In this document: in pieces, positions 1 through 64,000 of the stretch | How positions within the stretch are numbered: the stretch's first letter is position 1 | How the letters are laid out: each line of letters starts with the position of its first letter | Assembly: GCF_018127965.1 (NCBI RefSeq) | Contig: NZ_CP072349.1 | Coordinates: 1-64,000, forward strand | DNA from: Prevotella melaninogenica | Lineage (GTDB): Bacteria; Bacteroidota; Bacteroidia; Bacteroidales; Bacteroidaceae | Reading direction: 5' to 3' | DNA length: 64,000 nucleotides | Notes under the pieces: generated by a model | Seen by the model: only the letters and a program-made list of their open reading frames with translations | Databases searched by the model: none | What the model was told of the DNA's origin: nothing | Translations under genes and position numbers: made by a program

Positions 1-2369
1 AAAGTATTCTTGCCATTATTACGACGGTTGTCCTGTATAATCTTACGGTAGTTCCACAGATAATCGTCGCCACCCCACATCTCATTATAGCCGAATTCAA
101 CATTGTTTGTACCAACAATCTTGGAACCTCCGAAAGTTGAAACAGCATTCATAACAAGGCTCTTATCATGATTGTCAGCCTTCATACGATTGATGAAATT
201 GGCAAAGTAGCCTTCAAAGTCATGTGTGTCACGGCGGTCACCATCAGTATACACTTTCTGACCATTTACCTTCTTACTCTTCAAGTTGACATAATAAGCA
301 TCACGCTGGTGACCTAACTGATCGATATGAAAACCATCGAAGGCAAGGTTCTGATAGACCTTATTAATAGAACCAGAAAGATAGTTAACCCAATCCTGAT
401 TACCAGGATTCATCACATAAATGCTTGGCCAATCACCAAGAGGATACTGCACCTGACGAAGATCATAGCCACCACCTTTCTTTTCATGCAAGTCTATCCA
501 CCCCCAATCACTACTAATACCGTCATGACCATCAAAGTTATCTACCGTTTCAGGCTTATTATTGACCATTCTTCCAGTCACACCATACACTAAGTCATAG
601 AACATACACTTACTTCCTACGCCATGTAACTGGTTAATGTAGTTCTCTATTGACGACTTATAGACATTACGCAAACCAATATCTTTCCACTTTGTAGAGT
701 CTTGAGGGAATGGTATATGATGCTTCCACTGCCAGTCATAGAACTGAATACCAGTCATATGGTAACGATTAAGCATATCCACTTCCTTCTTAACCTGTTC
801 AGGTGTCTTGTCAGAACCATAGTGTGAGACGAAACCGTAACGTGGGAAACGTCCCCATTTTGTAGAAACATCTACACCAATTGTAGCGAGAGTCTGTTCC
901 GAAGTACCATTATCAAGATAAATTTCAGCCATATATCCGGTGAAATTATCTGCTGGTACTTTCCAATCCCAACGCTGTTTTCCACCGATTTCATCGGTTT
1001 TCACAACAGTATTACCATGTAAGTAACGCACTTTTGCATTAACCGGAAGAATGTACTTTGATGTAAATATAACTGTGTTTCCTGGCTCATAACGTACCTT
1101 ATCCGTTGTCAGTTCTACAGGAGCATAGAGATAAGTTATATCTTCTTTTAACTTTAATGTTGTTGCACCAACGGTTTCTCCTGTTGAAACACGAAGAGCA
1201 TTATCATCATAATAAACTGCATTATCAGCCATACGGAGCTGATAAATAGTGTTAGGAACAGCCTCTATAATAAGACCTGTTCCTGCACTTACAGCAGTCA
1301 CAGGTGCTAAAGCAACAGAAGTTCTCCCATTACTTTCCTTTGCAATATAAGCTTTCAGCCCTGTAGCAGATGTAAAATCTACATCAAAAGGACGAGAGAA
1401 AGTGGTGTACTTACTAACTTGCTGATAAGGAAAACTATCCTTTACCTTGTCAGAAACATAGGCTATTCCTTGCAAAGCAGACAGAACTGATGGCTTTACA
1501 TAGAAGCCAAAAGTATCGGAAACATCGGCAAAAGTGTATTGTCCAAGGCTTGGACAACTGCTGCCTAAGTAATAAACAGCAGATAAATTACGGCATCCAT
1601 TAAATGTTCTATCGTTAAAGTTCGAAAGTGTACTTGGTATAACAACAGATTCCAAAGCAGTACAATAATAGAAAGCACCCGTCCCTAAAGTTGTTACAGA
1701 CTGAGGGATTTGCACCGTCTTCAGGCTCTTACAACCCTCAAAAGTCCATTCCCCAATCTCCTTTATACTTTCAGGAAGGGCTAAGGAAGCCAAGCCACTA
1801 TTCTTAAAAGCATGGTCCTTTATACTCTGAAGACCTTTGTTAAACTCTACGTTTATTAGTTGGTGACAATCTTCAAAAGCTTCACGATCAATCTCCTTCA
1901 CGCTTGCAGGTAAGACAAGACGTGTCAAAGCGGTACCTGCAAAAGAGCGATAACCAATCTTTTGTAGTGTTCCAGATAAAGTCACAGAGGTTAGATTTGA
2001 GCAATCCGTGTACTCAAAACCTTGCATCTCGGTAACACGTGAGGCATCCATCACACGTCGCAAGCTCTTACAACCATTGAATGCACTGTAGCCAATAGTA
2101 CTAACCGAACTTGGAATTGTTACGGCAGTAATAGCGTTGTTACCTTCAAAGGCATTGTGTTCGATGGCTGTAACGGTATAAACATTCTTGTTGTTGCGAA
2201 CTTCAGAAGGGATAATAATCTCTCCACTCACACTCTTTCCGTCTACCAAAGTCACCGATTTGTCAGAGGTTGTCGTGTACTTAAGGTTGTCATACACAAA
2301 GTCGTCTGCAAAAGAAAAGGCTGCCGACGACAGTGTTACACACAGAATAAGCAATCTTTTTAATCTCAT
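1..2369 (-). CDS. LRR (BspA-like) protein fused to GH66 dextranase-like catalytic domain, 3' end missing
   Basis: The reading frame is open from the ATG at 2369 to the left edge, about 789 codons, and its C-terminus lies outside the window. Residues 1-21 form a signal peptide (ends SFA, then DDFVYD). About residues 30-330 are BspA-type LRR_5 repeats (AFEGNNAITAVTIPSSV, AFYYCTALESVVIPS). From about 560 the sequence resembles glycoside hydrolase family 66, the dextranase / cyclodextran glucanotransferase family: GIQFYDWQWKHH near 580, AFDGFHIDQLG near 676-686 (expected nucleophile Asp) and YNEMWGG near 760 (expected acid/base Glu). GH66 enzymes cut alpha-1,6-glucan, which streptococci make in dental plaque. 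It lies 139 nt downstream of a BspA-like gene and a small ORF on the same strand. The family call is from remembered motifs. The LRR-GH66 join is directly visible in one open frame. Confidence 0.75.
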   Translation of the reverse strand, partial: MRLKRLLILCVTLSSAAFSFADDFVYDNLKYTTTSDKSVTLVDGKSVSGEIIIPSEVRNNKNVYTVTAIEHNAFEGNNAITAVTIPSSVSTIGYSAFNGCKSLRRVMDASRVTEMQGFEYTDCSNLTSVTLSGTLQKIGYRSFAGTALTRLVLPASVKEIDREAFEDCHQLINVEFNKGLQSIKDHAFKNSGLASLALPESIKEIGEWTFEGCKSLKTVQIPQSVTTLGTGAFYYCTALESVVIPSTLSNFNDRTFNGCRNLSAVYYLGSSCPSLGQYTFADVSDTFGFYVKPSVLSALQGIAYVSDKVKDSFPYQQVSKYTTFSRPFDVDFTSATGLKAYIAKESNGRTSVALAPVTAVSAGTGLIIEAVPNTIYQLRMADNAVYYDDNALRVSTGETVGATTLKLKEDITYLYAPVELTTDKVRYEPGNTVIFTSKYILPVNAKVRYLHGNTVVKTDEIGGKQRWDWKVPADNFTGYMAEIYLDNGTSEQTLATIGVDVSTKWGRFPRYGFVSHYGSDKTPEQVKKEVDMLNRYHMTGIQFYDWQWKHHIPFPQDSTKWKDIGLRNVYKSSIENYINQLHGVGSKCMFYDLVYGVTGRMVNNKPETVDNFDGHDGISSDWGWIDLHEKKGGGYDLRQVQYPLGDWPSIYVMNPGNQDWVNYLSGSINKVYQNLAFDGFHIDQLGHQRDAYYVNLKSKKVNGQKVYTDGDRRDTHDFEGYFANFINRMKADNHDKSLVMNAVSTFGGSKIVGTNNVEFGYNEMWGGDDYLWNYRKIIQDNRRNNGKNT

Positions 2370-2437
2370 GGTTTTAATTCTTATTGGTTAAAAAATGAGC
2401 CTATATGGCTTGTTTCATTCCTTATATCGAAGTAGAA

Positions 2438-2487
2438 AGGCATTACCACAGTCTGACTTCATTCAAGTCAGGCCTTGGCAATGCCTT
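2438..2487 (-). terminator. Nested hairpin between the small ORF and the GH66 gene
   Basis: An outer 8-bp stem (AAGGCATT / AATGCCTT) encloses an inner 7-bp stem (CTGACTT / AAGTCAG). On the minus strand it lies just after the small acidic ORF and is followed by a pyrimidine-rich stretch, so it may end the BspA transcript or separate expression of the GH66 gene. The T-tract is weak. Confidence 0.45.
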
Positions 2488-2508
2488 AATTATAAAAGAT
2501 ATTAATAA

Positions 2509-2727
2509 TTATTCATCCCAAAGAGAATGCTTACCAATACTGATGTCACCATTAGATGTTACGTCCAACACATCATCAGTCTCATCATCTGAGGAATCAA
2601 ATACGTGCTTCTTTGATAATGCAGAACCTGGATCAGCAGGTGTATCATCGAAAGATAAGTCCAATAAGTGCTGCTCTATCTTGACAGCAACTTGCTCTGT
2701 TGCAGGAGCTATATAGTTACGTTTCAT
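2509..2727 (-). CDS. Small acidic protein coupled to the BspA-like gene
   Basis: This is a 72-residue protein with no signal peptide or membrane segment. It starts MKRNYIAPATEQVAV and is very acidic in its C-terminal half (FDSSDDETDDVLD), ending in SLWDE. Its start codon overlaps the stop of the upstream BspA-like gene by 4 nt (ATGA), which suggests translational coupling. I recognise the general look: short Bacteroidales proteins beginning M-K-K/R-x-Y-I-x-P that sit next to surface-protein genes and have no assigned function. I assign none here. No competing longer ORF covers the interval on this strand. Confidence 0.6.
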   Translation of the reverse strand: MKRNYIAPATEQVAVKIEQHLLDLSFDDTPADPGSALSKKHVFDSSDDETDDVLDVTSNGDISIGKHSLWDE

Positions 2728-5015
2728 CGTATAATAACTTTTTTACCGTTCTTAATATATACACCCTTCTCAGTAGGATTGATAACCTTTACACCTGAGA
2801 GCGTATAATAAACATTCTCTTCATCAGCCTTCTTGTTCTCAACGCTGTCAATACCGGTTGTACTATTAGAATTATTACTATCTTCATCGTCAAGACTTAA
2901 GCCGAAGACTACTGGCTTTGCTCCTTGAACACCAGTCTCATTTGTTTCATGAACGTAAGCTCTACCACAGTAGATGGTCTTTGCGTCCTGAGTTAAGTGC
3001 AACTTATAATCAGACTGTAGTGTCCAGTTACTCTTACCGTCTGTCTCTGTCTGATAAAGAAGAGTATCTTCGCGAACTGGCATTACCTTGTTATCAGCGA
3101 GCTTAGCAACAGCAGACTCTGCGATACGGTAAGTGTAAGTAGTACCAGGTGTACCAGCAAGGATAACACCTTCGTTGGCTGCGATTGAAGTAGCCTTTGT
3201 CATCTTCAATATCTTCTGAATCTTTGTTGGTTGTGTAACCTTGTATGTGCTCTTACCAACATAAGCCTCCATAGCATCACGACCATTAGCTGCAACGAAG
3301 TCTACAGGGAAGTCGTGTGTGAAAGTAGCATACTTTGTATTCAATGTCTGCTCGTAAGTATCCTTCAAGTTGAGTGTGTTCCAATCAGCATTTGACTGAT
3401 AAGCAGACAACTTACTTGCCTTAACATAAACATTCTTTGGTGTGTTATCGAATGCGTTAGTAGTCAATGTTGCTGGAGTTTCAGCCAAGATATTAACGTA
3501 TTTCAAGTTTGAACAACCATTGAAAGCGTTAGCCTTTATCTCTGTTACAGTAGTTGGAAGAGTGATGAAAGGCAGACTTGTACAACCAGCAAATATACCT
3601 TCTGGTACATAAGTCAATGGCTGAGTAGCTAAAGATGTAGCAGGGAATTCAACATACTTCAAGCTTCTACACATCATGAAAGCCTCTTTACCTATAGTCA
3701 TATCACCTTTGAGGTGAACACAAGTAAGACCACTCTCTCGGAAAGCATTAGCACCAAGAGTCTTAACAGAACCCTTAAAAAAGAACTTCTTCAATGCACC
3801 AGTAGACCTGAAAGCACCGTCACCGATAGTTTCAACTTTAGTACCATAGTCTACTATAGCTAAGTTTGTACAAGTACGGAAAGCCTGTGTATCAATTATC
3901 TTAAGCTCTGCTGGCAACTTAATTGCCGTCAAAGCCTTACATTCATTGAATGCATTTGCACCAATCTTCGTAATGTTATCCCACGCACCTAACTGACCAG
4001 GAATACCCATAATAGATGTTAACTTTTCACAAGTCAAGAATGTCCCTTCAGGAATTTCAGTAATAGCTGCTGGCCACTCAACTGATGTTAAAGGAGTATT
4101 ACGAAATACTTCTTTATCCATCTTCTTGATATTCTTGAGATCAACAGAAGTCAAAGAGCTACAATATGCAAAGCAATCTGCACCCAACTCCTCTACTGAT
4201 TGAGGAACTTGAGACCATGTAATTTTCTCACAACCCCAGAACGCGCTGTTGTTTAAACGCTTTGGATTATAACCATTCCAATTGATAGTTGCTAAGTTCT
4301 TACAGTTCTTGAAGGTGAAACTTGACACATTACTTGAAGCGTAACTGCTTGGGAATGTGAAAGAGGTAAATGATTCACAGCCTTCAAACACACCACCTTC
4401 GATAGAATTAGCAGCATCATCGCCTAAGTAAGTTACTGAATTAGGAAGCGTGATAGATGCCAACTTCTTACAGTTTAAGAATGCATGTGAGTCAATCTCC
4501 TTCAACTGAGAAGTACCATCAGTAGCACCTTCAATTACAAAATCAGTCATGTTCTCACATTGATCAAAACAACGTGATTCAATGTGCTCAACTGTCTTTG
4601 GGATTGTAATCTTGGTAATCTGGCTTGTTACATTAGTATCTGCTGCACGGAAAAGGTTAGCACGAAGCATGATAACCTTATAGGTTGCACTACCTTCTAA
4701 ATGTCCATTATAAGTAACAGCAGCTGTAACAGTTTCAGGAATAGTAATCTCTCCTACCTTACGAATGGCATTAAACTGCGCATCAGCCAAAGCTTCGTCC
4801 TTCTTCGCATCAGTACTCAAGTCAGTTTTAGAAGTCCAACCACAGAACTCAACAGTGTTATCCTGTGAAGAAACACTCACGAATTTCTGGATACTAAACA
4901 GCATACCATTGTACACAAACAGGTTGGCTTTTCGCTCAGCATCTGTTGGTTGAGAGTCGGCAAAGCATCCTAATGAGATGAATGCTAACAATAACAAAAG
5001 TAATTTTCGTTTCAT
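2724..5015 (-). CDS. BspA-like leucine-rich repeat surface protein
   Basis: The protein has 763 residues. A signal peptide (MKRKLLLLLLAFISLGCFA) is followed by a long array of LRR_5/BspA repeats of about 23 residues, with cores such as ITIPKTVEHIESRCFDQCENM and AFNECKALTAIKLPAEL (about residues 130-530). A less repetitive region follows. The extreme C-terminus (YYTLSGVKVINP..KGVYIKNGKKVIIR) has the pattern common at the ends of Prevotella surface proteins and may be a secretion or anchoring signal, possibly for the type IX system. BspA proteins bind host extracellular matrix and other bacteria; for this one an adhesin role is inferred. The promoter is probably at 5243-5250, giving a leader of about 230 nt. 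Confidence 0.85.
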   Translation of the reverse strand: MKRKLLLLLLAFISLGCFADSQPTDAERKANLFVYNGMLFSIQKFVSVSSQDNTVEFCGWTSKTDLSTDAKKDEALADAQFNAIRKVGEITIPETVTAAVTYNGHLEGSATYKVIMLRANLFRAADTNVTSQITKITIPKTVEHIESRCFDQCENMTDFVIEGATDGTSQLKEIDSHAFLNCKKLASITLPNSVTYLGDDAANSIEGGVFEGCESFTSFTFPSSYASSNVSSFTFKNCKNLATINWNGYNPKRLNNSAFWGCEKITWSQVPQSVEELGADCFAYCSSLTSVDLKNIKKMDKEVFRNTPLTSVEWPAAITEIPEGTFLTCEKLTSIMGIPGQLGAWDNITKIGANAFNECKALTAIKLPAELKIIDTQAFRTCTNLAIVDYGTKVETIGDGAFRSTGALKKFFFKGSVKTLGANAFRESGLTCVHLKGDMTIGKEAFMMCRSLKYVEFPATSLATQPLTYVPEGIFAGCTSLPFITLPTTVTEIKANAFNGCSNLKYVNILAETPATLTTNAFDNTPKNVYVKASKLSAYQSNADWNTLNLKDTYEQTLNTKYATFTHDFPVDFVAANGRDAMEAYVGKSTYKVTQPTKIQKILKMTKATSIAANEGVILAGTPGTTYTYRIAESAVAKLADNKVMPVREDTLLYQTETDGKSNWTLQSDYKLHLTQDAKTIYCGRAYVHETNETGVQGAKPVVFGLSLDDEDSNNSNSTTGIDSVENKKADEENVYYTLSGVKVINPTEKGVYIKNGKKVIIR

Positions 5016-5639
5016 TTTTATTAATAATTAATTTGGTTCGTACTATTCAATAACTCGTACTATATTATAAGTCTTCTAACTCGCACCATATCATAAGTGG
5101 ACTACTTGGTTAATTGTGTCGGACTAAGAATTATCCTCTCAATCTTTGTCTTTTCGACATTCCTCAACGCACTCCTTTCTCCGCCTTGCTATCCAAAACA
5201 AAAGTTATTTTTAGTTTCAAACATCAAACAGAAAAATTGATGCAAAGATATACAAATAAAGTGCTCATTAAACTAATAAAATAAAAATACAAGTTGCTAA
5301 AAACATAATTCACTAATAATCAAACATTTAAAATTAAATCATATACGCTATAATACAAATAAAGTATAAAGTAAATAAGAACTTTAAAATAAAAATCAAC
5401 CATTAACAACATGGTTATAAAATAATAATTAATTTAATTAACAAGCCCTTATTTTTCGATAAAGTTGTGACTTTTACAACAAAAATATTCTTAAAATGAT
5501 CAAAAACTACATATTCTTTGTCATATCCAATACGCTTCTTCCGTTACCTATATAAATACTTTTCGTATAGCTTTAACCTCAATCAGTTGATAGACCATTA
5601 TATATATAATTCTTGCTGTAGTAGGATTTTCGATTTAAA
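5016..5639. other. AT-rich intergenic region
   Basis: There is no credible ORF. It holds the long leader and promoter of the BspA-like gene. The rest is AT-rich sequence with no further structure that I can support. Confidence 0.5.
5243..5250 (-). promoter_or_regulatory. -7 box TATCTTTG for the BspA-like gene
   Basis: Read on the minus strand, TATCTTTG matches the Bacteroidota -7 consensus TAnnTTTG. A clear -33 TTTG was not seen. Confidence 0.4.
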
Positions 5640-6012
5640 CTTAACGGAAAAGCCGAAGTTATTCATTAAACAAAAACATGGATAAGACCGTCAACAGGAT
5701 ATTCTATTATCATCCCCTCAAAGTAGAAAGTCCTTTCATTTTAAAATTTTAAAAGTCCAAAAAGCTCTTGAAAAATAATGACAATAAATCGAATAAATTG
5801 TCTATAAATAAGGATAAAAACACGTGCAAAAGGTAGGTTTATAACCAACAGAAAATCAGGTAGTTATAAAACAGTATAAGAAAAGGTGCCTGATAGGACT
5901 TCAAAAGGGCGTTAGTAAGGGTCTTAAAGGGCATCTTTTGCAAGTCAATTAGGCGTCTTTTAGAAGCCAAAAAGCATGTATTGGTTTGAATCTTTTGAAA
6001 ATAGTTGACATA
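5640..6012 (+). repeat. Family A intergenic repeat, copy 1
   Basis: This is a 300-370 bp element also found at 18106, 27566, 38776, 48095 and 63419. The most conserved part (about 5885-5985) is a run of five related modules: AAAAGGTGC.., AAAAGGGCGTTAGTAAGG, AAAGGGC(A/G)TCTTTTGCAAG, AGGCGTCTTTTAGAAGCC, and AAAAGCATGTATTGG. The upstream half carries TCTATAAATAAGGATAAAAA and TTATAACCAACAGAAAATCA, also shared with other copies. It ends near GAAAATAGTTGACA. No ORF. This copy lies between the BspA-like gene and the ISL3 element. Confidence 0.8.
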
Positions 6013-6111
6013 CTTCAATTAATAAGGGAACAAGCTGTTTGTAGAAGATGGAAAAACATGCTTATGAATAGACATATAATGGCTTCTCACAACAGAAAAG
6101 TGAAGAAAAGA

Positions 6112-7425
6112 GGTTCATCCGACATTTCGAGTGATACGGCAGTCATGCAGTGCATAAAGTCGTAGAGTAAAGTATTTCTCGTCCCTAAATCCATACGCAT
6201 TTCGTTTCATAACCTTTATCTTGTTATTAATACCTTCAACTTTTCCCGTTGATAGATGGCAATCGTACCAGGCAAGGATCCCTTTCTTATAGGTTTTCAC
6301 GGTAACAGCCATTTTCTGTAATTGTGTTATCTTACTTTGTTCAGCCTGTCTTATCCAGTCATCAAGCACTTTTTCTGCCATAGCCTTCATGGATTGCGAC
6401 CATATCTGATGGAGTTGTTCCTTCAAATAGTATGCTTTTGACAATGGCTCATTCATAGCTAAGGCATTCTCAAGCCTTGTCTTGTGCTGTTTATCAAAGA
6501 TGTCTACACCATTGCCGAGTAGCAGATACCTTGTTCCTTTGAGTACTTTACGCTTATTTATATCTTTCTCCATACTATAAACTTTACGTCTGATATCATC
6601 AAGTTTCTCGTTCATTAACTTCACTACATGGAAATGATCAAATACATGTACTGCATCGGGACAATTCTCCATAACAGAGGCTATGAAAGCCGCAGACAAG
6701 TCTGTTGCCACATGCTTTATCTTTATATTCTTACGTTTGACTTTCCGCCAGAATTTCTTCAGAGCTTCACTACCCTTGCCATCGCCAACATAGATTATCC
6801 TGCCACTGTCCAAATCAACGACGATTGTCTTATAGACATGTCCTTTCCTAACAGCAAACTCATCTATACCAATATTCTCTACACCCTCTAAAGATGGAGG
6901 ACTATAATGACGCTTAAGGTAAGAGGAGTGTATTTCCTTTACAGTATCCCATGATACGCCCAAATGATTCGATACGTCCTGAAGCGTCATGCCACGAAGT
7001 AAATCTACTACATACTTAGCAAAACGGTGAGTATAGCCGCAACTGCCAGTGGCAAAAGGAATTTTCTCCTGCTGATCGAAGTCACATTCCTTACATTTAT
7101 AGCGTTGTACCTTCATGCGTATAGTTACTCGCTTGCCACCTATGGGAAGTCCAACAAAGTCTCGTAAACGATACCCATTCTTTACTATGGAGCGGGCATC
7201 ACAAGAAGGGCAACATCTTATTCGTTCTTTTGCTTGCACATGCAAAATAATTCTATTACCTTTGTACTCTTCACAAGTGCATTCGTGGGTATAAAGACCC
7301 CAAGCATGATATAGGAAACTGCTGTTCATATTTGTACATTTGTTGGTGCATATTCAAATATACAATATTTACAGCGGTTTCTTTTCGTATTTTATGTATT
7401 TATCACTCCAAATTCCGGAAGAACC
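6112..7425 (-). mobile_element. Intact ISL3-family insertion sequence (1,314 bp)
   Basis: Imperfect terminal inverted repeats are visible: GGTTCATCCGACATTT at the left end and, read inward from the right end, GGTTCTTCCGGAATTT. The element is flanked on both sides by the identical 8-mer AGAAAAGA (6104-6111 and 7426-7433). An 8-bp duplication is what ISL3 elements make. It carries one transposase gene whose stop codon lies inside the left repeat. The perfect duplication and open reading frame suggest a fairly recent insertion. Confidence 0.92.
6115..7329 (-). CDS. ISL3-family transposase
   Basis: The DDE transposase has 404 residues. The N-terminus carries a zinc-ribbon with paired cysteines (CTCEEY.., CCPSCDARS, YKCKECDF), typical of ISL3. 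A helix-turn-helix segment (MTLQDVSNHLGVSWDTVKEIH) follows. The catalytic core shows the expected acidic residues in GIDEFAVRKGHVY, VATDLSAAFI and STGKVEGINNKIKVMKRNAYGF. Its length is normal for the family and there is no internal stop, so it is probably active. It is read from the minus strand and occupies nearly all of the 1.3-kb element. Confidence 0.95.
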   Translation of the reverse strand: MNSSFLYHAWGLYTHECTCEEYKGNRIILHVQAKERIRCCPSCDARSIVKNGYRLRDFVGLPIGGKRVTIRMKVQRYKCKECDFDQQEKIPFATGSCGYTHRFAKYVVDLLRGMTLQDVSNHLGVSWDTVKEIHSSYLKRHYSPPSLEGVENIGIDEFAVRKGHVYKTIVVDLDSGRIIYVGDGKGSEALKKFWRKVKRKNIKIKHVATDLSAAFIASVMENCPDAVHVFDHFHVVKLMNEKLDDIRRKVYSMEKDINKRKVLKGTRYLLLGNGVDIFDKQHKTRLENALAMNEPLSKAYYLKEQLHQIWSQSMKAMAEKVLDDWIRQAEQSKITQLQKMAVTVKTYKKGILAWYDCHLSTGKVEGINNKIKVMKRNAYGFRDEKYFTLRLYALHDCRITRNVG

Positions 7426-7435
7426 AGAAAAGAAA

Positions 7436-7476
7436 CGTGCGACAAACCAACAAACAAGATGCTGGAATGTCGCACG
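7436..7476. repeat. Inverted repeat CGTGCGAC / GTCGCACG
   Basis: Two perfectly complementary 8-mers are separated by 25 nt, between the IS right end and the DUF6377 gene. It could form the 3' hairpin of the regulator transcript. There is no T-tract, and the IS inserted just downstream of it. Confidence 0.4.
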
Positions 7477-7524
7477 ATGACAGTTCTTCGATTTATAAAT
7501 TAGGGAAGAGGAAATGGTCTCAAC

Positions 7525-9105
7525 TTATAGTTTTTGTACCATTTCATCGAATTTATCAGGATCAATAGACTTCAGACGCACACGAGAACGGTAAGCATAG
7601 ACCGTTGCTTTTGAGCAGCGAAGGAAAGAACATATAAGCTCATTCTCACTTACGCCAAGGCGAATGAGTGCAAAGATGCGAAGATCAGTAGAGAGATGTC
7701 CTGCTTGTTTAGGAATAATCCTTTCCTCTGGTTTGAGCAATGCGTTGAAATCTTCCACAAAGTTAGGGAAAAGACCGAGGAAGGTCTCATCAAAACTTGA
7801 ATAGAAGGAATCTAACTCACGGTCGATTATCTCCTGTGACTTCAATGTGTTCAGCAGTTCTGTGCGCTTATTGGCTGTAACAAGACGATAAATCTGTTTA
7901 CGATAGCTGTCGAGTTTGTCGATGTAAGCAGAACACTCGCTAAGGAAGCGAGTGATATACTCATCCTTAATATTATTTGATTCTTTCAGCAATTCATTTG
8001 TGTTAGAAAGACGCGCACGAATAGCACGCAATTCTACAACACGACGACGCGTATAGATAATCATAACCAACAAGAAGACAGACATGAGGCTTATCAGCAC
8101 AAGAGCGGCTGTAAGTTTGAGTGTACGACTCTTTGTTTCACGCTCATGTGACTTTTCTATTGCCGGCCAAACGTCAGCCATAGCAATTGTACGCTGACGT
8201 GCATTACAAAACACAGCGTCGTTCATAGCGTGGTCCATATAGGCATAAGCACGTTTTGTATCACCTTCTTCAAAAAGGATCACAGCCAATTGCTGTAGAG
8301 CAAGATATTCCTTTACCGAGTTGCGTATATCAGAGATAGCAGCTGCAATAAGGTATTGCTTTTGAGCTTCCACATTCTTATCCCTACCATAAATATCAGC
8401 AAGCGAGATTGACACAAATGCAGTTTGGCGGTCACCAGGTTTCAAGTGGTGATAGGAATCAAGGAGAATTTTCTTTGCTTGCTCATACTGTTGGCGATTA
8501 ACAAGCTGTTCAGCACGTGACCAAATGTCAGGAGATTGGTTATTGTCTACGACAGAATCGTTACACAGTTTCTCCATCTGCTTGTACATCTTCCTCTGCG
8601 AAGGGATTAAAGCGGCATCAGCAAGTGTACGATAGAGGGTCTTTCGCGTTGAGAAATAATAGAAAGACAAGTCTTGGTTTATCCCACTTCGAGGAATGGA
8701 ATTAATAATATCGCTTGCATCCTTGAGTTCTCCACCCCTTATCAAGAGGTAGGCAAGATTAAGTTTTGCATCATTTACCTTACTCTGATTGCCCATTGCC
8801 TTTGCTATTTTCTGCTTTTCCATAGCATAGACTATAGCAGAGTCTACAGAATAAGATGTATAAAGATTGAAGAGCTTGTTGGATAAATCGTAACGAGCCT
8901 CCATACTCTTTGCGGCATGAAGTTGTTTCTTTACATTGCGTATAACATCTTCATATTGTTTGTCATACTTGGATGACATGGCTATCTCATGGTCGAGATC
9001 GTCAAGTGTTGGTATTTGGGTCTGTGCATTAATGAGTAATGGCGTACATAATATTACACAGATGATTGCAATTTTCTTCATTTGCTTCATTCTTATTTGG
9101 GACAT
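7525..9105 (-). CDS. DUF6377 membrane-anchored transcriptional regulator
   Basis: The protein has 526 residues. Signal peptide or N-terminal anchor (MKKIAIICVILCTPLLINAQ; starts at codons 6 or 9 are also possible). A periplasmic helical, TPR-like region spans about 35-330. One transmembrane segment (LTAALVLISLMSVFLLVMIIYT, about 336-357) leads into a cytoplasmic coiled coil. The C-terminal DUF6377 region ends in a LuxR-like helix-turn-helix (LRIFALIRLGVSENELICSFLRCSKATVYAYRSRVRLK). Topology suggests a periplasmic sensor tied directly to a DNA-binding domain. It lies downstream of the GH97 gene on the same strand. A paralogue lies divergently at 11712. Control of GH97 or other glycan genes is an inference. 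A 12-bp palindrome TGTAACGTTACA lies just upstream at 9120-9131. Confidence 0.8.
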   Translation of the reverse strand: MSQIRMKQMKKIAIICVILCTPLLINAQTQIPTLDDLDHEIAMSSKYDKQYEDVIRNVKKQLHAAKSMEARYDLSNKLFNLYTSYSVDSAIVYAMEKQKIAKAMGNQSKVNDAKLNLAYLLIRGGELKDASDIINSIPRSGINQDLSFYYFSTRKTLYRTLADAALIPSQRKMYKQMEKLCNDSVVDNNQSPDIWSRAEQLVNRQQYEQAKKILLDSYHHLKPGDRQTAFVSISLADIYGRDKNVEAQKQYLIAAAISDIRNSVKEYLALQQLAVILFEEGDTKRAYAYMDHAMNDAVFCNARQRTIAMADVWPAIEKSHERETKSRTLKLTAALVLISLMSVFLLVMIIYTRRRVVELRAIRARLSNTNELLKESNNIKDEYITRFLSECSAYIDKLDSYRKQIYRLVTANKRTELLNTLKSQEIIDRELDSFYSSFDETFLGLFPNFVEDFNALLKPEERIIPKQAGHLSTDLRIFALIRLGVSENELICSFLRCSKATVYAYRSRVRLKSIDPDKFDEMVQKL

Positions 9106-9182
9106 GATATCATCTCTTATGTAACGTTACAATTAATGGTTTCAGTATGTAGTAATGTAAGTAAGTTAGACGCTTCGTGTAA

Positions 9183-9277
9183 GAGATAGAATGTCTGCAG
9201 AGAAACGTAGCCACCTTTCAAAGGATATAACCCTTTGAATTTCTGAGCAATCACGCTTCTCTGCGGCACTTCTATCT
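9183..9277 (-). ncRNA. Nested three-stem hairpin between GH97 and the DUF6377 gene
   Basis: Three concentric complementary pairs are visible: AGATAGAA with TTCTATCT (outer, 8 bp), GCAGAGAAaCG with CGcTTCTCTGC (middle, 10 of 11; 9197-9207 and 9254-9264), and TTCAAAGG with CCTTTGAA (inner, 8 bp; 9217-9224 and 9232-9239). It lies in the 215-nt gap, so it would be in the 5' leader of the regulator or the 3' end of the GH97 transcript. There is no T-run on either side, so it is not a simple intrinsic terminator. Function unknown. Confidence 0.45.
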
Positions 9278-9320
9278 TATACTATATTGATATCGGTTAA
9301 TACCGATAAAACTTAATGGC

Positions 9321-11483
<2,163 letters not shown>

Positions 11484-11530
11484 TTATAATTTCTATTTAA
11501 AGATTGTAAGAGTAATTATTTGATTTTATG

Positions 11531-11538
11531 CAAAGATA
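11531..11538 (-). promoter_or_regulatory. -7 box TATCTTTG for the GH97 gene
   Basis: This is a minus-strand match to TAnnTTTG, about 72 nt before the GH97 start. It is followed by GCATAAAAT, which resembles the downstream sequence of several other promoters in this window. Confidence 0.5.
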
Positions 11539-11683
11539 ATAAAAAGAGTTGAAGTAACCGTCAATAGTAGTACTCAAGTAGATGAACTTATGTTGTTATT
11601 AATCACAAATAACTTATTATCAATATTTTAAATAATAATAATAATTTCTTGAAGTAGACATTCTCTATTTCCAAGTAAAGTAT

Positions 11684-11691
11684 TATCTTTG
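11684..11691 (+). promoter_or_regulatory. -7 box TATCTTTG for the divergent DUF6377 paralogue
   Basis: Plus-strand TATCTTTG ends 20 nt before the ATG at 11712. It faces away from the GH97 promoter about 150 bp to the left, making a divergent regulatory region. Confidence 0.5.
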
Positions 11692-11711
11692 TACCCAATA
11701 GTAATTAAACG

Positions 11712-13396
11712 ATGAAAAGAAGCTTATTATATATACTCTTCTTGTTACTGCCAACAACATTATCTGCTGGTAGTAAGACACAACAGCTACGACAAAAGTT
11801 AGACAATTTGTTGGAGCAACGCAAGGCACTTATTGACAATAAGAACAAAGATATCAACCGACTAAAGAAGAATCTCACAACCAGTGAGAATACGCTTAAA
11901 CGTCTACAGACCTACGAACAGCTATTTGAAGAATACTATGTCTTTCAGTTTGACTCTGCAATGACATACCTAAACAAAGGTATCAAACTTGCAAAAGAGA
12001 CGCAGAACACCTACTATTACAATAGTAATACCATAAGTAAGGCAGAGCTATTATCCATTGGGGGCTTATATAGTGAGGCTATTCATGAAATAGAACAAGT
12101 TGACACAACGGGGCTTGACAAGGCACAACACTTTGAATATTACTTCTCTCTCTTCCGTATTCACACCTATTGGGCAGACTTCTGTAACGATAAAACCTAC
12201 ACGCCAACACACCGATTAAAGGCGCAAGAGTATCTTAAGAAGGCTATGCCTTTTTGCGATGAAACCGGTAAAACTTACGAGTATTACCTCGGTGAATACG
12301 CTGTTTTTGTATTGAATAATCCCCAAGCAGCACGTGCTCATTACGTCAAAGCCATAAAGCAGTTACCCCAAAACTCCCGCTTCTATGCCATGTCGTGCTT
12401 TGCCCTCTCTGGTAGTTATGGCAACGAGGGAAATACTGAAAACAAGAAGAGTTCCTTTTATTGTCGAGTATTGCAGATATAGAGAACTGCACGATGGAGA
12501 ACTTTGCCCTCCAAAATCTTGCGATGTACATCTTTGAACACAACAAAGATGAGCTTGACCTTGCACAACAATATATTCAGACAGCACTCGAGGATGCTCA
12601 TTTCTATAATAATAGGCTCCGTATTATTGAGATTTCAAGCAAGCTACCAGTGATTGTCAGTAGCTATCAGCAGACACTTAACCAGCGCAACAAGGTGCAG
12701 ATGACAGCCATCATTGCTATCTCGCTACTCCTACTCTTTCTGCTTTCCGCAGTCTTTTATATCGTTAAACAAACCAAACGCCTTAGTCTTCAGCAACAGG
12801 AATTGCAAAAGAATAACAACCAACTCTCTGAACTGAACAGACAACAAAAAGAGTTGAATACACAGCTACACGACCTCAATGCGTTACTTGTTGATACCAA
12901 CCGCAAACGCGAGAGATTAGCAAAATTGTATATTGACCTTTGTGCAAAGTATATTGCCCGACTCAAGAAACAACAGACATTGGTTAAAAGAAAGATTAAA
13001 GCCAATCAAACCACAGAATTGCTTAGTCAGCTTTCATCAGAACGCTTATCAGAAGAAGACGCAGTCACTTTCCTCTCTCGCTTTGACAAGGCCTTCCTCG
13101 ATCTCTATCCAGACTTTACTGAGGAGTTAAACAGCCTACTCTTACCAGAAGGTCAGATTCAGAACAAAAGCACCGATGAACTCACTACAGAACAGCGCAT
13201 TATGGCACTCATCCGATTAGGCGTAAAGGAAAGTGCCGAGATAGCCGACCTGTTGTTCTACTCTCCACAGACCATCTATAACTATCGTTCTGTCTTAAAG
13301 GGGAAAGCCATTAACAAAGACACTTTCGAGGAAGAAGTGATGAAACTCTGTCGAATAATTGGTAAATCAACCTCCACACAATCTAAACCCGAATAG
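11712..13396 (+). pseudogene. DUF6377 regulator paralogue, frameshifted
   Basis: Two overlapping frames (11712-12482 and 12461-13396) join into one homologue of the 7525-9105 regulator. The first holds a signal peptide (MKRSLLYILFLLLPTTLSA) and helical periplasmic repeats. The second holds a transmembrane segment (TAIIAISLLLLFLLSAVFYIV), a long coiled coil and a C-terminal helix-turn-helix (QRIMALIRLGVKESAEIADLLFYSPQTIYNYRSVLKGK). Restoring one base in the GAAAAC run near 12438-12442 gives NTEKQEEFLLLSSIADIEN, which lines up with NVEAQKQYLIAAAISDIRN of the paralogue. This points to a single-base deletion, a sequencing error or a slippage switch. The last codons and the stop lie in the terminal repeat of a MITE-like element. 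Confidence 0.8.
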
Positions 13397-13582
13397 GTTA
13401 TTAGACCACAATATGTATTGTTTTTATAACTATGACATTGTTCCCTAACATCTTTTATTTTCTTATCGCCATCTTGTCTGCCTTTTTAACTTGACGTAGC
13501 CCACTACGTCTGCACCCAAAAGACAGCCAATCTGCTAATGATAAAACAAAATATGTTTAGACTCTAATAACCGACTTGGGTT
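13386..13582 (-). mobile_element. MITE-like family B element, copy 1 (197 bp)
   Basis: It is bounded by AACCCGAATAGGTTATTAGA and, reverse-complemented, AACCCAAGTCGGTTATTAGA (17 of 20 identical). Its interior matches the 41003-41204 element in reverse orientation, including CTAACATCTTTTATTTTCTT, AACTTGACGTAGCCC and AAACAAAATATGTTTAG. There is no coding capacity. The left repeat contains the stop codon of the preceding regulator. Confidence 0.75.
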
Positions 13583-13698
13583 TTAAAAAAGCGTTAACAA
13601 AAGCCTTTATTATGTCAAAAACATTAACTTATCAAGTTAAAAACACCAAACATTCAATATCATAAAATAAAATTATCTCTTAATAAAAATAAGAGTAT

Positions 13699-13706
13699 TA
13701 TTTTTG
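13699..13706 (+). promoter_or_regulatory. -7 box TATTTTTG for the DUF3332 gene
   Basis: TATTTTTG matches TAnnTTTG, 66 nt before the ATG at 13773. Confidence 0.4.
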
Positions 13707-13772
13707 TAGACATAAATTAAACTGCTTAGTAATAATAGATTAATATTCACCAAATAAACTAATTTGAAAGTT

Positions 13773-14327
13773 ATGAAAACAAAAGGAATCAAGTCTATGG
13801 TTGCCCTCTTGCTTGGCACAACACTCATGAGTTCATGTGTAGGTTCATTTGCTTTGTTCAACAAACTTGCAAAGTGGAACAAGCACGCTACAAAATCTAA
13901 GTTCCTCAATGAGATTATCTTCCTCGTAATTTCTCCTGCCTACGCATTCTGTAGTGCTGCAGATGCACTCGTACTCAACAGTATTGAGTTCTGGACAGGT
14001 AATAACCCTGTAGCTAACCGCGTTGGTAAGACTCGCAACATCAAGGGTGACGATGGTTTGATTTATGCTGTAAAGTATCTCGAGAATGGTTACCAGATTA
14101 CAAAGCCAGATGGTAGCGTATTCTACTTCACTTACAACAAGCAGGAAAACACATGGTACATGAATGCTGAGGGTAAGGAACAGAAGATTATTCACTTCAA
14201 TGGTGATGGTTCTGTAAAGGCTTTCCTCAACAATGGTTTGACAGCAGACGTTACACTTGATGCAACTGGTGTATATGAGGTTCGCCAGATGCAGGCTGGT
14301 ACAAGCTTCTTCATGGCAAGAAGATAA
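13773..14327 (+). CDS. DUF3332 family lipoprotein
   Basis: Starting at the ATG at 13773 the protein has 184 residues; a TTG three codons earlier is less likely. A lipoprotein signal peptide ends LLGTTLMSSC. A conserved hydrophobic segment (FLNEIIFLVISPAYAFCSAADALVLNSIEFWTGNNPV) is typical of DUF3332. The C-terminal half is beta-rich (GLIYAVKYLENGYQITKPDGSVFYFTYNKQENTWYM). Function unknown; it should be membrane-anchored in the envelope. It is monocistronic, with its own promoter and terminator. Confidence 0.8.
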   Translation: MKTKGIKSMVALLLGTTLMSSCVGSFALFNKLAKWNKHATKSKFLNEIIFLVISPAYAFCSAADALVLNSIEFWTGNNPVANRVGKTRNIKGDDGLIYAVKYLENGYQITKPDGSVFYFTYNKQENTWYMNAEGKEQKIIHFNGDGSVKAFLNNGLTADVTLDATGVYEVRQMQAGTSFFMARR

Positions 14328-14354
14328 GATTCATTCTTGCTACATTACAATATC

Positions 14355-14384
14355 AAATAGGGGCACAGACGTGTCCCTATTTTT
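14355..14384 (+). terminator. Intrinsic terminator of the DUF3332 gene
   Basis: The AAATAGGGGCA / TGTCCCTATTT stem is followed by TTTGTTTCT, 27 nt after the stop codon. Confidence 0.8.
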
Positions 14385-14523
14385 GTTTCTATAAGGAGTA
14401 TCAGAAGTCATATCAGGCGTTTTGTAAAGCCTTGATAACATCGCTCGCTGTCCAATCATTAGCGTTTACTCTGGAAATATACAATGAGAAGGTATCGATA
14501 TTCTCATCATCACCATTCGTGTT

Positions 14524-14601
14524 AACGCTCCGCACCAATGGTGCGGAGGCTTAGCACACATCGTGCGGAGCATTAACACCAATGGTGTGAAAGCCTAAAC
14601 A
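14524..14601. repeat. Family C short hairpin array, locus 1
   Basis: Three consecutive units of about 23 nt, each a small inverted repeat (GCACCAATGGTGC, GCACACATCGTGC, ACACCAATGGTGT) joined by GGAGGCTTA / GGAGCATTA linkers. Related arrays are at 21241 and 56359. It is intergenic and REP-like. Confidence 0.65.
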
Positions 14602-14709
14602 CGTTCTTATCATTTCTCATAATAAACGCTACATACCATTAGAAAAGAGCCATACAACCGAAGAGAAGTATTCATTACATGATAAAGACGAATCAGCCCT
14701 ACCCTACAG

Positions 14710-14752
14710 AAAAAGGGCTTGCACAAGGTATAAACCCTTGGCAAGCCCTTTT
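14710..14752 (-). terminator. Intrinsic terminator of the 14781 lipoprotein gene
   Basis: The stem AAAAAGGGCTTGC / GCAAGCCCTTTT has a T-run on its left side as read on the minus strand. Confidence 0.8.
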
Positions 14753-14780
14753 ATATTAATGTTTTGTTTACAGATTCTTC

Positions 14781-15248
14781 TTACTTCAACTTCAAGTCGT
14801 AGTTCATATCCTTTGTATTAACTGCTGGCTCCTCGAAGTCAGAGTTAACAAGACGAAGTGTAGAGTCGTTTACTACGAGGAAGTTGGTCTTGTTGTCCTT
14901 ACCCAACTCGAACTGGTAGTAAGTATTTTTCTTACCCTTAACGTCCTTCTCTACAACCTGATATTTACCTGTATAGTTGTAAACAGTATCAGCCTCAGAA
15001 GCAGACTTCATGTAAGACTCAGATACGCTGAAACCATTTGATGAATCCTTTGCCAAAGCAACACGATACTTGATACCAGCAACGTCAGCAGCAGGTGTCA
15101 AACCCTCGTAAACAGCAGAGTCGCCAGCAGCAGCTGAATCCTGAACTGCAGAATCTGTACCCTCGTTGTTTGCAGTAGTCTTGCCATTGTTACAAGCTAC
15201 CATAGCTGCGCAAGCAGCTACCAAAAACATAATCTTTTTCATAATCAT
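14781..15248 (-). CDS. Lipoprotein, possibly NlpE-like
   Basis: The protein has 155 residues. A lipoprotein signal (KKIMFLVAACAAMVAC) is followed by an Asn/Ala/Asp/Ser-rich linker (about 20-45) and a beta-rich domain beginning YEGLTPAADVAGIKYRVALAKDSSNGFSVSESY. That layout and the Y-x-G-x-x-P-A-A-D..G motif recall the NlpE N-terminal domain, but the CxxC of classical NlpE is absent. The family call is tentative. The start could be codon 1 (MIMKK) or codon 3. It is monocistronic, with a promoter at 15290-15297. Confidence 0.6.
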   Translation of the reverse strand: MIMKKIMFLVAACAAMVACNNGKTTANNEGTDSAVQDSAAAGDSAVYEGLTPAADVAGIKYRVALAKDSSNGFSVSESYMKSASEADTVYNYTGKYQVVEKDVKGKKNTYYQFELGKDNKTNFLVVNDSTLRLVNSDFEEPAVNTKDMNYDLKLK

Positions 15249-15289
15249 TTTAGTTTTATATTGTAAACTCTATTTTAACTCTCACGGTG

Positions 15290-15297
15290 CAAAGATA
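15290..15297 (-). promoter_or_regulatory. -7 box TATCTTTG for the 14781 lipoprotein
   Basis: A minus-strand TAnnTTTG match 42 nt before the start codon. Confidence 0.5.
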
Positions 15298-15505
15298 TTG
15301 TATTTAGAATTAAAAACAAGAATGTTTTAACCTTTATTTATATTTATCGTGCAAGTTTTATTTTATTTTCATGGGTACTACACGTATACCTTGTCCAATC
15401 GGTAAATTTATTGGTTTAATAACTAAATGATAATCATATAGTTGATCAATACATCCAATAGAATTAGGTTTAGACTCTACTTGGCTTTGTAGATAGAGAA
15501 ATAAA

Positions 15506-15536
15506 TCCCCCAGCAAGCTTATAGGCTGCTTCTGGG
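15506..15536 (-). terminator. Terminator of pnp
   Basis: Inverted repeat (CCCAGAAGC.. / ..GCTTGCTGGG on the minus strand) 25 nt after the pnp stop, followed by GATTTATTT. Confidence 0.65.
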
Positions 15537-15560
15537 AGATTATAGTATTATAACAAACGA

Positions 15561-17816
15561 TTAATCGTTGTTCTCAGATTCATTGTTCTCACGACGTGGA
15601 CGACGCTCATCAAAGCGACGCTCACCGTCACGACGTGGACGACGATCACCACGTGGACGACGCTGTGGCTCAACATAACCCTCTGGCTTCTCAAGCAAAA
15701 CGCGGCGTGAAAGTTTGTATTTACCTGTCTTAGGGTCAATCTCAAGGAGCTTCACCTTTATCTTATCGCCTTCCTTGATGCCTGCCTCTTCAACAGTCTC
15801 AAGACGCTTCCAATCGATTTCTGAGATGTGAAGTAAGCCGTCCTTACCTGGTAGAATCTCTACGAAGCAGCCATATGGCATGATAGAACGTACTGTACCC
15901 TCGTAAACCTCACCGATCTCTGGAACTGCAACGATAGCCTTGATCTTACCCAAAGCAGCATCGATTGAATCCTTATTAGGTGCAGAAACCTGTACTTTAC
16001 CAACACCATCAGTCTCCTCGATAGTAATAGTTGCACCTGTCTCCTCCTGCATCTGCTGGATAATCTTACCACCAGGACCGATAACAGCACCGATGAACTC
16101 CTTAGGAATCTCCAACTGAACGATACGTGGAACCTGTGGTTTCATCTCAGCACGTGGCTCTGCAATAGTCTCAGTCATGATGTTGAGGATGTGCTCACGA
16201 GCAGCCTTTGCCTGCATAAGCGCCTTCTCAAGAATCTCGAATGACAAACCGTCACACTTGATATCCATCTGAGTTGCAGTCAAACCGTCCTTTGTACCAG
16301 TTGTCTTGAAGTCCATATCGCCCAAGTGGTCCTCATCACCGAGGATGTCACTCAGTACTGCATACTTATCTTCTCCTGGGTTCTTGATAAGACCCATAGC
16401 GATACCTGACACTGGTTTCTTCATTGGAACACCTGCATCCATCAATGCGAGTGTACCTGCACATACGGTTGCCATAGAAGAAGAACCATTAGATTCGAGA
16501 ATCTGACTTACCAAACGAACAGTGTAAGGGAAGTCAGCAGGAATCTGACCCTTCAAACCACGCCATGCAAGATGACCATGACCAATCTCGCGACGGCCTA
16601 CACCACGCTGAGCCTTAGCCTCACCTGTACAGAATGGAGGGAAGTTATAGTGAAGGAGGAAGCGCTGGTAGCTCTTCTCCAAAACGTTATCAACCATCTT
16701 CTCGTCCATCTTTGTACCGAGAGTACAAGTAGAGAGAGACATTGTTTCACCACGCTGGAAGAGTGAGCTTCCGTGTGGCATTGGTAGCGTATCAATCTCG
16801 CACCAGATAGGACGAATCTCATCTGTTGCACGACCGTCCATACGCTTGCCCGTATCAAGTACGCTACGGCGCATTGAGTCACGCTGAACATCAGCAAAGT
16901 AACGGTCAATAAGAGTGTGTTTTTCTTCGAGGTCGTCTTCTGAAAGGTCTGTGTGAGCTGCGTCATAAGCCTCAGTGAAATCAGACTTAATCTTGTCATA
17001 AGTCTCCTCACGGTGCTTCTTATCATCGTCACCGCTCTGAGCCTGAGCGTAGCAAGCGTCGTATGTAGCCTTGCGGAGCTCTTCACGCAACTCCTCATCA
17101 TTGACTTCATCTTCATATGCACGCTTAACATCTGTACCACAAGCCTTTGAAAGCTCTTCCTGCATTTCACACATAGGCTTGATTGCCTCGTGTGCAGCCT
17201 TCAAAGCACCGATGAGATCCTGCTCAGAAACCTCGTCCATCTCACCTTCTACCATCATGATATTGTCCTTAGTAGCACCAACCATGAGGTCCATATCAGC
17301 TTCCTTCATCTGCTCGAAAGTTGGATTGATAACGTACTCGCCGTTAACACGTGCAACACGAACCTCTGAAGTAGTATGCTCGATTGGAATATCTGAAGCT
17401 GCAAGCGCTGCAGAAGCTGCCAAACCAGCAAGTGCATCAGGCTGATCAACGCCGTCAGCTGACAGCAACATTACCTGTACATAAACTTCACAGTGATAAT
17501 CTGATGGGAAAAGTGGACGAAGAACACGGTCCACAAGGCGTGATGTTAGGATTTCGTCGTCATTGGCTTTGCCTTCGCGCTTGGTGAAACCACCTGGGTA
17601 ACGACCTGCGGCAGCATACTGCTCACGATAATCAACTTGCAAAGGCATGAAGTCTGTTCCCGGAACTGCCTCTTTAGCTGCACAAACAGTGGCGAGAAGT
17701 ACTGTGTTACCCATGCGGAGAACTGCTGCACCATCAGCCTGCTTTGCAACCTTTCCGGTTTCAATTGAGATGGTTCTTCCATCTGGCAATTGAACTGTTT
17801 TCGTAATTACGTTCAT
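15561..17816 (-). CDS. pnp: Polyribonucleotide nucleotidyltransferase (PNPase)
   Basis: The protein has 751 residues. Two RNase PH-like domains are separated by an all-alpha segment. The first begins [38 protein letters not shown]. The second contains [24 protein letters not shown] and the Asp-rich active-site stretch around [31 protein letters not shown] domain ([32 protein letters not shown], about 585-640) and an S1 domain ([35 protein letters not shown], about 650-720) follow, then an Arg-rich tail ([16 protein letters not shown]). It degrades mRNA 3' to 5' by phosphorolysis and normally works with RNA helicases; the DEAD-box helicase lies just across the upstream intergenic region, in divergent orientation. 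Confidence 0.98.
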
Positions 17817-17938
17817 CTAAAATTTTAAAATACTTATTGTTTTGACCAACATCTTTGGGAACCAAAAGTGGTAACTCTTTATAGGCTCGAATGCCTTGAC
17901 GTTTACCTTCTCACGCGTCCCGAAAAAATTAATCCGTG

Positions 17939-17946
17939 CAAATTTA
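17939..17946 (-). promoter_or_regulatory. pnp promoter: TTTG, 20 nt, TAAATTTG
   Basis: The minus-strand -7 box TAAATTTG (17939-17946) has a -33 TTTG at 17967-17970, 20 nt away. Both parts of the Bacteroidota consensus are present. Confidence 0.6.
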
Positions 17947-18105
17947 CCTATTATATATGTAACACCCAAATAAAAACGAATTTATTTTAGGTCTGCTAAT
18001 TATCAGATGTTAAATCGCTTAACTTGCTTTTCTTTTCCTTATAACCCACTTTTATCATTTTTTGAAGATCCTTTTCCGTTAAATGTGTAGATTGTACTTC
18101 GTATA

Positions 18106-18484
18106 ATCTTAACGAAAGAACTGAAATTACTCATTAAACAAACAACATAGCTAAGACGCTCAACTATCTATTCTATGATTATCTTCTACCATAGAAAACT
18201 CCTTCAGTTTAATGCTTCAACATCACAGACAACGCGCAGAAAAATCATTACAAAACCTTAAGTAAATCAGCTATAAATAACGATAAAAACATGAACAAAA
18301 GACAAGTTTATAACCAACAGAAAATCAATTGGTTATAAAACAGCAAAGTAAAAGGTGCTTAATTGGACTTCAAAAGGGCGTTAGTAAGGGTCTTAAAGGG
18401 CGTCTTTTGCAAGTCAATTAGGCGTCTTTAAGAAGCCAAAAAAGCATGTATTGGTTTTGAGTCGCATGAAAATAATTTACATGC
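18106..18484 (+). repeat. Family A intergenic repeat, copy 2
   Basis: Same orientation as copy 1 and similar over about 370 bp. Its upstream part (CTTAACGAAAGAACTGAAAT.., TCATTAAACAAA) also aligns with copy 1 from 5640. The module core GGTGCTTAATTGGACTTC, AAAAGGGCGTTAGTAAGGGT, AAAGGGCGTCTTTTGCAAGT, AGGCGTCTTTAAGAAGCC is the clearest consensus copy. It lies between the divergent pnp and helicase genes. Confidence 0.8.
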
Positions 18485-18680
18485 AGCTATAAAGTGAGAA
18501 TAAGATATTTGAAGATTACGGATAGCGATGATATCGAATTGCATATTATCTTGCTACTTTTCCATTTGTAAAACCATCTAATTTGAGCATATACACACCA
18601 CGCCAATGCGTAAACTTTGACTCTATTTCCAATCCATGTATTTAACAGAAGCCCACTCTTTACATATAGAATAAAAGAAG

Positions 18681-18708
18681 AAAGGCTTCGCATCACTGCG
18701 AAGCCTTT
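18681..18708. terminator. Strong 12-bp hairpin, terminator-like
   Basis: A perfect 12-bp stem (AAAGGCTTCGCA / TGCGAAGCCTTT) with a 4-nt loop. The T-rich flank is better on the minus strand. No protein gene ends here. Confidence 0.6.
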
Positions 18709-18796
18709 CGTTTAACATCAAACTTACTCACGTAAGTTTTGTGTCCTTGTACTAACTCAAATAATTAACTTTAATAACGACTATTTTTCTATTTGA
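18681..18796 (-). ncRNA. Candidate small RNA
   Basis: The minus-strand -7 box TAACTTTG (18802-18809) faces leftward with no ORF after it. About 55-115 nt further are two hairpins, each capped by the same four bases: AACTTAC-TCAC-GTAAGTT (18721-18738) and AAAGGCTTCGCA-TCAC-TGCGAAGCCTTT (18681-18708). The second is followed by TTCTTCTTTT on the minus strand. This would be a transcript of about 115 nt. There is no matching -33 box, so it is tentative. Confidence 0.3.
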
Positions 18797-19015
18797 CATT
18801 GCAAAGTTACAAAAAAAACACATAAAAAAAATGTAATTCACGAATATTCGATGACACTTTTAGACTTTATAACAGTACAAGTGTTTTCATAGTATTTTTT
18901 TAATAGGTTATGATAAAATACGTAAATCTATCAACTTTTTTTTAGATTTCTCATCGCCTCCTCCGCGCTCTATCCGCTCTTTTCCTTCCACTCCATTGAT
19001 TTATAAAAGGTTTTA

Positions 19016-19047
19016 TTTGCTCATCTCAACTTCTTAACGTACCTTTG
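19016..19047 (+). promoter_or_regulatory. Helicase promoter: TTTG, 20 nt, TACCTTTG
   Basis: The -33 TTTG at 19016-19019 and the -7 TACCTTTG at 19040-19047 are 20 nt apart. Transcription would begin near 19054. A TTG in the same frame at 19045 lies inside the -7 box, so it cannot be the translation start. Confidence 0.65.
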
Positions 19048-19053
19048 CAGCCA

Positions 19054-19188
19054 ATTAAAGGTAACATACCACCTGAGAGTCTGCGTACTGACTGGTTGAA
19101 GCCCGTCGCAGGCAAGTGTCTTTTTAGTGGGTTCGTTTGGTGGTTAGCTTACCTTTTATATAGGATAATAAATAATAAACAAACGAAT
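19054..19188 (+). ncRNA. Structured 5' leader of the DEAD-box helicase mRNA
   Basis: A leader of about 135 nt precedes the likely start at 19189. P1 pairs 19057-19064 (AAAGGTAA) with 19149-19156 (TTACCTTT), and 19068-19073 (ACCACC) with 19139-19144 (GGTGGT), 14 bp in all. Inside, GTCTGCG (19079-19085) pairs with CGCAGGC (19107-19113), and ACTGG with CCCGT. P1 begins about 3 nt from the predicted transcript start. This could be an autoregulatory or cold-responsive leader; I do not recognise a named RNA family. Confidence 0.5.
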
Positions 19189-21111
19189 TTGAAGACATTT
19201 GAAGAGTTAGGTGTGAGCGAAGAGATTCGTCGCGCCATCAGTGAGCTTGGATTTGAACATCCAATGCCTGTACAGGAAGAAGTAATCCCTTATTTACTTG
19301 GTAATCGTAACGACGTCATCGCACTGGCACAGACTGGTACGGGTAAGACGGCTGCATTCGGTTTGCCTTTGCTGCAACGTATTGATACAAGCAGCAAGGA
19401 GACGCAGGCTATCGTACTTAGTCCTACGCGTGAACTTTGTTTGCAGATTGCTGATGACTTGAAGGAATTCAGCAAGTATATCCCTCATCTACATATCGCA
19501 GCGGTTTATGGTGGTGCATCTATCGACACACAGATACGCCAGTTGCGTCATGGTGTACAGATTATCGTGGCAACACCGGGTCGACTGATTGACCTTATGC
19601 ACCGTGGTAAGGCTCGTCTTGACAAGGTTAGAAACGTTGTTTTGGACGAGGCTGACGAGATGTTGAACATGGGTTTCCAAGAGAGTATCACTGAGATATT
19701 GACCGGTGTACCTGAAGATCGTAACACATTGCTATTCTCGGCTACGATGAGTCGTGAGGTAGAGCGTGTTGCTAAGGGTTATCTGCATGACTATAAAGAG
19801 ATCGTAGTGGGTAGCCGTAACGAGGGTGCTGAGAGTGTAAACCATATCTATTATATGGTGAATGCACGCGACAAGTACCTTGCCTTGAAACGATTGGTTG
19901 ACTTCTATCCAAAGATTTATGCAATTGTATTCTGCCGTACAAAGGCGGAGACGCAGGAGATTGCCGATAAGTTGATTAAGGACGGATACAATGCTGAGGC
20001 GTTGCATGGCGACCTCTCACAGCAGCAGCGTGACCTCACGATGCAGAAGTTCCGCTCACATCTCACACAGATTCTCGTCGCTACAGACGTTGCAGCACGT
20101 GGATTGGATGTGAACGACTTGACACACGTTATCAACTATGGCTTACCTGATGATATCGAGAACTATACCCACCGTTCTGGCCGTACAGGTCGTGCAGGAA
20201 AGAAGGGTACTTCTATCTCTATTATTCACTCACGTGAGAAGTATAAGGTACGTAATATTGAGCGCGAAATCAGTAAGGAATTTGTTGACGGAACACTGCC
20301 TTCACCAGAGGAAATCTGCAAGAAGCAGCTGTTTAAGACAATGGATGACATTCTGAAGACAGACGTCGATGAGGACCAGATTGCACCTTACATGAAGGAT
20401 ATCAACCGCCAATTCGAGTATATCGATAAGGAGGTTGTCATCAAGAAGATTGTTTCTGCAACCTTTGGTCGCTTCCTTGACTATTATAAGAATGCTCAGG
20501 AGATTGAGAAACCATCATCACGTAGCGCACGTGAAGATAGCCGTGGCGCAAGAGGTGAAGGTAGAGGAAGCCGCAGCCGTGGTCCACGTAAGCCGGAGAG
20601 TGGTTATAAGCGACTCTTTATCAACTTAGGTAAGGCAGATGGTTTCTATCCGGGTGAGGTGATGCAGTTCATCAATAAGAATGTGCATGGTAAGCAGGCT
20701 GTAGGACATATCGACCTCCTTGCTAAACAAAGCTACATCGAAGTACCAGAGCAGGACGCTCAGAAGGTGATGCAATCGCTGGATGGTGCTACCTATAAAG
20801 GCCGTAAGGTACGTTGTAACGATGCAGAAGAAGGTGGTCACGGTCATTCGTCTAATGGTCGTTCAGCCAGTGGCAATGGTCGCTCTGCAGGCGGCCGTGG
20901 TGGTTACGGCAGCCGTGGCGAAGGTCGTCAGGACGCTCGTGAGCGCAAAGGCCGTGGTCGTCGCCAGTATGATGAGAATCCTTTCGGAGGCCAGCATAAG
21001 TTCAAGAAAGATGATTGGAAGGAACTTATGAAGTCCAGTCCAGCTAAGCTAAAGGGTGATGAACCTGACTTCTCTGAAGAGGGATGGGCAAGACGCAGAC
21101 CAAAGAAGTAA
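19189..21111 (+). CDS. DEAD-box ATP-dependent RNA helicase with DbpA-type RNA-binding domain
   Basis: From the TTG at 19189 the protein has about 640 residues and starts (M)KTFEELGVSEEIRRAI. RecA1 carries the Q motif, AQTGTGKT (47-54) and DEAD (about 153-156), with SAT (motif III). RecA2 carries the VATDVAARGLDV and HRSGRTGRAG motifs. After a charged linker there is a DbpA/CsdA-like RNA-binding domain (YKRLFINLGKADGFYPGEVMQFI, about 472-545), then a Gly/Arg-rich tail (GRGGYGSRGEGRQ) and a basic end. It should remodel structured RNA, for example in ribosome assembly, mRNA decay or cold adaptation. The upstream in-frame extension (GNIPPESLRTDW..) is leader RNA, not protein. A TTG start is unusual but no in-frame ATG is nearby. 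Confidence 0.9.
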   Translation: MKTFEELGVSEEIRRAISELGFEHPMPVQEEVIPYLLGNRNDVIALAQTGTGKTAAFGLPLLQRIDTSSKETQAIVLSPTRELCLQIADDLKEFSKYIPHLHIAAVYGGASIDTQIRQLRHGVQIIVATPGRLIDLMHRGKARLDKVRNVVLDEADEMLNMGFQESITEILTGVPEDRNTLLFSATMSREVERVAKGYLHDYKEIVVGSRNEGAESVNHIYYMVNARDKYLALKRLVDFYPKIYAIVFCRTKAETQEIADKLIKDGYNAEALHGDLSQQQRDLTMQKFRSHLTQILVATDVAARGLDVNDLTHVINYGLPDDIENYTHRSGRTGRAGKKGTSISIIHSREKYKVRNIEREISKEFVDGTLPSPEEICKKQLFKTMDDILKTDVDEDQIAPYMKDINRQFEYIDKEVVIKKIVSATFGRFLDYYKNAQEIEKPSSRSAREDSRGARGEGRGSRSRGPRKPESGYKRLFINLGKADGFYPGEVMQFINKNVHGKQAVGHIDLLAKQSYIEVPEQDAQKVMQSLDGATYKGRKVRCNDAEEGGHGHSSNGRSASGNGRSAGGRGGYGSRGEGRQDARERKGRGRRQYDENPFGGQHKFKKDDWKELMKSSPAKLKGDEPDFSEEGWARRRPKK

Positions 21112-21124
21112 AAGCCCCTTCCCC

Positions 21125-21152
21125 GACCCTCCCCAAAAGGGAGGGAGACTTA
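21125..21152. repeat. GC-rich CCCTCCCC / AGGGAGGG hairpin
   Basis: The inverted repeat ACCCTCCCCAAAAGGGAGGG lies just after the helicase stop. It may act as its terminator, although there is no T-tract. The same style of motif recurs near 53522 and 53701. Confidence 0.45.
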
Positions 21153-21240
21153 GCACATAACGTTGGAGAGACTTTCGATAAATTGGCTATACATTGATAA
21201 TGTTTCGTATAGTTCATTGCACCATTTATGAAGGGTGTTA

Positions 21241-21321
21241 GGCATCCGCACCATCCGTGCGAAGCATTAGCACCATTCGTGCGGAGCCTCAACACGAGTA
21301 GTGCGGAGCCTCAACACGATA
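21241..21321. repeat. Family C short hairpin array, locus 2
   Basis: Successive CGCACCATCCGTGCG, GCACCATTCGTGC and ACACGAGTAGTGC units are joined by GAAGCATTA or GGAGCCTCA. It has the same unit logic as the arrays at 14524 and 56359. Confidence 0.65.
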
Positions 21322-21498
21322 GCTAAATGGGGAAAGAGAGAAGGCTATTACCCATATAATATAGCATAAGACTTCACTTATATGAGAAGTATTTCCCAAC
21401 ACGATGAATTGAATATATAATAAGGTAGCAAGAAATAAAGCAATAGCAACCTTTTATCTCTTATATTCTTTCCCTCGAAAAGACTTGGGCAGGTATCA

Positions 21499-21534
21499 AA
21501 AAAGCCCCATAGCATCGATGCTATGGGGCTTTTT
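21499..21534 (-). terminator. Terminator of the S46 peptidase gene
   Basis: A near-perfect palindrome (AAAAAGCCCCATAGCATCGA and its mirror) has A- and T-runs on both sides, so it could stop transcription from either direction. It ends 20 nt from the peptidase stop codon. Confidence 0.85.
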
Positions 21535-21553
21535 CATGTATTATAACTTACCC

Positions 21554-23677
21554 TTACTGTGGATTAATTTCCTGCAGCAGACGATCAGCGTGACCCCACT
21601 TATCCATCAGGTAGAGGACGAAGCGGATGTCAACACCAATACAACGTGCGAGCTTGCGATCGAAGTTGATATCGCTTGAAAGACTATCCCAGTTACCATC
21701 GAAAGCAAGACCAATAAGGCGACCCTTACCATCGAACATTGGAGAACCTGAGTTACCACCAGTGATATCATTGTTAGTAAGGAAGCAAAGCTGCATCTTA
21801 CCAGTTGTCTTATCAGCATAACGACCGAAGTCCTTAGCACTCATAAGGTCCATCATGATAGGCTCAACCTTGTAATCCTCAAGTTTCTTACCTAACTTCA
21901 TCTTCTCAACAAGACTCTCAGCAGTTGTATAGTAGTTGCTATCAAAGCCACCAATCATATAACCACCTACCTGTCCGTAAGACATACGCATGGTGAAGTT
22001 AGCATCACTGTAATGTGGCATATCCATCTCCATCTGTACCTTTGCCTCGCAAAGTTTCTTCTCTTCCTGCTCGATAGCCTCTACCTTGCTAACATAGTTG
22101 CTCATAACTTGCTGATAGAGCATCACGAGTTCTACTCCAAGCTGTATACCTGGGTCATTGAGTGTCTTCTCATCATTATAGAACTTGTGGTCCTTAACGA
22201 GTAGCTTACTGTTTGCATAGAGCCAGTCAGTGTACTTCTTATAATTGTTACCGAACTTTGTTTTGATAACATTAAATACTTCTGGGCGATATGCAGCAGG
22301 TACGTGTTCAGCATAGTTCTTCAACATAGCGGCGGTCATTTCCTTATCAAGGGCTAAGTTCCAGTCGCTACTATTGTCCTTAAACTGTACATACTGTGCT
22401 GATTCATCATCCTTTGGACCCTGTGGTTCGATAGCGCCACGGGTGATATCAAAGGCTCTCTGAATCAACTCAGACACCTTCCAAAATGACTCGTTCCAGT
22501 AAGCTTGAACCAAAGCAGACTCAGCACTCTCCTTATAAAGGTTGCTTAACTTCTTGAGGTCAACATTTATAGCAGGGTCCTTTACCGTCTTCTCGTCCAA
22601 CCATCTTTGTATCTTAGCCTCGTATTCAGCCTTCTGACGAATCAAACCGATGGAATCGATACATTTATTCATACCAATAGAGTTCTTCCAGTAGTTAGCT
22701 GATGTAACATACTTGTTCTCATATTGGAGACGAGTCTTCTCGTTCTTATCCATGTACTTCTTCATAATAGCAAGCTTGATATCACGAGCTTGTACCTGAA
22801 CGGTGTTCTCGATGTCTCTACGCTGCTGTATACCGAATGAAGATAGATAACGATTCGTTGAGCCAGGATAGCCGATTGTCATTGCGAAATCCTTATCCTT
22901 GTAACCCTCAAGACTTACAGGAGCCCAGTTAGCTGGCTTATAAGGCACATTATCCTTTGAATAGGCAGCTGGTCCGTTGGTCTTAGGATCGGCATAAATA
23001 CGGAACACTGAGAAGTCACTTGTCTGTCGTGGCCACATCCAGTTGTCTGTTTCACCACCGAACTTACCCATACTCTTTGGAACTGTGAAGACCAAACGTA
23101 CGTCTTGGAAGTCCTGATATGTAGTGGCATAATACTTATTTCCCTCGTAGAAAGCATCTACACTGATATGCAAAGTCTTGTCAATGGTCTTGATAGAGTC
23201 GGTCAAATGATTTGTAAGAGAATCGATAATCGCCTCTGTCTGTTCAGCATTCTTACCAGCAATAAGCTTATTAACGCGAGGAGTAATATCCTCTTGCTTC
23301 TTCATAAAGGAAACAAACAAGTCCTTACTTGGGAGTTCCTCTGCATAGCTTTTTGCATAGAAACCATCCTTCATATAATCATGTTCAACGGTAGAGAGGG
23401 CATTAATTGCGCTGAATCCACAGTGATGATTAGTGAAGACAAGACCATTTGGTGATACAACAACACCTGAGCAGAAGCCAGAGAAGTTGATAACAGAATT
23501 GCTAATAGCGTTAGGTGCGCCATAAAGCATGTTGCGTGGCAACTGGAATCCCTCAGCTACCATTTGTTCGTAGACGGCATCTGGCAAGTTATAGAGCGTC
23601 CACATACCCTCGTCGGCGTGCATGGATGTACTACCCAATGCGAGAAGTCCGGCAATAAGTAAAGTCGATTTCTTCAT
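21554..23677 (-). CDS. S46 family dipeptidyl-peptidase, DPP7 type
   Basis: The protein has 707 residues with a signal peptide (MKKSTLLIAGLLALGSTSMHA). The S46 triad is visible: His85 in FTNHHCGF, Asp221 in DNWMWPRQTSDFSVFRIY and Ser644 in TGGNSGSP. In S46 enzymes the residue 18 positions after the catalytic Ser sets P1 specificity: Gly in DPP7 (hydrophobic P1), Arg in DPP11 (acidic P1). Here it is Gly (LAFDGNWDSL), so a DPP7-type enzyme that removes dipeptides with a bulky hydrophobic second residue is expected. It would act in the periplasm and feed peptide-based growth. The nearby glutaminyl cyclase and dipeptidase fusion fit the same lifestyle. Confidence 0.93.
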   Translation of the reverse strand: MKKSTLLIAGLLALGSTSMHADEGMWTLYNLPDAVYEQMVAEGFQLPRNMLYGAPNAISNSVINFSGFCSGVVVSPNGLVFTNHHCGFSAINALSTVEHDYMKDGFYAKSYAEELPSKDLFVSFMKKQEDITPRVNKLIAGKNAEQTEAIIDSLTNHLTDSIKTIDKTLHISVDAFYEGNKYYATTYQDFQDVRLVFTVPKSMGKFGGETDNWMWPRQTSDFSVFRIYADPKTNGPAAYSKDNVPYKPANWAPVSLEGYKDKDFAMTIGYPGSTNRYLSSFGIQQRRDIENTVQVQARDIKLAIMKKYMDKNEKTRLQYENKYVTSANYWKNSIGMNKCIDSIGLIRQKAEYEAKIQRWLDEKTVKDPAINVDLKKLSNLYKESAESALVQAYWNESFWKVSELIQRAFDITRGAIEPQGPKDDESAQYVQFKDNSSDWNLALDKEMTAAMLKNYAEHVPAAYRPEVFNVIKTKFGNNYKKYTDWLYANSKLLVKDHKFYNDEKTLNDPGIQLGVELVMLYQQVMSNYVSKVEAIEQEEKKLCEAKVQMEMDMPHYSDANFTMRMSYGQVGGYMIGGFDSNYYTTAESLVEKMKLGKKLEDYKVEPIMMDLMSAKDFGRYADKTTGKMQLCFLTNNDITGGNSGSPMFDGKGRLIGLAFDGNWDSLSSDINFDRKLARCIGVDIRFVLYLMDKWGHADRLLQEINPQ

Positions 23678-23838
23678 GTTGATATTATTTATTGATTGAT
23701 ATATATTTGTTCTTTGTGTGAAAGGAAGATTGTTTAAGCTTTGGTGGAGAAGCTAAAGAACAATGCCACTGTGGGCTTAAAACCTTTAAGACGATTGTCC
23801 TTTAACTTCTTATTATTTCTCAATTCCCTTTATTTCTG

Positions 23839-25290
23839 CTATTTCTTCGCAATACGATTACGTAATTGTTGCAATGGAAAGTCATGGTATAGCACGTGAG
23901 CTATAAAGAGAATGATAACCAATGTGTTGATTCCCAAGGCTGCAGGAACAGGAAGATTGGCGTTAGTATAGGTGATAACGGCAAAGAAGAGAGCAGCTAT
24001 CAGAAGATAAACAAAGATACTCTTCAGTGGATAGTTTATCGGATACTTACGCTGACCGACAAGATAAGAGAGCACCATTGCCGTTGCATTCCCCATGAAA
24101 CCTGCCCAAGCACAAGCGATATAACCATATTTTGGTACGAAAATCACATTGATTCCGATGATTACAGCACATCCGATGCCTGAGAAGTAGGCACCCCAAA
24201 TCGTCTTATCAATGAGTTTATACCAGAAACTAAGGTTGAAGTAAACACCTGTCATGATACCTCCTGCCATCACGATAGGTACCACCTTCAATCCTACCCA
24301 GTAGTCACGACCGATGATATGACGAAGAATATCCATATAACCCATTACCACCAAGAAAGCAAGGAGCGTAAAAATAATAAAGAACTTCATAGCTCTCGCA
24401 TAGGTTTCCTTATTGTCTTTGTCGCGTGCCTTACCAAAAACGAATGGCTCGTAAGCATAACGGAAAGCCTGCGTAATCATCGACATAATCATTGCAATCT
24501 TACTTGCAGCACCGAAGATACCCAACTGTGTATGCGCATCGCTGTCCTTATAAACATATGGGAAGATGATATAACCTGCTGTTTGATTAAGAATACCAGC
24601 AATACCAAGGAAAAGTATTGGCCAAGTATAGGACAACATCTTCTTTGCCAAAGGCATATCAAGCAACTTACCGCCTGCAAAGAAGCCATCTTTTAACTCT
24701 TTCCAGAAACAGAAGGTGATAGTCGTTGTACATACAAGGTTGATATAGAAGGCATAACCCACCTCATGTCCGTCAAGGATAAGATAGTAAACAAGATTCA
24801 AAATAATGTTCAACGCAATGAATAACAGTTTGAAAGTAGCAAACTTAATCGGGCGTTTCTTGTATCTTAGATAGGCAAAAGGAATAGCCTGAAAGGCATC
24901 AATCGCTACCGTGACAGCCATAACCCACACATATGAAGGATGTTCCGAGTAACCCATAAAGTCGCAGATAGGCTGCAGGAAGACGAAGACCATCGCTATG
25001 AATAGCAGTGAAGAAAGCCCTACCAAAGACAAAGTAGTAGAGTAAACCTTCTTCGGATCTTGGTCAGTCTTATTGGCATAACGGAAGAAAGTCGTCTCCA
25101 TTCCATAAGTCAACACGACCAACAGCAACGCAGTATAGGCATAGATGTTTGTGATCACACCATAGCCACCGCTCGCTGCACTAATTTTAGCTGTATAGAG
25201 AGGTACAAGAAGGTAGTTTAAGAACCTTCCGATGATACTGCTCATTCCGTAGATAGCAGTGTCTTTTGCAAGTGATTTTAAATTTGCCAT
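23839..25290 (-). CDS. Oligosaccharide/lipopolysaccharide flippase (MOP superfamily, Wzx-like)
   Basis: The protein has 483 residues with about 12-14 hydrophobic segments and no signal peptide. It begins MANLKSLAKDTAIYGMSSIIGRFLNYLLVPLYTAKIS, the standard start of polysaccharide exporters in this superfamily. It should flip lipid-linked saccharide across the inner membrane. No glycosyltransferase genes are adjacent. Its neighbour upstream on the same strand is the SpmA-SpmB fusion, 90 nt away across a GGCTAATAA repeat array, so co-transcription is possible. Confidence 0.88.
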   Translation of the reverse strand: MANLKSLAKDTAIYGMSSIIGRFLNYLLVPLYTAKISAASGGYGVITNIYAYTALLLVVLTYGMETTFFRYANKTDQDPKKVYSTTLSLVGLSSLLFIAMVFVFLQPICDFMGYSEHPSYVWVMAVTVAIDAFQAIPFAYLRYKKRPIKFATFKLLFIALNIILNLVYYLILDGHEVGYAFYINLVCTTTITFCFWKELKDGFFAGGKLLDMPLAKKMLSYTWPILFLGIAGILNQTAGYIIFPYVYKDSDAHTQLGIFGAASKIAMIMSMITQAFRYAYEPFVFGKARDKDNKETYARAMKFFIIFTLLAFLVVMGYMDILRHIIGRDYWVGLKVVPIVMAGGIMTGVYFNLSFWYKLIDKTIWGAYFSGIGCAVIIGINVIFVPKYGYIACAWAGFMGNATAMVLSYLVGQRKYPINYPLKSIFVYLLIAALFFAVITYTNANLPVPAALGINTLVIILFIAHVLYHDFPLQQLRNRIAKK

Positions 25291-25313
25291 TGTTGTATTG
25301 TAGTTTAGCTTAT

Positions 25314-25370
25314 TTGCCTTATTAGGCTAATAAGGCTTATAGGACTAATAGCCCAATAGCTTAATAGATT
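25314..25370. repeat. Family D GGCTAATAA repeat array, locus 1
   Basis: Degenerate tandem 9-mers (TTATTAGGCTAATAAGGC, TAGGACTAATAGCCCAATAG) lie between the flippase and the SpmA-SpmB gene. Similar arrays are at 36276, 40230 and 57849. Confidence 0.6.
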
Positions 25371-25380
25371 CAATGATCTC

Positions 25381-26607
25381 CTAAAAGAATATATAGCAGA
25401 CTGCGATTGCGGCAATTACACCAGCCAAATCGGCTAATAGTCCACAAGCTAATGCATGACGTGTATACCTTATACCGATGCTTCCGAAGTAAACTGCCAG
25501 GATATAGAAAGTCGTATCTGTTGAACCTTGGAAGATACAACTCAATCTGCCAACGAATGAGTCAACACCAAAAGTCTTCATTGATTCCAACATAAGACCA
25601 CGTGCACCACTACCAGAAAGTGGCTTCATAAACGCCGTTGGGAGTGCATCTACGAATCTTGTGTCAAGTCCGCACTGCTCCACACACCACTTAATTCCCT
25701 GTATCAAAAGGTCCATTGCACCCGAAGCACGGAACACTCCAACAGCCACAAGGATAGCTACTAAATAAGGAATAATACGTACTGCGGTTTGGAATCCATC
25801 CTTCGCTCCTTCGATGAAAGCGTCATAAACGTTCACTTTCCGTAACATCGCCACAACGATGAAAAGCATGATTATTGACATGACAATCAAGTTAGATGCA
25901 ACAGATGACACCGTATTCGTCATCTGCTTATCCATATGTCCAAATCCCCAAATTAACAATCCGACAAAGCCAATAATACCAATAAGTCCCAAGAACAATG
26001 TCGGCTGGAAGACATTAATACGTTGCCAAGCTGCTGTAATGAGGATACCAGCAATCGTAGCTACCGTTGTTGCCAACAGAATTGGGATAAACACATCCAT
26101 AGGTTGTGCTGCACCGTTCATGCTTCGATAGCCAAGGATGGTCGTAGGGATGAGCGTCAGACCCGAAGTATTCAATACCAAGAACATTATCATTGGGTTA
26201 GTTGCCGTGTCTTTCTTTGTGTTCAGCTCTTGCATCTGCGCCATCGCTTTCAGTCCTGTAGGCGTAGCAGCATTGTCAAGTCCTAACATGTTCGATGCTA
26301 TATTCATAAAGATAGAACCCATAACAGGGTGATTCTTAGGAATATCAGGGAAGAGTTTTGAGAAGAAAGGGCTGAGCATACGTGCAAGAACGTTGACAAC
26401 ACCAGCCTTTTCGCCAATCTTCATGATTCCTAACCACAGTGTCAAAACTCCTGTCAAGCCAATTGATGTTTCAAAGGCATTTTTAGAAGAATCAAAGGTA
26501 GAAGTCATCATCTTCTCAAATATCGTAGTATCGCCCATCAACAGAGAGATAATTCCGAAGACAAATGCTATTACGAAGAATCCTATCCAAATATAGTTCA
26601 GTGCCAT
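25381..26607 (-). CDS. SpmA-SpmB fusion, nucleoside-recognition-domain membrane protein
   Basis: The polytopic protein has 408 residues. The N-terminal half (MALNYIWIGFFVIAFVFGI.., NIASNMLGLDNAATPTGLKAMAQMQELN) matches SpmA. The C-terminal half (MRKVNVYDAFIEGAKDGFQTAVRIIPYLVAILVAVGVFRASGAMD.., FQGSTDTTFYILAVYFGSIGIRYTRHA) matches SpmB. In Bacillus these are two spore-maturation proteins; in non-sporulating Bacteroidota a single fused protein is common and its role is unknown. The promoter TATCTTTG is at 26696-26703. Confidence 0.88.
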   Translation of the reverse strand: MALNYIWIGFFVIAFVFGIISLLMGDTTIFEKMMTSTFDSSKNAFETSIGLTGVLTLWLGIMKIGEKAGVVNVLARMLSPFFSKLFPDIPKNHPVMGSIFMNIASNMLGLDNAATPTGLKAMAQMQELNTKKDTATNPMIMFLVLNTSGLTLIPTTILGYRSMNGAAQPMDVFIPILLATTVATIAGILITAAWQRINVFQPTLFLGLIGIIGFVGLLIWGFGHMDKQMTNTVSSVASNLIVMSIIMLFIVVAMLRKVNVYDAFIEGAKDGFQTAVRIIPYLVAILVAVGVFRASGAMDLLIQGIKWCVEQCGLDTRFVDALPTAFMKPLSGSGARGLMLESMKTFGVDSFVGRLSCIFQGSTDTTFYILAVYFGSIGIRYTRHALACGLLADLAGVIAAIAVCYIFF

Positions 26608-26695
26608 TTATCGCTTTAATAACTGTTTTAATATGTCTGTTATGTATCAGAAGTGGGGACAGACAGCCCCACAATGGCACCATTCTTTCCCAATG

Positions 26696-26703
26696 CAAAG
26701 ATA
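26696..26703 (-). promoter_or_regulatory. -7 box TATCTTTG for the SpmA-SpmB gene
   Basis: A minus-strand TAnnTTTG match about 90 nt before the start codon. Confidence 0.5.
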
Positions 26704-26929
26704 AACATTTCTGTGTGAACCTACAGCATAATAAACTAAAAAGATGTTGTTAGCCTCCGTGTTTCTAACTGTTTTGTCGATAATAAGCTGTAGGTTATTT
26801 CCGAAAGCGCTACCAAAACAACATTTATTAAGCCCTGTTTTTAGATGTTTTATCGATGATTAAACCGATTTGTATGTATAGTTTAGTCTTTTTAACATAC
26901 GTAATTGTGTTTATGTTGTACGAAGTCTT

Positions 26930-26937
26930 TATCTTTG
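26930..26937 (+). promoter_or_regulatory. -7 box TATCTTTG for the 27033 gene
   Basis: A plus-strand TAnnTTTG match with a possible -33 TTG at 26905-26907, 22 nt away. Confidence 0.5.
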
Positions 26938-27032
26938 CAAACGTCTTTTTGGGATAGAATTTTATCTATTTCCGATTACTTTTATTACATAATTAGTCAC
27001 TTTGCGAATAAAGATAGTAACAGCAAGACTAT

Positions 27033-27467
27033 ATGGGTATATTCGATTTCTTTAACAAGAATAAGCGTAAGGCGCAGCAAAATGAACAATGTCTCTTAGA
27101 TGAAGAAGGGACAGGGGAGGCTGACCTATGGTCGAAGGCTTATGTGGCAGAGCCACAATGTTATGAAAAAGAGGGAAAAGAAAAGCTTTTGAATTTTGTT
27201 ATAACAGAGGGAGTGAATACCATTCTACCAATGTATCCCAATGAGTTATATAAAAGCGAAGAAGAAAACTTCTCTGACATTCGTCTTACATTTGTAAGTA
27301 CGACAAAGAAAGGAGAGGTCGTTGACTTACCTTTCTTTCATTGTGTACCCGCTTTATCCAACTACGCTGTGGAGTATAGAGAGCCTAACGTCTTGATTAG
27401 AGGACTGAATGCTGCGGAAATGGGCTTACTTATCTCTGGCGTAAAACAGTCGTTAAAGCGTGTCTAA
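27033..27467 (+). CDS. Small cytoplasmic protein, unknown function
   Basis: The protein has 144 residues and starts MGIFDFFNKNKRKAQQNEQ, with no signal peptide or membrane segment. A mixed alpha/beta body (EKLLNFVITEGVNTILPMYPNELYKSEEENFSDIRLTFVSTTKKGEVVDLPFFHCVPALSNYAVEYREPNVLIRGLNAAEMGLLISGVKQSL) shows no catalytic motif that I recognise. The short start followed by a lysine-rich stretch is common in small Bacteroidota proteins. It has its own promoter and terminator, so it is a real single-gene unit. Confidence 0.7.
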   Translation: MGIFDFFNKNKRKAQQNEQCLLDEEGTGEADLWSKAYVAEPQCYEKEGKEKLLNFVITEGVNTILPMYPNELYKSEEENFSDIRLTFVSTTKKGEVVDLPFFHCVPALSNYAVEYREPNVLIRGLNAAEMGLLISGVKQSLKRV

Positions 27468-27506
27468 ACACATAAGAAGGACTTAACAATACCTATCAAT
27501 ATAAAC

Positions 27507-27543
27507 TCCGATTATGGTTGCAAGAGTATCTGCCCATAATCGG
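27507..27543 (+). terminator. Terminator of the 27033 gene
   Basis: TCCGATTATGG / CCATAATCGGA stem followed by TTCTTCTTTTT. Confidence 0.8.
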
Positions 27544-27565
27544 ATTCTTCTTTTTACGCCCTTTA

Positions 27566-27897
27566 TTTGTAAACTATTTTCGTACACTTCAATTCTAATA
27601 CATGCTCTTTTGGCTTCTTAAAGACGCCTAATTGGCTTGCAAAAGACGCCCTTTAGCAACCTTACTAACGCCCTTTTGGATTCCAATTAAGCACCTTTTA
27701 AAATGCTCCTTTATAACAATCTGATTTCCTGTTGGTTACAAGCCCGCTTGTTATTCGTATTTTTGCCGTTATTTATAGATGTTTTACTTGAAATTGTGTA
27801 ATGATTTTTCAAAATCTTATCTGCAGCTTTTGAAGTTATAAAATAAAAACACTTTGTGCGGCATAGTACGCTTACTATTTTTCTATATCATGGTTAG
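27566..27897 (-). repeat. Family A intergenic repeat, copy 3
   Basis: Reverse orientation relative to copies 1 and 2. It starts with TTTGTAAACTATTTTC (the conserved end) and carries all five modules in order, then the CTATAAATAACG-type half. It lies between two convergent genes. Confidence 0.8.
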
Positions 27898-27922
27898 AGC
27901 GTCAAAAAGGAACAAAAACAAA

Positions 27923-27957
27923 AAAGAGGATGTATCTGTTTTGGACACATCCTCTTT
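27923..27957 (-). terminator. Terminator of the glutaminyl cyclase gene
   Basis: AAAGAGGATGT / ACATCCTCTTT stem followed on the minus strand by TTTTGTTTTTGTTCC. Confidence 0.85.
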
Positions 27958-27974
27958 ATATGAGACTTTATATT

Positions 27975-28991
27975 TTACAGCGTATACAATACCTGTATGA
28001 CGGTCTGACCAACTGCTTGCAACGTATTCTTATCGATATGTTCCATAGTGTCATTGACAGTATGCCATGTTGGACCGAAAGAACTTTGCTGACAATCAGG
28101 ATAGTAAGGAATGATATCAATAGTAGGAATACCTGCAAACTGGTTCACTGGAACATGATCGTCGGTAACCATGCCACCAACAGCATCAGGGAAGTAAGAG
28201 CCGAAACCAGCTCCCTTTGCAGCCTCCCACACACGGTTTACAACATCAGAAGCAAACTGAATAGACATTCCCTCACGATAGAACTGAGCGCCTTCGCCTC
28301 CTACCATATCGAGAAGAATACCGAACTCAGGCTTAACAGCCGTTGGGAAGTTCTTTGCGTAGTATTGTGCACCTAATGCCCAAGAGTCGCCATCGTCTTG
28401 ATAACGAGTCTCCCAACGTGGTATTCCCCAGTCTTCAGCATCAAAACATACGAAGTCAACACCTACTTTTAACTTCTTATCAGCCTGCAACTGACGTGCT
28501 AACTCAAGCATTACAGCCACTCCACTGGCACCATCATTCGCAGCCATAACAGGCTTCTTGTGGTTAGTAGAGTCTGGATCATTGTCTGCCCAAGGACGAC
28601 TATCCCAGTGCGCACAGATTAAGATACGCTTCTTTGCTTCTGGATTAAAACGTGCAATGATATTAGTTGACTTCAAGACCGTACCGTCATAGGCTTTTAG
28701 ATCGGCTTTCTGCTCCTGCACTTCACAGCCATACTCCTTGAATTTCTCTACTATCCACTTGCCACACTTATCATGTGCTGCAGAGTTCATCACACGTGGT
28801 CCGAAGTCACACTGTGCTGCTGTAAAGGCGTATGCAGAGTCGGCATTAAACGTAGGACCGACTGGTTTTGCGGTAGCCACAGTGTCAGTAGCATTATCAG
28901 TGTTGCTTGCTTTCCCCTTACAGCCATAGGCTACGGTTGTGAGGGACACTGCCAAGAGGCAGCCGAAAATGAGTTTTATATTCGTTTTCAT
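27975..28991 (-). CDS. Type II glutaminyl-peptide cyclotransferase (M28-like zinc enzyme), lipoprotein
   Basis: The protein has 338 residues. The N-terminal hydrophobic signal ends in TTVAYGCKGK, a probable lipobox Cys. The M28 fold shows zinc ligands in AANDGASG (Asp), CFDAEDWG (Glu) and FGPTWHTVNDTMEHI (His), with the active-site segment ICAHWDSRPWAD. The CFDAEDWG motif and length match bacterial type II glutaminyl cyclases, as in Porphyromonas and Prevotella intermedia, which turn N-terminal Gln of exported proteins into pyroglutamate. A plain aminopeptidase is the alternative. It is last in a minus-strand run after the Lrp regulator and the C26-M19 fusion. Confidence 0.88.
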   Translation of the reverse strand: MKTNIKLIFGCLLAVSLTTVAYGCKGKASNTDNATDTVATAKPVGPTFNADSAYAFTAAQCDFGPRVMNSAAHDKCGKWIVEKFKEYGCEVQEQKADLKAYDGTVLKSTNIIARFNPEAKKRILICAHWDSRPWADNDPDSTNHKKPVMAANDGASGVAVMLELARQLQADKKLKVGVDFVCFDAEDWGIPRWETRYQDDGDSWALGAQYYAKNFPTAVKPEFGILLDMVGGEGAQFYREGMSIQFASDVVNRVWEAAKGAGFGSYFPDAVGGMVTDDHVPVNQFAGIPTIDIIPYYPDCQQSSFGPTWHTVNDTMEHIDKNTLQAVGQTVIQVLYTL

Positions 28992-29056
28992 TGTTGATTG
29001 TTTTCTTATCCTCTCCCACTCTATCCCAAAGGGTTGGTGAGAAATCTTCTTTCTAC

Positions 29057-30919
29057 TTATTTTCTAACGCTCTGTACCTGTGCCATTACACGCAGCCAGT
29101 TGCCTCCCCATATCTTTTCAATATCTCTTTCGCTATACTTACGACGCAAAAGATGAAGGGTGAAGTTGATCATTTCGCTCGCATCAGCCATACCTCGTAC
29201 GGTTCCGTCACCATCAAAGTCGGTACCAATACCGACATGGTCGATACCCATAATGCTGATAGCATGCTCAAGATGAGCTATCGCATCCATCACTGTTGCC
29301 TCACTACCCTTCTTCAAGAAGCCTTGGTACATTGTGATATGAGCCACACCACCCTTCTTTGCCAATGCTCGCATCTGGTCGTCGGTAAGGTTGCGAGGAA
29401 CGTCACAGAGTGCTTTGCTATTAGAATGACTACATACGATTGGCATCGTACTAATCTCTAACGCATCGTAAAAACTCTTCTCTCCACCGTGGCTTAAGTC
29501 GACCATAATACCGTTACGGTTCATCTCCTTGATGACCTCTTCGCCAAACTTACTTACTCCTCCGTGGGTGTTGCAGCCTCGTGCAGAGTCGCAGATGTCG
29601 TTATCACCATTGTGACAAAGGGTTATATAGGTCACACCACGCTGTGCAAAGTGCTTTACATTCTCAAGCTTATGCTCCAAAGCAAGACCGTTCTCAATAG
29701 CAAACATAATGCTCTTACGTCCCTTGCGCTTATCCTCGTAAAGGTCGGAAGGTGTACGAGCAATACTGATATAGCGTTGGTTCTGCTTAACAATTTCCTC
29801 TATTTTGTCAAAGATAAGGTTGGCATAGACAGCTGGTGAGAGATGCTCCAACGTCTCAATGAGATGAGGATTATAGCGTTTCAAACCTTCAACATCAATC
29901 TTTGATGAGAAAGACTCGCCTATCTTCGGTTGTGGAAGGTAAGCAGCCATCGTCACAGCATCCTGTCTTCCCTCCGTCATCTTATGGAGATCGTAGAGAA
30001 TACGTGAGTCACGCTGATCGAAGTTGACACCTTGTGGGAAGAACATAGGCGTATCACAGTGTGTATCAAGCGTCAAGATGCGCTGATGAAGTTGCTTAGC
30101 AAGGTAGAAGTTATTAGACTGTCCAACCAGCCACTGGAAGATTTTTCCTCCCTCTTCACCCATCCATTCGGGATGCCATTGTACTCCCATGATAGGCTTG
30201 AACTCGCTACTCTCAATGGCTTCAATCACTCCATCAGGCGAAAGTGCTGTCACACGGAAGTGCTTTCCAGCATCTTTCACTGCCTGATGGTGGAAACTAT
30301 TGACCATAAGACGCTCTTCCTTATAGAGCGCATAGAGGACAGATGACTTGTTAAGGGTCACGCTATGCGTAGCTTCACAGCGTTCAGCGTCCTGTGAATG
30401 CTTTAATGTAGCAGCACGATAGGTTGTTACCGTTTTGTCTTTGCTCAGTTTCTTTTCAACCGTTTCCTCCTCTCTTATATATTCATCATAGATATCTTGC
30501 TGTATCTTTCCACCTAAAGCGACAGCAAGGGCTTGCGCTCCACGGCAGATACCAAGGATAGGTAACTGACGATTAAACGCCAAACGGATAAGCATCAGTT
30601 CGGGTAAATCACGCTCAGCATTGATATTATGAAGTTTGGGAGAAGGCTCCTCGCCAAGCCACAGAGGATTGATATCAGCACCACCTGTAAGGAGAAGACC
30701 GTCAAGATGGTCAAGGGTGTTAATAAGCACATCCTTATCAGCCACAGGAGGAATAAGCATTGGGACTCCGCCCGCAGCTACCACCTGCTTATAATAGACA
30801 TTCCTTAACGCAGCATCACCATTCATATAATTGGTAGTGATACCAATTATAGGCTTACGCTTTGCTTCAGGGAACGTTGAATACACCTTATCGAGATGTG
30901 ACTGAAGATCGTATTGCAT
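29057..30919 (-). CDS. Fusion of gamma-glutamyl hydrolase (peptidase C26) and membrane dipeptidase (M19)
   Basis: The protein has 620 residues in one frame and no signal peptide. Residues about 20-270 are a class I glutamine amidotransferase-like hydrolase of the PuuD/C26 group: LLLTGGADINP, nucleophile Cys in LGICRGAQALAVALGG, and His/Glu in GVQWHPEW. Residues about 285-615 are an M19 dipeptidase: zinc motif TLDTHCDTPM, Glu in MFAIENGLAL, VDLSHGGEKS, CSHSNSKALCDVPRNL and GIGTDFDGDG. The first half should cleave gamma-glutamyl bonds and the second dipeptides, so the fusion may degrade gamma-glutamyl peptides in two steps. It lies 40 nt after the Lrp gene and 65 nt before the glutaminyl cyclase. 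Confidence 0.9.
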   Translation of the reverse strand: MQYDLQSHLDKVYSTFPEAKRKPIIGITTNYMNGDAALRNVYYKQVVAAGGVPMLIPPVADKDVLINTLDHLDGLLLTGGADINPLWLGEEPSPKLHNINAERDLPELMLIRLAFNRQLPILGICRGAQALAVALGGKIQQDIYDEYIREEETVEKKLSKDKTVTTYRAATLKHSQDAERCEATHSVTLNKSSVLYALYKEERLMVNSFHHQAVKDAGKHFRVTALSPDGVIEAIESSEFKPIMGVQWHPEWMGEEGGKIFQWLVGQSNNFYLAKQLHQRILTLDTHCDTPMFFPQGVNFDQRDSRILYDLHKMTEGRQDAVTMAAYLPQPKIGESFSSKIDVEGLKRYNPHLIETLEHLSPAVYANLIFDKIEEIVKQNQRYISIARTPSDLYEDKRKGRKSIMFAIENGLALEHKLENVKHFAQRGVTYITLCHNGDNDICDSARGCNTHGGVSKFGEEVIKEMNRNGIMVDLSHGGEKSFYDALEISTMPIVCSHSNSKALCDVPRNLTDDQMRALAKKGGVAHITMYQGFLKKGSEATVMDAIAHLEHAISIMGIDHVGIGTDFDGDGTVRGMADASEMINFTLHLLRRKYSERDIEKIWGGNWLRVMAQVQSVRK

Positions 30920-30959
30920 TCTTATTCTTTTTTAAAAGATTGGTTTGTCGTTGACTTCT

Positions 30960-31427
30960 TTAGAGCAATTCTTCTGCTATAGGTATCTCACGCTTGATAC
31001 TTTGCTCAAGAGAAATAAGTGTTTCGGTTGATACAACACCAGAGATACCTTGCAACTGGTTGTTAAGAAGATCCATCAACTGCTCGTTGTCTTTTGCATA
31101 AAGCTTCACAAGCATTGTATAAGGACCTGTTGTAAAATGACATTCAACCACCTCTGGAATAGCACTGATACGTTCAACAACCTTCTTATACATAGAGCCA
31201 CGCTCGAGGTTTAGTCCCACATAGGTGCAGGTTGTATAACCTAAACTCTTAGGATTAACGTCGAAACCACTACCTGTTATGACTCCATTCTCTATGAGAT
31301 GTTGTACGCGCTGATGAATAGCTGCACGTGAAACGCCACACTGGGCAGCAACATCCTTGAAAGGCATACGAGCATTCTGCGAGAGGATACCCAATATTTT
31401 CTTGTCCAAACGATCTACTTTTTCCAT
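30960..31427 (-). CDS. Lrp/AsnC family transcriptional regulator
   Basis: The protein has 155 residues. The N-terminal winged helix (DRLDKKILGILSQNARMPFKDVAAQCGVSRAAIHQRVQHLIENGVITG, about 5-55) and a C-terminal RAM ligand-binding domain (CTYVGLNLERGSMYKKVVERISAIPEVVECHFTTGPYTMLVKLYAKDNEQL) match Lrp/AsnC at normal length. These proteins sense amino acids. It is the first gene of a likely operon with the C26-M19 fusion and the glutaminyl cyclase, which suggests amino-acid or peptide control of that operon. The promoter TACTTTTG is at 31487-31494. Confidence 0.95.
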   Translation of the reverse strand: MEKVDRLDKKILGILSQNARMPFKDVAAQCGVSRAAIHQRVQHLIENGVITGSGFDVNPKSLGYTTCTYVGLNLERGSMYKKVVERISAIPEVVECHFTTGPYTMLVKLYAKDNEQLMDLLNNQLQGISGVVSTETLISLEQSIKREIPIAEELL

Positions 31428-31486
31428 GTTCTACGGTTGATATTATTTATTAATTCTATGTTTCTAAAACTTTAATTGATGACGAG

Positions 31487-31494
31487 CAAAAGTA
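31487..31494 (-). promoter_or_regulatory. -7 box TACTTTTG for the Lrp operon
   Basis: A minus-strand TAnnTTTG match 60 nt before the Lrp start codon. Confidence 0.5.
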
Positions 31495-31532
31495 GGGAAT
31501 AATTATGGAACAGACAACAAAATGACATAAAA

Positions 31533-31558
31533 AATGCGCCACTTGGGCGCATTTTGTT
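31533..31558 (-). terminator. Terminator of the 31599 FKBP gene
   Basis: AAAATGCGCC-ACTT-GGGCGCATTTT hairpin with A/T runs on both sides. It separates the FKBP gene from the Lrp operon. Confidence 0.85.
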
Positions 31559-31598
31559 TTTATTTTAAGCAAGAGAACAGTATTTCACTGCTTTCTTC

Positions 31599-32600
31599 TT
31601 ACTTTTTTACATTCTTCTTTGCCTTCTGAACAGGAGCCTTCTTGGCTGGGACGAGCTTTGCAGCATCAATCGTCTTTGACTCCTTTTCTGGTGCAGCCTC
31701 AATGCCCTTCAACTCAAGAGTGAAGATAAGTGTTGAGAAAGGACCGATGTCACGACCTGCACCACGCTCTTTGTATGCGAGATGCTGTGGGATAACAATC
31801 TCCCACTTTGAGCCTACTGGCATCATCTGCAACGCCTCAGTCCAACCCTTAATGAGTCCACCAACATTGAAGGTATCGAACTCTACGCCATGACGTGAAG
31901 TTGCATCGAAGACCTTTCCATCAATGGTCTTACCCTCATAGATAACCTGAACACGGTCGGTTGCTGTTGGAATAGCTCCATCACCCTTCTTAATGATACG
32001 ATACTGAAGACCATCAGCCAATGTTACAACGCCCTCTTTCTTCTTATTCTCAGCCAAGTAAGCTTCATTCTTAGCCTTTATCTCAGCATCTTTCTGTGCT
32101 TTCAACTCTACTTCTTTCTTCTCGAAGATTTGCTCAGCAGTAGCCTGCTTGAGGACAGTAGAATCCTTTGCCAAAGCTGCTACAAAGCCCTTGTAAAGCA
32201 AATCTGGGTTAATTGGAGCCGATGTGCCTTCGAACTTAGATGCAATATTAGGCAACATGGTCTTGTCTACTTGTGAACTGATAAGCAATCCTGCTACGTA
32301 AGCAGCAAAAGCAGAGTCTTTACGATTAGCAATACCCTGACGCAAGCCACGCAGGAAGTCTGGCATCTGTGCAGGAGTAACACCAAACTGATTTGCAAGA
32401 TAGTCGTCCAAGCCACGCGTCATAGACATACCTGCAGCATAGCTCAATGTATCAGAAGGTGAAGTCAGTACTACTGCACCTTCTTTACATTCTACAGAAC
32501 ACTTCGCATTCTGCTTTCCTTTCTTCTTACTCTGTGCACTTGCAGTATTGAAGACTGAACCTGCTGCAACGAGCAGAGCCAGCATTAAAAGTTTCTTCAT
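31599..32600 (-). CDS. FKBP-type peptidyl-prolyl isomerase, exported
   Basis: The protein has 333 residues with a signal peptide (MKKLLMLALLVAAGSVFNTASA). An FKBP_N dimerisation region (LSYAAGMSMTRGLDDYLANQFG.., about 50-190) and a helical linker come next. The FKBP domain (about 195-300) has ATDRVQVIYEGKTIDGKVFDATSRHG, GLIKGWTEALQMMPVGSKWEIVIPQHLAYKERGAGRDIGPFSTLIFTLEL. The tail is Lys/Ala-rich. It should assist folding in the periplasm. It is the third of three consecutive FKBP genes. Confidence 0.94.
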   Translation of the reverse strand: MKKLLMLALLVAAGSVFNTASAQSKKKGKQNAKCSVECKEGAVVLTSPSDTLSYAAGMSMTRGLDDYLANQFGVTPAQMPDFLRGLRQGIANRKDSAFAAYVAGLLISSQVDKTMLPNIASKFEGTSAPINPDLLYKGFVAALAKDSTVLKQATAEQIFEKKEVELKAQKDAEIKAKNEAYLAENKKKEGVVTLADGLQYRIIKKGDGAIPTATDRVQVIYEGKTIDGKVFDATSRHGVEFDTFNVGGLIKGWTEALQMMPVGSKWEIVIPQHLAYKERGAGRDIGPFSTLIFTLELKGIEAAPEKESKTIDAAKLVPAKKAPVQKAKKNVKK

Positions 32601-32658
32601 TGTTTTGTCGTTTTTAAAGAAAAGGTTTTTCTATATTAAAAAGGATGTAGATTCGATG

Positions 32659-32702
32659 ATTACTAAGCTTTAAGAAGCATATTACTAAGCTTTAAGAAGT
32701 AT
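32659..32702. repeat. Direct repeat ATTACTAAGCTTTAAGAAG (two copies)
   Basis: Two adjacent copies of about 20 bp differ mainly at their last positions. They lie upstream of the 31599 FKBP gene. Confidence 0.55.
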
Positions 32703-32743
32703 GTATGTGTCTTCCTTTCCTATAAGACAAGAGTATCATTACT

Positions 32744-32850
32744 GAATTATTCTCATGAAAATAAAGAATTACTTTCATGAGAATAAATATTTATTTTCAC
32801 GACAATAAAGATTTTCTTTCATGAAAATAATTCGCTATCATCGTGAAAAT
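32744..32850. repeat. Family E TTTTCATGAAAATAA palindrome cluster, locus 1
   Basis: Four or five degenerate copies of TTYTCATGARAATAA (some reading TTTTCACGACAATAA) alternate along about 100 bp, between two FKBP genes. A second cluster is at 52768. Confidence 0.6.
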
Positions 32851-32918
32851 GGATTACAGCTGATGCTCTTCCATATAAGAAAGGAAGACTCATCGAACCA
32901 TTATCAAGCCTTAGTTGA

Positions 32919-33845
32919 TTACATACCTGGCTTACCCTGTGGCATAGCAGACATACCCTGAGGCATACCTGGCTGACCCTCTGGAGCCTTCTCAATACCG
33001 AGTAACTCAACAGTAAAGATAAGTGTTGAGAATGGCTTGAGGTCTGGACTTGGCTGCTCAGCACCGTAACCAGCTGTATAAGGAATTGTAATCTCCCACT
33101 TAGCACCAACAGGCATCTTAGTCAAAGCCTCAGTGAAACCTGGGATAACACCACCTACAGGCATTGTTGCACCATCACGCTGGTCGAAAACCTTACCATC
33201 GATAGTCTTACCTACATAGTTAATCTTAACAACATCAGAAGCCTTTGGTGTAGCACCAGAGCCAGCCTTGAGCTCCTTAACCTGTACACCCTGACCGATA
33301 GTCTTCACACCTTCCTTCTTAGCATTGGCTGCCATGTAAGCGTCACTCTTCTTCTTATTAGCGCCATAAGTCTTCTCAGCGGTCTTCATCTGAATAGCCT
33401 TTGAAGTCTTCTGCTCAACTTCACGAGCCTGCTCTACAGTCATCTTCTGACCATGACCCTTTGCACTTGCTGCGAAACCAGCGAGGAAGTTAGCCAAAGA
33501 AACAGACTTTGTAGAGTCCTCACCAAAGATCTGACGGTTGATCTGATTCTTGATAATCATGTTCATCTGCATACCTACGCCGATACCAGCATTGTAAGCA
33601 GCACGCTTCTTATCATCAGCATTCTGCGCACCGTCGTTCATACCCTTGATAAACTCATCGATGTAAGCTGTATCAATCTGCATCTGCTGGAGATACTGCT
33701 TTACACTCTGACCCTGATCAATACCGAAAGCATAGCTCAAAGAGTCAACATCAGACTTCAAATCCTCCTTTGGAGCTGAGTTACCACAAGCTGTGAAGCC
33801 TGCAGCTGCGATAGCCATAGCGGCTAAAAAATAAATTTTCTTCAT
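32919..33845 (-). CDS. FKBP-type peptidyl-prolyl isomerase lipoprotein
   Basis: The protein has 308 residues. A lipoprotein signal (MKKIYFLAAMAIAAAGFTACGNS) is followed by an FKBP_N region (SYAFGIDQGQSVKQYLQQMQIDTAYIDEFIKGMNDG..) and an FKBP domain (DVVKINYVGKTIDGKVFDQRDGATMPVGGVIPGFTEALTKMPVGAKWEITIPYTAGYG..PFSTLIFTVELLGI). The C-terminus has a short Gly/Pro/Met/Gln repeat (GMPQGMSAMPQGKPGM). It should be anchored in the envelope. It is the middle gene of the three-FKBP run. Confidence 0.94.
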   Translation of the reverse strand: MKKIYFLAAMAIAAAGFTACGNSAPKEDLKSDVDSLSYAFGIDQGQSVKQYLQQMQIDTAYIDEFIKGMNDGAQNADDKKRAAYNAGIGVGMQMNMIIKNQINRQIFGEDSTKSVSLANFLAGFAASAKGHGQKMTVEQAREVEQKTSKAIQMKTAEKTYGANKKKSDAYMAANAKKEGVKTIGQGVQVKELKAGSGATPKASDVVKINYVGKTIDGKVFDQRDGATMPVGGVIPGFTEALTKMPVGAKWEITIPYTAGYGAEQPSPDLKPFSTLIFTVELLGIEKAPEGQPGMPQGMSAMPQGKPGM

Positions 33846-33934
33846 TATTTTAATTGTTTAGTTTCTTAAGCAATATTATTAGCGTAGGCGATGATGAGCG
33901 TATATTGCAGTCTATTATCGCCTACACACCTTTC

Positions 33935-34540
33935 TTACTTTACCTCTATCAACTCTACGTCGAATACAAGTGCTGCGAATGGAGGTATCTGTGCACCAGC
34001 ACCACGCTCACCATATGCAAGGTTATAAGGGATGAAGAAGCGATACTTAGCACCTTCCTGCATAAGCTGCACACCCTCTGTCCAACCTGCGATAACCTGA
34101 TTCAAGCCGAAAGTAGCAGGCTGATTGCGCTTATAAGAGCTGTCAAAAACAGTACCATCAATCAGTGTTCCTTCATAATGACACACTACTTGGTCTGTAG
34201 CTGAAGGCTTCTTACCATTGCCCTCTTTCAATACCTGATACTGTAAACCTGAAGGTAAGGTTACAACACCATCCTTCTTACCGTTCTCTGCAAGGAAAGC
34301 TTCACCAGCAGCCTTTGCTACCTTACCAGCCTCAGCGGCTGCAGCCTGCTGCTTAGCCTCCTGCTCTTGGAAGAAGTTTTGTACGAGAGTCTGTGCTTCT
34401 GCATTGTCAACTTTCAGTTCTGAACCTGAAATAACATCCTTGATAGCCTGTGCGAAGTCGTCAATATTCAGTTCCTTTGCGCCCATTCCTGCGAGCTGTG
34501 AACCGATACCGATTCCCAGTGCATAGCTTAATTTGTCCAT
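33935..34540 (-). CDS. FKBP-type peptidyl-prolyl isomerase, cytoplasmic
   Basis: The protein has 201 residues with no signal peptide (starts MDKLSYALGIGIGSQLAGMG). An FKBP_N segment, a long Ala/Gln-rich helix (QEQEAKQQAAAAEAGKVAKAAGEAFLAENG), then the FKBP core (DQVVCHYEGTLIDGTVFDSSYKRNQPATFGLNQVIAGWTEGVQLMQEGAKYRFFIPYNLAYGERGAGAQIPPFAALVFDVELIEV). It is first of the three FKBP genes, with a promoter at 34573-34580. It resembles FklB. Confidence 0.94.
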   Translation of the reverse strand: MDKLSYALGIGIGSQLAGMGAKELNIDDFAQAIKDVISGSELKVDNAEAQTLVQNFFQEQEAKQQAAAAEAGKVAKAAGEAFLAENGKKDGVVTLPSGLQYQVLKEGNGKKPSATDQVVCHYEGTLIDGTVFDSSYKRNQPATFGLNQVIAGWTEGVQLMQEGAKYRFFIPYNLAYGERGAGAQIPPFAALVFDVELIEVK

Positions 34541-34572
34541 TATCGTTCTTAATATTATTAATAATTAATGTG

Positions 34573-34580
34573 CAAAGATA
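34573..34580 (-). promoter_or_regulatory. -7 box TATCTTTG for the cytoplasmic FKBP gene
   Basis: A minus-strand TAnnTTTG match 33 nt before the start codon. Confidence 0.5.
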
Positions 34581-34796
34581 CTATTTTTAAGGTATAGTTT
34601 TGCATTAATCGGATTAAAATTACTAAATTTGTCAAAGAGAATGGAGGATTACTGTGCAAGTTAAAGGTATCGACAAAAAACAAGAAGTAGATTATAAGAA
34701 CTTCTTTTGTCCGAAACTCTATTTGCAAGTGTTTTGAAATTAATGCCTATAACCTCGTCTATCTCCTTCAAACCTCAACTCATAAAAGACAGACGT

Positions 34797-35489
34797 ATGA
34801 AGAAAATCGTATTCTTAACAGGTGCTGGAATGTCCGTAGAGAGTGGCTTCAAGACCTTTCGCGGCAATGATGGATTATGGGAGGATTATCCTGTTGAACA
34901 GGTAGCAACGCACGAAGGCTGGGTAGCCAACCCCACACTCGTCAACAACTTCTACAACAATCTACGCAAAAAGCTCTATGCAGCCAAGCCTAACGAGGGT
35001 CATCGCCTTATCAAGGAACTTGAGAAAGACTATGATGTGACGGTGATTACGCAAAATGTTGACGACCTTCACGAGAAAGCTGGCTCTTTAAAGGTCATCC
35101 ATCTACATGGAGAACTGACAAAGGTATGCTCAAGTAAGACTCCTTACGACAGCCGATACATACAGGAACTACCTAAAGACAACTGCGAAGTAGCCCCTGG
35201 AGCATTGGCTGAAGACGGTAGTCTATTGCGTCCTTTCATTGTCTTCTTCGGTGAATCAGTCCCAATGATAGAACCAGCTGCAGAGGTTGTGGCACAAGCA
35301 GACATCCTTGTTATCATCGGAACGTCGCTGGTTGTTTACCCTGCTGCGGGTCTTGTGCAATACACCCGACCAGGAACTCCTATCTATCTGATTGACCCTG
35401 ACGATACGCCCGCACATGCTTCTGGACGATTAACACATATCAAAAAGGGTGCAAGCGAGGGTATGAAAGAGTTGATTAAGCTATTGTAA
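34797..35489 (+). CDS. Sir2-family NAD-dependent protein deacylase, zinc cysteines reduced
   Basis: From the ATG at 34797 the protein has 230 residues and starts MKKIVFLTGAGMSVESGFKTFRGNDGLW; the 30-codon upstream extension does not look like sirtuin. Rossmann motifs GAGMSVESG and ITQNVDDLHEKAG, and catalytic His in IHLHGEL, are all present. Between LTKVCSSKTPYD and LRPFIVFFGESVP only two Cys remain, not the two CxxC pairs of zinc-binding sirtuins, as seen in some Bacteroidota sirtuins. The YxxR acyl-specificity motif of CobB/SIRT5 reads FYNNLRK, with Arg one position later. Deacylation is likely; the acyl preference is open. Confidence 0.88.
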   Translation: MKKIVFLTGAGMSVESGFKTFRGNDGLWEDYPVEQVATHEGWVANPTLVNNFYNNLRKKLYAAKPNEGHRLIKELEKDYDVTVITQNVDDLHEKAGSLKVIHLHGELTKVCSSKTPYDSRYIQELPKDNCEVAPGALAEDGSLLRPFIVFFGESVPMIEPAAEVVAQADILVIIGTSLVVYPAAGLVQYTRPGTPIYLIDPDDTPAHASGRLTHIKKGASEGMKELIKLL

Positions 35490-35647
35490 AAAGCTGATTA
35501 TAGCATTATAAGGAACTGATTACATCGCATTCACACATAGAAATAAATTCCTATTCATAATAAACAGAGAACATATAAACTACCAAGTTTTCATTCCCTA
35601 TATTCTCATAGGGGCAAAAACGAAAGCATATATCAATAAATAAACAA

Positions 35648-36262
35648 ATGAAGAAACTATTTTCACTCCTCTTCTTAGCCCTCATGACATTGCCAATCAT
35701 GGCTCAGAAGAATGTTTACAAGTTTAGTGTAAAGGACGGAAACGAGCATACCGTCAAGTTGAAGGACTATAAGGGTAAGGTTCTGCTCATCGTTAATACA
35801 GCGACAAAATGTGGATTTACACCACAGTATGAGGCATTACAAAAACTCTATGAAACCTATAAGAACCAAGGACTTGTCATCCTTGACTTCCCTTGTAATC
35901 AGTTTGGCGCACAGGCTCCGGGCTCTTTCCGTGACATTCACACTTTCTGTACAGGCAACTATGGTACGACTTTCCCACAGTTTGCAAAGATTAATGTCAA
36001 TGGTCGTAACGAATCACCGCTTTACACTTACCTAAAGGCTCAACAGCCATTCAAGGGCTTTGACATGAATAGCAACATCGGTAAGTTCCTCGATGAGAAG
36101 TTCCGTGCAGAGAATCCTGACTACGCCAAAGATCCAAGTATCAAATGGAACTTCACAAAGTTCCTCATTGACAGACAGGGACACGTCATTGATCGCTTTG
36201 AACCAACAGCTGATATGAAAGACGTTGAGGCTGGTATCAAGGCGGCACTAAAGATGAAGTAA
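35648..36262 (+). CDS. Glutathione peroxidase-family thiol peroxidase, exported
   Basis: The protein has 204 residues with a signal peptide (MKKLFSLLFLALMTLPIMAQ). The GPx fold has peroxidatic Cys55 in NTATKCGFTPQY, Gln in DFPCNQFG and Trp in IKWNFTKFLIDRQGHVIDRF. There is Cys rather than selenocysteine, so it probably uses thioredoxin-like reductants in the periplasm. It lies 158 nt after the sirtuin gene. Confidence 0.93.
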   Translation: MKKLFSLLFLALMTLPIMAQKNVYKFSVKDGNEHTVKLKDYKGKVLLIVNTATKCGFTPQYEALQKLYETYKNQGLVILDFPCNQFGAQAPGSFRDIHTFCTGNYGTTFPQFAKINVNGRNESPLYTYLKAQQPFKGFDMNSNIGKFLDEKFRAENPDYAKDPSIKWNFTKFLIDRQGHVIDRFEPTADMKDVEAGIKAALKMK

Positions 36263-36275
36263 AAGCTAAGAGAGC

Positions 36276-36411
36276 AATTAGCCCTATTGGGCTAATGAGC
36301 CTTATTAGGCTAATAAAGTAATAAGCCCTATTAGACTAATGAGCCTAATAAGGCTAATAAAGCAATAAGCCCTATTGGGCTAATAAGCCTAATAAGGCTA
36401 ATAAGCCCAAT
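36276..36411. repeat. Family D GGCTAATAA repeat array, locus 2 (longest)
   Basis: About 15 degenerate 9-mers alternate GGCTAATAA, GCCTAATAA and GCCCTATTGGGCTAAT. A higher-order unit of about 50 bp (AAAGTAATAAGCCCTATT.. / AAAGCAATAAGCCCTATT..) is repeated twice. It lies between two convergent genes. Confidence 0.7.
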
Positions 36412-36422
36412 CCCCACAAACC

Positions 36423-36460
36423 AAAGCCGGCTAACACGCAACCACGTGTCAGCCAGCTTT
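36423..36460 (-). terminator. Terminator of the YitT-family gene
   Basis: Imperfect stem AAAGCCGGCTAACACG / CGTGTCAGCCAGCTTT, 8 nt from the stop codon. Confidence 0.65.
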
Positions 36461-36467
36461 GTTATCT

Positions 36468-37403
36468 TTATTGCTTAGGCAGATTAGTAGCCTTCGGCTT
36501 ATTCTTATTAGATGACTTCTTCTTCACCTTAAACTTATCGAATCCCTTACCAAAGACACCCATTACCTGACTCTGTGTTACGAAGGCATCTGGGTCGATA
36601 TCATCAATCATACGATAGACATATGACGCTTCACGTTGGCGAGTTACTACGATAACAATCTTTATATCGCTACCCGTATAATAGCCCTTTGCATCGATTA
36701 TCGTACTGGTACGATGGGGTTGGTCTTGCGATATCATATCACAAATCTCTTTATAACGCTCCGAAATGATAAGGAACTGTACCGAACGACGACTGGAATT
36801 GATAACTTGGTCGAGTACAAAAGAGGTGATAATCAAGTTTACATAACCATAGATAACCTGCTCCCAACTACGAAGAACAAGGTAACTTCCCGTTACGATG
36901 GTCATATCCACTAACAAAATGACACGTCCAAGAGATATATCACGGTATTTATTGACTATCGCTGCGACGATATCCGAGCCACCAGAGCTACCATTATAGG
37001 AGAGTCCAAAAGCTAAACCAACACCACAAAACGACGCACCAATGATTGCTGCCATAAAAGGTTGCCCATGTAAGAGTCCCGGATGGGGAAAGACAGTACC
37101 CATAACCTTTGTGATAACCGTCAGCATCACAACGCCATAGATAGTGCGGATACAGAACTTTAAGCCTAAAACCTTCAGTGCAATGGCTAATAGAATTGCG
37201 TTTAGGACAAAATAAGTGTTAGCAACAGGGATTCCTTGTCCCCAATTCAAAATGGAAGCAAGACCTGCTACGCCACCATTACCGATGTGATTAGGTAGTA
37301 GAAAAACCATCCAACCGATAGCGTAGGACAGCATACCTACGGCTATCATTACATAGTCTAAGATTTCCCGATAAAGGACCTTCTTATTAATCTTGTTAAT
37401 CAT
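36468..37403 (-). CDS. YitT family membrane protein (DUF161/DUF2179)
   Basis: The protein has 311 residues. Five or six transmembrane helices in the first 200 residues include the family motif HIGNGGVAGLASILNWGQGIPVANTYFVLN and GASFCGVGLAFGLSYNGSSGGSDIVAAIVNKYRDISLG. A cytoplasmic DUF2179 domain follows (about 210-290; DMISQDQPHRTSTIIDAKGYYTGSDIKIVIVVTRQREASYVYRMIDDIDPDAFV). The tail is basic. Function unknown; a transporter-like role is often suggested. Confidence 0.92.
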   Translation of the reverse strand: MINKINKKVLYREILDYVMIAVGMLSYAIGWMVFLLPNHIGNGGVAGLASILNWGQGIPVANTYFVLNAILLAIALKVLGLKFCIRTIYGVVMLTVITKVMGTVFPHPGLLHGQPFMAAIIGASFCGVGLAFGLSYNGSSGGSDIVAAIVNKYRDISLGRVILLVDMTIVTGSYLVLRSWEQVIYGYVNLIITSFVLDQVINSSRRSVQFLIISERYKEICDMISQDQPHRTSTIIDAKGYYTGSDIKIVIVVTRQREASYVYRMIDDIDPDAFVTQSQVMGVFGKGFDKFKVKKKSSNKNKPKATNLPKQ

Positions 37404-37484
37404 ACGTTTAAGGATATGAGTGAAATGACGCTACAAATTTAGATAAATTTTCCGAAACAAAGCACTTGCACAGAAAAAATAGAG

Positions 37485-37492
37485 TACCTTTG
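37485..37492 (+). promoter_or_regulatory. -7 box TACCTTTG, upstream promoter of ruvB
   Basis: TACCTTTG followed by GCAGAAAATAA, a context seen at several promoters here. It would give ruvB a leader of about 170 nt. A second TTTTTGCAGAAAAT at 37644 may be a weaker start site. Confidence 0.45.
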
Positions 37493-37664
37493 CAGAAAAT
37501 AATATATACCTTGAGCGTGTAGAAGAAGAGTCGTAGACGGCAATTCATAGGGAAGCACAACACATATATCCATAAAAGAATGCATTTGACGGATATATTA
37601 ACCATGTGCAAAGACATTATCTACACACTCTTCCACTTGCATCTTTTTGCAGAAAATTAGCAAT

Positions 37665-38699
37665 ATGCCAGAAGATTTTGACATACATGAAGAAAGGCTG
37701 AACTCGGTTGAGAAGGATTTCGAAAACGCTCTACGCCCTCTGAAATTTAATGATTTCAGCGGACAGTCGAAGGTGGTCGAAAACCTCAGCGTCTTTGTTG
37801 AAGCCGCTAAGTTCCGTGGCGAACCGCTCGACCATACCCTCTTACACGGTCCTCCGGGATTGGGTAAGACAACGTTGAGCAATATTATCGCTAACGAATT
37901 GGGCGTTGGTTTCAAGATTACCTCTGGTCCGGTACTCGACAAGCCGGGCGACCTTGCGGGCATCCTCACCTCCTTAGAGCCTAACGACGTCTTGTTTATT
38001 GACGAGATACACCGCCTTTCTCCTGTCGTAGAGGAGTATCTTTACTCTGCGATGGAGGACTATCGTATTGACATTATGATTGATAAGGGACCGTCTGCAC
38101 GTTCTATCCAGATTGACCTCAACCCATTCACACTCGTTGGTGCAACGACACGAAGCGGACTGCTCACAGCTCCTCTCCGTGCACGCTTTGGTATTAATCT
38201 CCATTTGGAGTATTATGATCCAGAGACTTTAAAGCGCATTATCAAGCGTTCGGCTACCCTATTAAAAGTGCCTATCGTGGACGAAGCTGCGGATGAAATT
38301 GCACGTCGCTCACGTGGTACGCCACGTATCTGTAACGCCCTACTCCGCCGTGTACGCGACTTCGCACAGGTGAAGGGTAATGGTACGATCACACCCGAAA
38401 TCGCTACGATGTCACTACAGTCGTTGAACATTGACAAATATGGTTTGGACGAGATAGATAACAAGATTCTACTCACCATTATCGATAAGTTCCGTGGCGG
38501 TCCAGTAGGTGTTTCTACCATTGCCACTGCTATCGGTGAGGATTCTGGTACGGTGGAAGAGGTTTACGAACCTTTCCTTATTATGGAAGGTTTCATCAAA
38601 CGAACCCCTCGTGGACGTGTGGCAACACAGCTTGCCTACGACCATCTCGGACGAAACTCATATCAAGACAATCCTCTACAACCAGGATTATTCGATTAA
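37665..38699 (+). CDS. ruvB: Holliday junction branch migration ATPase RuvB
   Basis: From the ATG at 37665 the protein has 344 residues and starts [34 protein letters not shown]. Walker [13 protein letters not shown], Walker [11 protein letters not shown], sensor [20 protein letters not shown] with the Arg finger, and the C-terminal winged helix ([40 protein letters not shown]) are all present. RuvB drives branch migration with RuvA in recombinational repair. Six upstream codons from a TTG lie over a promoter-like sequence and are not counted. Confidence 0.98.
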
Positions 38700-38707
38700 A
38701 AGACATT

Positions 38708-38741
38708 CCATTGCAAACGTTCACTATGAACAATGCAATGG
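38708..38741 (+). terminator. Terminator-like hairpin after ruvB
   Basis: CCATTGCA..GTTC / GAAC..TGCAATGG stem followed by AGTTTATCTTTTAATT. Confidence 0.7.
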
Positions 38742-38775
38742 AGTTTATCTTTTAATTGTCCCCTTTTGTATCGAT

Positions 38776-39090
38776 ATTTGTAAACTATTTTTAAATAATT
38801 CAAAACCAATACATGCTCTTTTGGCTTCTAAAAGACGCCTAATTGACTTGCAAAAGACGCCCTTTAAGCCCCTTACTAACGCCCTTTTGAAGTCCAATTA
38901 AGCACCTTTTCTTAAACAGTTTTATAACCAACTGATTTCCTGACTGTTACAAACTCGATTTTAAAACGTGTTTTTATCATTATTTGCAGGTGTTTTACTC
39001 GAATTTCTGTAACGATTTTTCAAAATCCATTCTGCGATTTTTTTGAGTATTAAATGAAAAGGTTTTCTGTATTGGAGGATGATAATAAAT
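38776..39090 (-). repeat. Family A intergenic repeat, copy 4
   Basis: Reverse orientation. Begins TTTGTAAACTATTTTTA and carries modules TTTTGGCTTC.AAAAGACGCC, AATTGACTTGCAAAAGACGC, CTTACTAACGCCCTTTTGAA and AATTAAGCACCTTTT. Its far end (GGAGGATGATAATAAATT) still aligns with copy 1 (GAGGGGATGATAATAGAAT in complement). It lies between ruvB and the acyltransferase gene. Confidence 0.8.
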
Positions 39091-39151
39091 TGCTAACACC
39101 TATCAAATTTCGAAATTTAAGAGGCTAATTATTCTTTTACAACTACATCTT

Positions 39152-39182
39152 TTTGAAGTGTCCTACTAATTTCCTAACTTTG
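39152..39182 (+). promoter_or_regulatory. Acyltransferase promoter: TTTG, 19 nt, TAACTTTG
   Basis: -33 TTTG at 39152-39155 and -7 TAACTTTG at 39175-39182. The transcript would start near 39189, which argues against the ATG at 39188 as the start. Confidence 0.6.
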
Positions 39183-39199
39183 TCGCCATGATTATTCAA

Positions 39200-40213
39200 A
39201 TGCATAAACCTAAGGCAAGGATGGAAGAACTGGACTTTCTCAAGTTCGTCTTCATCACGCTGATGATTGCTTTCCACCTTACTTATATTGGCGACACCTA
39301 CCCTGTTGCAAAACAGTTGGTCTACACTTTCCATATGCCGGGCTTCCTATTGGTGTCAGGTTATCTGTTTAATGTGAATAAGTCGTGGGCTGCTTTGGGG
39401 AAAACTATGCTTTGGATATTCATTCCATACGCTGTGATGGAAAGTGGCTATACCGTAATGGCTTCGCTACTTCCTATCCGTGAACACATTGATCATTTGA
39501 CTATAGGAGTACTGATTGACCATATCTTCCTTCATCCGATGGGACCTTATTGGTACTTACATACCTTGATGATTTGCGGTATCTTCTATTATATCGCATT
39601 CAAGAAACCTAAAGGACGTTTTTCATCGGTATTGAAACAAGAGAAACCACTGCTGCCTCTCAAAATGATGAGTTTGGAGAATCAGGTGCTGTTAGGTAGG
39701 TTTATCCTTCTTGCCCTGTTCCTTTGGTTGCTCTCACACGGCTGTGGACTACTCTCAATAGCCAATGCAGCCTACTTCCTTGTAGGTGCTATCATACGCC
39801 AAGCAGTGGGCAATTTCCGTCAAGCATTCCCTGCACGTTGGTGGACATTAGGACTTTTGGTAGTATGGTGTATCGACCCAACCCATTACGAAAAGGCATC
39901 TTTTGCAGGTGCATGTTTGGTGTTTTTAGTTATCGGTTCGCTGTTGTGGATTTATCAGTTAGGGATTGCACAACCACTGCGCAACCTCTTTCTCTTTATC
40001 GGGCGTAACACTTTACCCCTCTTACTCTTCTCTCCTATCTTCACGATTCTTGCCAAATTCTATCAACCTCTGTTGCTTCGTGTGGAGCCAACGGGAATGT
40101 TCTTCCTTGTGGTCAGTGTGGTATTTGCCATTGCAGGCTCGTTTGGCATAACATGGTTGATGGATGTTACGGGCATCTCAAAGCTATTCTTTGGAAAAAA
40201 AGGACTGATATAA
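39200..40213 (+). CDS. Acyltransferase 3 family membrane protein
   Basis: About 337 residues with some ten hydrophobic helices. The family signature ELDFLKFVFITLMIAFHLTYIGDTYPVAKQLVYTFHMPGFLLVSGYLF includes the conserved His. MGPYWYLHTLMICGIFYYI and FIGRNTLPLLLFSPIF are also typical. It should move an acyl group onto a cell-surface glycan or lipid; the substrate is unknown. Start candidates are 39188, 39200 and 39221. The promoter position makes 39188 unlikely, and 39221 (MEELDFLKF) is also plausible. Confidence 0.85.
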   Translation: MHKPKARMEELDFLKFVFITLMIAFHLTYIGDTYPVAKQLVYTFHMPGFLLVSGYLFNVNKSWAALGKTMLWIFIPYAVMESGYTVMASLLPIREHIDHLTIGVLIDHIFLHPMGPYWYLHTLMICGIFYYIAFKKPKGRFSSVLKQEKPLLPLKMMSLENQVLLGRFILLALFLWLLSHGCGLLSIANAAYFLVGAIIRQAVGNFRQAFPARWWTLGLLVVWCIDPTHYEKASFAGACLVFLVIGSLLWIYQLGIAQPLRNLFLFIGRNTLPLLLFSPIFTILAKFYQPLLLRVEPTGMFFLVVSVVFAIAGSFGITWLMDVTGISKLFFGKKGLI

Positions 40214-40229
40214 GGAGGGGCTTAGATAG

Positions 40230-40298
40230 TTATTGTTTATTAGCCTTATTAGGCTAATTGGGCTAATAAGGCTAATTGGGCTAATAAAACTAATAACT
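40230..40298. repeat. Family D GGCTAATAA repeat array, locus 3
   Basis: About seven 9-mers (TTAGGCTAATTGGGCTAATA, AGGCTAATTGGGCTAATAAA) between convergent genes. Confidence 0.65.
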
Positions 40299-40303
40299 TC
40301 TCC

Positions 40304-40843
40304 CTAAATTCTTTCCTGCTTTAGCGGTGTCCCGTCAAGCGTATAAGCTGTGAAGACACCATGCTCATAGGTCATGAAGGTAGGCACGTTTCCACCTTTT
40401 GGGAAAGTGATAGAGCCGAGATTGCAAACAAGCGTACCCTCCTGCTGGGTGAGTTCCCAAAGATGTGTATGCCCATAGACTATCGCATCGAAATGACCTT
40501 TTGGCATTGTGGACTTGTTATAGATATGTCCATGTGTTAGGAAAATCTTTCGTCCCTCATCAACTAACATCAAATAGTCGGACATCATAGGGAAATCAAG
40601 TAGCATCTGATCAACTTCTGCATCACAGTTTCCACGTACTGCCACAATGTTATTAGCACGTTTATTTAGTACTTCCACGATCCCTTTAGCATCTATTCCC
40701 TCTGGGATAGAGTTGCGTGGACCATAATTTAGTATGTCTCCAAGTATGCAAAGCATGTCACAATGCTCGCGATCATAGAATTGTAGCACCTTCTCCAGTG
40801 CTGGCAGACATCCGTGGATATCTGATACCAATAGATATTTCAT
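40304..40843 (-). CDS. YfcE-like metallophosphoesterase
   Basis: The protein has 179 residues. Metal-binding motifs in order: SDIHGC (Asp, His), LGDILNYGP, VRGNCDAE, THGHIY and YGHTHLWEL. It matches the YfcE/MJ0936 group of small phosphodiesterases at normal length. Cytoplasmic; the natural substrate is unknown. The promoter TACCTTTG is at 40870-40877, 27 nt before the start. Confidence 0.92.
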   Translation of the reverse strand: MKYLLVSDIHGCLPALEKVLQFYDREHCDMLCILGDILNYGPRNSIPEGIDAKGIVEVLNKRANNIVAVRGNCDAEVDQMLLDFPMMSDYLMLVDEGRKIFLTHGHIYNKSTMPKGHFDAIVYGHTHLWELTQQEGTLVCNLGSITFPKGGNVPTFMTYEHGVFTAYTLDGTPLKQERI

Positions 40844-40869
40844 ATCACCTTGACTGTTTGTTTCTATGG

Positions 40870-40877
40870 CAAAGGTA
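40870..40877 (-). promoter_or_regulatory. -7 box TACCTTTG for the phosphoesterase gene
   Basis: A minus-strand TAnnTTTG match shortly before the start codon. Confidence 0.45.
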
Positions 40878-40904
40878 ATGTTATTTTCTCATATAACCTT
40901 TAAT

Positions 40905-41002
40905 TTAACCCAAATCGCTCATTAGAACCTCAACATATTTTGCTTTATTATCGAACAATAAGACTAAAGAATAAAATATATTTCAATGGAAACAATCTCT
41001 TA
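40905..41002 (+). repeat. Family B element fragment
   Basis: TTAACCCAAATCGCTCATTA followed by CAACATATTTTGCTTTATTATCGA matches one end of the complete element that begins at 41003, then diverges. It appears to be a truncated copy directly beside the intact one. Confidence 0.6.
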
Positions 41003-41204
41003 TTAACCCAAATCGGTCATTAGAGGCTAAACATATTTTGTTTTATTATCGAGCAGATTGTTTGGATTTGTAACGCGGGCATAGCGGGCTACGTCAAGTT
41101 ACAAAGACTAACAAGATGCCGATAAGAAAATAAAAGATGTTAGGAAACAATACCAGAGTAATAAGAATTATACATATTGTGGTCTAATGACCGATTTGGG
41201 TTAA
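41003..41204 (+). mobile_element. MITE-like family B element, copy 2
   Basis: Perfect 22-bp terminal inverted repeats (41003-41024 and 41183-41204; core AACCCAAATCGGTCATTAGA) bound about 160 bp of non-coding DNA. The interior contains CATATTTTGTTTTATTATCG, GGGCTACGTCAAGTTACA and ATAAAAGATGTTAGGAAACA, all found in reverse at 13386-13582. It has no transposase, so it would depend on one supplied elsewhere. Confidence 0.8.
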
Positions 41205-41311
41205 CCATGTAAAAAGATGACATCCACTTCTAATAGTTTCCTTGTAAGAATAACACTTACAAGCCTAAAAGACATCAAATATTATTTTTTTTAATTATTT
41301 CCACGATTTTA

Positions 41312-41342
41312 TTTGATTGTTTGAAACTTTTAGTTATATTTG
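41312..41342 (+). promoter_or_regulatory. SusC operon promoter: TTTG, 19 nt, TATATTTG
   Basis: -33 TTTG (41312-41315) and -7 TATATTTG (41335-41342) are 19 nt apart. The in-frame TTG at 41340 is inside the -7 box, so translation must start at 41400 or 41406. Confidence 0.65.
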
Positions 41343-41399
41343 CGACATAATTATCTATTACATACAACCTTACTTGAAAATAATATAAAGACCAGCCTT

Positions 41400-44300
41400 A
41401 TGAATATGAAAAGACTCTTATTTTCTACCTTATTTATGCTGTCGGCAATCGTCAGCTTTGCCCAACAAGTATTCACTGCTTCGGGTGTTGTTGTCGACGA
41501 AACAGGTGAAACGATTATCGGTGCAACAGTTCAGGTAGTCGGTGACAGCAAACTGATTACAGCAACAGACATGGACGGTAAGTTTACACTTGCCAATATC
41601 AAGCCTGGTGCTAAGTTGGAAGTATCTTATGTCGGTATGAAAACCTTCACTGGTCCTGCCAAACCGACAATGAAGATTACGATGATTAACGACAACTCTG
41701 CGTTAGACGAGGTGGTTGTAACTGCCTTCGGTGAACAAAAGCGTTCGGCTTTTACAGGCTCTGCTGCCATTGTTGACTCTAAAAAGATTGAACATAAGCA
41801 GGTCAATAACGTAATGAGTAGTTTGAAAGGTGAGGCTGCTGGTGTTCAGATTATAGACAACAGCGGAGAACCTGGTTCAACCCCTTCTATCCGTGTACGT
41901 GGCTTTAGTAGTATTAGCGCAGGACAAAGCCCGCTGATTATAGTAGATGGTGCGCCTTACGATGGCGGTTGGAACAATCTTAACCCTGCCGATGTGGCAT
42001 CTGTAACCGTATTGAAAGATGCGTCTTCTACCGCACTCTATGGAGCACGAGGAGCCAATGGTGTTATCATGGTGACAACAAAACATGCACAAGTTGGTAA
42101 TGCACATATTTCTGTTGATATGAGATGGGGTACGAATAGTCGTATTAAACGCTACTATGAGACTATCGATGATCCTGTTAAATACTATGAGGTTTACTAT
42201 AATGCACTGTATAATTATCAACTGAAAGGACTCGGATTGACGCCTGCTCAAGCAACTATTGAGGCTAACAAACAACTCGTTGCACCTGGTGCAGCGGGTG
42301 GATTGGGATATCCAATATTTACTGTTCCAAACGGAGAACAGCTCATTGGGGAAGATGGTCGTATGAATCCACATGCCACTTTAGGACGTGTTATTGAGCA
42401 TAATGGTAAACGTTATACTATCTTACCAGACGATTGGAAAAGTCTTGCCTTTCGTAACGGATTACGCAAAGAGTATGATGTAAACCTGACTGGAGGTAGC
42501 GATAAGATGCAATACTACCTTTCTTTGGGTTACTTAAACAATGAAGGTGTGGCATATCATTCGGACTTTGAACGTATTACCGTTCGTGCCAAAGCGGACT
42601 ATGAAGCACGCAAATGGTTGAAGGTGGGTACAAACATGAACTTCTCTCGGGCTAAATACCATGTGATACCATCGGATGATAATGGTCTTTTCTATCAGTT
42701 AAATAATGTCGCACCTATCTATCCTGCCTTCATTCGTGATGAGCAAGGGAACATCATGACAGATGAGAATGGACAGATGTATGACTATGGTAATGGTGCT
42801 GTTATTGGACTAAGACGTCCTACGTTACCTAACATCAACCCATTACAAGAGAATGCTCTGAATACGAATAGTTCGAAAGTTAATATGTATTCGCTCTATG
42901 GCTATGCGAATATCATGCCTCTTGAGGGATTAAAGATTACCCTTAATGGTACGGTGACCGTCAACAACTCACGTGCAACTGAGACGAAACAGCCTTTCTA
43001 TGGATACAGTCATACGGCTTATCCAACGGGTGTTGTGACCAGAACAAGTGATCAAACCTTCTCTTATAACTTCCAACAACTCGTGAATTACAATCATGAC
43101 TTTGATCATCATCACATGGAATTGCTCCTTGGTCATGAGTTCTATCGCTACAACTACGAAAGCTTGTGGGGTACAAAACTTGGTATGGCATCCTACTTTA
43201 CCAACCAAACGCTTGCTGGAGCAATAAAGATGGATAATACTGGAGAGTCTGGTAATAGCAAATATGAGTCTGAAGGCTTCTTCTTCCGTGGGCAATACGA
43301 CTACGATCAGAAGTACTTTGGAAGTCTTTCTTTCCGTCGTGACGCCTCCAGTCGCTTTGATCCTCATCATCGTTGGGGTAACTTCTACTCCTTTGGTGGT
43401 GCTTGGACTATTACGAAAGAGCCTTTCATGAAGCCTTTCAAATGGTTGAATATGTTGAAACTAAAGGCTTCTTTCGGTCAGCAAGGTAATGATAATATTG
43501 GTGATTTCCACTATCTTGATACGTATAGTATCGTAAACACGAACAATAAGGTTGGATTAGTTCTCTCTGAAAAGGGTAACCCTAATATTACTTGGGAGAC
43601 CAATAACAACTTCAATGCAGGCTTCGATTTTGAATTGTTCAATAGCCGTTTGCGTGGTAGTATTGAGTATTTCTATAAGAAAACAACTGATATGCTCTGC
43701 TTTGTCTTTGCTCCTTACTCTGCTGGTTACAAAGGAACGTATGACAATATTGGTGATATGACGAACAAAGGTGTGGAGGTTGACCTCGCTGCTACCGTCT
43801 TAAAGACTAAAAATATCTCATGGGATGTCAACGTGAATGCAACTACTTACAAGAATGAAATCATCAAACTCGCTGACGTCCTCAAAGCTGATCTCGTTGT
43901 AGATGGGCACCCTGGCTATAGTAGTGGCGAACGAATCTATGCCGAGGGACTTCCTATTTACGAGTGGTATATGCCTCGTTATGCTGGTGTCTCTAATGAA
44001 GGAAAGGCTATGTGGTACTACACGGATACTGATGGAACACTTAAGAAGACAGATGTCTATGGTAATGCGAGTTATTACTCATGTGGAAGTCCACATCCAG
44101 ACCTCTATGGTGGCTTTGGAACAACGCTGAATGCGTATGGTTTCGACTTCTCAATCTCCTTCGCTTATTCGTTAGGAGGACTCTCATACGACTATGGTTA
44201 TGCTGGTTATATGGGTCCACCAAGTGGCACCTTAGGAGGAACAACTATCCATAAAGACGTTCTCAATGCATGGTCAGCAGACAATCCAAACAGTAATATC

Positions 44301-44588
44301 CCACGTTGGCAATACGACGACCCAAGCGTTAGTTCTCTCTGCGACCGTTTCCTCATCAGCGGTAGCTATCTAAGCTTACAGAATATCAACCTTGGCTACA
44401 CCCTACCTAAGCTATGGGTAAGCAAGATTGGATTGGAGAATGTACGCATATATGTGGCTGCTGACAACGTATACTTTTGGAGTAAGCGTAAGGGATTCGA
44501 CCCACGTGGTTCCTTCTCAGGAGGTAGTAGTACGTCCATCTATAGCCCAACGAGAACCATCTCTGGTGGTATTAAACTAACATTCTAA
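41400..44588 (+). CDS. SusC/RagA-family TonB-dependent outer-membrane transporter
   Basis: About 1,062 residues from the ATG at 41400. Signal peptide (MKRLLFSTLFMLSAIVSFAQQ), carboxypeptidase-regulatory-like domain (SGVVVDETGETIIGATVQVVGDSKLITATDMDGKFTLANIKPGAKLEVSYVGM), TonB-box-like segment (ALDEVVVTAFGEQKRSAFTG), plug (GEAAGVQIIDNSGEPGSTPSIRVRGFSSISAGQSPLIIVDG..LKDASSTALYGARGANGVIMVTT) and a 22-strand-type barrel ending in ISGGIKLTF. With the SusD partner 29 nt downstream it imports a large nutrient, glycan or peptide. No CAZyme, protease, sigma factor or hybrid sensor is adjacent, so the substrate cannot be read from context. Confidence 0.95.
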   Translation: MNMKRLLFSTLFMLSAIVSFAQQVFTASGVVVDETGETIIGATVQVVGDSKLITATDMDGKFTLANIKPGAKLEVSYVGMKTFTGPAKPTMKITMINDNSALDEVVVTAFGEQKRSAFTGSAAIVDSKKIEHKQVNNVMSSLKGEAAGVQIIDNSGEPGSTPSIRVRGFSSISAGQSPLIIVDGAPYDGGWNNLNPADVASVTVLKDASSTALYGARGANGVIMVTTKHAQVGNAHISVDMRWGTNSRIKRYYETIDDPVKYYEVYYNALYNYQLKGLGLTPAQATIEANKQLVAPGAAGGLGYPIFTVPNGEQLIGEDGRMNPHATLGRVIEHNGKRYTILPDDWKSLAFRNGLRKEYDVNLTGGSDKMQYYLSLGYLNNEGVAYHSDFERITVRAKADYEARKWLKVGTNMNFSRAKYHVIPSDDNGLFYQLNNVAPIYPAFIRDEQGNIMTDENGQMYDYGNGAVIGLRRPTLPNINPLQENALNTNSSKVNMYSLYGYANIMPLEGLKITLNGTVTVNNSRATETKQPFYGYSHTAYPTGVVTRTSDQTFSYNFQQLVNYNHDFDHHHMELLLGHEFYRYNYESLWGTKLGMASYFTNQTLAGAIKMDNTGESGNSKYESEGFFFRGQYDYDQKYFGSLSFRRDASSRFDPHHRWGNFYSFGGAWTITKEPFMKPFKWLNMLKLKASFGQQGNDNIGDFHYLDTYSIVNTNNKVGLVLSEKGNPNITWETNNNFNAGFDFELFNSRLRGSIEYFYKKTTDMLCFVFAPYSAGYKGTYDNIGDMTNKGVEVDLAATVLKTKNISWDVNVNATTYKNEIIKLADVLKADLVVDGHPGYSSGERIYAEGLPIYEWYMPRYAGVSNEGKAMWYYTDTDGTLKKTDVYGNASYYSCGSPHPDLYGGFGTTLNAYGFDFSISFAYSLGGLSYDYGYAGYMGPPSGTLGGTTIHKDVLNAWSADNPNSNIPRWQYDDPSVSSLCDRFLISGSYLSLQNINLGYTLPKLWVSKIGLENVRIYVAADNVYFWSKRKGFDPRGSFSGGSSTSIYSPTRTISGGIKLTF

Positions 44589-44617
44589 CCATCTTCTTAC
44601 ATTAATAGTACGTCATT

Positions 44618-46378
44618 ATGAAACGCTTAATATCAAATCACATCATAACGTTGGCTATCGTTGCTATCACCTTTGGCTTTACTTCTTGTATCGATAGCAT
44701 TGAACCGTCGGAAGTATTAACTTCTGACCAAGTAAGAAAGATGCCTTCTTCACAAGAAGGACTCATCAATGGTATCCTTTCTTATATGATAACCTTTGAC
44801 TCTTGGGGCTCTGGTGACCCTCTCAACGACTGGGGTTATCCTTGTCAGATGCACTATAGGGATGTATTAGGAAGTGATTTCCCTGTTTATAGTAGTAACT
44901 ATAGCTATTGGACAACAGTGGAAAGCGGTGTCAACACCCGTTTCAAAGCTTATTACACCTATCGTTTTTACTACGATTTCATTGCTACTTGTAACAATGT
45001 AACAAGTGTAGTAGATCCTGCCACAGCCTCACCAACCTCTAAAAACTACTTAGGTATAGCTCTGGCTTATCGTGCAATGGCTTATCTTGACATAGCTCGT
45101 CAGTTCGAATTCAAGAAGACTGGCATTGCAAGCTTGGATGATAAAGCGACAAAAAATGGAATATGGGGCCTCACAGTTCCTATCGTTACCGAAAAGACAA
45201 CGAAAGAAATGCAACGCCACAATCCACGTGCTCCGTTCTATAAGATGTATCGCTTCATCCTTACTGACCTCAACCATGCCGAGGAGTATCTGGCTAATTA
45301 TACACGTCCCGACAAGAACTTGCCTAACCTTAGTGTAGTCTATGGACTCAAAGCACGCCTTTGGATGGAAATGGCAAGCCGTTTTGATCAAAGCAGTGCA
45401 GACCTTAATGCAGCCATAGCAGCAGAAGATTCTGCAAGCATTGAGTATGATAAGTTAGGTATAACCACAGCTCGTGAGTGCTATGAGAAGGCACGCACCT
45501 ATGCTCGTAAGGCTGCCAGTGGTTACAGTCCTGTTACCGAAGCACAGTGGCATAGCACACAAGACGGCTTTAACAAGGAAAACCAAGCATGGATGTGGAA
45601 GTTAGGCTATACCACACGTGAGCAAATCAGCTATCTCTACTATACCTTCACCAGCACCATGTCATCAGAGACTACGTGGGGACTTGCTGGCGCATACGGT
45701 GCTACTCGTATGATTGGTAGTGCGCTCTATGATAAGATGCCGGAAGGTGACTGGCGCCATTATTCATGGATTGATCCGACCGCTGCAGGTACACATGAGG
45801 GTTACGAGAAATATGATTCTATCACCATTGGCACTAAGAAGGAGAGACTTTCCCTCTTAGATGAGGAGGCTTGGAAACAGCTACCAGCCTATGCTAACAT
45901 CAAGTTCCGTCCTGCCAAGGGTAATATCACTGATACCTACGAGGGACAATTCATCAGTCTTCCTTTGATGCGCATGGAGGAAATGGTATTTATCGACATT
46001 GAAGCTACAGCCCACCTTGATGGTGTTGCAGCAGGTGTTACGGCGCTGAAAGACTTTATGAACACTTATCGTTACACCGATAACTCCTATCAGGCAAATA
46101 ATGTCACCACGATGGAGGACTTCATAAAAGAACTGATGGTGCAGAAACGCATAGAGTTCTGGGGCGAGGGAATCACTTACTTCGACTATAAGCGACTTGC
46201 GCTTCAGATTCGCAGAAAGGACAATACCAATTATGAACCATCTGCACGAATCAATTCTAAGGAAGGTTATGTATGCCCATGGATGAACTTCTTCATCCTT
46301 GAATACGAGACACACAACAATGTGGCATGTAAACCAAACCCTGATACATCTGGAAGTTTGACGGTCACAAATCAGTAA
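44618..46378 (+). CDS. SusD/RagB-family outer-membrane lipoprotein
   Basis: The protein has 586 residues. The lipoprotein signal ends TFGFTSCIDS. The SusD fold is recognisable by the N-terminal TPR-like helices (SKNYLGIALAYRAMAYLDIARQFEF, NLSVVYGLKARLWMEMASRFD) and the C-terminal part (LPLMRMEEMVFIDIEATAHLDGVAAGVTALKDFMNTYR, ELMVQKRIEFWGEGITYFDYKRLAL). It forms the lid that captures ligand for the SusC barrel encoded just upstream. Ends with a strong terminator. Confidence 0.95.
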   Translation: MKRLISNHIITLAIVAITFGFTSCIDSIEPSEVLTSDQVRKMPSSQEGLINGILSYMITFDSWGSGDPLNDWGYPCQMHYRDVLGSDFPVYSSNYSYWTTVESGVNTRFKAYYTYRFYYDFIATCNNVTSVVDPATASPTSKNYLGIALAYRAMAYLDIARQFEFKKTGIASLDDKATKNGIWGLTVPIVTEKTTKEMQRHNPRAPFYKMYRFILTDLNHAEEYLANYTRPDKNLPNLSVVYGLKARLWMEMASRFDQSSADLNAAIAAEDSASIEYDKLGITTARECYEKARTYARKAASGYSPVTEAQWHSTQDGFNKENQAWMWKLGYTTREQISYLYYTFTSTMSSETTWGLAGAYGATRMIGSALYDKMPEGDWRHYSWIDPTAAGTHEGYEKYDSITIGTKKERLSLLDEEAWKQLPAYANIKFRPAKGNITDTYEGQFISLPLMRMEEMVFIDIEATAHLDGVAAGVTALKDFMNTYRYTDNSYQANNVTTMEDFIKELMVQKRIEFWGEGITYFDYKRLALQIRRKDNTNYEPSARINSKEGYVCPWMNFFILEYETHNNVACKPNPDTSGSLTVTNQ

Positions 46379-46411
46379 TAACTGAGGTTGAAAAGGAATA
46401 TTATTAAATAA

Positions 46412-46462
46412 AAAGCAGACGCTAAAAGACGAACCTATTGTTTCGGCTTTGGCGTCTGCTTT
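46412..46462 (+). terminator. Terminator of the susCD-like operon
   Basis: Perfect 11-bp stem AAAGCAGACGC / GCGTCTGCTTT followed by CTTTAATTTT. Confidence 0.85.
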
Positions 46463-46478
46463 CTTTAATTTTGGAAAG

Positions 46479-47408
46479 ATGGAGATAAGAGACATCTTTA
46501 TGCTGCGCAAACAGGGACGTACGGAGGAGGCATACGCTGCCATTCTACCGATGTATGCTGTGCACAAGGGACACTACACGACCATAGCTATGTTCTGGGT
46601 AGGTGTAGACATGATGAAGCTTCGCTATCAACAACGCCAGTTAGAAGAGGCATATAAGATATTCAAGAGTTTGCTAAGACTCTATCCAACGATGGACGAC
46701 AAGGACCTTAAGGGACAGAGCGCCTTAATGCGTGCCTCACTATTAGTCTTCGATCATCATCCAGGATTCTCTATGCTCGACTTTATTTCACAATGGGGTA
46801 TCACCCGACTGACAGATGAAGACTGGACAATGGAGCAAGGCAATGGGCATCCTATTCCCTCAATAGGAATGCGTATCGTAGGAAAAGTATTTAAGGAAGT
46901 GGAAAGTAAGCCTACTGTTGACATGGCTTTAAAGGCAGCACCGATATTAGCTGAAGCCCTAAAGCATAGTCCTTACAATATGCACAACCAACGTTACAAA
47001 GCGATGATCTATCGGATTATGGGCAAAAAAGATAAGGCAATCAATATTTACACCCACCTTATCAAGAACCACCGACAATCCTATCTCTTTCATGAACTGT
47101 CAGAACTCCTTGATGACGAACGCTACAAGATTGCACTTCTCTGTAAATCTATCTCCGCACAACGAGAGGAAAAGTTCCGCCAACGTATGCGTTTCACCCT
47201 TGCAGGCTTACTCTTTAGAAAGGATAAAAGCCGTGCCCGCTACGAATTAGATAAATGTATTGCCATGCGTAAGCAGTTAGGCTATTCCATTACATGGGAG
47301 ATGCAGAACCTTGCAGCAAGCTTAGAAGAGATTAAACCTGTATCAGAAGCCGATGAAAAGAGCTTTTATAGAGAACAAGAAGTTGTTTTAAAAGAACTTG
47401 TTAGGTAG
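46479..47408 (+). CDS. TPR-like helical-repeat protein
   Basis: From the ATG at 46479 the protein has 309 residues, starts MEIRDIFMLRKQGRTEEAYAAILPMYAVHKGHYTTIAMFWVGVDMMKLRYQQRQLEEAYKIFKSLLRLYP, and has no signal peptide. An in-frame TTG ten codons earlier lies in the preceding terminator. Paired helices resemble tetratricopeptide repeats (about 1-75, 160-215). The family looks like tetratricopeptide proteins of Bacteroidales with unknown role, perhaps as a cytoplasmic scaffold. It sits between the SusD gene and a lipoprotein gene. Confidence 0.75.
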   Translation: MEIRDIFMLRKQGRTEEAYAAILPMYAVHKGHYTTIAMFWVGVDMMKLRYQQRQLEEAYKIFKSLLRLYPTMDDKDLKGQSALMRASLLVFDHHPGFSMLDFISQWGITRLTDEDWTMEQGNGHPIPSIGMRIVGKVFKEVESKPTVDMALKAAPILAEALKHSPYNMHNQRYKAMIYRIMGKKDKAINIYTHLIKNHRQSYLFHELSELLDDERYKIALLCKSISAQREEKFRQRMRFTLAGLLFRKDKSRARYELDKCIAMRKQLGYSITWEMQNLAASLEEIKPVSEADEKSFYREQEVVLKELVR

Positions 47409-47437
47409 ATTTTCTGCATAATCTAACGATTTATCCT

Positions 47438-47445
47438 TATCTTTG
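47438..47445 (+). promoter_or_regulatory. -7 box TATCTTTG for the 47479 lipoprotein
   Basis: A TAnnTTTG match 33 nt before the ATG. Confidence 0.45.
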
Positions 47446-47478
47446 TAGCACATTTTATTGAATAATTAAATCTACCTT

Positions 47479-48012
47479 ATGAAACATTTATTTCTATCAG
47501 CTTTAATACTCTTGGGACTCTCATCATGCCAAATTGCAGGCTTAACCTCTGGCTATTCCCATCTATCAGATGCACAAAAGGAGAGAGTTATAACGCTTGA
47601 AGAAAACATTGATGACATTCATGACTTCTCAAAAGTATACAAAGTCAGCCTTAACCAGGTAAAACAATATATCGAAACACACGATAAAGTACTGCTATAT
47701 AATTATACTCCTTTCTGTCATTCTACCTATTGTGTGTCGCCTGCAGCCTTGGTATCTCAATGCAAAGACAAGGGAATTAACGTCCTTGTCATCTCGAATA
47801 TATATGATGACATATTCAAACAAAAGCATACTACGTTCCCTATGCTAATGATTGATACAAAGCAGTTCCCGACTAAATGGAGGGCAAAATACCTTGATCT
47901 TTTCTATTCACCCTTGACCGGACATACAGACAAAGAACTGAACTACGCAAATTTCCATTACTTTGAGAAAGGGAAGTATGTCAAGAGTTACAAGAACTCA
48001 AATGATATTTGA
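47479..48012 (+). CDS. Lipoprotein, possibly thioredoxin-like
   Basis: The protein has 177 residues with a lipoprotein signal (MKHLFLSALILLGLSSC). The central part, KVLLYNYTPFCHSTYCVSPAALVSQCKDKGINVLVISNIYDDIFKQKHTTFPMLMIDTKQFP, has the spacing of a thioredoxin fold (strand, Cys helix, strand), but with CHSTYC (two Cys separated by four residues) in place of CxxC. This is weak evidence for redox activity. It has its own promoter. Confidence 0.65.
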   Translation: MKHLFLSALILLGLSSCQIAGLTSGYSHLSDAQKERVITLEENIDDIHDFSKVYKVSLNQVKQYIETHDKVLLYNYTPFCHSTYCVSPAALVSQCKDKGINVLVISNIYDDIFKQKHTTFPMLMIDTKQFPTKWRAKYLDLFYSPLTGHTDKELNYANFHYFEKGKYVKSYKNSNDI

Positions 48013-48094
48013 TGTTCCTATCATGGTAGAATAAAACCTCCGTAATCTCTGACTCCATGTGAAATTTACGTAAAACAGAAAAGAAATATATTGA

Positions 48095-48315
48095 CAAAAT
48101 ATTCAAAGAAAAGGTAGGAAAATGGCTTAAAAGCAAGTTATTTTAGCCCTTTTGCAAGTCATTTATTATCAAACAGTTGCAAAGGTGGATTTTAAAAGGT
48201 GCTTAATAAGGGTTCAAAAGGGCGTTAGTTAGACCTCTAAAGGGCATCTTTTGCAAGCCAAAAGGGCGTTAATTGCAAGCCATTTGGTGGTCTTTTAAAA
48301 TGCAACATGTGAAAA
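48095..48315 (+). repeat. Family A intergenic repeat, copy 5 (divergent)
   Basis: The core reads AAAAGGTGCTTAATAAGGGT, AAAAGGGCGTTAGTTAGACC, AAAGGGCATCTTTTGCAAGC, then an extra module AAAAGGGCGTTAATTGCAAGC and a decayed end. It is the most diverged copy and appears to have gained a module. It lies between convergent genes. Confidence 0.65.
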
Positions 48316-48522
48316 ATTCGGACAAACACAACAAGATTAAGCTCCACAATATAGGGTAACGATAAGGGGAATTATACACGTCTACTTCTTTTTTTCAGCA
48401 TGAAAGAATCGTCAAAACATATCTATCAAAGGAAAAGGGACAATAGAACACAGTGGTTTTAAGTTGTAGAGAACATCTTGTCAGTAGGAGATTAAACTAC
48501 TTCCACAGCCACCATAAAAAGA

Positions 48523-48557
48523 AAGATGCCATATCCAACGTGTGGATACAGCATCTT
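48523..48557 (-). terminator. Terminator downstream of aspA
   Basis: AAGATGC..ATCCA / TGGAT..GCATCTT stem with TTTCTTTTTATGG after it on the minus strand. Confidence 0.7.
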
Positions 48558-48620
48558 CATTATAGTTAGTATGCGAAAAGCAGCTTTTTACTGCTAATCA
48601 ACACGAACATAAAAAGCTTT

Positions 48621-50033
48621 TTACTTTACTCTTTCCTCTGGTGCAAGCATGTGCTCTGGTGACAAGATAGCATCAAGTTTCTCCTTAGAGAGCAACTTAT
48701 GTTCAAGTACAAGGTCATAAACAGAGCCACCTGTTGCAAGAGCTTCCTTAGCAATCTTCGTGCTATTCTTATATCCGATGTATGGGTTGAGTGCTGTAAC
48801 GATACCGATAGAGTGTTTCACCATCTCAAGACAGCGATCCTTATTCACCGTGATACCGTCAATACACTTCTCACGCAGTGTGTCCATAGCATTTGGCAAC
48901 CAAGTAAGGTCCTCAATAAGACACTCTGTAATGATTGGCTCCATTACATTCAGCTGCAACTGTCCAGCCTCAGCAGCAATCATAACAGTTGTATCATTAC
49001 CGATAACCTTGAAACAAGTCTGGTTCGTCACCTCTGGGATAACAGGGTTCACCTTACCAGGCATGATACTTGAACCTGGTGCCATCGGTGGAAGATTGAT
49101 TTCATTCAGACCGCAACGAGGACCAGAAGCCAACAGACGAAGGTCGTTACAAATCTTAGAAAGTTTAACAGCTAAGCGCTTCAAAGCACTTGAATAGCTT
49201 ACATAAGCACCTGTATCAGGTGTAGCCTCAACAAGGTCGGCACCTGCAATGAAGTCCATACCAGTCAATTCGCTTAGCTTTTCAGCACAAATATTTGGGA
49301 AACCAGGAGCAGCATTCAGACCTGTTCCGATAGCAGTACCACCCATATTGATTTCATGCAAGAGGGCAGCGTTACGATTAAGGTTGGCAATCTCTTCTTC
49401 CAATGTATTGGCAAAGGCATTAAACTCCTGACCACTTGTCATAGGGACAGCATCTTGAAGCTGTGTACGACCCATCTTTATAACATGCTTAAACTCCTCA
49501 CCCTTTCTACGGAAAGCAGCAATGAGTTCGCTCAAAGAAGCCACAAGTTTCTTATTCAGTAGGATAAGTGTCAGACGAATGGTAGTTGGATAAACATCAT
49601 TCGTTGACTGACCGCAGTTAGCATGATCGTTAGGAGAACAGTACTGGAACTCACCTTTCTTGTGACCCATAATCTCACAAGCACGATTGGCAATCACCTC
49701 ATTGGCATTCATGTTGACAGATGTGCCCGCACCTCCTTGTACCATATCAGTCACAAAGTTCTCGTGCATCTTACCATCAATAAGCTCACGGCATGCTTGT
49801 GCCATCGCATCAGCCACTTCATCACTGATTTCACCGAGCTGACGGTTGGTTTCTACAGCAGCCAATTTGACGTAAGCAATCGCAACAACATAGTCTGGAT
49901 AATCACACATACGCTTGCGTGAAATGTGATAGTTGTTGATGGCACGCTGTGTCTGCACACCATAATAAGCCTCTTCTGGAACTTGAAGCTCACCTAAGAG
50001 GTCGCTTTCTACACGAAATTTCTTTTCTTCCAT
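48621..50033 (-). CDS. aspA: Aspartate ammonia-lyase
   Basis: The protein has 470 residues. N-terminus RVESDLLGELQVPEEAYYGVQTQRAINNYHIS is characteristic of aspartase. The family signature GSSIMPGKVNPV (about 315-326) and the substrate-binding stretch SPNDHANCGQSTNDVYPT are present, with MNANEVIANRACEIMGH. It converts aspartate to fumarate and ammonia, which feeds fumarate respiration and succinate production in Prevotella. Fumarase class II is the alternative, but the N-terminus and MNANEVIA favour AspA. It is downstream of a porin gene on the same strand (228 nt). Confidence 0.94.
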   Translation of the reverse strand: MEEKKFRVESDLLGELQVPEEAYYGVQTQRAINNYHISRKRMCDYPDYVVAIAYVKLAAVETNRQLGEISDEVADAMAQACRELIDGKMHENFVTDMVQGGAGTSVNMNANEVIANRACEIMGHKKGEFQYCSPNDHANCGQSTNDVYPTTIRLTLILLNKKLVASLSELIAAFRRKGEEFKHVIKMGRTQLQDAVPMTSGQEFNAFANTLEEEIANLNRNAALLHEINMGGTAIGTGLNAAPGFPNICAEKLSELTGMDFIAGADLVEATPDTGAYVSYSSALKRLAVKLSKICNDLRLLASGPRCGLNEINLPPMAPGSSIMPGKVNPVIPEVTNQTCFKVIGNDTTVMIAAEAGQLQLNVMEPIITECLIEDLTWLPNAMDTLREKCIDGITVNKDRCLEMVKHSIGIVTALNPYIGYKNSTKIAKEALATGGSVYDLVLEHKLLSKEKLDAILSPEHMLAPEERVK

Positions 50034-50261
50034 GATTCTATTTGATAAAGTTAGCGTTGATCTCTTTCACTAACGAGAAGAGAATGATTTATTTTCTTTA
50101 TTTATTAGGATGCTTCAAAACACTGATTCAAGAGGATTCTACGACAACTATTTGGCTTTTCTAACCATTCTTATAGTGCGTATACTTACTTCTTTTCCGC
50201 AAAGGGTTCCAACCCCTCCTACGTCCCTCAGTATCTTTCCTATCCTTTTCTTTTCCTACTT

Positions 50262-51470
50262 TTAATAAGCTTTGATTCTGTACTTAAAGCCCAACTCGAT
50301 GCGATTAGTATTATACTTATCCAAGCCAACACCCTCCTTATAAGTAACTTTCTTACCCACATAGGCTAAGAAGATACGCAGGTCTTGCCCCTTAATAGGA
50401 TAATACTCCACACTACCAACATAGCCATAGCTCTTACGGAAGTACTTAAAACGGTCAATCTTTGTGACACTTGCCGTCTCATACATTCCCTTCAACATCA
50501 AATTCCAACGTGGAACAAACTGCCAATTGAGCTTTGTTATAAATGAATTATAGTGTATATCACTCATCCACACATCATTTCCACTACTTGGGAAAAAGCC
50601 CCTCAACTCGTCTGACGCTAAGCCTAAGCGGTCGACGCCATCGTTCTGCGACATATAATCGAAGTACCATTGCAGTCGTTCTAAGTTCAGTTTCTGCCCA
50701 AGAATGAGCATACGACTATGCTTATGCCGTGCCTCAGACTCTATTCCCCATGACCATCGGGTGAGGATTTTATCGTTTAAGAAACTACCATTCCAAGCCA
50801 AACTATAACCAAGTGGAATACGCGACTTCTCTAACCTCCTACTATGTGTACCATCACCTTCGATTGCTATGGAATTATCACCATACACATCAGCAAACTT
50901 ATCATTATGCGCATTCGTCACACCAACGACAATCTCTTGAGTTGGAATAGGTTTATAAGCTACTACAGCGCCCCCTAAATAGCACTCCATACCGCCTGTT
51001 ATATCAGAGAACTCATAGATATAGACAGGATTTTCATCCACTTCAAAGCCGCCAAAAGGCTGAAAGATCTTACCAGCTTCAACCGAAAGCTTATCAGAGA
51101 ACTTATAACCCATCATCATAACATCAGTTGATCGCGCAAAGTTATCTTCACTACTTGCCACATTCGACTTGTTCAAACGATAGCAAAAACGGTAGTAGAG
51201 CTTATCTGTTAGATTACCCTTGACTTCAAGACGAAGGTGTTTATTCTTAAAGCCTGCACTCCATTCATGTCCTTCATCAGATACAGCCTGTACACTGGCA
51301 GCATAATTGATATAGACATTAAACATATCGTTGCTTTTCTTTAAGTGTGCCACCTCTTCAGCAAGTGACTTAAACTGACTGTCGTCTGCCCCGTATCCAT
51401 GGTTATCTTGCGCCTGTACACCCAAAGAAAGTGCAAATAGGCAGCTACATAGTAGTGTCTTCTTCATCAT
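50262..51470 (-). CDS. Outer-membrane porin (OprP-like beta barrel)
   Basis: About 402 residues from the ATG at 51470 (MMKKTLLCSCLFALSLGVQAQ is a signal peptide); the 30-codon upstream extension is rejected because it precedes that signal. A short coiled coil (LAEEVAHLKKSND) is followed by alternating strands of a barrel (FKNKHLRLEVKGNLTDKLYYRFCYRLNKS.., FMSDKLSVEAGKIFQPFGGFE.., RIELGFKYRIKAY with a C-terminal aromatic). It resembles the phosphate-selective porin O/P group; the solute is unknown. The promoter is probably TACTTTTG at 51649-51656. Confidence 0.8.
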   Translation of the reverse strand: MMKKTLLCSCLFALSLGVQAQDNHGYGADDSQFKSLAEEVAHLKKSNDMFNVYINYAASVQAVSDEGHEWSAGFKNKHLRLEVKGNLTDKLYYRFCYRLNKSNVASSEDNFARSTDVMMMGYKFSDKLSVEAGKIFQPFGGFEVDENPVYIYEFSDITGGMECYLGGAVVAYKPIPTQEIVVGVTNAHNDKFADVYGDNSIAIEGDGTHSRRLEKSRIPLGYSLAWNGSFLNDKILTRWSWGIESEARHKHSRMLILGQKLNLERLQWYFDYMSQNDGVDRLGLASDELRGFFPSSGNDVWMSDIHYNSFITKLNWQFVPRWNLMLKGMYETASVTKIDRFKYFRKSYGYVGSVEYYPIKGQDLRIFLAYVGKKVTYKEGVGLDKYNTNRIELGFKYRIKAY

Positions 51471-51648
51471 GATATATGTTTTATTTCGTTCTTTTTTAAG
51501 GATAAACTCTGACGATAAAATAAACTGACACAGAATGTAGTCACACTCCAGAAAGTTCACGTTACAGGTTAAACCGAAGTAAACCAGCTACAACGGGCGT
51601 AATAAACCGCTTCCAAAAGTGTTATGTTCTGCGCTATGGTTTGTTTCA

Positions 51649-51656
51649 CAAAAGTA
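51649..51656 (-). promoter_or_regulatory. -7 box TACTTTTG for the porin gene
   Basis: A minus-strand TAnnTTTG match; leader of about 170 nt. Confidence 0.4.
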
Positions 51657-51709
51657 GAAAAAATATTGATAGCTTTTACAAATACCCTACATAAATATAA
51701 GGCGTTTAA

Positions 51710-51743
51710 CTTTCTTTAGCGTCATAAAGCAAGCTAAAGAAAG
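51710..51743. repeat. Perfect 11-bp inverted repeat CTTTCTTTAGC
   Basis: CTTTCTTTAGC and GCTAAAGAAAG separated by 12 nt, about 55 bp upstream of the porin -7 box. It could be an operator for either divergent gene. Confidence 0.45.
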
Positions 51744-51969
51744 GGGTATATGAAATCAAGATGATATAAAGCTGACATATTGATATATAAAAGAATAGGA
51801 TAAGTCCTATAAATACGACAAAAAGTATAGTTTTCTATCCTATCTCATAACCCAAAGATAGTCTTGGAGTAGTTGCCTTTATCGGGACTAAAATCAATAT
51901 ATAAAGACAATTAATGTGGGCAAATGACAAATTATTATTAAATTCCTAACACACTTCAGAAATAATCGC

Positions 51970-51977
51970 TACTTTTG
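51970..51977 (+). promoter_or_regulatory. -7 box TACTTTTG for the DUF4294 gene
   Basis: TACTTTTG followed by GCAGAAAATAAAC, the recurring downstream context; 46 nt before the ATG at 52024. Confidence 0.5.
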
Positions 51978-52023
51978 CAGAAAATAAACTGTACCCAACG
52001 AGAAGTTGGATTATGAATCAGTT

Positions 52024-52659
52024 ATGAGTAAACGATTGCTTTTCACACTTGGAACGCTACTATTGCTTTCTACAGCTGCAACAGCGCAAGACCATATCAA
52101 CCCCGAGGATCGTGTGGTAGATATGGACTCTCCGACGTTTGTGCCTATGGTTCACATTGGTAAGGCAAAGGTAGGCGCTGACAGCATTCAATATGTCAGA
52201 ACGAGCAAGGTTTACGTCTTTCCACCGCTTGAATTCAAGAATAAATCACAGGAAACAGCCTACTATCGATTGGTTTACAACATCAAGAAAGTGCTGCCAA
52301 TAGCCAAGGAATGTCATCAGATTATTTTGGAGACGGGTGCTTATCTTGAGACAATCCCAAGCAAGAAAGAACGTGACGAGCACATGAAGAAGGTGGAGAA
52401 AGAAATATGGAACACCTATAAACCTCGTATGAAGAAGCTAACATTCACCCAAGGTAAGTTGCTTATCAAGCTTATCGACCGAGAGTGTAATTCGACTTCC
52501 TACGAACTGGTACAGGCTTTCCTCGGTCCTGTGCGAGCAGGTTTCTATCAAGCCTTTGCTTGGGCTTTCGGTAGTAGTTTGAAGAAACGATATGATCCCA
52601 ATGGAGCAGACCGGCTCGTAGAGCGCATTGTCTTGCAGGTTGAGGCTGGACAGTTATAA
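52024..52659 (+). CDS. DUF4294 domain protein, exported
   Basis: From the ATG at 52024 the protein has 211 residues with a signal peptide (MSKRLLFTLGTLLLLSTAATAQ). The DUF4294 region (YVRTSKVYVFPPLEFKNKSQETAYYRLVYNIKKVLPIAKECHQIILETGAYLETIPSKKERDEHMKKVEKEIWNTYKPRMKKLTFTQGKLLIKLIDRECN) covers most of the protein. It is conserved across Bacteroidota with unknown function and should be periplasmic. An in-frame TTG six codons upstream is less likely. Confidence 0.85.
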   Translation: MSKRLLFTLGTLLLLSTAATAQDHINPEDRVVDMDSPTFVPMVHIGKAKVGADSIQYVRTSKVYVFPPLEFKNKSQETAYYRLVYNIKKVLPIAKECHQIILETGAYLETIPSKKERDEHMKKVEKEIWNTYKPRMKKLTFTQGKLLIKLIDRECNSTSYELVQAFLGPVRAGFYQAFAWAFGSSLKKRYDPNGADRLVERIVLQVEAGQL

Positions 52660-52720
52660 TCCAATCTCCCCTCTATTTTGTTTTAAGAAGGTACAAAGTA
52701 AAAGGCTGAAAAGGCTAAAT

Positions 52721-52766
52721 AAAAAAGGCGTATAGCTGTTCTAAGACAACAACTCTACGCCTTTTT
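52721..52766 (+). terminator. Terminator of the DUF4294 gene
   Basis: AAAAAAGGCGTA / TCTACGCCTTTTT stem with T-run. Confidence 0.85.
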
Positions 52767-52767
52767 C

Positions 52768-52833
52768 GAATTATTTTCATGAAAATAAATATTTCTTTTC
52801 ACGTAAATAATTTCTTTTTTTCATGAAAAGAAT
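52768..52833. repeat. Family E TTTTCATGAAAATAA palindrome cluster, locus 2
   Basis: ATTATTTTCATGAAAATAAA, TTTTCACGTAAATAA and TTTTTTCATGAAAAGAA occur in about 65 bp, as at 32744-32850. Confidence 0.6.
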
Positions 52834-52916
52834 TCGTAGGAGATACCTTTGAAGGGACTGACAAGAAAGATAAAAGGAGGGTATTACAGCTTGAAAAGCA
52901 CCATATTTACGGCATC

Positions 52917-53612
52917 TTACAAGTATAAAACACTTTCATTACCCTCGTTGAAAAGCAAGTCAAGGATACTAAGGTTGGGCAGGAAGCCAAACTTCTGTTG
53001 ATAAACTTGATAGTAACGACGAGAAATGAAGTCGCTGTCAACACCCGGATGCTTCGGACGAATTATCTCTCTGAAATCAACAGTTCCATCGGGAATATCC
53101 ATCAGATAGGCATCTGTGCGACGCATACAAGGCATAATGTCGATGAGTTCGCACATTTTCAGCGTTATCTCCCAGTTGAAATCATAGAGATACGTCCATT
53201 TTCGCTCGAAGAATGGACGTATATCGTCTTCATAATATTCAAAGAACGGACTCTCACCATAAGACGACAGCAATGCGTTCCAGTGCTGGTGACGCCAGTT
53301 ATCGTGGTCGCTGATACGCACATCCTTCATCGGACACTTCAGACTCTCAAACTTCTCGACAGGAATAGAGAGGGTTTGTGGACCATTTGCAGAAGCGATT
53401 ACACAACGATTACGATAGGTCTGCTTAACAAAGTTATCGTGTTGCTCTATCAGACAGCTGTCATAGCGATTCAGTTTCTGATACCATTGAATGGGCGCAA
53501 AGTAAGCAGAGGAGAGCAAGACCTCACCAAGTCCCTCAGAAGGAGAGGATGTTAAGTTACTGATGTTGATATTATTAGAACTGAAGATGTTGTTATTGTC
53601 AGAATATGCCAT
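52917..53612 (-). CDS. WbqC family protein
   Basis: From the ATG at 53612 the protein has 231 residues. The WbqC core begins LLSSAYFAPIQWYQKLNRYDSCLIEQHDNFVKQTYRNRCVIASANGPQTLSIPVEK and contains DVRISDHDNWRHQHWNALLSSYGESPFFEYYEDDI. The longer frame from 53696 runs through a terminator hairpin and is rejected. The first 30 residues (NNNIFSSNNINISNLTSSPSEGLGEV) are low-complexity and partly encoded by a repeat. WbqC proteins occur near surface-glycan genes and their activity is not settled. It lies downstream of dapB and lepB. Confidence 0.85.
   Translation of the reverse strand: MAYSDNNNIFSSNNINISNLTSSPSEGLGEVLLSSAYFAPIQWYQKLNRYDSCLIEQHDNFVKQTYRNRCVIASANGPQTLSIPVEKFESLKCPMKDVRISDHDNWRHQHWNALLSSYGESPFFEYYEDDIRPFFERKWTYLYDFNWEITLKMCELIDIMPCMRRTDAYLMDIPDGTVDFREIIRPKHPGVDSDFISRRYYQVYQQKFGFLPNLSILDLLFNEGNESVLYL
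53522..53544. repeat. 23-bp repeat inside wbqC, inverted to 53701-53723
   Basis: CCTCACCAAGTCCCTCAGAA.. is the reverse complement, with few mismatches, of TCCTTTCGAGGGACTTGGGG.. at 53701. Here it is translated as part of SSPSEGLGEV. Confidence 0.6.
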
Positions 53613-53649
53613 AACAGTTTTACGTATAATATGATTGAACAATGACAAA

Positions 53650-53706
53650 AAAGGAGGGGATGTGTAACGTTTACCAAACATTGGTAACTTGCACATCCAC
53701 TCCTTT
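53650..53706 (-). terminator. Long hairpin terminator of lepB
   Basis: Outer stem AAAGGAG..GGATGTG with CACATCC..CTCCTTT, inner stem TTACCAA / TTGGTAA, then TTTTTTGTC on the minus strand. Confidence 0.7.
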
Positions 53707-53723
53707 CGAGGGACTTGGGGAGG
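53701..53723. repeat. 23-bp repeat, partner of 53522-53544
   Basis: TCCTTTCGAGGGACTTGGGG.. between lepB and wbqC. It forms an inverted pair with the copy inside wbqC. Confidence 0.6.
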
Positions 53724-53736
53724 TTCTTTAGGGGAC

Positions 53737-55266
53737 CTACTTTATATTATCAACCCAGTTAAACAGTCTGTGCCAACGGATTCCTCCAAAGCCCTTGCGG
53801 TCTGGATCGCTTGACCACCAGATGAAGATTGGCTTACCAACGACATGATCCTCTGGTACAAAGCCCCAAAAACGGCTATCAGCAGAGTTATGACGGTTAT
53901 CACCCATCATCCAGTAATAGTCCATCTTAAAGGTGTAGCTATTAGATAGTTTACCGTTGATATATATCTTTCCATTCTTAACCTGTAAGTCGTTGTTCTC
54001 ATAAACCTTGATACAACGCTCATAAACAGGGAGGTTCTCTAATGTCAACTTAATCGACTTGCCCTTTGCTGGAATCCAAATAGGACCATAGTTATCGCGT
54101 GTCCAGCCAGTAAAACCATTGAGAGGATAATACGGACCAGAGTAGAGATCTCTATCTGTTACAGGACGGATAGACTGTACAAGACCCTGACGCTTCAGCT
54201 CAGCAACGGCTCGTTTTGTCAATGGCATATAACCATCATAAGACAGAATATCCTTATTAAGCACCTTACCTTGGCTCAAGTCATATCCTTTCAGAAGACT
54301 GAGCGTCTGTACATCCTCATCACTGATTTCTAAATCCTTACGAAGTTCGTCGTAACGTTCTCCTATGAAATCAGAAACAGCGATGTTTTTAAACTTAATA
54401 AAATAGGTATATTCAACTTTCTCTGGCTCTTTATTTGCCTTTCCGTCAATATAAACAATCTTATCCTTAATCTGCAAGGTCTGTCCTGGAAGACCTACAC
54501 AACGCTTCACATAGTTCTCACGACGGTCAGTAGGACGCCAATCCAACGCTCCGTAGGTGCCTATATTTCTCACAATATAAGCCCTACCCGTAGCATATGC
54601 CTTATCAAAGAAAGCACGCTGTTGGAGTGTGTTCATCGCCGACAGATTGATATTAGGATTCTGTTGTGCGAGGAAGTTTGTACCCAATGTATAGACATCA
54701 TGGTAGTAATCATTGCCCTGATAAGCAGGCTCACTCATGATAGTATCACCTGCAGGGAAGTTGAACACAACGATATCATTGAGCTGTACCTTACCCAAAC
54801 CCTTCACACGACGATAGTCCCAATGTGGCCAAGAGATATAGCTCTTAGTATTGATAATTGGTAAGGTGTGCTGTGTCAGCGGCATTGTCAATGGTGTCTC
54901 AGGAATACGAGGACCATAACTTACCTTCGAAACAAAGAGGTAATCGCCCGTAAGGAGCGACTTCTCAAGGGAAGAAGAAGGAATAACGTAGTTCTGGAAG
55001 AAGAACAGATTGATGAAATACACTGCTACCAATGCAAATACCAGTGCATCTACCCATCCCATAACGAAGCGGATAGGACCTTCAGAATCCTCCCACCACT
55101 TCCAACGAATCTTCTTTGTGATATATACGTCATAGATAAATGGAACGACTAATAATCCCCACCAACTCTTTACCCAGAACAGGAAAAGGAGGTAGAGAAC
55201 AAGAACACAAATAAACTTTGCCCATTGCTTCTTAGGATTCAGGGCTGCTTTCTCTTTGTCTATCAT
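53737..55266 (-). CDS. lepB: Signal peptidase I
   Basis: The protein has 509 residues, longer than the enterobacterial enzyme. Two N-terminal membrane regions (about 17-46 and 68-90) precede the catalytic domain. The usual PSGSM box reads IPSSSL, so the nucleophile is expected at Ser99. The general-base Lys is in NYVKRCVGLPGQTL (about 254). Box D GDNRHNSADSRFWGFVPEDHVVGKPIFIWWS is intact. A large insertion (about 265-440) with Tyr/Lys-rich sequence separates the boxes, as in other Bacteroidales. It removes signal peptides of exported proteins. It lies between dapB (upstream) and wbqC. Confidence 0.94.
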   Translation of the reverse strand: MIDKEKAALNPKKQWAKFICVLVLYLLFLFWVKSWWGLLVVPFIYDVYITKKIRWKWWEDSEGPIRFVMGWVDALVFALVAVYFINLFFFQNYVIPSSSLEKSLLTGDYLFVSKVSYGPRIPETPLTMPLTQHTLPIINTKSYISWPHWDYRRVKGLGKVQLNDIVVFNFPAGDTIMSEPAYQGNDYYHDVYTLGTNFLAQQNPNINLSAMNTLQQRAFFDKAYATGRAYIVRNIGTYGALDWRPTDRRENYVKRCVGLPGQTLQIKDKIVYIDGKANKEPEKVEYTYFIKFKNIAVSDFIGERYDELRKDLEISDEDVQTLSLLKGYDLSQGKVLNKDILSYDGYMPLTKRAVAELKRQGLVQSIRPVTDRDLYSGPYYPLNGFTGWTRDNYGPIWIPAKGKSIKLTLENLPVYERCIKVYENNDLQVKNGKIYINGKLSNSYTFKMDYYWMMGDNRHNSADSRFWGFVPEDHVVGKPIFIWWSSDPDRKGFGGIRWHRLFNWVDNIK

Positions 55267-55447
55267 ACTATATATTGAGGTGATAAATGTTGAATAATGA
55301 ATTATGTCAGTATGTTTGTTATTAAATATCAGTTGGTGGAAGAGTGTTCGGAAGAATGGTCTCCTCTATTGTGCGTTACTTTCAGCTTTATTATAAAGTA
55401 TTATTAGTAACCATCAACACCCAACACCTACCACTTAACACCCAACA

Positions 55448-56203
55448 TTAAAACTTAAATAAATCGCTTGTAGTAAGCAAGCCGGTATGCTCTTTGGTAT
55501 ATTCAGCTGCTAAGACGGCACCCAATGCAAAGCCTTTACGGCTGTGAGCATCGTGAGTAATGGTAATCTTGTCAGCCTCAGAGTCATAACTGATGCTATG
55601 AATACCAGGCACTTCATCACGTCGAATAGAGGCAATAGGAAGTTCGTTAGGAGCAACCTTGTTACTGCCTGACTCCGTACCATCGGCAGCGTGTTGGAAG
55701 CCTTTAACCCACTTATCTTTGCGATCGAGGTCGTTGATAATCTCTTCTGCAAGGGTTATGGCTGTTCCTGAAGGTGCATCGAGTTTGTGCACATGGTGTA
55801 CCTCCTCCATCTCAACGCTATACTGTGGGAAACCATTCATTATCTTTGCCAAATAACGGTTGACAGCTGAGAAAATAGCAACGCCAATAGAGAAGTTACT
55901 TGCCCAGAACAAGGTCTGTCCACCTTCCGTACACATACGCTCAACCTCTGCCTTATGGTCCTGCATCCAGCCCGTAGAACCGCTAACAACCTTCACATTG
56001 TGTGCAAAGGCACGCTGATAATTGGCAAAAGCAGCCGTAGGATTCGTAAATTCAATAGCTACATTAGCCGATGCAAATGCAGGAGAATCAAAGTCCTCTA
56101 TATTGTCTACATCAATAATACTTACGATTTCATGGCCACGCTCAAGGGCTATCTGTTCTATCATATGCCCCATCTTGCCATAGCCTATCAATGCTATTTT
56201 CAT
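55448..56203 (-). CDS. dapB: 4-hydroxy-tetrahydrodipicolinate reductase
   Basis: The protein has 251 residues. N-terminal NAD(P)-binding motif MKIALIGYGKMGHMIEQIA, then VVSGSTGW, catalytic HHVHKLDAPSGTAITLAEEI (His pair and Lys) and SIRRDEVPGIHSISYDSEADKITITHDAHSRKGFALGAVLAAE. It acts in the diaminopimelate/lysine pathway, supplying peptidoglycan. The promoter TACCTTTG is at 56227-56234. Confidence 0.97.
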   Translation of the reverse strand: MKIALIGYGKMGHMIEQIALERGHEIVSIIDVDNIEDFDSPAFASANVAIEFTNPTAAFANYQRAFAHNVKVVSGSTGWMQDHKAEVERMCTEGGQTLFWASNFSIGVAIFSAVNRYLAKIMNGFPQYSVEMEEVHHVHKLDAPSGTAITLAEEIINDLDRKDKWVKGFQHAADGTESGSNKVAPNELPIASIRRDEVPGIHSISYDSEADKITITHDAHSRKGFALGAVLAAEYTKEHTGLLTTSDLFKF

Positions 56204-56226
56204 AATTAATCTGAATTAAAACATTG

Positions 56227-56234
56227 CAAAGGTA
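56227..56234 (-). promoter_or_regulatory. -7 box TACCTTTG for dapB
   Basis: A minus-strand TAnnTTTG match 24 nt before the ATG. Confidence 0.5.
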
Positions 56235-56358
56235 GCTGATTTACGGCATAATACAAAATAAGTTCACGTATTTTTAAATAAGGTATTGACAAGTCAAGGG
56301 ATGACCTTTACATATAGAGTAATTGGTAAGATTGAACCGTTCTTCTCATTTTCTATCG

Positions 56359-56413
56359 ACGTGTTGACGCTCCGCACATCTGGTGCGGAGGCTTAGCACC
56401 AATGGTGCGAAGT
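56359..56413. repeat. Family C short hairpin array, locus 3
   Basis: CTCCGCACATCTGGTGCGGAG and GCACCAATGGTGC units joined by GCTTA, between the divergent dapB and DUF2851 genes. Confidence 0.6.
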
Positions 56414-56491
56414 ACTAAGAAGTGAGAAACTGTAGTATGAAATAATAAGAAAAATACATAGATAATACTATTAGTTTTATCATTTTCTTTG

Positions 56492-56499
56492 TATATTTG
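56492..56499 (+). promoter_or_regulatory. -7 box TATATTTG for the DUF2851 gene
   Basis: It overlaps an in-frame TTG at 56497, which excludes that codon as a start; the ATG at 56527 is used instead. Confidence 0.5.
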
Positions 56500-56526
56500 C
56501 GTACTGTTACAAACCAAGAATCTTTT

Positions 56527-57837
56527 ATGGAACAACTCATCCACTACGTATGGAAACACAAGCTGTTTCCGTTGACAGGGCTTAAAACCACTGACGGACA
56601 AGAGGTGGAGGTCATTGACACTGGACTACATAATCACAACGCTGGGCCTGACTTCTTCAATGCAAAGGTGAAGATAGGCGGTACGCTGTGGGTGGGGAAT
56701 GTGGAGATACACGATCGTGCCTCCGATTGGTTTCTACACAGACACGACCGCGACCCGAACTATAACAATGTTATCCTGCACGTGGCTGAGTCTATCGACG
56801 TTGATGTTAAGACACGAAGGGGCGATTATCCGCCACAGATGCGACTGCAAGTGCCGACGGCTGTGCGAGAACATTACGAAGAACTGCTCACAACTGATGA
56901 ATATCCGGCTTGTTATCGTATCATTCCGAGTCTGTCAAAACTAATGGTTCATTCGTGGATGAGTGCCTTACAGACGGAAAGGTTGGAACAGAAAACAGAG
57001 GCGATAGCCCAACGAGTGAAGGACTGTGACGGCTCTTGGGAAGCAGCCTACTTCGTTACACTTGCCCGCAACTATGGTTTCGGCATCAATGGGGATGCTT
57101 TCGAGACATGGGCTAAGCTGATTCCTTTGCAGAGTGTGGCGCATCATCGGGACAATCTCATGCAGATTGAAGCTTTCTTCTTGGGGCAAGCTGGATTGTT
57201 AGATATAGCAGCTATCCCCGAAAGATATCAACAGCAGGCACTGAACGACAGCTATTTCACAGAGCTGAAAAGCGAATATCAGTACTTAGCACATAAGTTT
57301 GGACTACAAGCGATGGATGCCAATCAATGGCGATTCCTCCGCCTACGGCCGCAGAACTTTCCGCATATCCGTATCGCACAGCTCGCTCACCTCTACTATG
57401 AACAGCGGGCTGGATTATCTCAGTTGTTGGAGTGTGAGAGCGTTAAGCAGGTGAGGGAGCTATTGGCAACACAGGTGACACACTACTGGGAGACGCATTA
57501 CGTCTTTGGTGAAGAGAGTGCTAAGAGCGAGAAGAAACTATCAGCAGCATCATTAAATCTGCAGATTATCAATACCGTTGCGCCTATCCTCTTCGCATAC
57601 GGCAAACATAAGAACTCGGAGAAGTACTGTGAACGTGCCTTCGACTTCCTCGAAACCTTGAAAGCAGAGGAGAATCACATCGTTAGAATGTGGAAGGAAG
57701 TGGGGCTAATGGTAGAGACTGCGGGTGATTCGCAAGCCCTTATACAACTAAAGAAGGAGTATTGTGACCGAAAAGATTGCCTCCGCTGTAGGATTGGTTA
57801 TGAGTATCTGAAGGGGAGTTCATCAATAAAGGGTTAG
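56527..57837 (+). CDS. DUF2851 family protein
   Basis: From the ATG at 56527 the protein has 436 residues and starts MEQLIHYVWKHKLFPLTGLKTTDGQEVEVIDTGLHNHNAGPDFFNAKVKIGGTLWVGNVEIHDRASDWFLHRHDRDPNYNNVILHVA, the hallmark of DUF2851. The N-terminal part looks like a nuclease-type fold, with D, E and H positions in NAGPDFFNAKV and GNVEIH; a nuclease role is only an inference. The C-terminal two thirds are helical and end in a Cys pair (KKEYCDRKDCLRCRIGYEYL). Confidence 0.88.
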   Translation: MEQLIHYVWKHKLFPLTGLKTTDGQEVEVIDTGLHNHNAGPDFFNAKVKIGGTLWVGNVEIHDRASDWFLHRHDRDPNYNNVILHVAESIDVDVKTRRGDYPPQMRLQVPTAVREHYEELLTTDEYPACYRIIPSLSKLMVHSWMSALQTERLEQKTEAIAQRVKDCDGSWEAAYFVTLARNYGFGINGDAFETWAKLIPLQSVAHHRDNLMQIEAFFLGQAGLLDIAAIPERYQQQALNDSYFTELKSEYQYLAHKFGLQAMDANQWRFLRLRPQNFPHIRIAQLAHLYYEQRAGLSQLLECESVKQVRELLATQVTHYWETHYVFGEESAKSEKKLSAASLNLQIINTVAPILFAYGKHKNSEKYCERAFDFLETLKAEENHIVRMWKEVGLMVETAGDSQALIQLKKEYCDRKDCLRCRIGYEYLKGSSSIKG

Positions 57838-57848
57838 GAGGATTGGGA

Positions 57849-57901
57849 TGATTAGGCTAATAAGGCTAATAGGCCTAATAAGGCTAATAAGTCCAATAAA
57901 A
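57849..57901. repeat. Family D GGCTAATAA repeat array, locus 4
   Basis: About five 9-mers (TTAGGCTAATAAGGCTAATA, GGCCTAATAAGGCTAATAAG) between the DUF2851 and thioesterase genes, same strand. Confidence 0.65.
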
Positions 57902-57921
57902 TCCTAAAAACAAAATAGATT

Positions 57922-58329
57922 ATGGAAAAGAAGAAATACATCTTTGAGACAAGACTGGATGTTCGCGACTACGAGTGCGACATCCAAGGTATCGTTAACA
58001 ATGCAAACTACCTGCATTACACCGAGCATACACGCCATAGATTCCTCAAATCATTGGGCGTTAGCTTCTCTGAACTTCACGAAAAAGGCGTTGACGCCGT
58101 TGTAGCACGTATGCAACTCACTTATAAAGTGCCATTTACCTGCGACGACGAGATTATCTCACGTATGTCATTAAAGAAGAATGGACTACGCTGGGTGTTC
58201 TCTCACGACCTCTTCCGTGCCAGTGACGAACGCCTCTGCTTCCATGCAGATGTAGACCTTGTGACACTCATCAATGGTAGATTGGGCAGTAGCAAGGAAT
58301 ATGACGAAGCGTTTGCAAGAGTATTGTAA
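57922..58329 (+). CDS. Acyl-CoA thioesterase, 4HBT/YbgC hot-dog fold
   Basis: The protein has 135 residues. N-terminal FETRLDVRDYECDIQGIVNNANYLHYTEHTRHRFLKSLGVSFSELHEKGVDAVV carries the catalytic Asp and the NNANYLHY helix typical of the 4-hydroxybenzoyl-CoA thioesterase family. It hydrolyses acyl-CoA; the chain specificity is unknown. It lies in a same-strand run with the DUF2851 gene and dprA. Confidence 0.93.
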   Translation: MEKKKYIFETRLDVRDYECDIQGIVNNANYLHYTEHTRHRFLKSLGVSFSELHEKGVDAVVARMQLTYKVPFTCDDEIISRMSLKKNGLRWVFSHDLFRASDERLCFHADVDLVTLINGRLGSSKEYDEAFARVL

Positions 58330-58340
58330 AAGTCTATCTA

Positions 58341-58378
58341 CTCCCTAAACCTTCCTCTCTTCTAAGGAAGGTAGGGAG
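58341..58378. repeat. Intercistronic hairpin CTCCCT..CTTCC / GGAAG..AGGGAG
   Basis: Inverted repeat in the 73-nt gap between the thioesterase gene and dprA, with no T-tract. It may modulate RNA stability. Confidence 0.4.
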
Positions 58379-58402
58379 CTACTACTGATCATTACCTACA
58401 CC

Positions 58403-59521
58403 ATGGAATCCTTAAACTCAATCTTACTAACCCGACTTACTCGCTTTAACCTCAGCGAATTGGCTGAACTTTACAAGCGAGCAGGCTCTGCGACGGCTGT
58501 CATAGAACATAAAAGAGACATCAGAGAGATTCTTCCTGAAGCCTCAACGCATCTCATACAAGCCTTGAAAGACATTGATAGCCTGAGAGAATGGGCTGAA
58601 CAAGAATTGGAATACGACCGTCTGCATAACATTGAGCCTATCTGTATGAATGATGAACGCTATCCACAGCGGCTCAAGGAGTGTCCAGATGCTCCTATCC
58701 TACTCTATTATCTCGGTAATGCTGACCTCAACAATCGACACGTTATCAATATTATCGGTACACGACACTGCACCACCTACGGGCAGGATATTATCCGTTC
58801 GTTTGTCAGAGAACTAAAAGCACTTTGCCCAGATGTACTCATCCTCAGTGGACTGGCTTACGGAGTAGATATCCATGCACATCGAGCCGCCTTGGAGAAT
58901 GGCTTTGAAACTGTAGGAGTATTGGCTCATGGACTCGATGATATCTACCCTCGTGGACACAGAGATACAGCTTTAAAGATGGTGAAACAGGGTGGATTAC
59001 TGACGGAATATACTACACATACACAGCCCGTTGCCCGCAACTTCGTACAGCGTAACCGCATCGTGGCAGGTTGTGCAGATGCAACAATCCTCATAGAATC
59101 GGCTGCGAAGGGTGGAGGACTTATCACCTGCAGTATCGCTCGTAGCTATGGACGGGAAGTATTTGCCTTTCCTGGCGCTGTTTATTCTGATTATAGCGAG
59201 GGCTGTAATAATCTTATTCGTGACAATGGTGCGGCTCTCATCACATCAGCAACAGACTTTGTAAAGGCGATGGGATGGGATGATGATATCAAATTGGAGC
59301 AGGCACAACAACGAGGAATTGAACGAACGCTTTTCCCTGATTTGTCTTCAGAAGAGGAAGCTATCGTTCGCGTGCTCGCTAAAAACAATGACTTGCAGAT
59401 TAATCTCTTATCGATTCAAGCGAATATTCCTATCTCAAGGCTCACTGGAATCCTCTTTACATTAGAAATGAAAGGGGTTATTAGGGCTATGGCTGGCGGT
59501 TGTTATCATCTTCTTGCATAG
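58403..59521 (+). CDS. dprA: DNA-processing protein DprA
   Basis: The protein has 372 residues. An N-terminal helical domain precedes the Rossmann-like core: IIGTRHCTTYGQDIIRSFVRELKAL, LSGLAYGVDIHAHRAALENGFETVGVLAHGLDDIYPRGH, GGLLTEYTTHTQPVARNFVQRNRIVAGCADATILIESAAKGGGLITCSIARSYGREVFAFPGAV. The C-terminal winged helix (EEEAIVRVLAKNNDLQINLLSIQANIPISRLTGILFTLEMKGVIRAM) is present. DprA loads RecA on incoming single-stranded DNA during natural transformation. Confidence 0.97.
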   Translation: MESLNSILLTRLTRFNLSELAELYKRAGSATAVIEHKRDIREILPEASTHLIQALKDIDSLREWAEQELEYDRLHNIEPICMNDERYPQRLKECPDAPILLYYLGNADLNNRHVINIIGTRHCTTYGQDIIRSFVRELKALCPDVLILSGLAYGVDIHAHRAALENGFETVGVLAHGLDDIYPRGHRDTALKMVKQGGLLTEYTTHTQPVARNFVQRNRIVAGCADATILIESAAKGGGLITCSIARSYGREVFAFPGAVYSDYSEGCNNLIRDNGAALITSATDFVKAMGWDDDIKLEQAQQRGIERTLFPDLSSEEEAIVRVLAKNNDLQINLLSIQANIPISRLTGILFTLEMKGVIRAMAGGCYHLLA

Positions 59522-59649
59522 GATCTTAATACTATAAAAGTAGCTAATATTGAAAAAAAGGACATTTCTTTGCCACAAATCTACCCTATCTTCCGTCTCT
59601 ATAGATGTGAACGAAAACTGAATCACCAACCTAATTAATTATCAAGACA

Positions 59650-60162
59650 ATGAAAACAACAATCCTTTCTATCGCATTCGCTGTAGCTATTCTATGCTCA
59701 AGCTGCACCGTAAAAGCCAACCCAACGACGCTCATCACACAACCAATGAATGATGAGGTAGAGTCTATTATCAAAGAGTTTAAGAGTAGAGACAACGTCA
59801 CTTACGTCAACTTGCCTAAGACACTCATAAAGCTTGGATTGAAGGCTGCCAACGACGAGACCGCTAATGCACTCGCTGAGCAAATCGACGGACTGCAAAT
59901 TTTAACTTTCGAGAAGGCTAATCAAAAGATTAAAGACGGCTTATACAACCGTATCAGTAAGTTGGAAGCACAGGGATATGAACCTATGGTGAAGGCAAAT
60001 GAGGACGGCGAAAAGGTCAGAATCTTCATTAAAGGCAACGAGAAGGAAGTGCAGAGCCTTGTTGTCTTCGCTATGGACAAAGAAGACTGCTCACTCATCA
60101 ATATCGTAGGACATATCAATCCTGCTAATATTGATGATGTCGTAAAGTCACAAACCAAGTAA
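59650..60162 (+). CDS. DUF4252 lipoprotein (paralogue 1)
   Basis: The protein has 170 residues. The lipoprotein signal ends IAFAVAILCSSC. The DUF4252 body runs from IIKEFKSRDNVTYVNLPKTLIKLGLKAA to SLVVFAMDKEDCSLINIVGHINPANIDDVV, with a conserved Leu/Asp-rich centre (QIDGLQILTFEKANQKIKDGLYNRISKLEAQGYEPMVKANEDGEKVRIFIKG). The function of DUF4252 is not known. First of three paralogues in a cluster with an ECF sigma and a membrane anti-sigma. Confidence 0.85.
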   Translation: MKTTILSIAFAVAILCSSCTVKANPTTLITQPMNDEVESIIKEFKSRDNVTYVNLPKTLIKLGLKAANDETANALAEQIDGLQILTFEKANQKIKDGLYNRISKLEAQGYEPMVKANEDGEKVRIFIKGNEKEVQSLVVFAMDKEDCSLINIVGHINPANIDDVVKSQTK

Positions 60163-60175
60163 ACAAAGACACATT

Positions 60176-60673
60176 ATGAAACGGTTTATCATCATAGGCA
60201 TCCTTGCTCTCTATACATTATCAGCCTCAGCGCAGAGCGTAAAAGGGCTGATTGAGCAATATAGGCACGAGAAAAACGTTATTCACCTTCATATAACACC
60301 TGCCTTGATGTCGTTCTTAAAGGTACTTGCTAAAAGCCATTCGGACGATTCCAAGGCTCTGAAAGCGGTGTCTTCCTTTCGTATACTTGTCTTTGACGAC
60401 TGTGATTCGATTGTAAAAAGTCGTTTTAGAAATACGGTTCAGACCTTCCATCCTAAGGGATATACGCCAATCATCTACAATAAGGAGGCAGATGAGACTG
60501 ATTATGTTTACCTCAAAGAAAAGAAAGGGTGCATTCGTGAAGTGCTCATTCTCGCTATTGACAAACAAGATGGCGCCATTGTGCGGATTAAGGGTAAGAT
60601 AAGTCCTAACGATGTCGACTCTGTTGTGAAAGAAAGTACCAACAAGAAGAATCTGAAAAGCTATAAGTTATAA
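60176..60673 (+). CDS. DUF4252 secreted protein (paralogue 2)
   Basis: The protein has 165 residues with a type I signal peptide (MKRFIIIGILALYTLSASAQ). Domain: LIEQYRHEKNVIHLHITPALMSFLKVLAKSH.. to EVLILAIDKQDGAIVRIKGKISPNDVDSVVKES. The same secondary-structure order as paralogue 1, but with low identity. It starts 13 nt after it, so the two are very likely co-transcribed. Confidence 0.85.
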   Translation: MKRFIIIGILALYTLSASAQSVKGLIEQYRHEKNVIHLHITPALMSFLKVLAKSHSDDSKALKAVSSFRILVFDDCDSIVKSRFRNTVQTFHPKGYTPIIYNKEADETDYVYLKEKKGCIREVLILAIDKQDGAIVRIKGKISPNDVDSVVKESTNKKNLKSYKL

Positions 60674-60725
60674 GGCGGACAACCGTTCATAAAAGTCGAT
60701 TATTGTCTAAAGCGCACATCTGCCT

Positions 60726-61235
60726 ATGCAAGCAAGCGATTTTAAACAGCTATTCCTACCCTGCCATCGGAAACTTTTTTCGGTGGCATATAGGCTGATG
60801 GGGAACGCTCAAGCTGCTGAGGATATGGTGCAAGAAACCTTCTTAAAACTCTGGATGCAGCGTGATAAGATGGAAAAAGTGGACAATCCCGAGGCTTATA
60901 GCATAACGGTTCTACGCCGAATCTTCTATGACAAGATGAGAGCAGGACACCTTCAAGAAGTCGACAAAGACGTGGGAAGTCTGCAAGTAAGCTCCTCACA
61001 GAACATAAGTAAGCAATTAGAAGAAGCTGACGAATACCAACGCGTAAGGCAGTTGATTACCCATCTGCCCGAACCACAGGCAAGAATCATGCTGATGCGC
61101 GACATAGAAGACCGCAGTTTTGAGGAAATCAGTATCGAAACAGGGCTTACGGAAGTGAATATAAGAAGTATTCTCAGCCGTGCCCGAAAGAAGATTAGAG
61201 AACAGATAAAAGCAATGAGATATGATAAAGACTGA
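60726..61235 (+). CDS. ECF-type RNA polymerase sigma factor
   Basis: The protein has 169 residues. Region 2 (LFLPCHRKLFSVAYRLMGNAQAAEDMVQETFLKLWMQRDKMEKVDNPEAYSITVLRRIFYDKMR) and region 4 (LITHLPEPQARIMLMRDIEDRSFEEISIETGLTEVNIRSILSRARKKIREQIK) are clear; no region 3 and no extra domain. Normal ECF length. It overlaps the next gene by 14 nt, the usual arrangement with a cognate anti-sigma factor. Confidence 0.95.
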   Translation: MQASDFKQLFLPCHRKLFSVAYRLMGNAQAAEDMVQETFLKLWMQRDKMEKVDNPEAYSITVLRRIFYDKMRAGHLQEVDKDVGSLQVSSSQNISKQLEEADEYQRVRQLITHLPEPQARIMLMRDIEDRSFEEISIETGLTEVNIRSILSRARKKIREQIKAMRYDKD

Positions 61236-61704
61236 AGACATAAAGCGTTTACTTGACCGATACTACGATGGAATGACCACCGAAGAGGAGGAGAAGGCGC
61301 TGCACACCTACTTCAACGGCAGTGATATCGATGCTAATTTGAAGGAGGAGCGCATCTTCTTCACGGCTCTTCAGTCACCAGAATTCCCTACACCAGCAGG
61401 GATGGAAGAGCGACTCAGTCGCCAGATTAGTCAGTGGAACACCTTAGAAGTCACTAATCGTCGTACGATAAGGCATATCAACCTGCGCTGGGTAGTAGGG
61501 ATAGCAGCCAGTTTGCTGCTTCTCTTTGCTGCAGGAGCTATCGTTTACCAAAACGAGAATAAGTCTCCACAAACTGAACAGGATACCTATACTAATGCTA
61601 AAGACGCTTACGCCGAAACGTCCAAAGCACTGATGAAATTCTCAAAGACGCTCAATAAGGGTATTGACGCTGCCGAGAACATCACTAATAAAACAAGGGA
61701 TTAG
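61222..61704 (+). CDS. Membrane-anchored anti-sigma factor candidate
   Basis: The protein has 160 residues. An N-terminal cytoplasmic helical region (MIKTEDIKRLLDRYYDGMTTEEEEKALHTYFNGSDIDANLKEERIFFTAL) of the kind found in Bacteroidota anti-sigma proteins is followed by one transmembrane helix (about 90-109, WVVGIAASLLLLFAAGAIVY) and a short periplasmic tail rich in Lys, Asp and Ala. There is no FecR domain. Overlap with the sigma gene and the single-pass topology support the call, although no anti-sigma family motif is obvious. Confidence 0.8.
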   Translation: MIKTEDIKRLLDRYYDGMTTEEEEKALHTYFNGSDIDANLKEERIFFTALQSPEFPTPAGMEERLSRQISQWNTLEVTNRRTIRHINLRWVVGIAASLLLLFAAGAIVYQNENKSPQTEQDTYTNAKDAYAETSKALMKFSKTLNKGIDAAENITNKTRD

Positions 61705-61707
61705 ATT

Positions 61708-62166
61708 ATGAAGAGAATTATTTTAACGCTTTGTATGACTATGATAGCCTGTATAACGGCATTTGCTCAAAAGGCATTGTTCGAAAAATACAGCGAAACA
61801 GATGGTGTCTCTACTGTCTACATATCACGTAATATGATGCGAATGATGGGCAATGTGAAAGCAGGTAACAAGGATATCAGTAAGATTGCCAGCCGTCTCG
61901 ACTATCTGCAGATACTCTCCTGCGAGCGTCCTTCACTGATTCCTTCTATCAAGAAGTCTGCCCAAAACATCTTCAATCAACAAAAGTATTCGATTGTAAT
62001 GCAAGTCAATGAGGGGGGCGAACATACTACTATCTACGAGCGGCATTACCCGAATGGAAAGAATGAGTTTTCCCTGCTCGCCATAGAACGCAACGAAATT
62101 ACAATTATCAACCTACTTGGTAATATCTCTCTACAGGATATTCAAGGAATAGCTGGTGGGAAATAA
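61708..62166 (+). CDS. DUF4252 secreted protein (paralogue 3)
   Basis: The protein has 152 residues with a signal peptide (MKRIILTLCMTMIACITAFAQ). DUF4252 region ALFEKYSETDGVSTVYISRNMMRMMGNVKAGNKDISKIASRLDYLQILSCERPSLIPSIKKSAQNIFNQQKYSIVMQVNEGGEHTTIYERHY..EFSLLAIERNEITIINLLGNISLQDIQGI. It starts 3 nt after the anti-sigma gene. In both sequence and layout it mirrors paralogues 1 and 2. Confidence 0.87.
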   Translation: MKRIILTLCMTMIACITAFAQKALFEKYSETDGVSTVYISRNMMRMMGNVKAGNKDISKIASRLDYLQILSCERPSLIPSIKKSAQNIFNQQKYSIVMQVNEGGEHTTIYERHYPNGKNEFSLLAIERNEITIINLLGNISLQDIQGIAGGK

Positions 62167-62202
62167 TCCCCCAGCTTTTTTGGTTATATAACAGAAATAG
62201 AG

Positions 62203-62210
62203 TACTTTTG
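62203..62210 (+). promoter_or_regulatory. -7 box TACTTTTG, distal coaD promoter
   Basis: TACTTTTG followed by GCATAAAATAAGC. A near copy of the proximal box lies 67 bp downstream. Confidence 0.5.
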
Positions 62211-62269
62211 CATAAAATAAGCTGCATTCGGCAAAGTTAAAGCAAGCTTTACTTTGTGCTCATTGGCAA

Positions 62270-62277
62270 TATTTTTG
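62270..62277 (+). promoter_or_regulatory. -7 box TATTTTTG, proximal coaD promoter
   Basis: TATTTTTG followed by GCAGAAAATAAAC, 14 nt before the ATG at 62292. It places the upstream in-frame TTG at 62256 ahead of the transcription start. Confidence 0.5.
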
Positions 62278-62291
62278 CAGAAAATAAACAA

Positions 62292-62738
62292 ATGAAAATA
62301 GGTATATTCGTTGGAAGCTTTGATCCATTTACAATAGGACATGACGCTATTGTACGCCGTTCCTTGCCGCTCTTCGACAAGGTTGTGATTGGTGTTGGCA
62401 TCAATGAGCGGAAGAAGTGCATGCTCAGTGCGGAGGAACGGACCGAGCGCATAGCACGACTCTATGCTGACGAGCCAAAGATTGAAGTAAAGGCATACAG
62501 CGACCTCACCATCGACTTTGCACGAAGAGAGGACGCCGAATATATCATTAAGGGTGTACGTAGCATAAAAGACTTTGAATATGAACGCGAACAAGCCGAT
62601 ATCAACCGACGCTTGAGTTCTATTGAAACCATCTTTTTCTACGCTGAACCACAATTTGAAAGTATCAGTTCAAGCGTTGTAAGAGAACTGAAAAACTTTG
62701 GAAGAGACATCACTGAGTTCTTGCCAAAGGGATATTAA
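62292..62738 (+). CDS. coaD: Pantetheine-phosphate adenylyltransferase
   Basis: From the ATG at 62292 the protein has 148 residues and starts MKIGIFVGSFDPFTIGHDAIVRRSLPLFDKVVIGVGIN. The nucleotidyltransferase motifs GSFDPFTIGHDA (T/HxGH) and ISSSVVREL (ISSTxVR-like) are present, with YIIKGVRSIKDFEYEREQADINRRL. It makes dephospho-CoA in coenzyme A synthesis. It is followed by ybeY after 46 nt. Confidence 0.97.
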   Translation: MKIGIFVGSFDPFTIGHDAIVRRSLPLFDKVVIGVGINERKKCMLSAEERTERIARLYADEPKIEVKAYSDLTIDFARREDAEYIIKGVRSIKDFEYEREQADINRRLSSIETIFFYAEPQFESISSSVVRELKNFGRDITEFLPKGY

Positions 62739-62784
62739 CGATTAGACAGAGGCGCACAAGCCTCATCGATAAAACATAGACACG

Positions 62785-63213
62785 ATGATAACATATAGTG
62801 CTGAAGGCGTTAAGATGCCTAAAATCAAGAAACGAGAGATTTCTCGTTGGATTAAAGCTGTTGCTGCAACGCATGGTAGGAAGGTTGGAGAAATTGGTTA
62901 TATGTTCGTAGATGATGAGAAGATTCTCGAAGTAAACAACGAGTATCTTGGACATGATTACTACACGGACATCATTACTTTCGACTATGATGAGGAGGAT
63001 GTGCTCAATGGCGACCTTGTTATCTCACTTGATACAGTCCGCTCTAATGCCGAACTTTTCAAGAAGTCATATGAGGACGAGCTTCACCGAGTTATCATTC
63101 ATGGTATCCTTCACCTCTGTGGTATCAATGACAAAGGACCTGGAGAACGTGAGATTATGGAAGAAAACGAGAACAAAGCACTCGCGCTATTAAAGGAGAT
63201 GAGTGACCAATAA
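62785..63213 (+). CDS. ybeY: Endoribonuclease YbeY
   Basis: The protein has 142 residues. It contains INxxYLGHDYYTDIITFDYDEEDVLNGDLVISLDTVRSNAELFKKSYEDELHRVIIHGILHLCGINDKGPGEREIMEENEN. The classical zinc motif HGxLHLxGYDH reads HGILHLCGINDKG, so the third ligand position is Asp/Lys rather than His, a change also known in other Bacteroidota. It processes rRNA and aids ribosome quality control. Confidence 0.94.
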   Translation: MITYSAEGVKMPKIKKREISRWIKAVAATHGRKVGEIGYMFVDDEKILEVNNEYLGHDYYTDIITFDYDEEDVLNGDLVISLDTVRSNAELFKKSYEDELHRVIIHGILHLCGINDKGPGEREIMEENENKALALLKEMSDQ

Positions 63214-63259
63214 TAAGCGTTTCACTCTACTTGAGTAAACACTCACACGTAAAAGACAA

Positions 63260-63292
63260 AAGGGCTGAAATCCTATTTTGGGTTTCAGCCCT
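63260..63292 (+). terminator. Terminator of the coaD-ybeY unit
   Basis: AAGGGCTGAAA / TTTCAGCCCTT stem followed by ATTATTTG. Confidence 0.85.
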
Positions 63293-63418
63293 TATTATTT
63301 GACCTCATTTCTCTGCTGAAGGATTGTTGATAGCCTGCAGAAGGATTATTATTCGGATTAGAATAAAGGTTTATACAATGTTTTAAAAGCGCATCACTTA
63401 TTCCCATTTTACCTGACG

Positions 63419-63690
63419 TTTGTAAACTATTTTCACTTAACTCAAAACCAATACATGCTCTTTTGGCTTCTTAAAGACGCCCTTTAAGCTTGCAAAAGGT
63501 GCCCTTTAAGACTCTTACTAACGCCCTTTTGAAGTCCAATTAAGCACCTTTTACCATACCACTTCATAACTAACTGATTGTCTGCTGATTACAAACGCGC
63601 CTTTTACACGTGTTTTTCCCTTTGTTTATAGCTATTTTATCCGAATATATGTAATGATTTTTCAAACCTTTATCTATAAATTTTCAACTT
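63419..63690 (-). repeat. Family A intergenic repeat, copy 6
   Basis: Reverse orientation, starting TTTGTAAACTATTTTCACTT. All modules are recognisable, but the third is changed to CTTGCAAAAGGTGCCCTTTA. The far half includes TTTATAGCTATTTTATCCGA and GTAATGATTTTTCAAACC, as in copies 3 and 4. It lies between ybeY and a convergent gene. Confidence 0.8.
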
Positions 63691-63728
63691 AATACATGAT
63701 ACGATTTATCTGTCGGAATAAGCTTAGT

Positions 63729-63751
63729 CCCTAATGACTGATTGGGTTTAA
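63729..63751. repeat. Solo end of a family B element
   Basis: CTAATGACTGATTGGGTTTAA matches the terminal inverted repeat of the 41003-41204 element with a few changes. No partner end was seen nearby. Confidence 0.4.
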
Positions 63752-63767
63752 CGAAAGAACAGAATAA

Positions 63768-63808
63768 GAAAAGGTGCCTAATTGGAGTTCAATTAAGCAC
63801 CTTTTCTT
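63768..63808 (-). terminator. Hairpin built from the first family A module
   Basis: AAAAGGTGCCTAATTG / CAATTAAGCACCTTTT forms a stem of about 16 bp ending in TTTTC. It probably terminates the convergent gene at 63870 and shows the family A module used as a palindrome. Confidence 0.6.
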
Positions 63809-63869
63809 ATTCAGTTTGCCCTATAACGTCAGGTTATAAAACTCTAAAGAGTTATATTACCCAACTTTT

Positions 63870-64000
63870 CTACTTGCCCGTAGCCAACTCAACAGCCTTA
63901 TTGACAATGTCACTCTGAGTATTCCACACTCGGAAATACTCGTTCATATCCCAGATATCACGGGCTGTGAGCGCCTTTATCTGTAGTGCAATATTAGGAA
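63870..64000 (-). CDS. C-terminal end of a protein, possibly S41 processing protease
   Basis: Only the last 43 codons are inside the window: PNIALQIKALTARDIWDM.. to ..VNKAVELATGK then TAG. The phrase IKALTARDIWDMNEYFRVWNT resembles the C-terminal tail of Bacteroidales S41 (carboxy-terminal processing) proteases, whose genes are often near coaD. The match is from memory and short, so the family is tentative. Confidence 0.45.
   Translation of the reverse strand, partial: PNIALQIKALTARDIWDMNEYFRVWNTQSDIVNKAVELATGK

What the first reader, a model, noticed from the sequence alone, without database searches (positions are those of the whole stretch)
5640..63690. Family A: six-copy modular intergenic repeat of 300-370 bp
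Six copies (5640-6012 +, 18106-18484 +, 27566-27897 -, 38776-39090 -, 48095-48315 +, 63419-63690 -) occur in 64 kb, all between genes, in both orientations, and beside genes in convergent, divergent and tandem arrangements. The best-conserved 100 bp consists of five related but non-identical modules, each starting AAAAGG or similar (GGTGCTTAATTGGACTTC; GGGCGTTAGTAAGG; GGGCGTCTTTTGCAAG; GGCGTCTTTAAGAAGCC; GAGCATGTATTGG). Copies 5 and 6 swap or add modules, which suggests recombination between modules. A second conserved half (TATAACCAACAGAAAATC) lies at a fixed distance. No ORF and no terminal inverted repeats. It could be a non-autonomous element, a structured RNA or a protein-binding array. 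I do not recognise it as a named family.
Basis: seen in the sequence. Interest (0 to 1): 0.72.

Follow-up and report, generated by a model that had tools for sequence, protein, structure and literature searches.

The report
Transposon-borne 22-bp palindrome arrays in Prevotella
The six repeats are worn members of a family in which an older intergenic DNA block, made of five 22-bp palindrome-like modules beside a DNA-bending motif, also rides inside a small non-coding transposon that copied it to many sites in oral Prevotella.

Summary
The six copies are real, but they are worn members of a larger two-layer family. Layer one: a ~590-bp ISL3-type MITE with terminal inverted repeats GGTTCTTCCGTTAAATG and 8-bp target duplications (at least 7 of 8 bases in 23 of 49 two-ended elements; shuffled mean 1.1). 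An ISL3 element with the same TIRs and duplications is intact in relative G371. Layer two: an older ~250-bp unit inside the MITE that also occurs alone: an IHF-like site, then five 22-bp palindrome-like modules. Solo units favour the 3' side of a co-directional gene (21 of 25 strict, 29 of 42 broad); two-armed MITEs do not (15 of 34). The module grammar recurs with other letters in further Prevotella and in two other Bacteroidales families. Against: no single RNA fold is conserved, own-genome arrays are not terminator-like, the 3' bias does not repeat in distant arrays, and the array evolves no slower than the left flank. A RIB/BIME-like protein-docking role is my best guess for the unit; it is inferred, not shown.

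The parts
5534..6060 (+). Copy 1: MITE-derived, left part and array unit (unit 5763-6013); an ISL3 element lies just beyond its right side
   Evidence: profile model positions 2-464; unit hit
18071..18653 (+). Copy 2: near full-length MITE (unit 18234-18482), decayed TIRs
   Evidence: profile positions 4-587 of 589; unit hit; present at the same locus in G169
27410..27978 (-). Copy 3: MITE-derived (unit 27565-27817)
   Evidence: profile positions 46-545; present in G169; only part of the unit matches in G371, next to about 4.3 kb of other DNA
38691..39089 (-). Copy 4: MITE-derived, partial arms (unit 38776-39026)
   Evidence: profile positions 103-477; present in G169 and G371
48082..48327 (+). 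Copy 5: solo unit, five exact 22-bp modules, no scored MITE arm
   Evidence: unit hit; arm scoring; the coverage rule had put it with the MITEs; present in G169 and G371
63396..63768 (-). Copy 6: unit 63418-63668, no scored MITE arm; module exchange against its G169 orthologue
63758..63817 (.). Hairpin built of two inverted copies of module 1 (AAAAGGTGC...GCACCTTTT), beside copy 6
   Evidence: repeat families D5 and D6; alignment with G169
6112..7425 (-). ISL3-family insertion sequence (transposase 6115-7329) with own TIRs and 8-bp duplication AGAAAAGA; same family as the MITE's partner but a different TIR after its first ten bases
   Evidence: Pfam PF01610 E 4e-71; ends read; nine equal-scoring hits in the genome

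Best explanation
Two layers. Layer 1 (shown from sequence): the mobile form is a MITE of about 590 bp of the ISL3 family, with TIR GGTTCTTCCGTTAAATG and 8-bp AT-rich target duplications, and without a transposase. It was presumably moved in trans by a 1.3-kb ISL3 element with the same TIRs, which is intact in close relative G371 and decayed in G402. Copies 2-6 of the window are old insertions or units shared with sister species. Layer 2 (anatomy shown, function inferred): inside the MITE lies an older intergenic unit of about 250 bp that also exists alone: an AT-rich box TGAAAnATnnTTACAAA, an inverted TTTGTAAC/GTTACAAA pair overlapping an IHF-like WATCAANNNNTTR, five tandem 22-bp modules (several of the form AAAAG-N5-CTTTT), and a second box. 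I propose that the unit works like E. coli RIB/BIME elements: an IHF/HU-type protein bends the leader, and the phased palindromes dock a second, dimeric protein, in solo units mostly at the 3' side of genes. The MITE copies would be passengers that spread such sites in either orientation.
For: MITE: conserved ends in a 53-copy alignment; 23 of 49 two-ended elements with at least 7 of 8 duplicated bases against a shuffled mean of 1.1 and maximum of 4; six G371 elements of 1,305-1,306 bp with these TIRs, five with a perfect 8-bp duplication, four with an unbroken 406-aa frame. Unit: sharp edges in units without arms; IHF-like motif exact in 53 of 95 and within one mismatch in 89 of 95 copies, and beside 6 of 17 distant arrays against 0.29 for scrambled motifs; upstream gene co-directional in 21 of 25 strict (p 0.0009) and 29 of 42 broad (p 0.02) solo units but 15 of 34 two-armed copies; 22-bp lag self-identity 0.60 in distant arrays; array differs at 36 of 550 orthologous sites against 72 of 550 for the left part of the unit and 130 of 1300 for the right flank.
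Against: No protein binding was tested and the IHF consensus is recalled. The 3' bias does not repeat in distant arrays: of 21 with two neighbours, -+ 8, -- 6, ++ 4, +- 3. The left flanks of the same orthologues (copy 3 left out as misaligned) differ at 71 of 1119 sites, about the same as the array, so constraint on the array is not certain, and conversion between copies could also slow it. Single arrays fold better than shuffles, and some distant arrays look like terminators. 26 of 49 two-ended elements lack the duplication.
Confidence: 0.55

Rival explanations
1. Only a transposon: the inner unit is an inert passenger whose likeness between copies reflects recent spread and conversion, with no function.
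For: Orthologous copies exchange module variants (GGGCGTC/GGGCACC; copy 6 modules 3/4). G333 elements with perfect duplications suggest younger copies there. MITE copies have no orientation bias (15 of 34).
Against: Units without arms share the same architecture, and related arrays with other letters keep the 22-bp plan in other species. The solo units have a 3' bias.
Confidence: 0.25
2. The array is a structured RNA: transcribed from the upstream gene, it folds into a long hairpin that protects or processes the mRNA 3' end.
For: Mean -33.8 kcal/mol and z -2.8 on the + strand against -24.7 and -2.2 on the other, 159 of 166 more stable on +; RIBOSUM-scored RNAalifold -45.1 on + and -28.3 on - for 121 clusters, -32.6 on A1; solo units 3' of co-directional genes.
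Against: Standard consensus fold 0.0 on 166 rows and -2.64 on 60 arrays. Individual structures pair different modules in steps of 22, which tandem near-palindromes do in any case; the purine-rich + strand gains G-U pairs by composition. The left part of the unit has no fold (z about -0.1).
Confidence: 0.12
3. The arrays are multi-arm bidirectional transcription terminators that grow by duplication of 22-bp arms.
For: A scan finds terminator-like hairpins in 8 (forward) and 11 (reverse) of 22 distant arrays, shuffled mean 0.75; examples such as AAAAGACGGCCTTTTGG-AAG-CCAAAAGGCCGTCTTT in L289; the hairpin beside copy 6.
Against: Own-family arrays: 2 of 54 solo and 1 of 67 MITE arrays on the gene strand, 0 on the other, shuffled means 0.5 and 0.9. 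Some arrays lie between divergent genes.
Confidence: 0.15

Closest known systems
BrickBuilt MITE of Porphyromonas gingivalis (PMC4596501; abstract, passages and sections 5 and 8 read)
   Same: A MITE with a tandem minisatellite (23 nt there, 22 bp here) between a leader and a tail, always intergenic, imperfect repeats, predicted long stem loops, no Rfam match.
   Different: BrickBuilt TIRs are of IS5 type (GAGACCTTTGCA and alike) with no transposase remnant; here the TIR is of ISL3 type. BrickBuilt has 19 copies in strain ATCC 33277 and up to 22.8 repeats; here about 160 hits and mostly five modules. Its BLASTn found nothing outside P. gingivalis; the 22-bp grammar here recurs across species. 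The two sequences were not compared directly.
ISL3-family insertion sequences and MITEs made from them
   Same: TIR beginning GG, 8-bp AT-rich duplication, partner with a DDE_Tnp_ISL3 transposase.
   Different: The MITE's inside is not seen to be a shortened copy of the IS; only the ends look alike by eye. The inside is the array unit.
RIB/BIME and REP elements of enterobacteria (RIB paper known to me only by its title in reference lists; not held)
   Same: High-copy extragenic palindromes, an IHF-like site, and for solo units a place 3' of genes.
   Different: Module sequence, strict 22-bp tandem phase, host phylum, and carriage by an ISL3 MITE.
Palindromic candidate structured RNAs of human microbiomes (PMC8040213, passages only)
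   Same: Palindromic intergenic motifs in Bacteroidetes, many predicted terminators.
   Different: Not compared: its tables could not be opened, so one of its motifs may overlap these arrays.

Membership tests
ISL3-type MITE | Terminal inverted repeats beginning GG, shared with an ISL3 element | tested here: met
   decayed beyond 3 mismatches in this window
ISL3-type MITE | 8-bp target duplication | tested here: met
   at least 7 of 8 bases in 23 of 49, shuffled mean 1.1, maximum 4
ISL3-type MITE | No transposase gene inside, length 50-1000 bp | tested here: met
   G333 elements 498-620 bp; ORFs of 80 aa or more overlap 4 of 67 MITE and 1 of 25 solo units
ISL3-type MITE | Moved by the ISL3 transposase in trans | not testable with these tools
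   needs a transposition assay
BrickBuilt | IS5-type TIR GAGACCTTTGCA / TGCAAAGGTCTC | tested here: not met
   TIR here GGTTCTTCCGTTAAATG; BrickBuilt TIR from passages
BrickBuilt | Sequence homology of the repeat unit | not tested
   the BrickBuilt sequence was not at hand
RIB/BIME | IHF-binding site in the element | tested here: inconclusive
   motif present; binding not tested
[quoted passage not shown]
   solo units 21 of 25 and 29 of 42; not two-armed MITEs (15 of 34) nor distant arrays
RIB/BIME | REP palindromes with GTAG/CGTC tags and a RAYT | not tested
Rfam RNA family | Match at the gathering score | tested here: not met
   0 in the window; on eight loci only sub-gathering plastid, microRNA and DUF805b models
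Intrinsic terminator | G+C-rich hairpin followed by a T run | tested here: not met
   own-family arrays 2 of 54 and 1 of 67; distant arrays differ, 8 and 11 of 22

The most novel reading that the evidence does not exclude
A class of Bacteroidales chromosomal element not found in my searches: arrays of 22-bp phased palindromes (AAAAG-N5-CTTTT-N7) often behind an IHF-like leader. Species keep the grammar but use their own letters, and the unit has been captured and amplified by different small transposons: an ISL3 MITE in the P. melaninogenica group, and perhaps a differently ended element in G246. It would be read at the DNA level by an unknown dimeric protein that organises the chromosome or bounds transcription units.
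Probability: 0.35. Interest if true: 0.82.

Novelty: new variant of a known kind. Interest (0 to 1): 0.6.

Why it matters
It turns an unexplained Prevotella repeat into three testable objects: a MITE with an identified ISL3 partner, an older array unit with a fixed architecture, and a module grammar kept across species while the letters change. If the arrays bind a protein, this would be a RIB/BIME-like system in Bacteroidales, and a clear case of a transposon multiplying a host block to more than a hundred sites.

Tried and rejected
Phage or plasmid origin: distant blastn of copy 2 found nothing in phage and plasmid records, and an exact 18-mer found nothing in viral contigs. Rfam: nothing at gathering score. 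The window's own ISL3 element as the MITE's partner: its TIR departs after the first ten bases. The other ISL3 type in the genome (L096): different ends. One conserved RNA fold: not supported; results in its favour are kept under the rival. Terminator reading for own-family arrays: not supported. A comparison at the starts of contigs failed because the contigs begin elsewhere and was redone at the right places. Copy 1's place in G169 has no copy but is not a clean empty site, so it was not used. Ends and target duplication of the G246 element were not established; its TIR-like CGTGAAACA...TGTTTCACG was read by eye. In one search three short loci (L281, L286, L294) showed the wrong stretch and were not assessed. 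For one search I used 17 of the 31 loci, leaving out 14 further copies from G246. Alignment A1 holds 60 of 121 clusters.

Literature: nine searches (Prevotella or Bacteroidetes with intergenic repeat, MITE, ISL3, IHF or extragenic palindromic terms) listed no title or abstract opening that describes this family. Only open-licence papers are held. PMC4596501 was read in part; PMC10969869, PMC3733652, PMC12306157, PMC2267715 and PMC8040213 by passages only.
Full report
Observation. A module pattern gives 10 window hits at up to 2 mismatches against a chance mean of 0.11; 8 of the 10 are in the copies. In the window's genome (G000, 3.22 Mb, 2 contigs) module 2 has 162 hits at up to 2 mismatches with 0 in the reversed-pattern control, and module 3 has 207 at up to 3 mismatches, control 0. 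BLAST with copy 2 scored and listed 40 places at 76-100% identity.

The ends. Several elements carry a second, inverted TIR copy 36 bp inside the left end. Among all fetched DNA the script found 49 end pairs 400-760 bp apart; a few share one end (L054, L168, L206) and one is the decayed IS of G402 (L131). Fourteen have an exact 8-bp duplication and 23 a match of at least 7 of 8, against a mean of 1.1 and a maximum of 4 in 200 shuffles; width 9 gives 1. The other 26 show none, so many are old or recombined. In this window no TIR is within 3 mismatches.

The partner. Pfam places the gene beside copy 1 (6115-7329) in the ISL3 family. Its element (6112-7425) has TIRs that agree with the MITE's only over the first ten bases or so, and a duplication AGAAAAGA. 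Nine equal-scoring hits and one of another type exist in the genome. In G402 a 638-bp shortened ISL3 element carries the MITE's TIRs, one exact and one with a mismatch. G402 is P. histicola JCM 15637 if a contig length of 151,776 identifies it, and G148 P. multiformis DSM 16608 by 1,368,087. A search of 398 Prevotella genomes with that transposase fragment found 27 with matches at E 1e-25 or better, the nearest full-length ones, 95% identical, in G371. Six G371 loci have a 1,305-1,306-bp element with TIR GGYTCTTCCGTTAAATG; five show a perfect 8-bp duplication, one (L139) does not; four have an unbroken 406-aa frame and two a TAG.

Distribution. With the module-2 pattern 33 of 398 Prevotella genomes have at least one hit; the counts are large only in G000 (162), G169 (152), G371 (150), G333 (89) and G148 (21), and single hits include chance ones. 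TIR-pattern hits: G000 78; G148 164, G333 165, G371 88, G169 53, G402 4, G003 2, G029 1, and none in G026, G191 and G273. Exact matches in named genomes: P. jejuni (five stretches in four records), P. histicola, P. multiformis, and one planctomycete record that is probably chance. G169's contig length fits P. melaninogenica ATCC 25845 chromosome I (recalled).

The inner unit. Of 100 distinct own-genome profile hits 15 cover the full model and 22 just the middle. The middle-only units of five genomes (32 in the alignment) share sharp edges: a left box GAAAtaT.tTTACAaaa, an inverted TTTGTAAc/aGTTacAAA pair, a conserved ATCA stretch before it, five 22-bp modules, and a right box tgTGAAaaaTt.TtACAAA. 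The ATCA....TT stretch fits the IHF consensus WATCAANNNNTTR (recalled): exact in 53 of 95 copies, at most one mismatch in 89 of 95; scrambled motifs match exactly in 0.1% of tests. Copies share descent, so the more independent test is in distant arrays: 6 of 17 have the motif within 80 bp, two of the six from one genome, against a mean of 0.29 for 300 scrambled motifs and 0.65 for 300 random placements, none reaching 6.

Gene context (ORFs called by script). In the strict solo class, set by profile coverage, the upstream neighbour is co-directional in 21 of 25, p 0.0009, and none of the 25 lies between divergent genes. In a broader class without scored arms it is 29 of 42, p 0.02, with 4 between divergent genes; left arm only 7 of 10, right arm only 4 of 8, both arms 15 of 34. 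In 31 distant arrays 8 overlapped an ORF and 2 lacked a neighbour; the other 21 were -+ 8, -- 6, ++ 4, +- 3, which does not repeat the bias.

RNA or DNA. Single arrays fold well (mean -33.8 kcal/mol, z -2.8 on the + strand; -24.7, z -2.2 on the other; 159 of 166 more stable on +), and RIBOSUM-scored RNAalifold gives -45.1 on 121 clusters and -32.6 on the 60 of A1. The standard consensus fold is 0.0 on 166 rows and -2.64 on A1. Individual structures pair different modules in steps of 22, as tandem near-palindromes must, so this is not evidence for one RNA. A terminator scan finds 2 of 54 solo and 1 of 67 MITE arrays on the gene strand (shuffled 0.5 and 0.9), but 8 and 11 (two strands) of 22 distant arrays, shuffled 0.75.

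Evolution in place. Copies 2-6 are present at the same loci in G169, and copies 4 and 5 were also aligned with G371. For the five G169 pairs the array differs at 36 of 550 sites, the left part of the unit at 72 of 550 and the right flank at 130 of 1300; the left flanks, copy 3 left out as misaligned, at 71 of 1119. The array is slower than its own unit and the right flank but like the left flank, which is partly genic. Copy 6's changed modules show that exchange between copies happens.

Grammar beyond the group. A sequence-only model of the array matched 43 of 149 Prevotella genomes at E 0.001 or better, with at most 22 candidates scored per genome. Distant hits carry other letters on the same plan, RAAAG-N5-CTTTY-N7, period 22, with self-identity 0.60 at lag 22 and 0.54 at lag 44. 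A three-unit grammar pattern hit 5 of 392 genomes of the order: G000 (18 forward hits, control 6), G273 (6, control 0), G562 (7, control 0), G703 (32, control 2) and G640 (1, control 0, AT-rich, probably chance); G047 and G581 had one control hit each and no pattern hit. G562 and G703 are in other families. G246 has 22 of 22 scored matches; the 17 loci that I aligned share a leader on the same TTTGTAAC...ATCAA plan, and most are bounded by ends unlike the ISL3 TIR.

Conclusion. A MITE with a known kind of engine carries and has multiplied an older intergenic block. What the block does is not shown. A RIB/BIME-like DNA role fits the leader motif, the 22-bp phase, the solo units' place and the lack of one RNA fold; the points against it are the distant arrays' context, the left-flank rate and the absence of any binding test. 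Terminator and RNA roles remain possible, the first mainly for the distant arrays.

Noticed in passing
window 13385-13583 and 41003-41204: A second MITE-like repeat of about 200 bp with 21-22-bp terminal inverted repeats (perfect TTAACCCAAATCGGTCATTAGA in the second copy).
   Followed up: partly
window 14487-14576, 21225-21314, 56329-56418: A G+C-rich repeat with GCTCCGCACCAATGGTGCGGAGC-like palindromes (family D4).
   Followed up: no
window 36262-36413, 40224-40296, 57836-57890: Arrays phased at about 9 bp of TAATAAGGC/GGCTAAT units; similar sequence also replaces the right arm in some repeat copies.
   Followed up: no
window 32744-32835 and 52767-52835: A palindromic A+T-rich repeat around TTCATGAAAATAATTC.
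   Followed up: no
window 7430-18012: This stretch is inverted in G371, and both breakpoints abut copies of the repeat family.
   Followed up: partly
G703 loci L328, L333: A second tandem array with different letters (AAAACGATAGGTTTTT units) lies within about 200 bp of the first.
   Followed up: no
G562 loci L329, L334, L339, L344: The arrays are framed by further AAGTCGTCAGG / CTCCCGACTTTT-like repeats.
   Followed up: no
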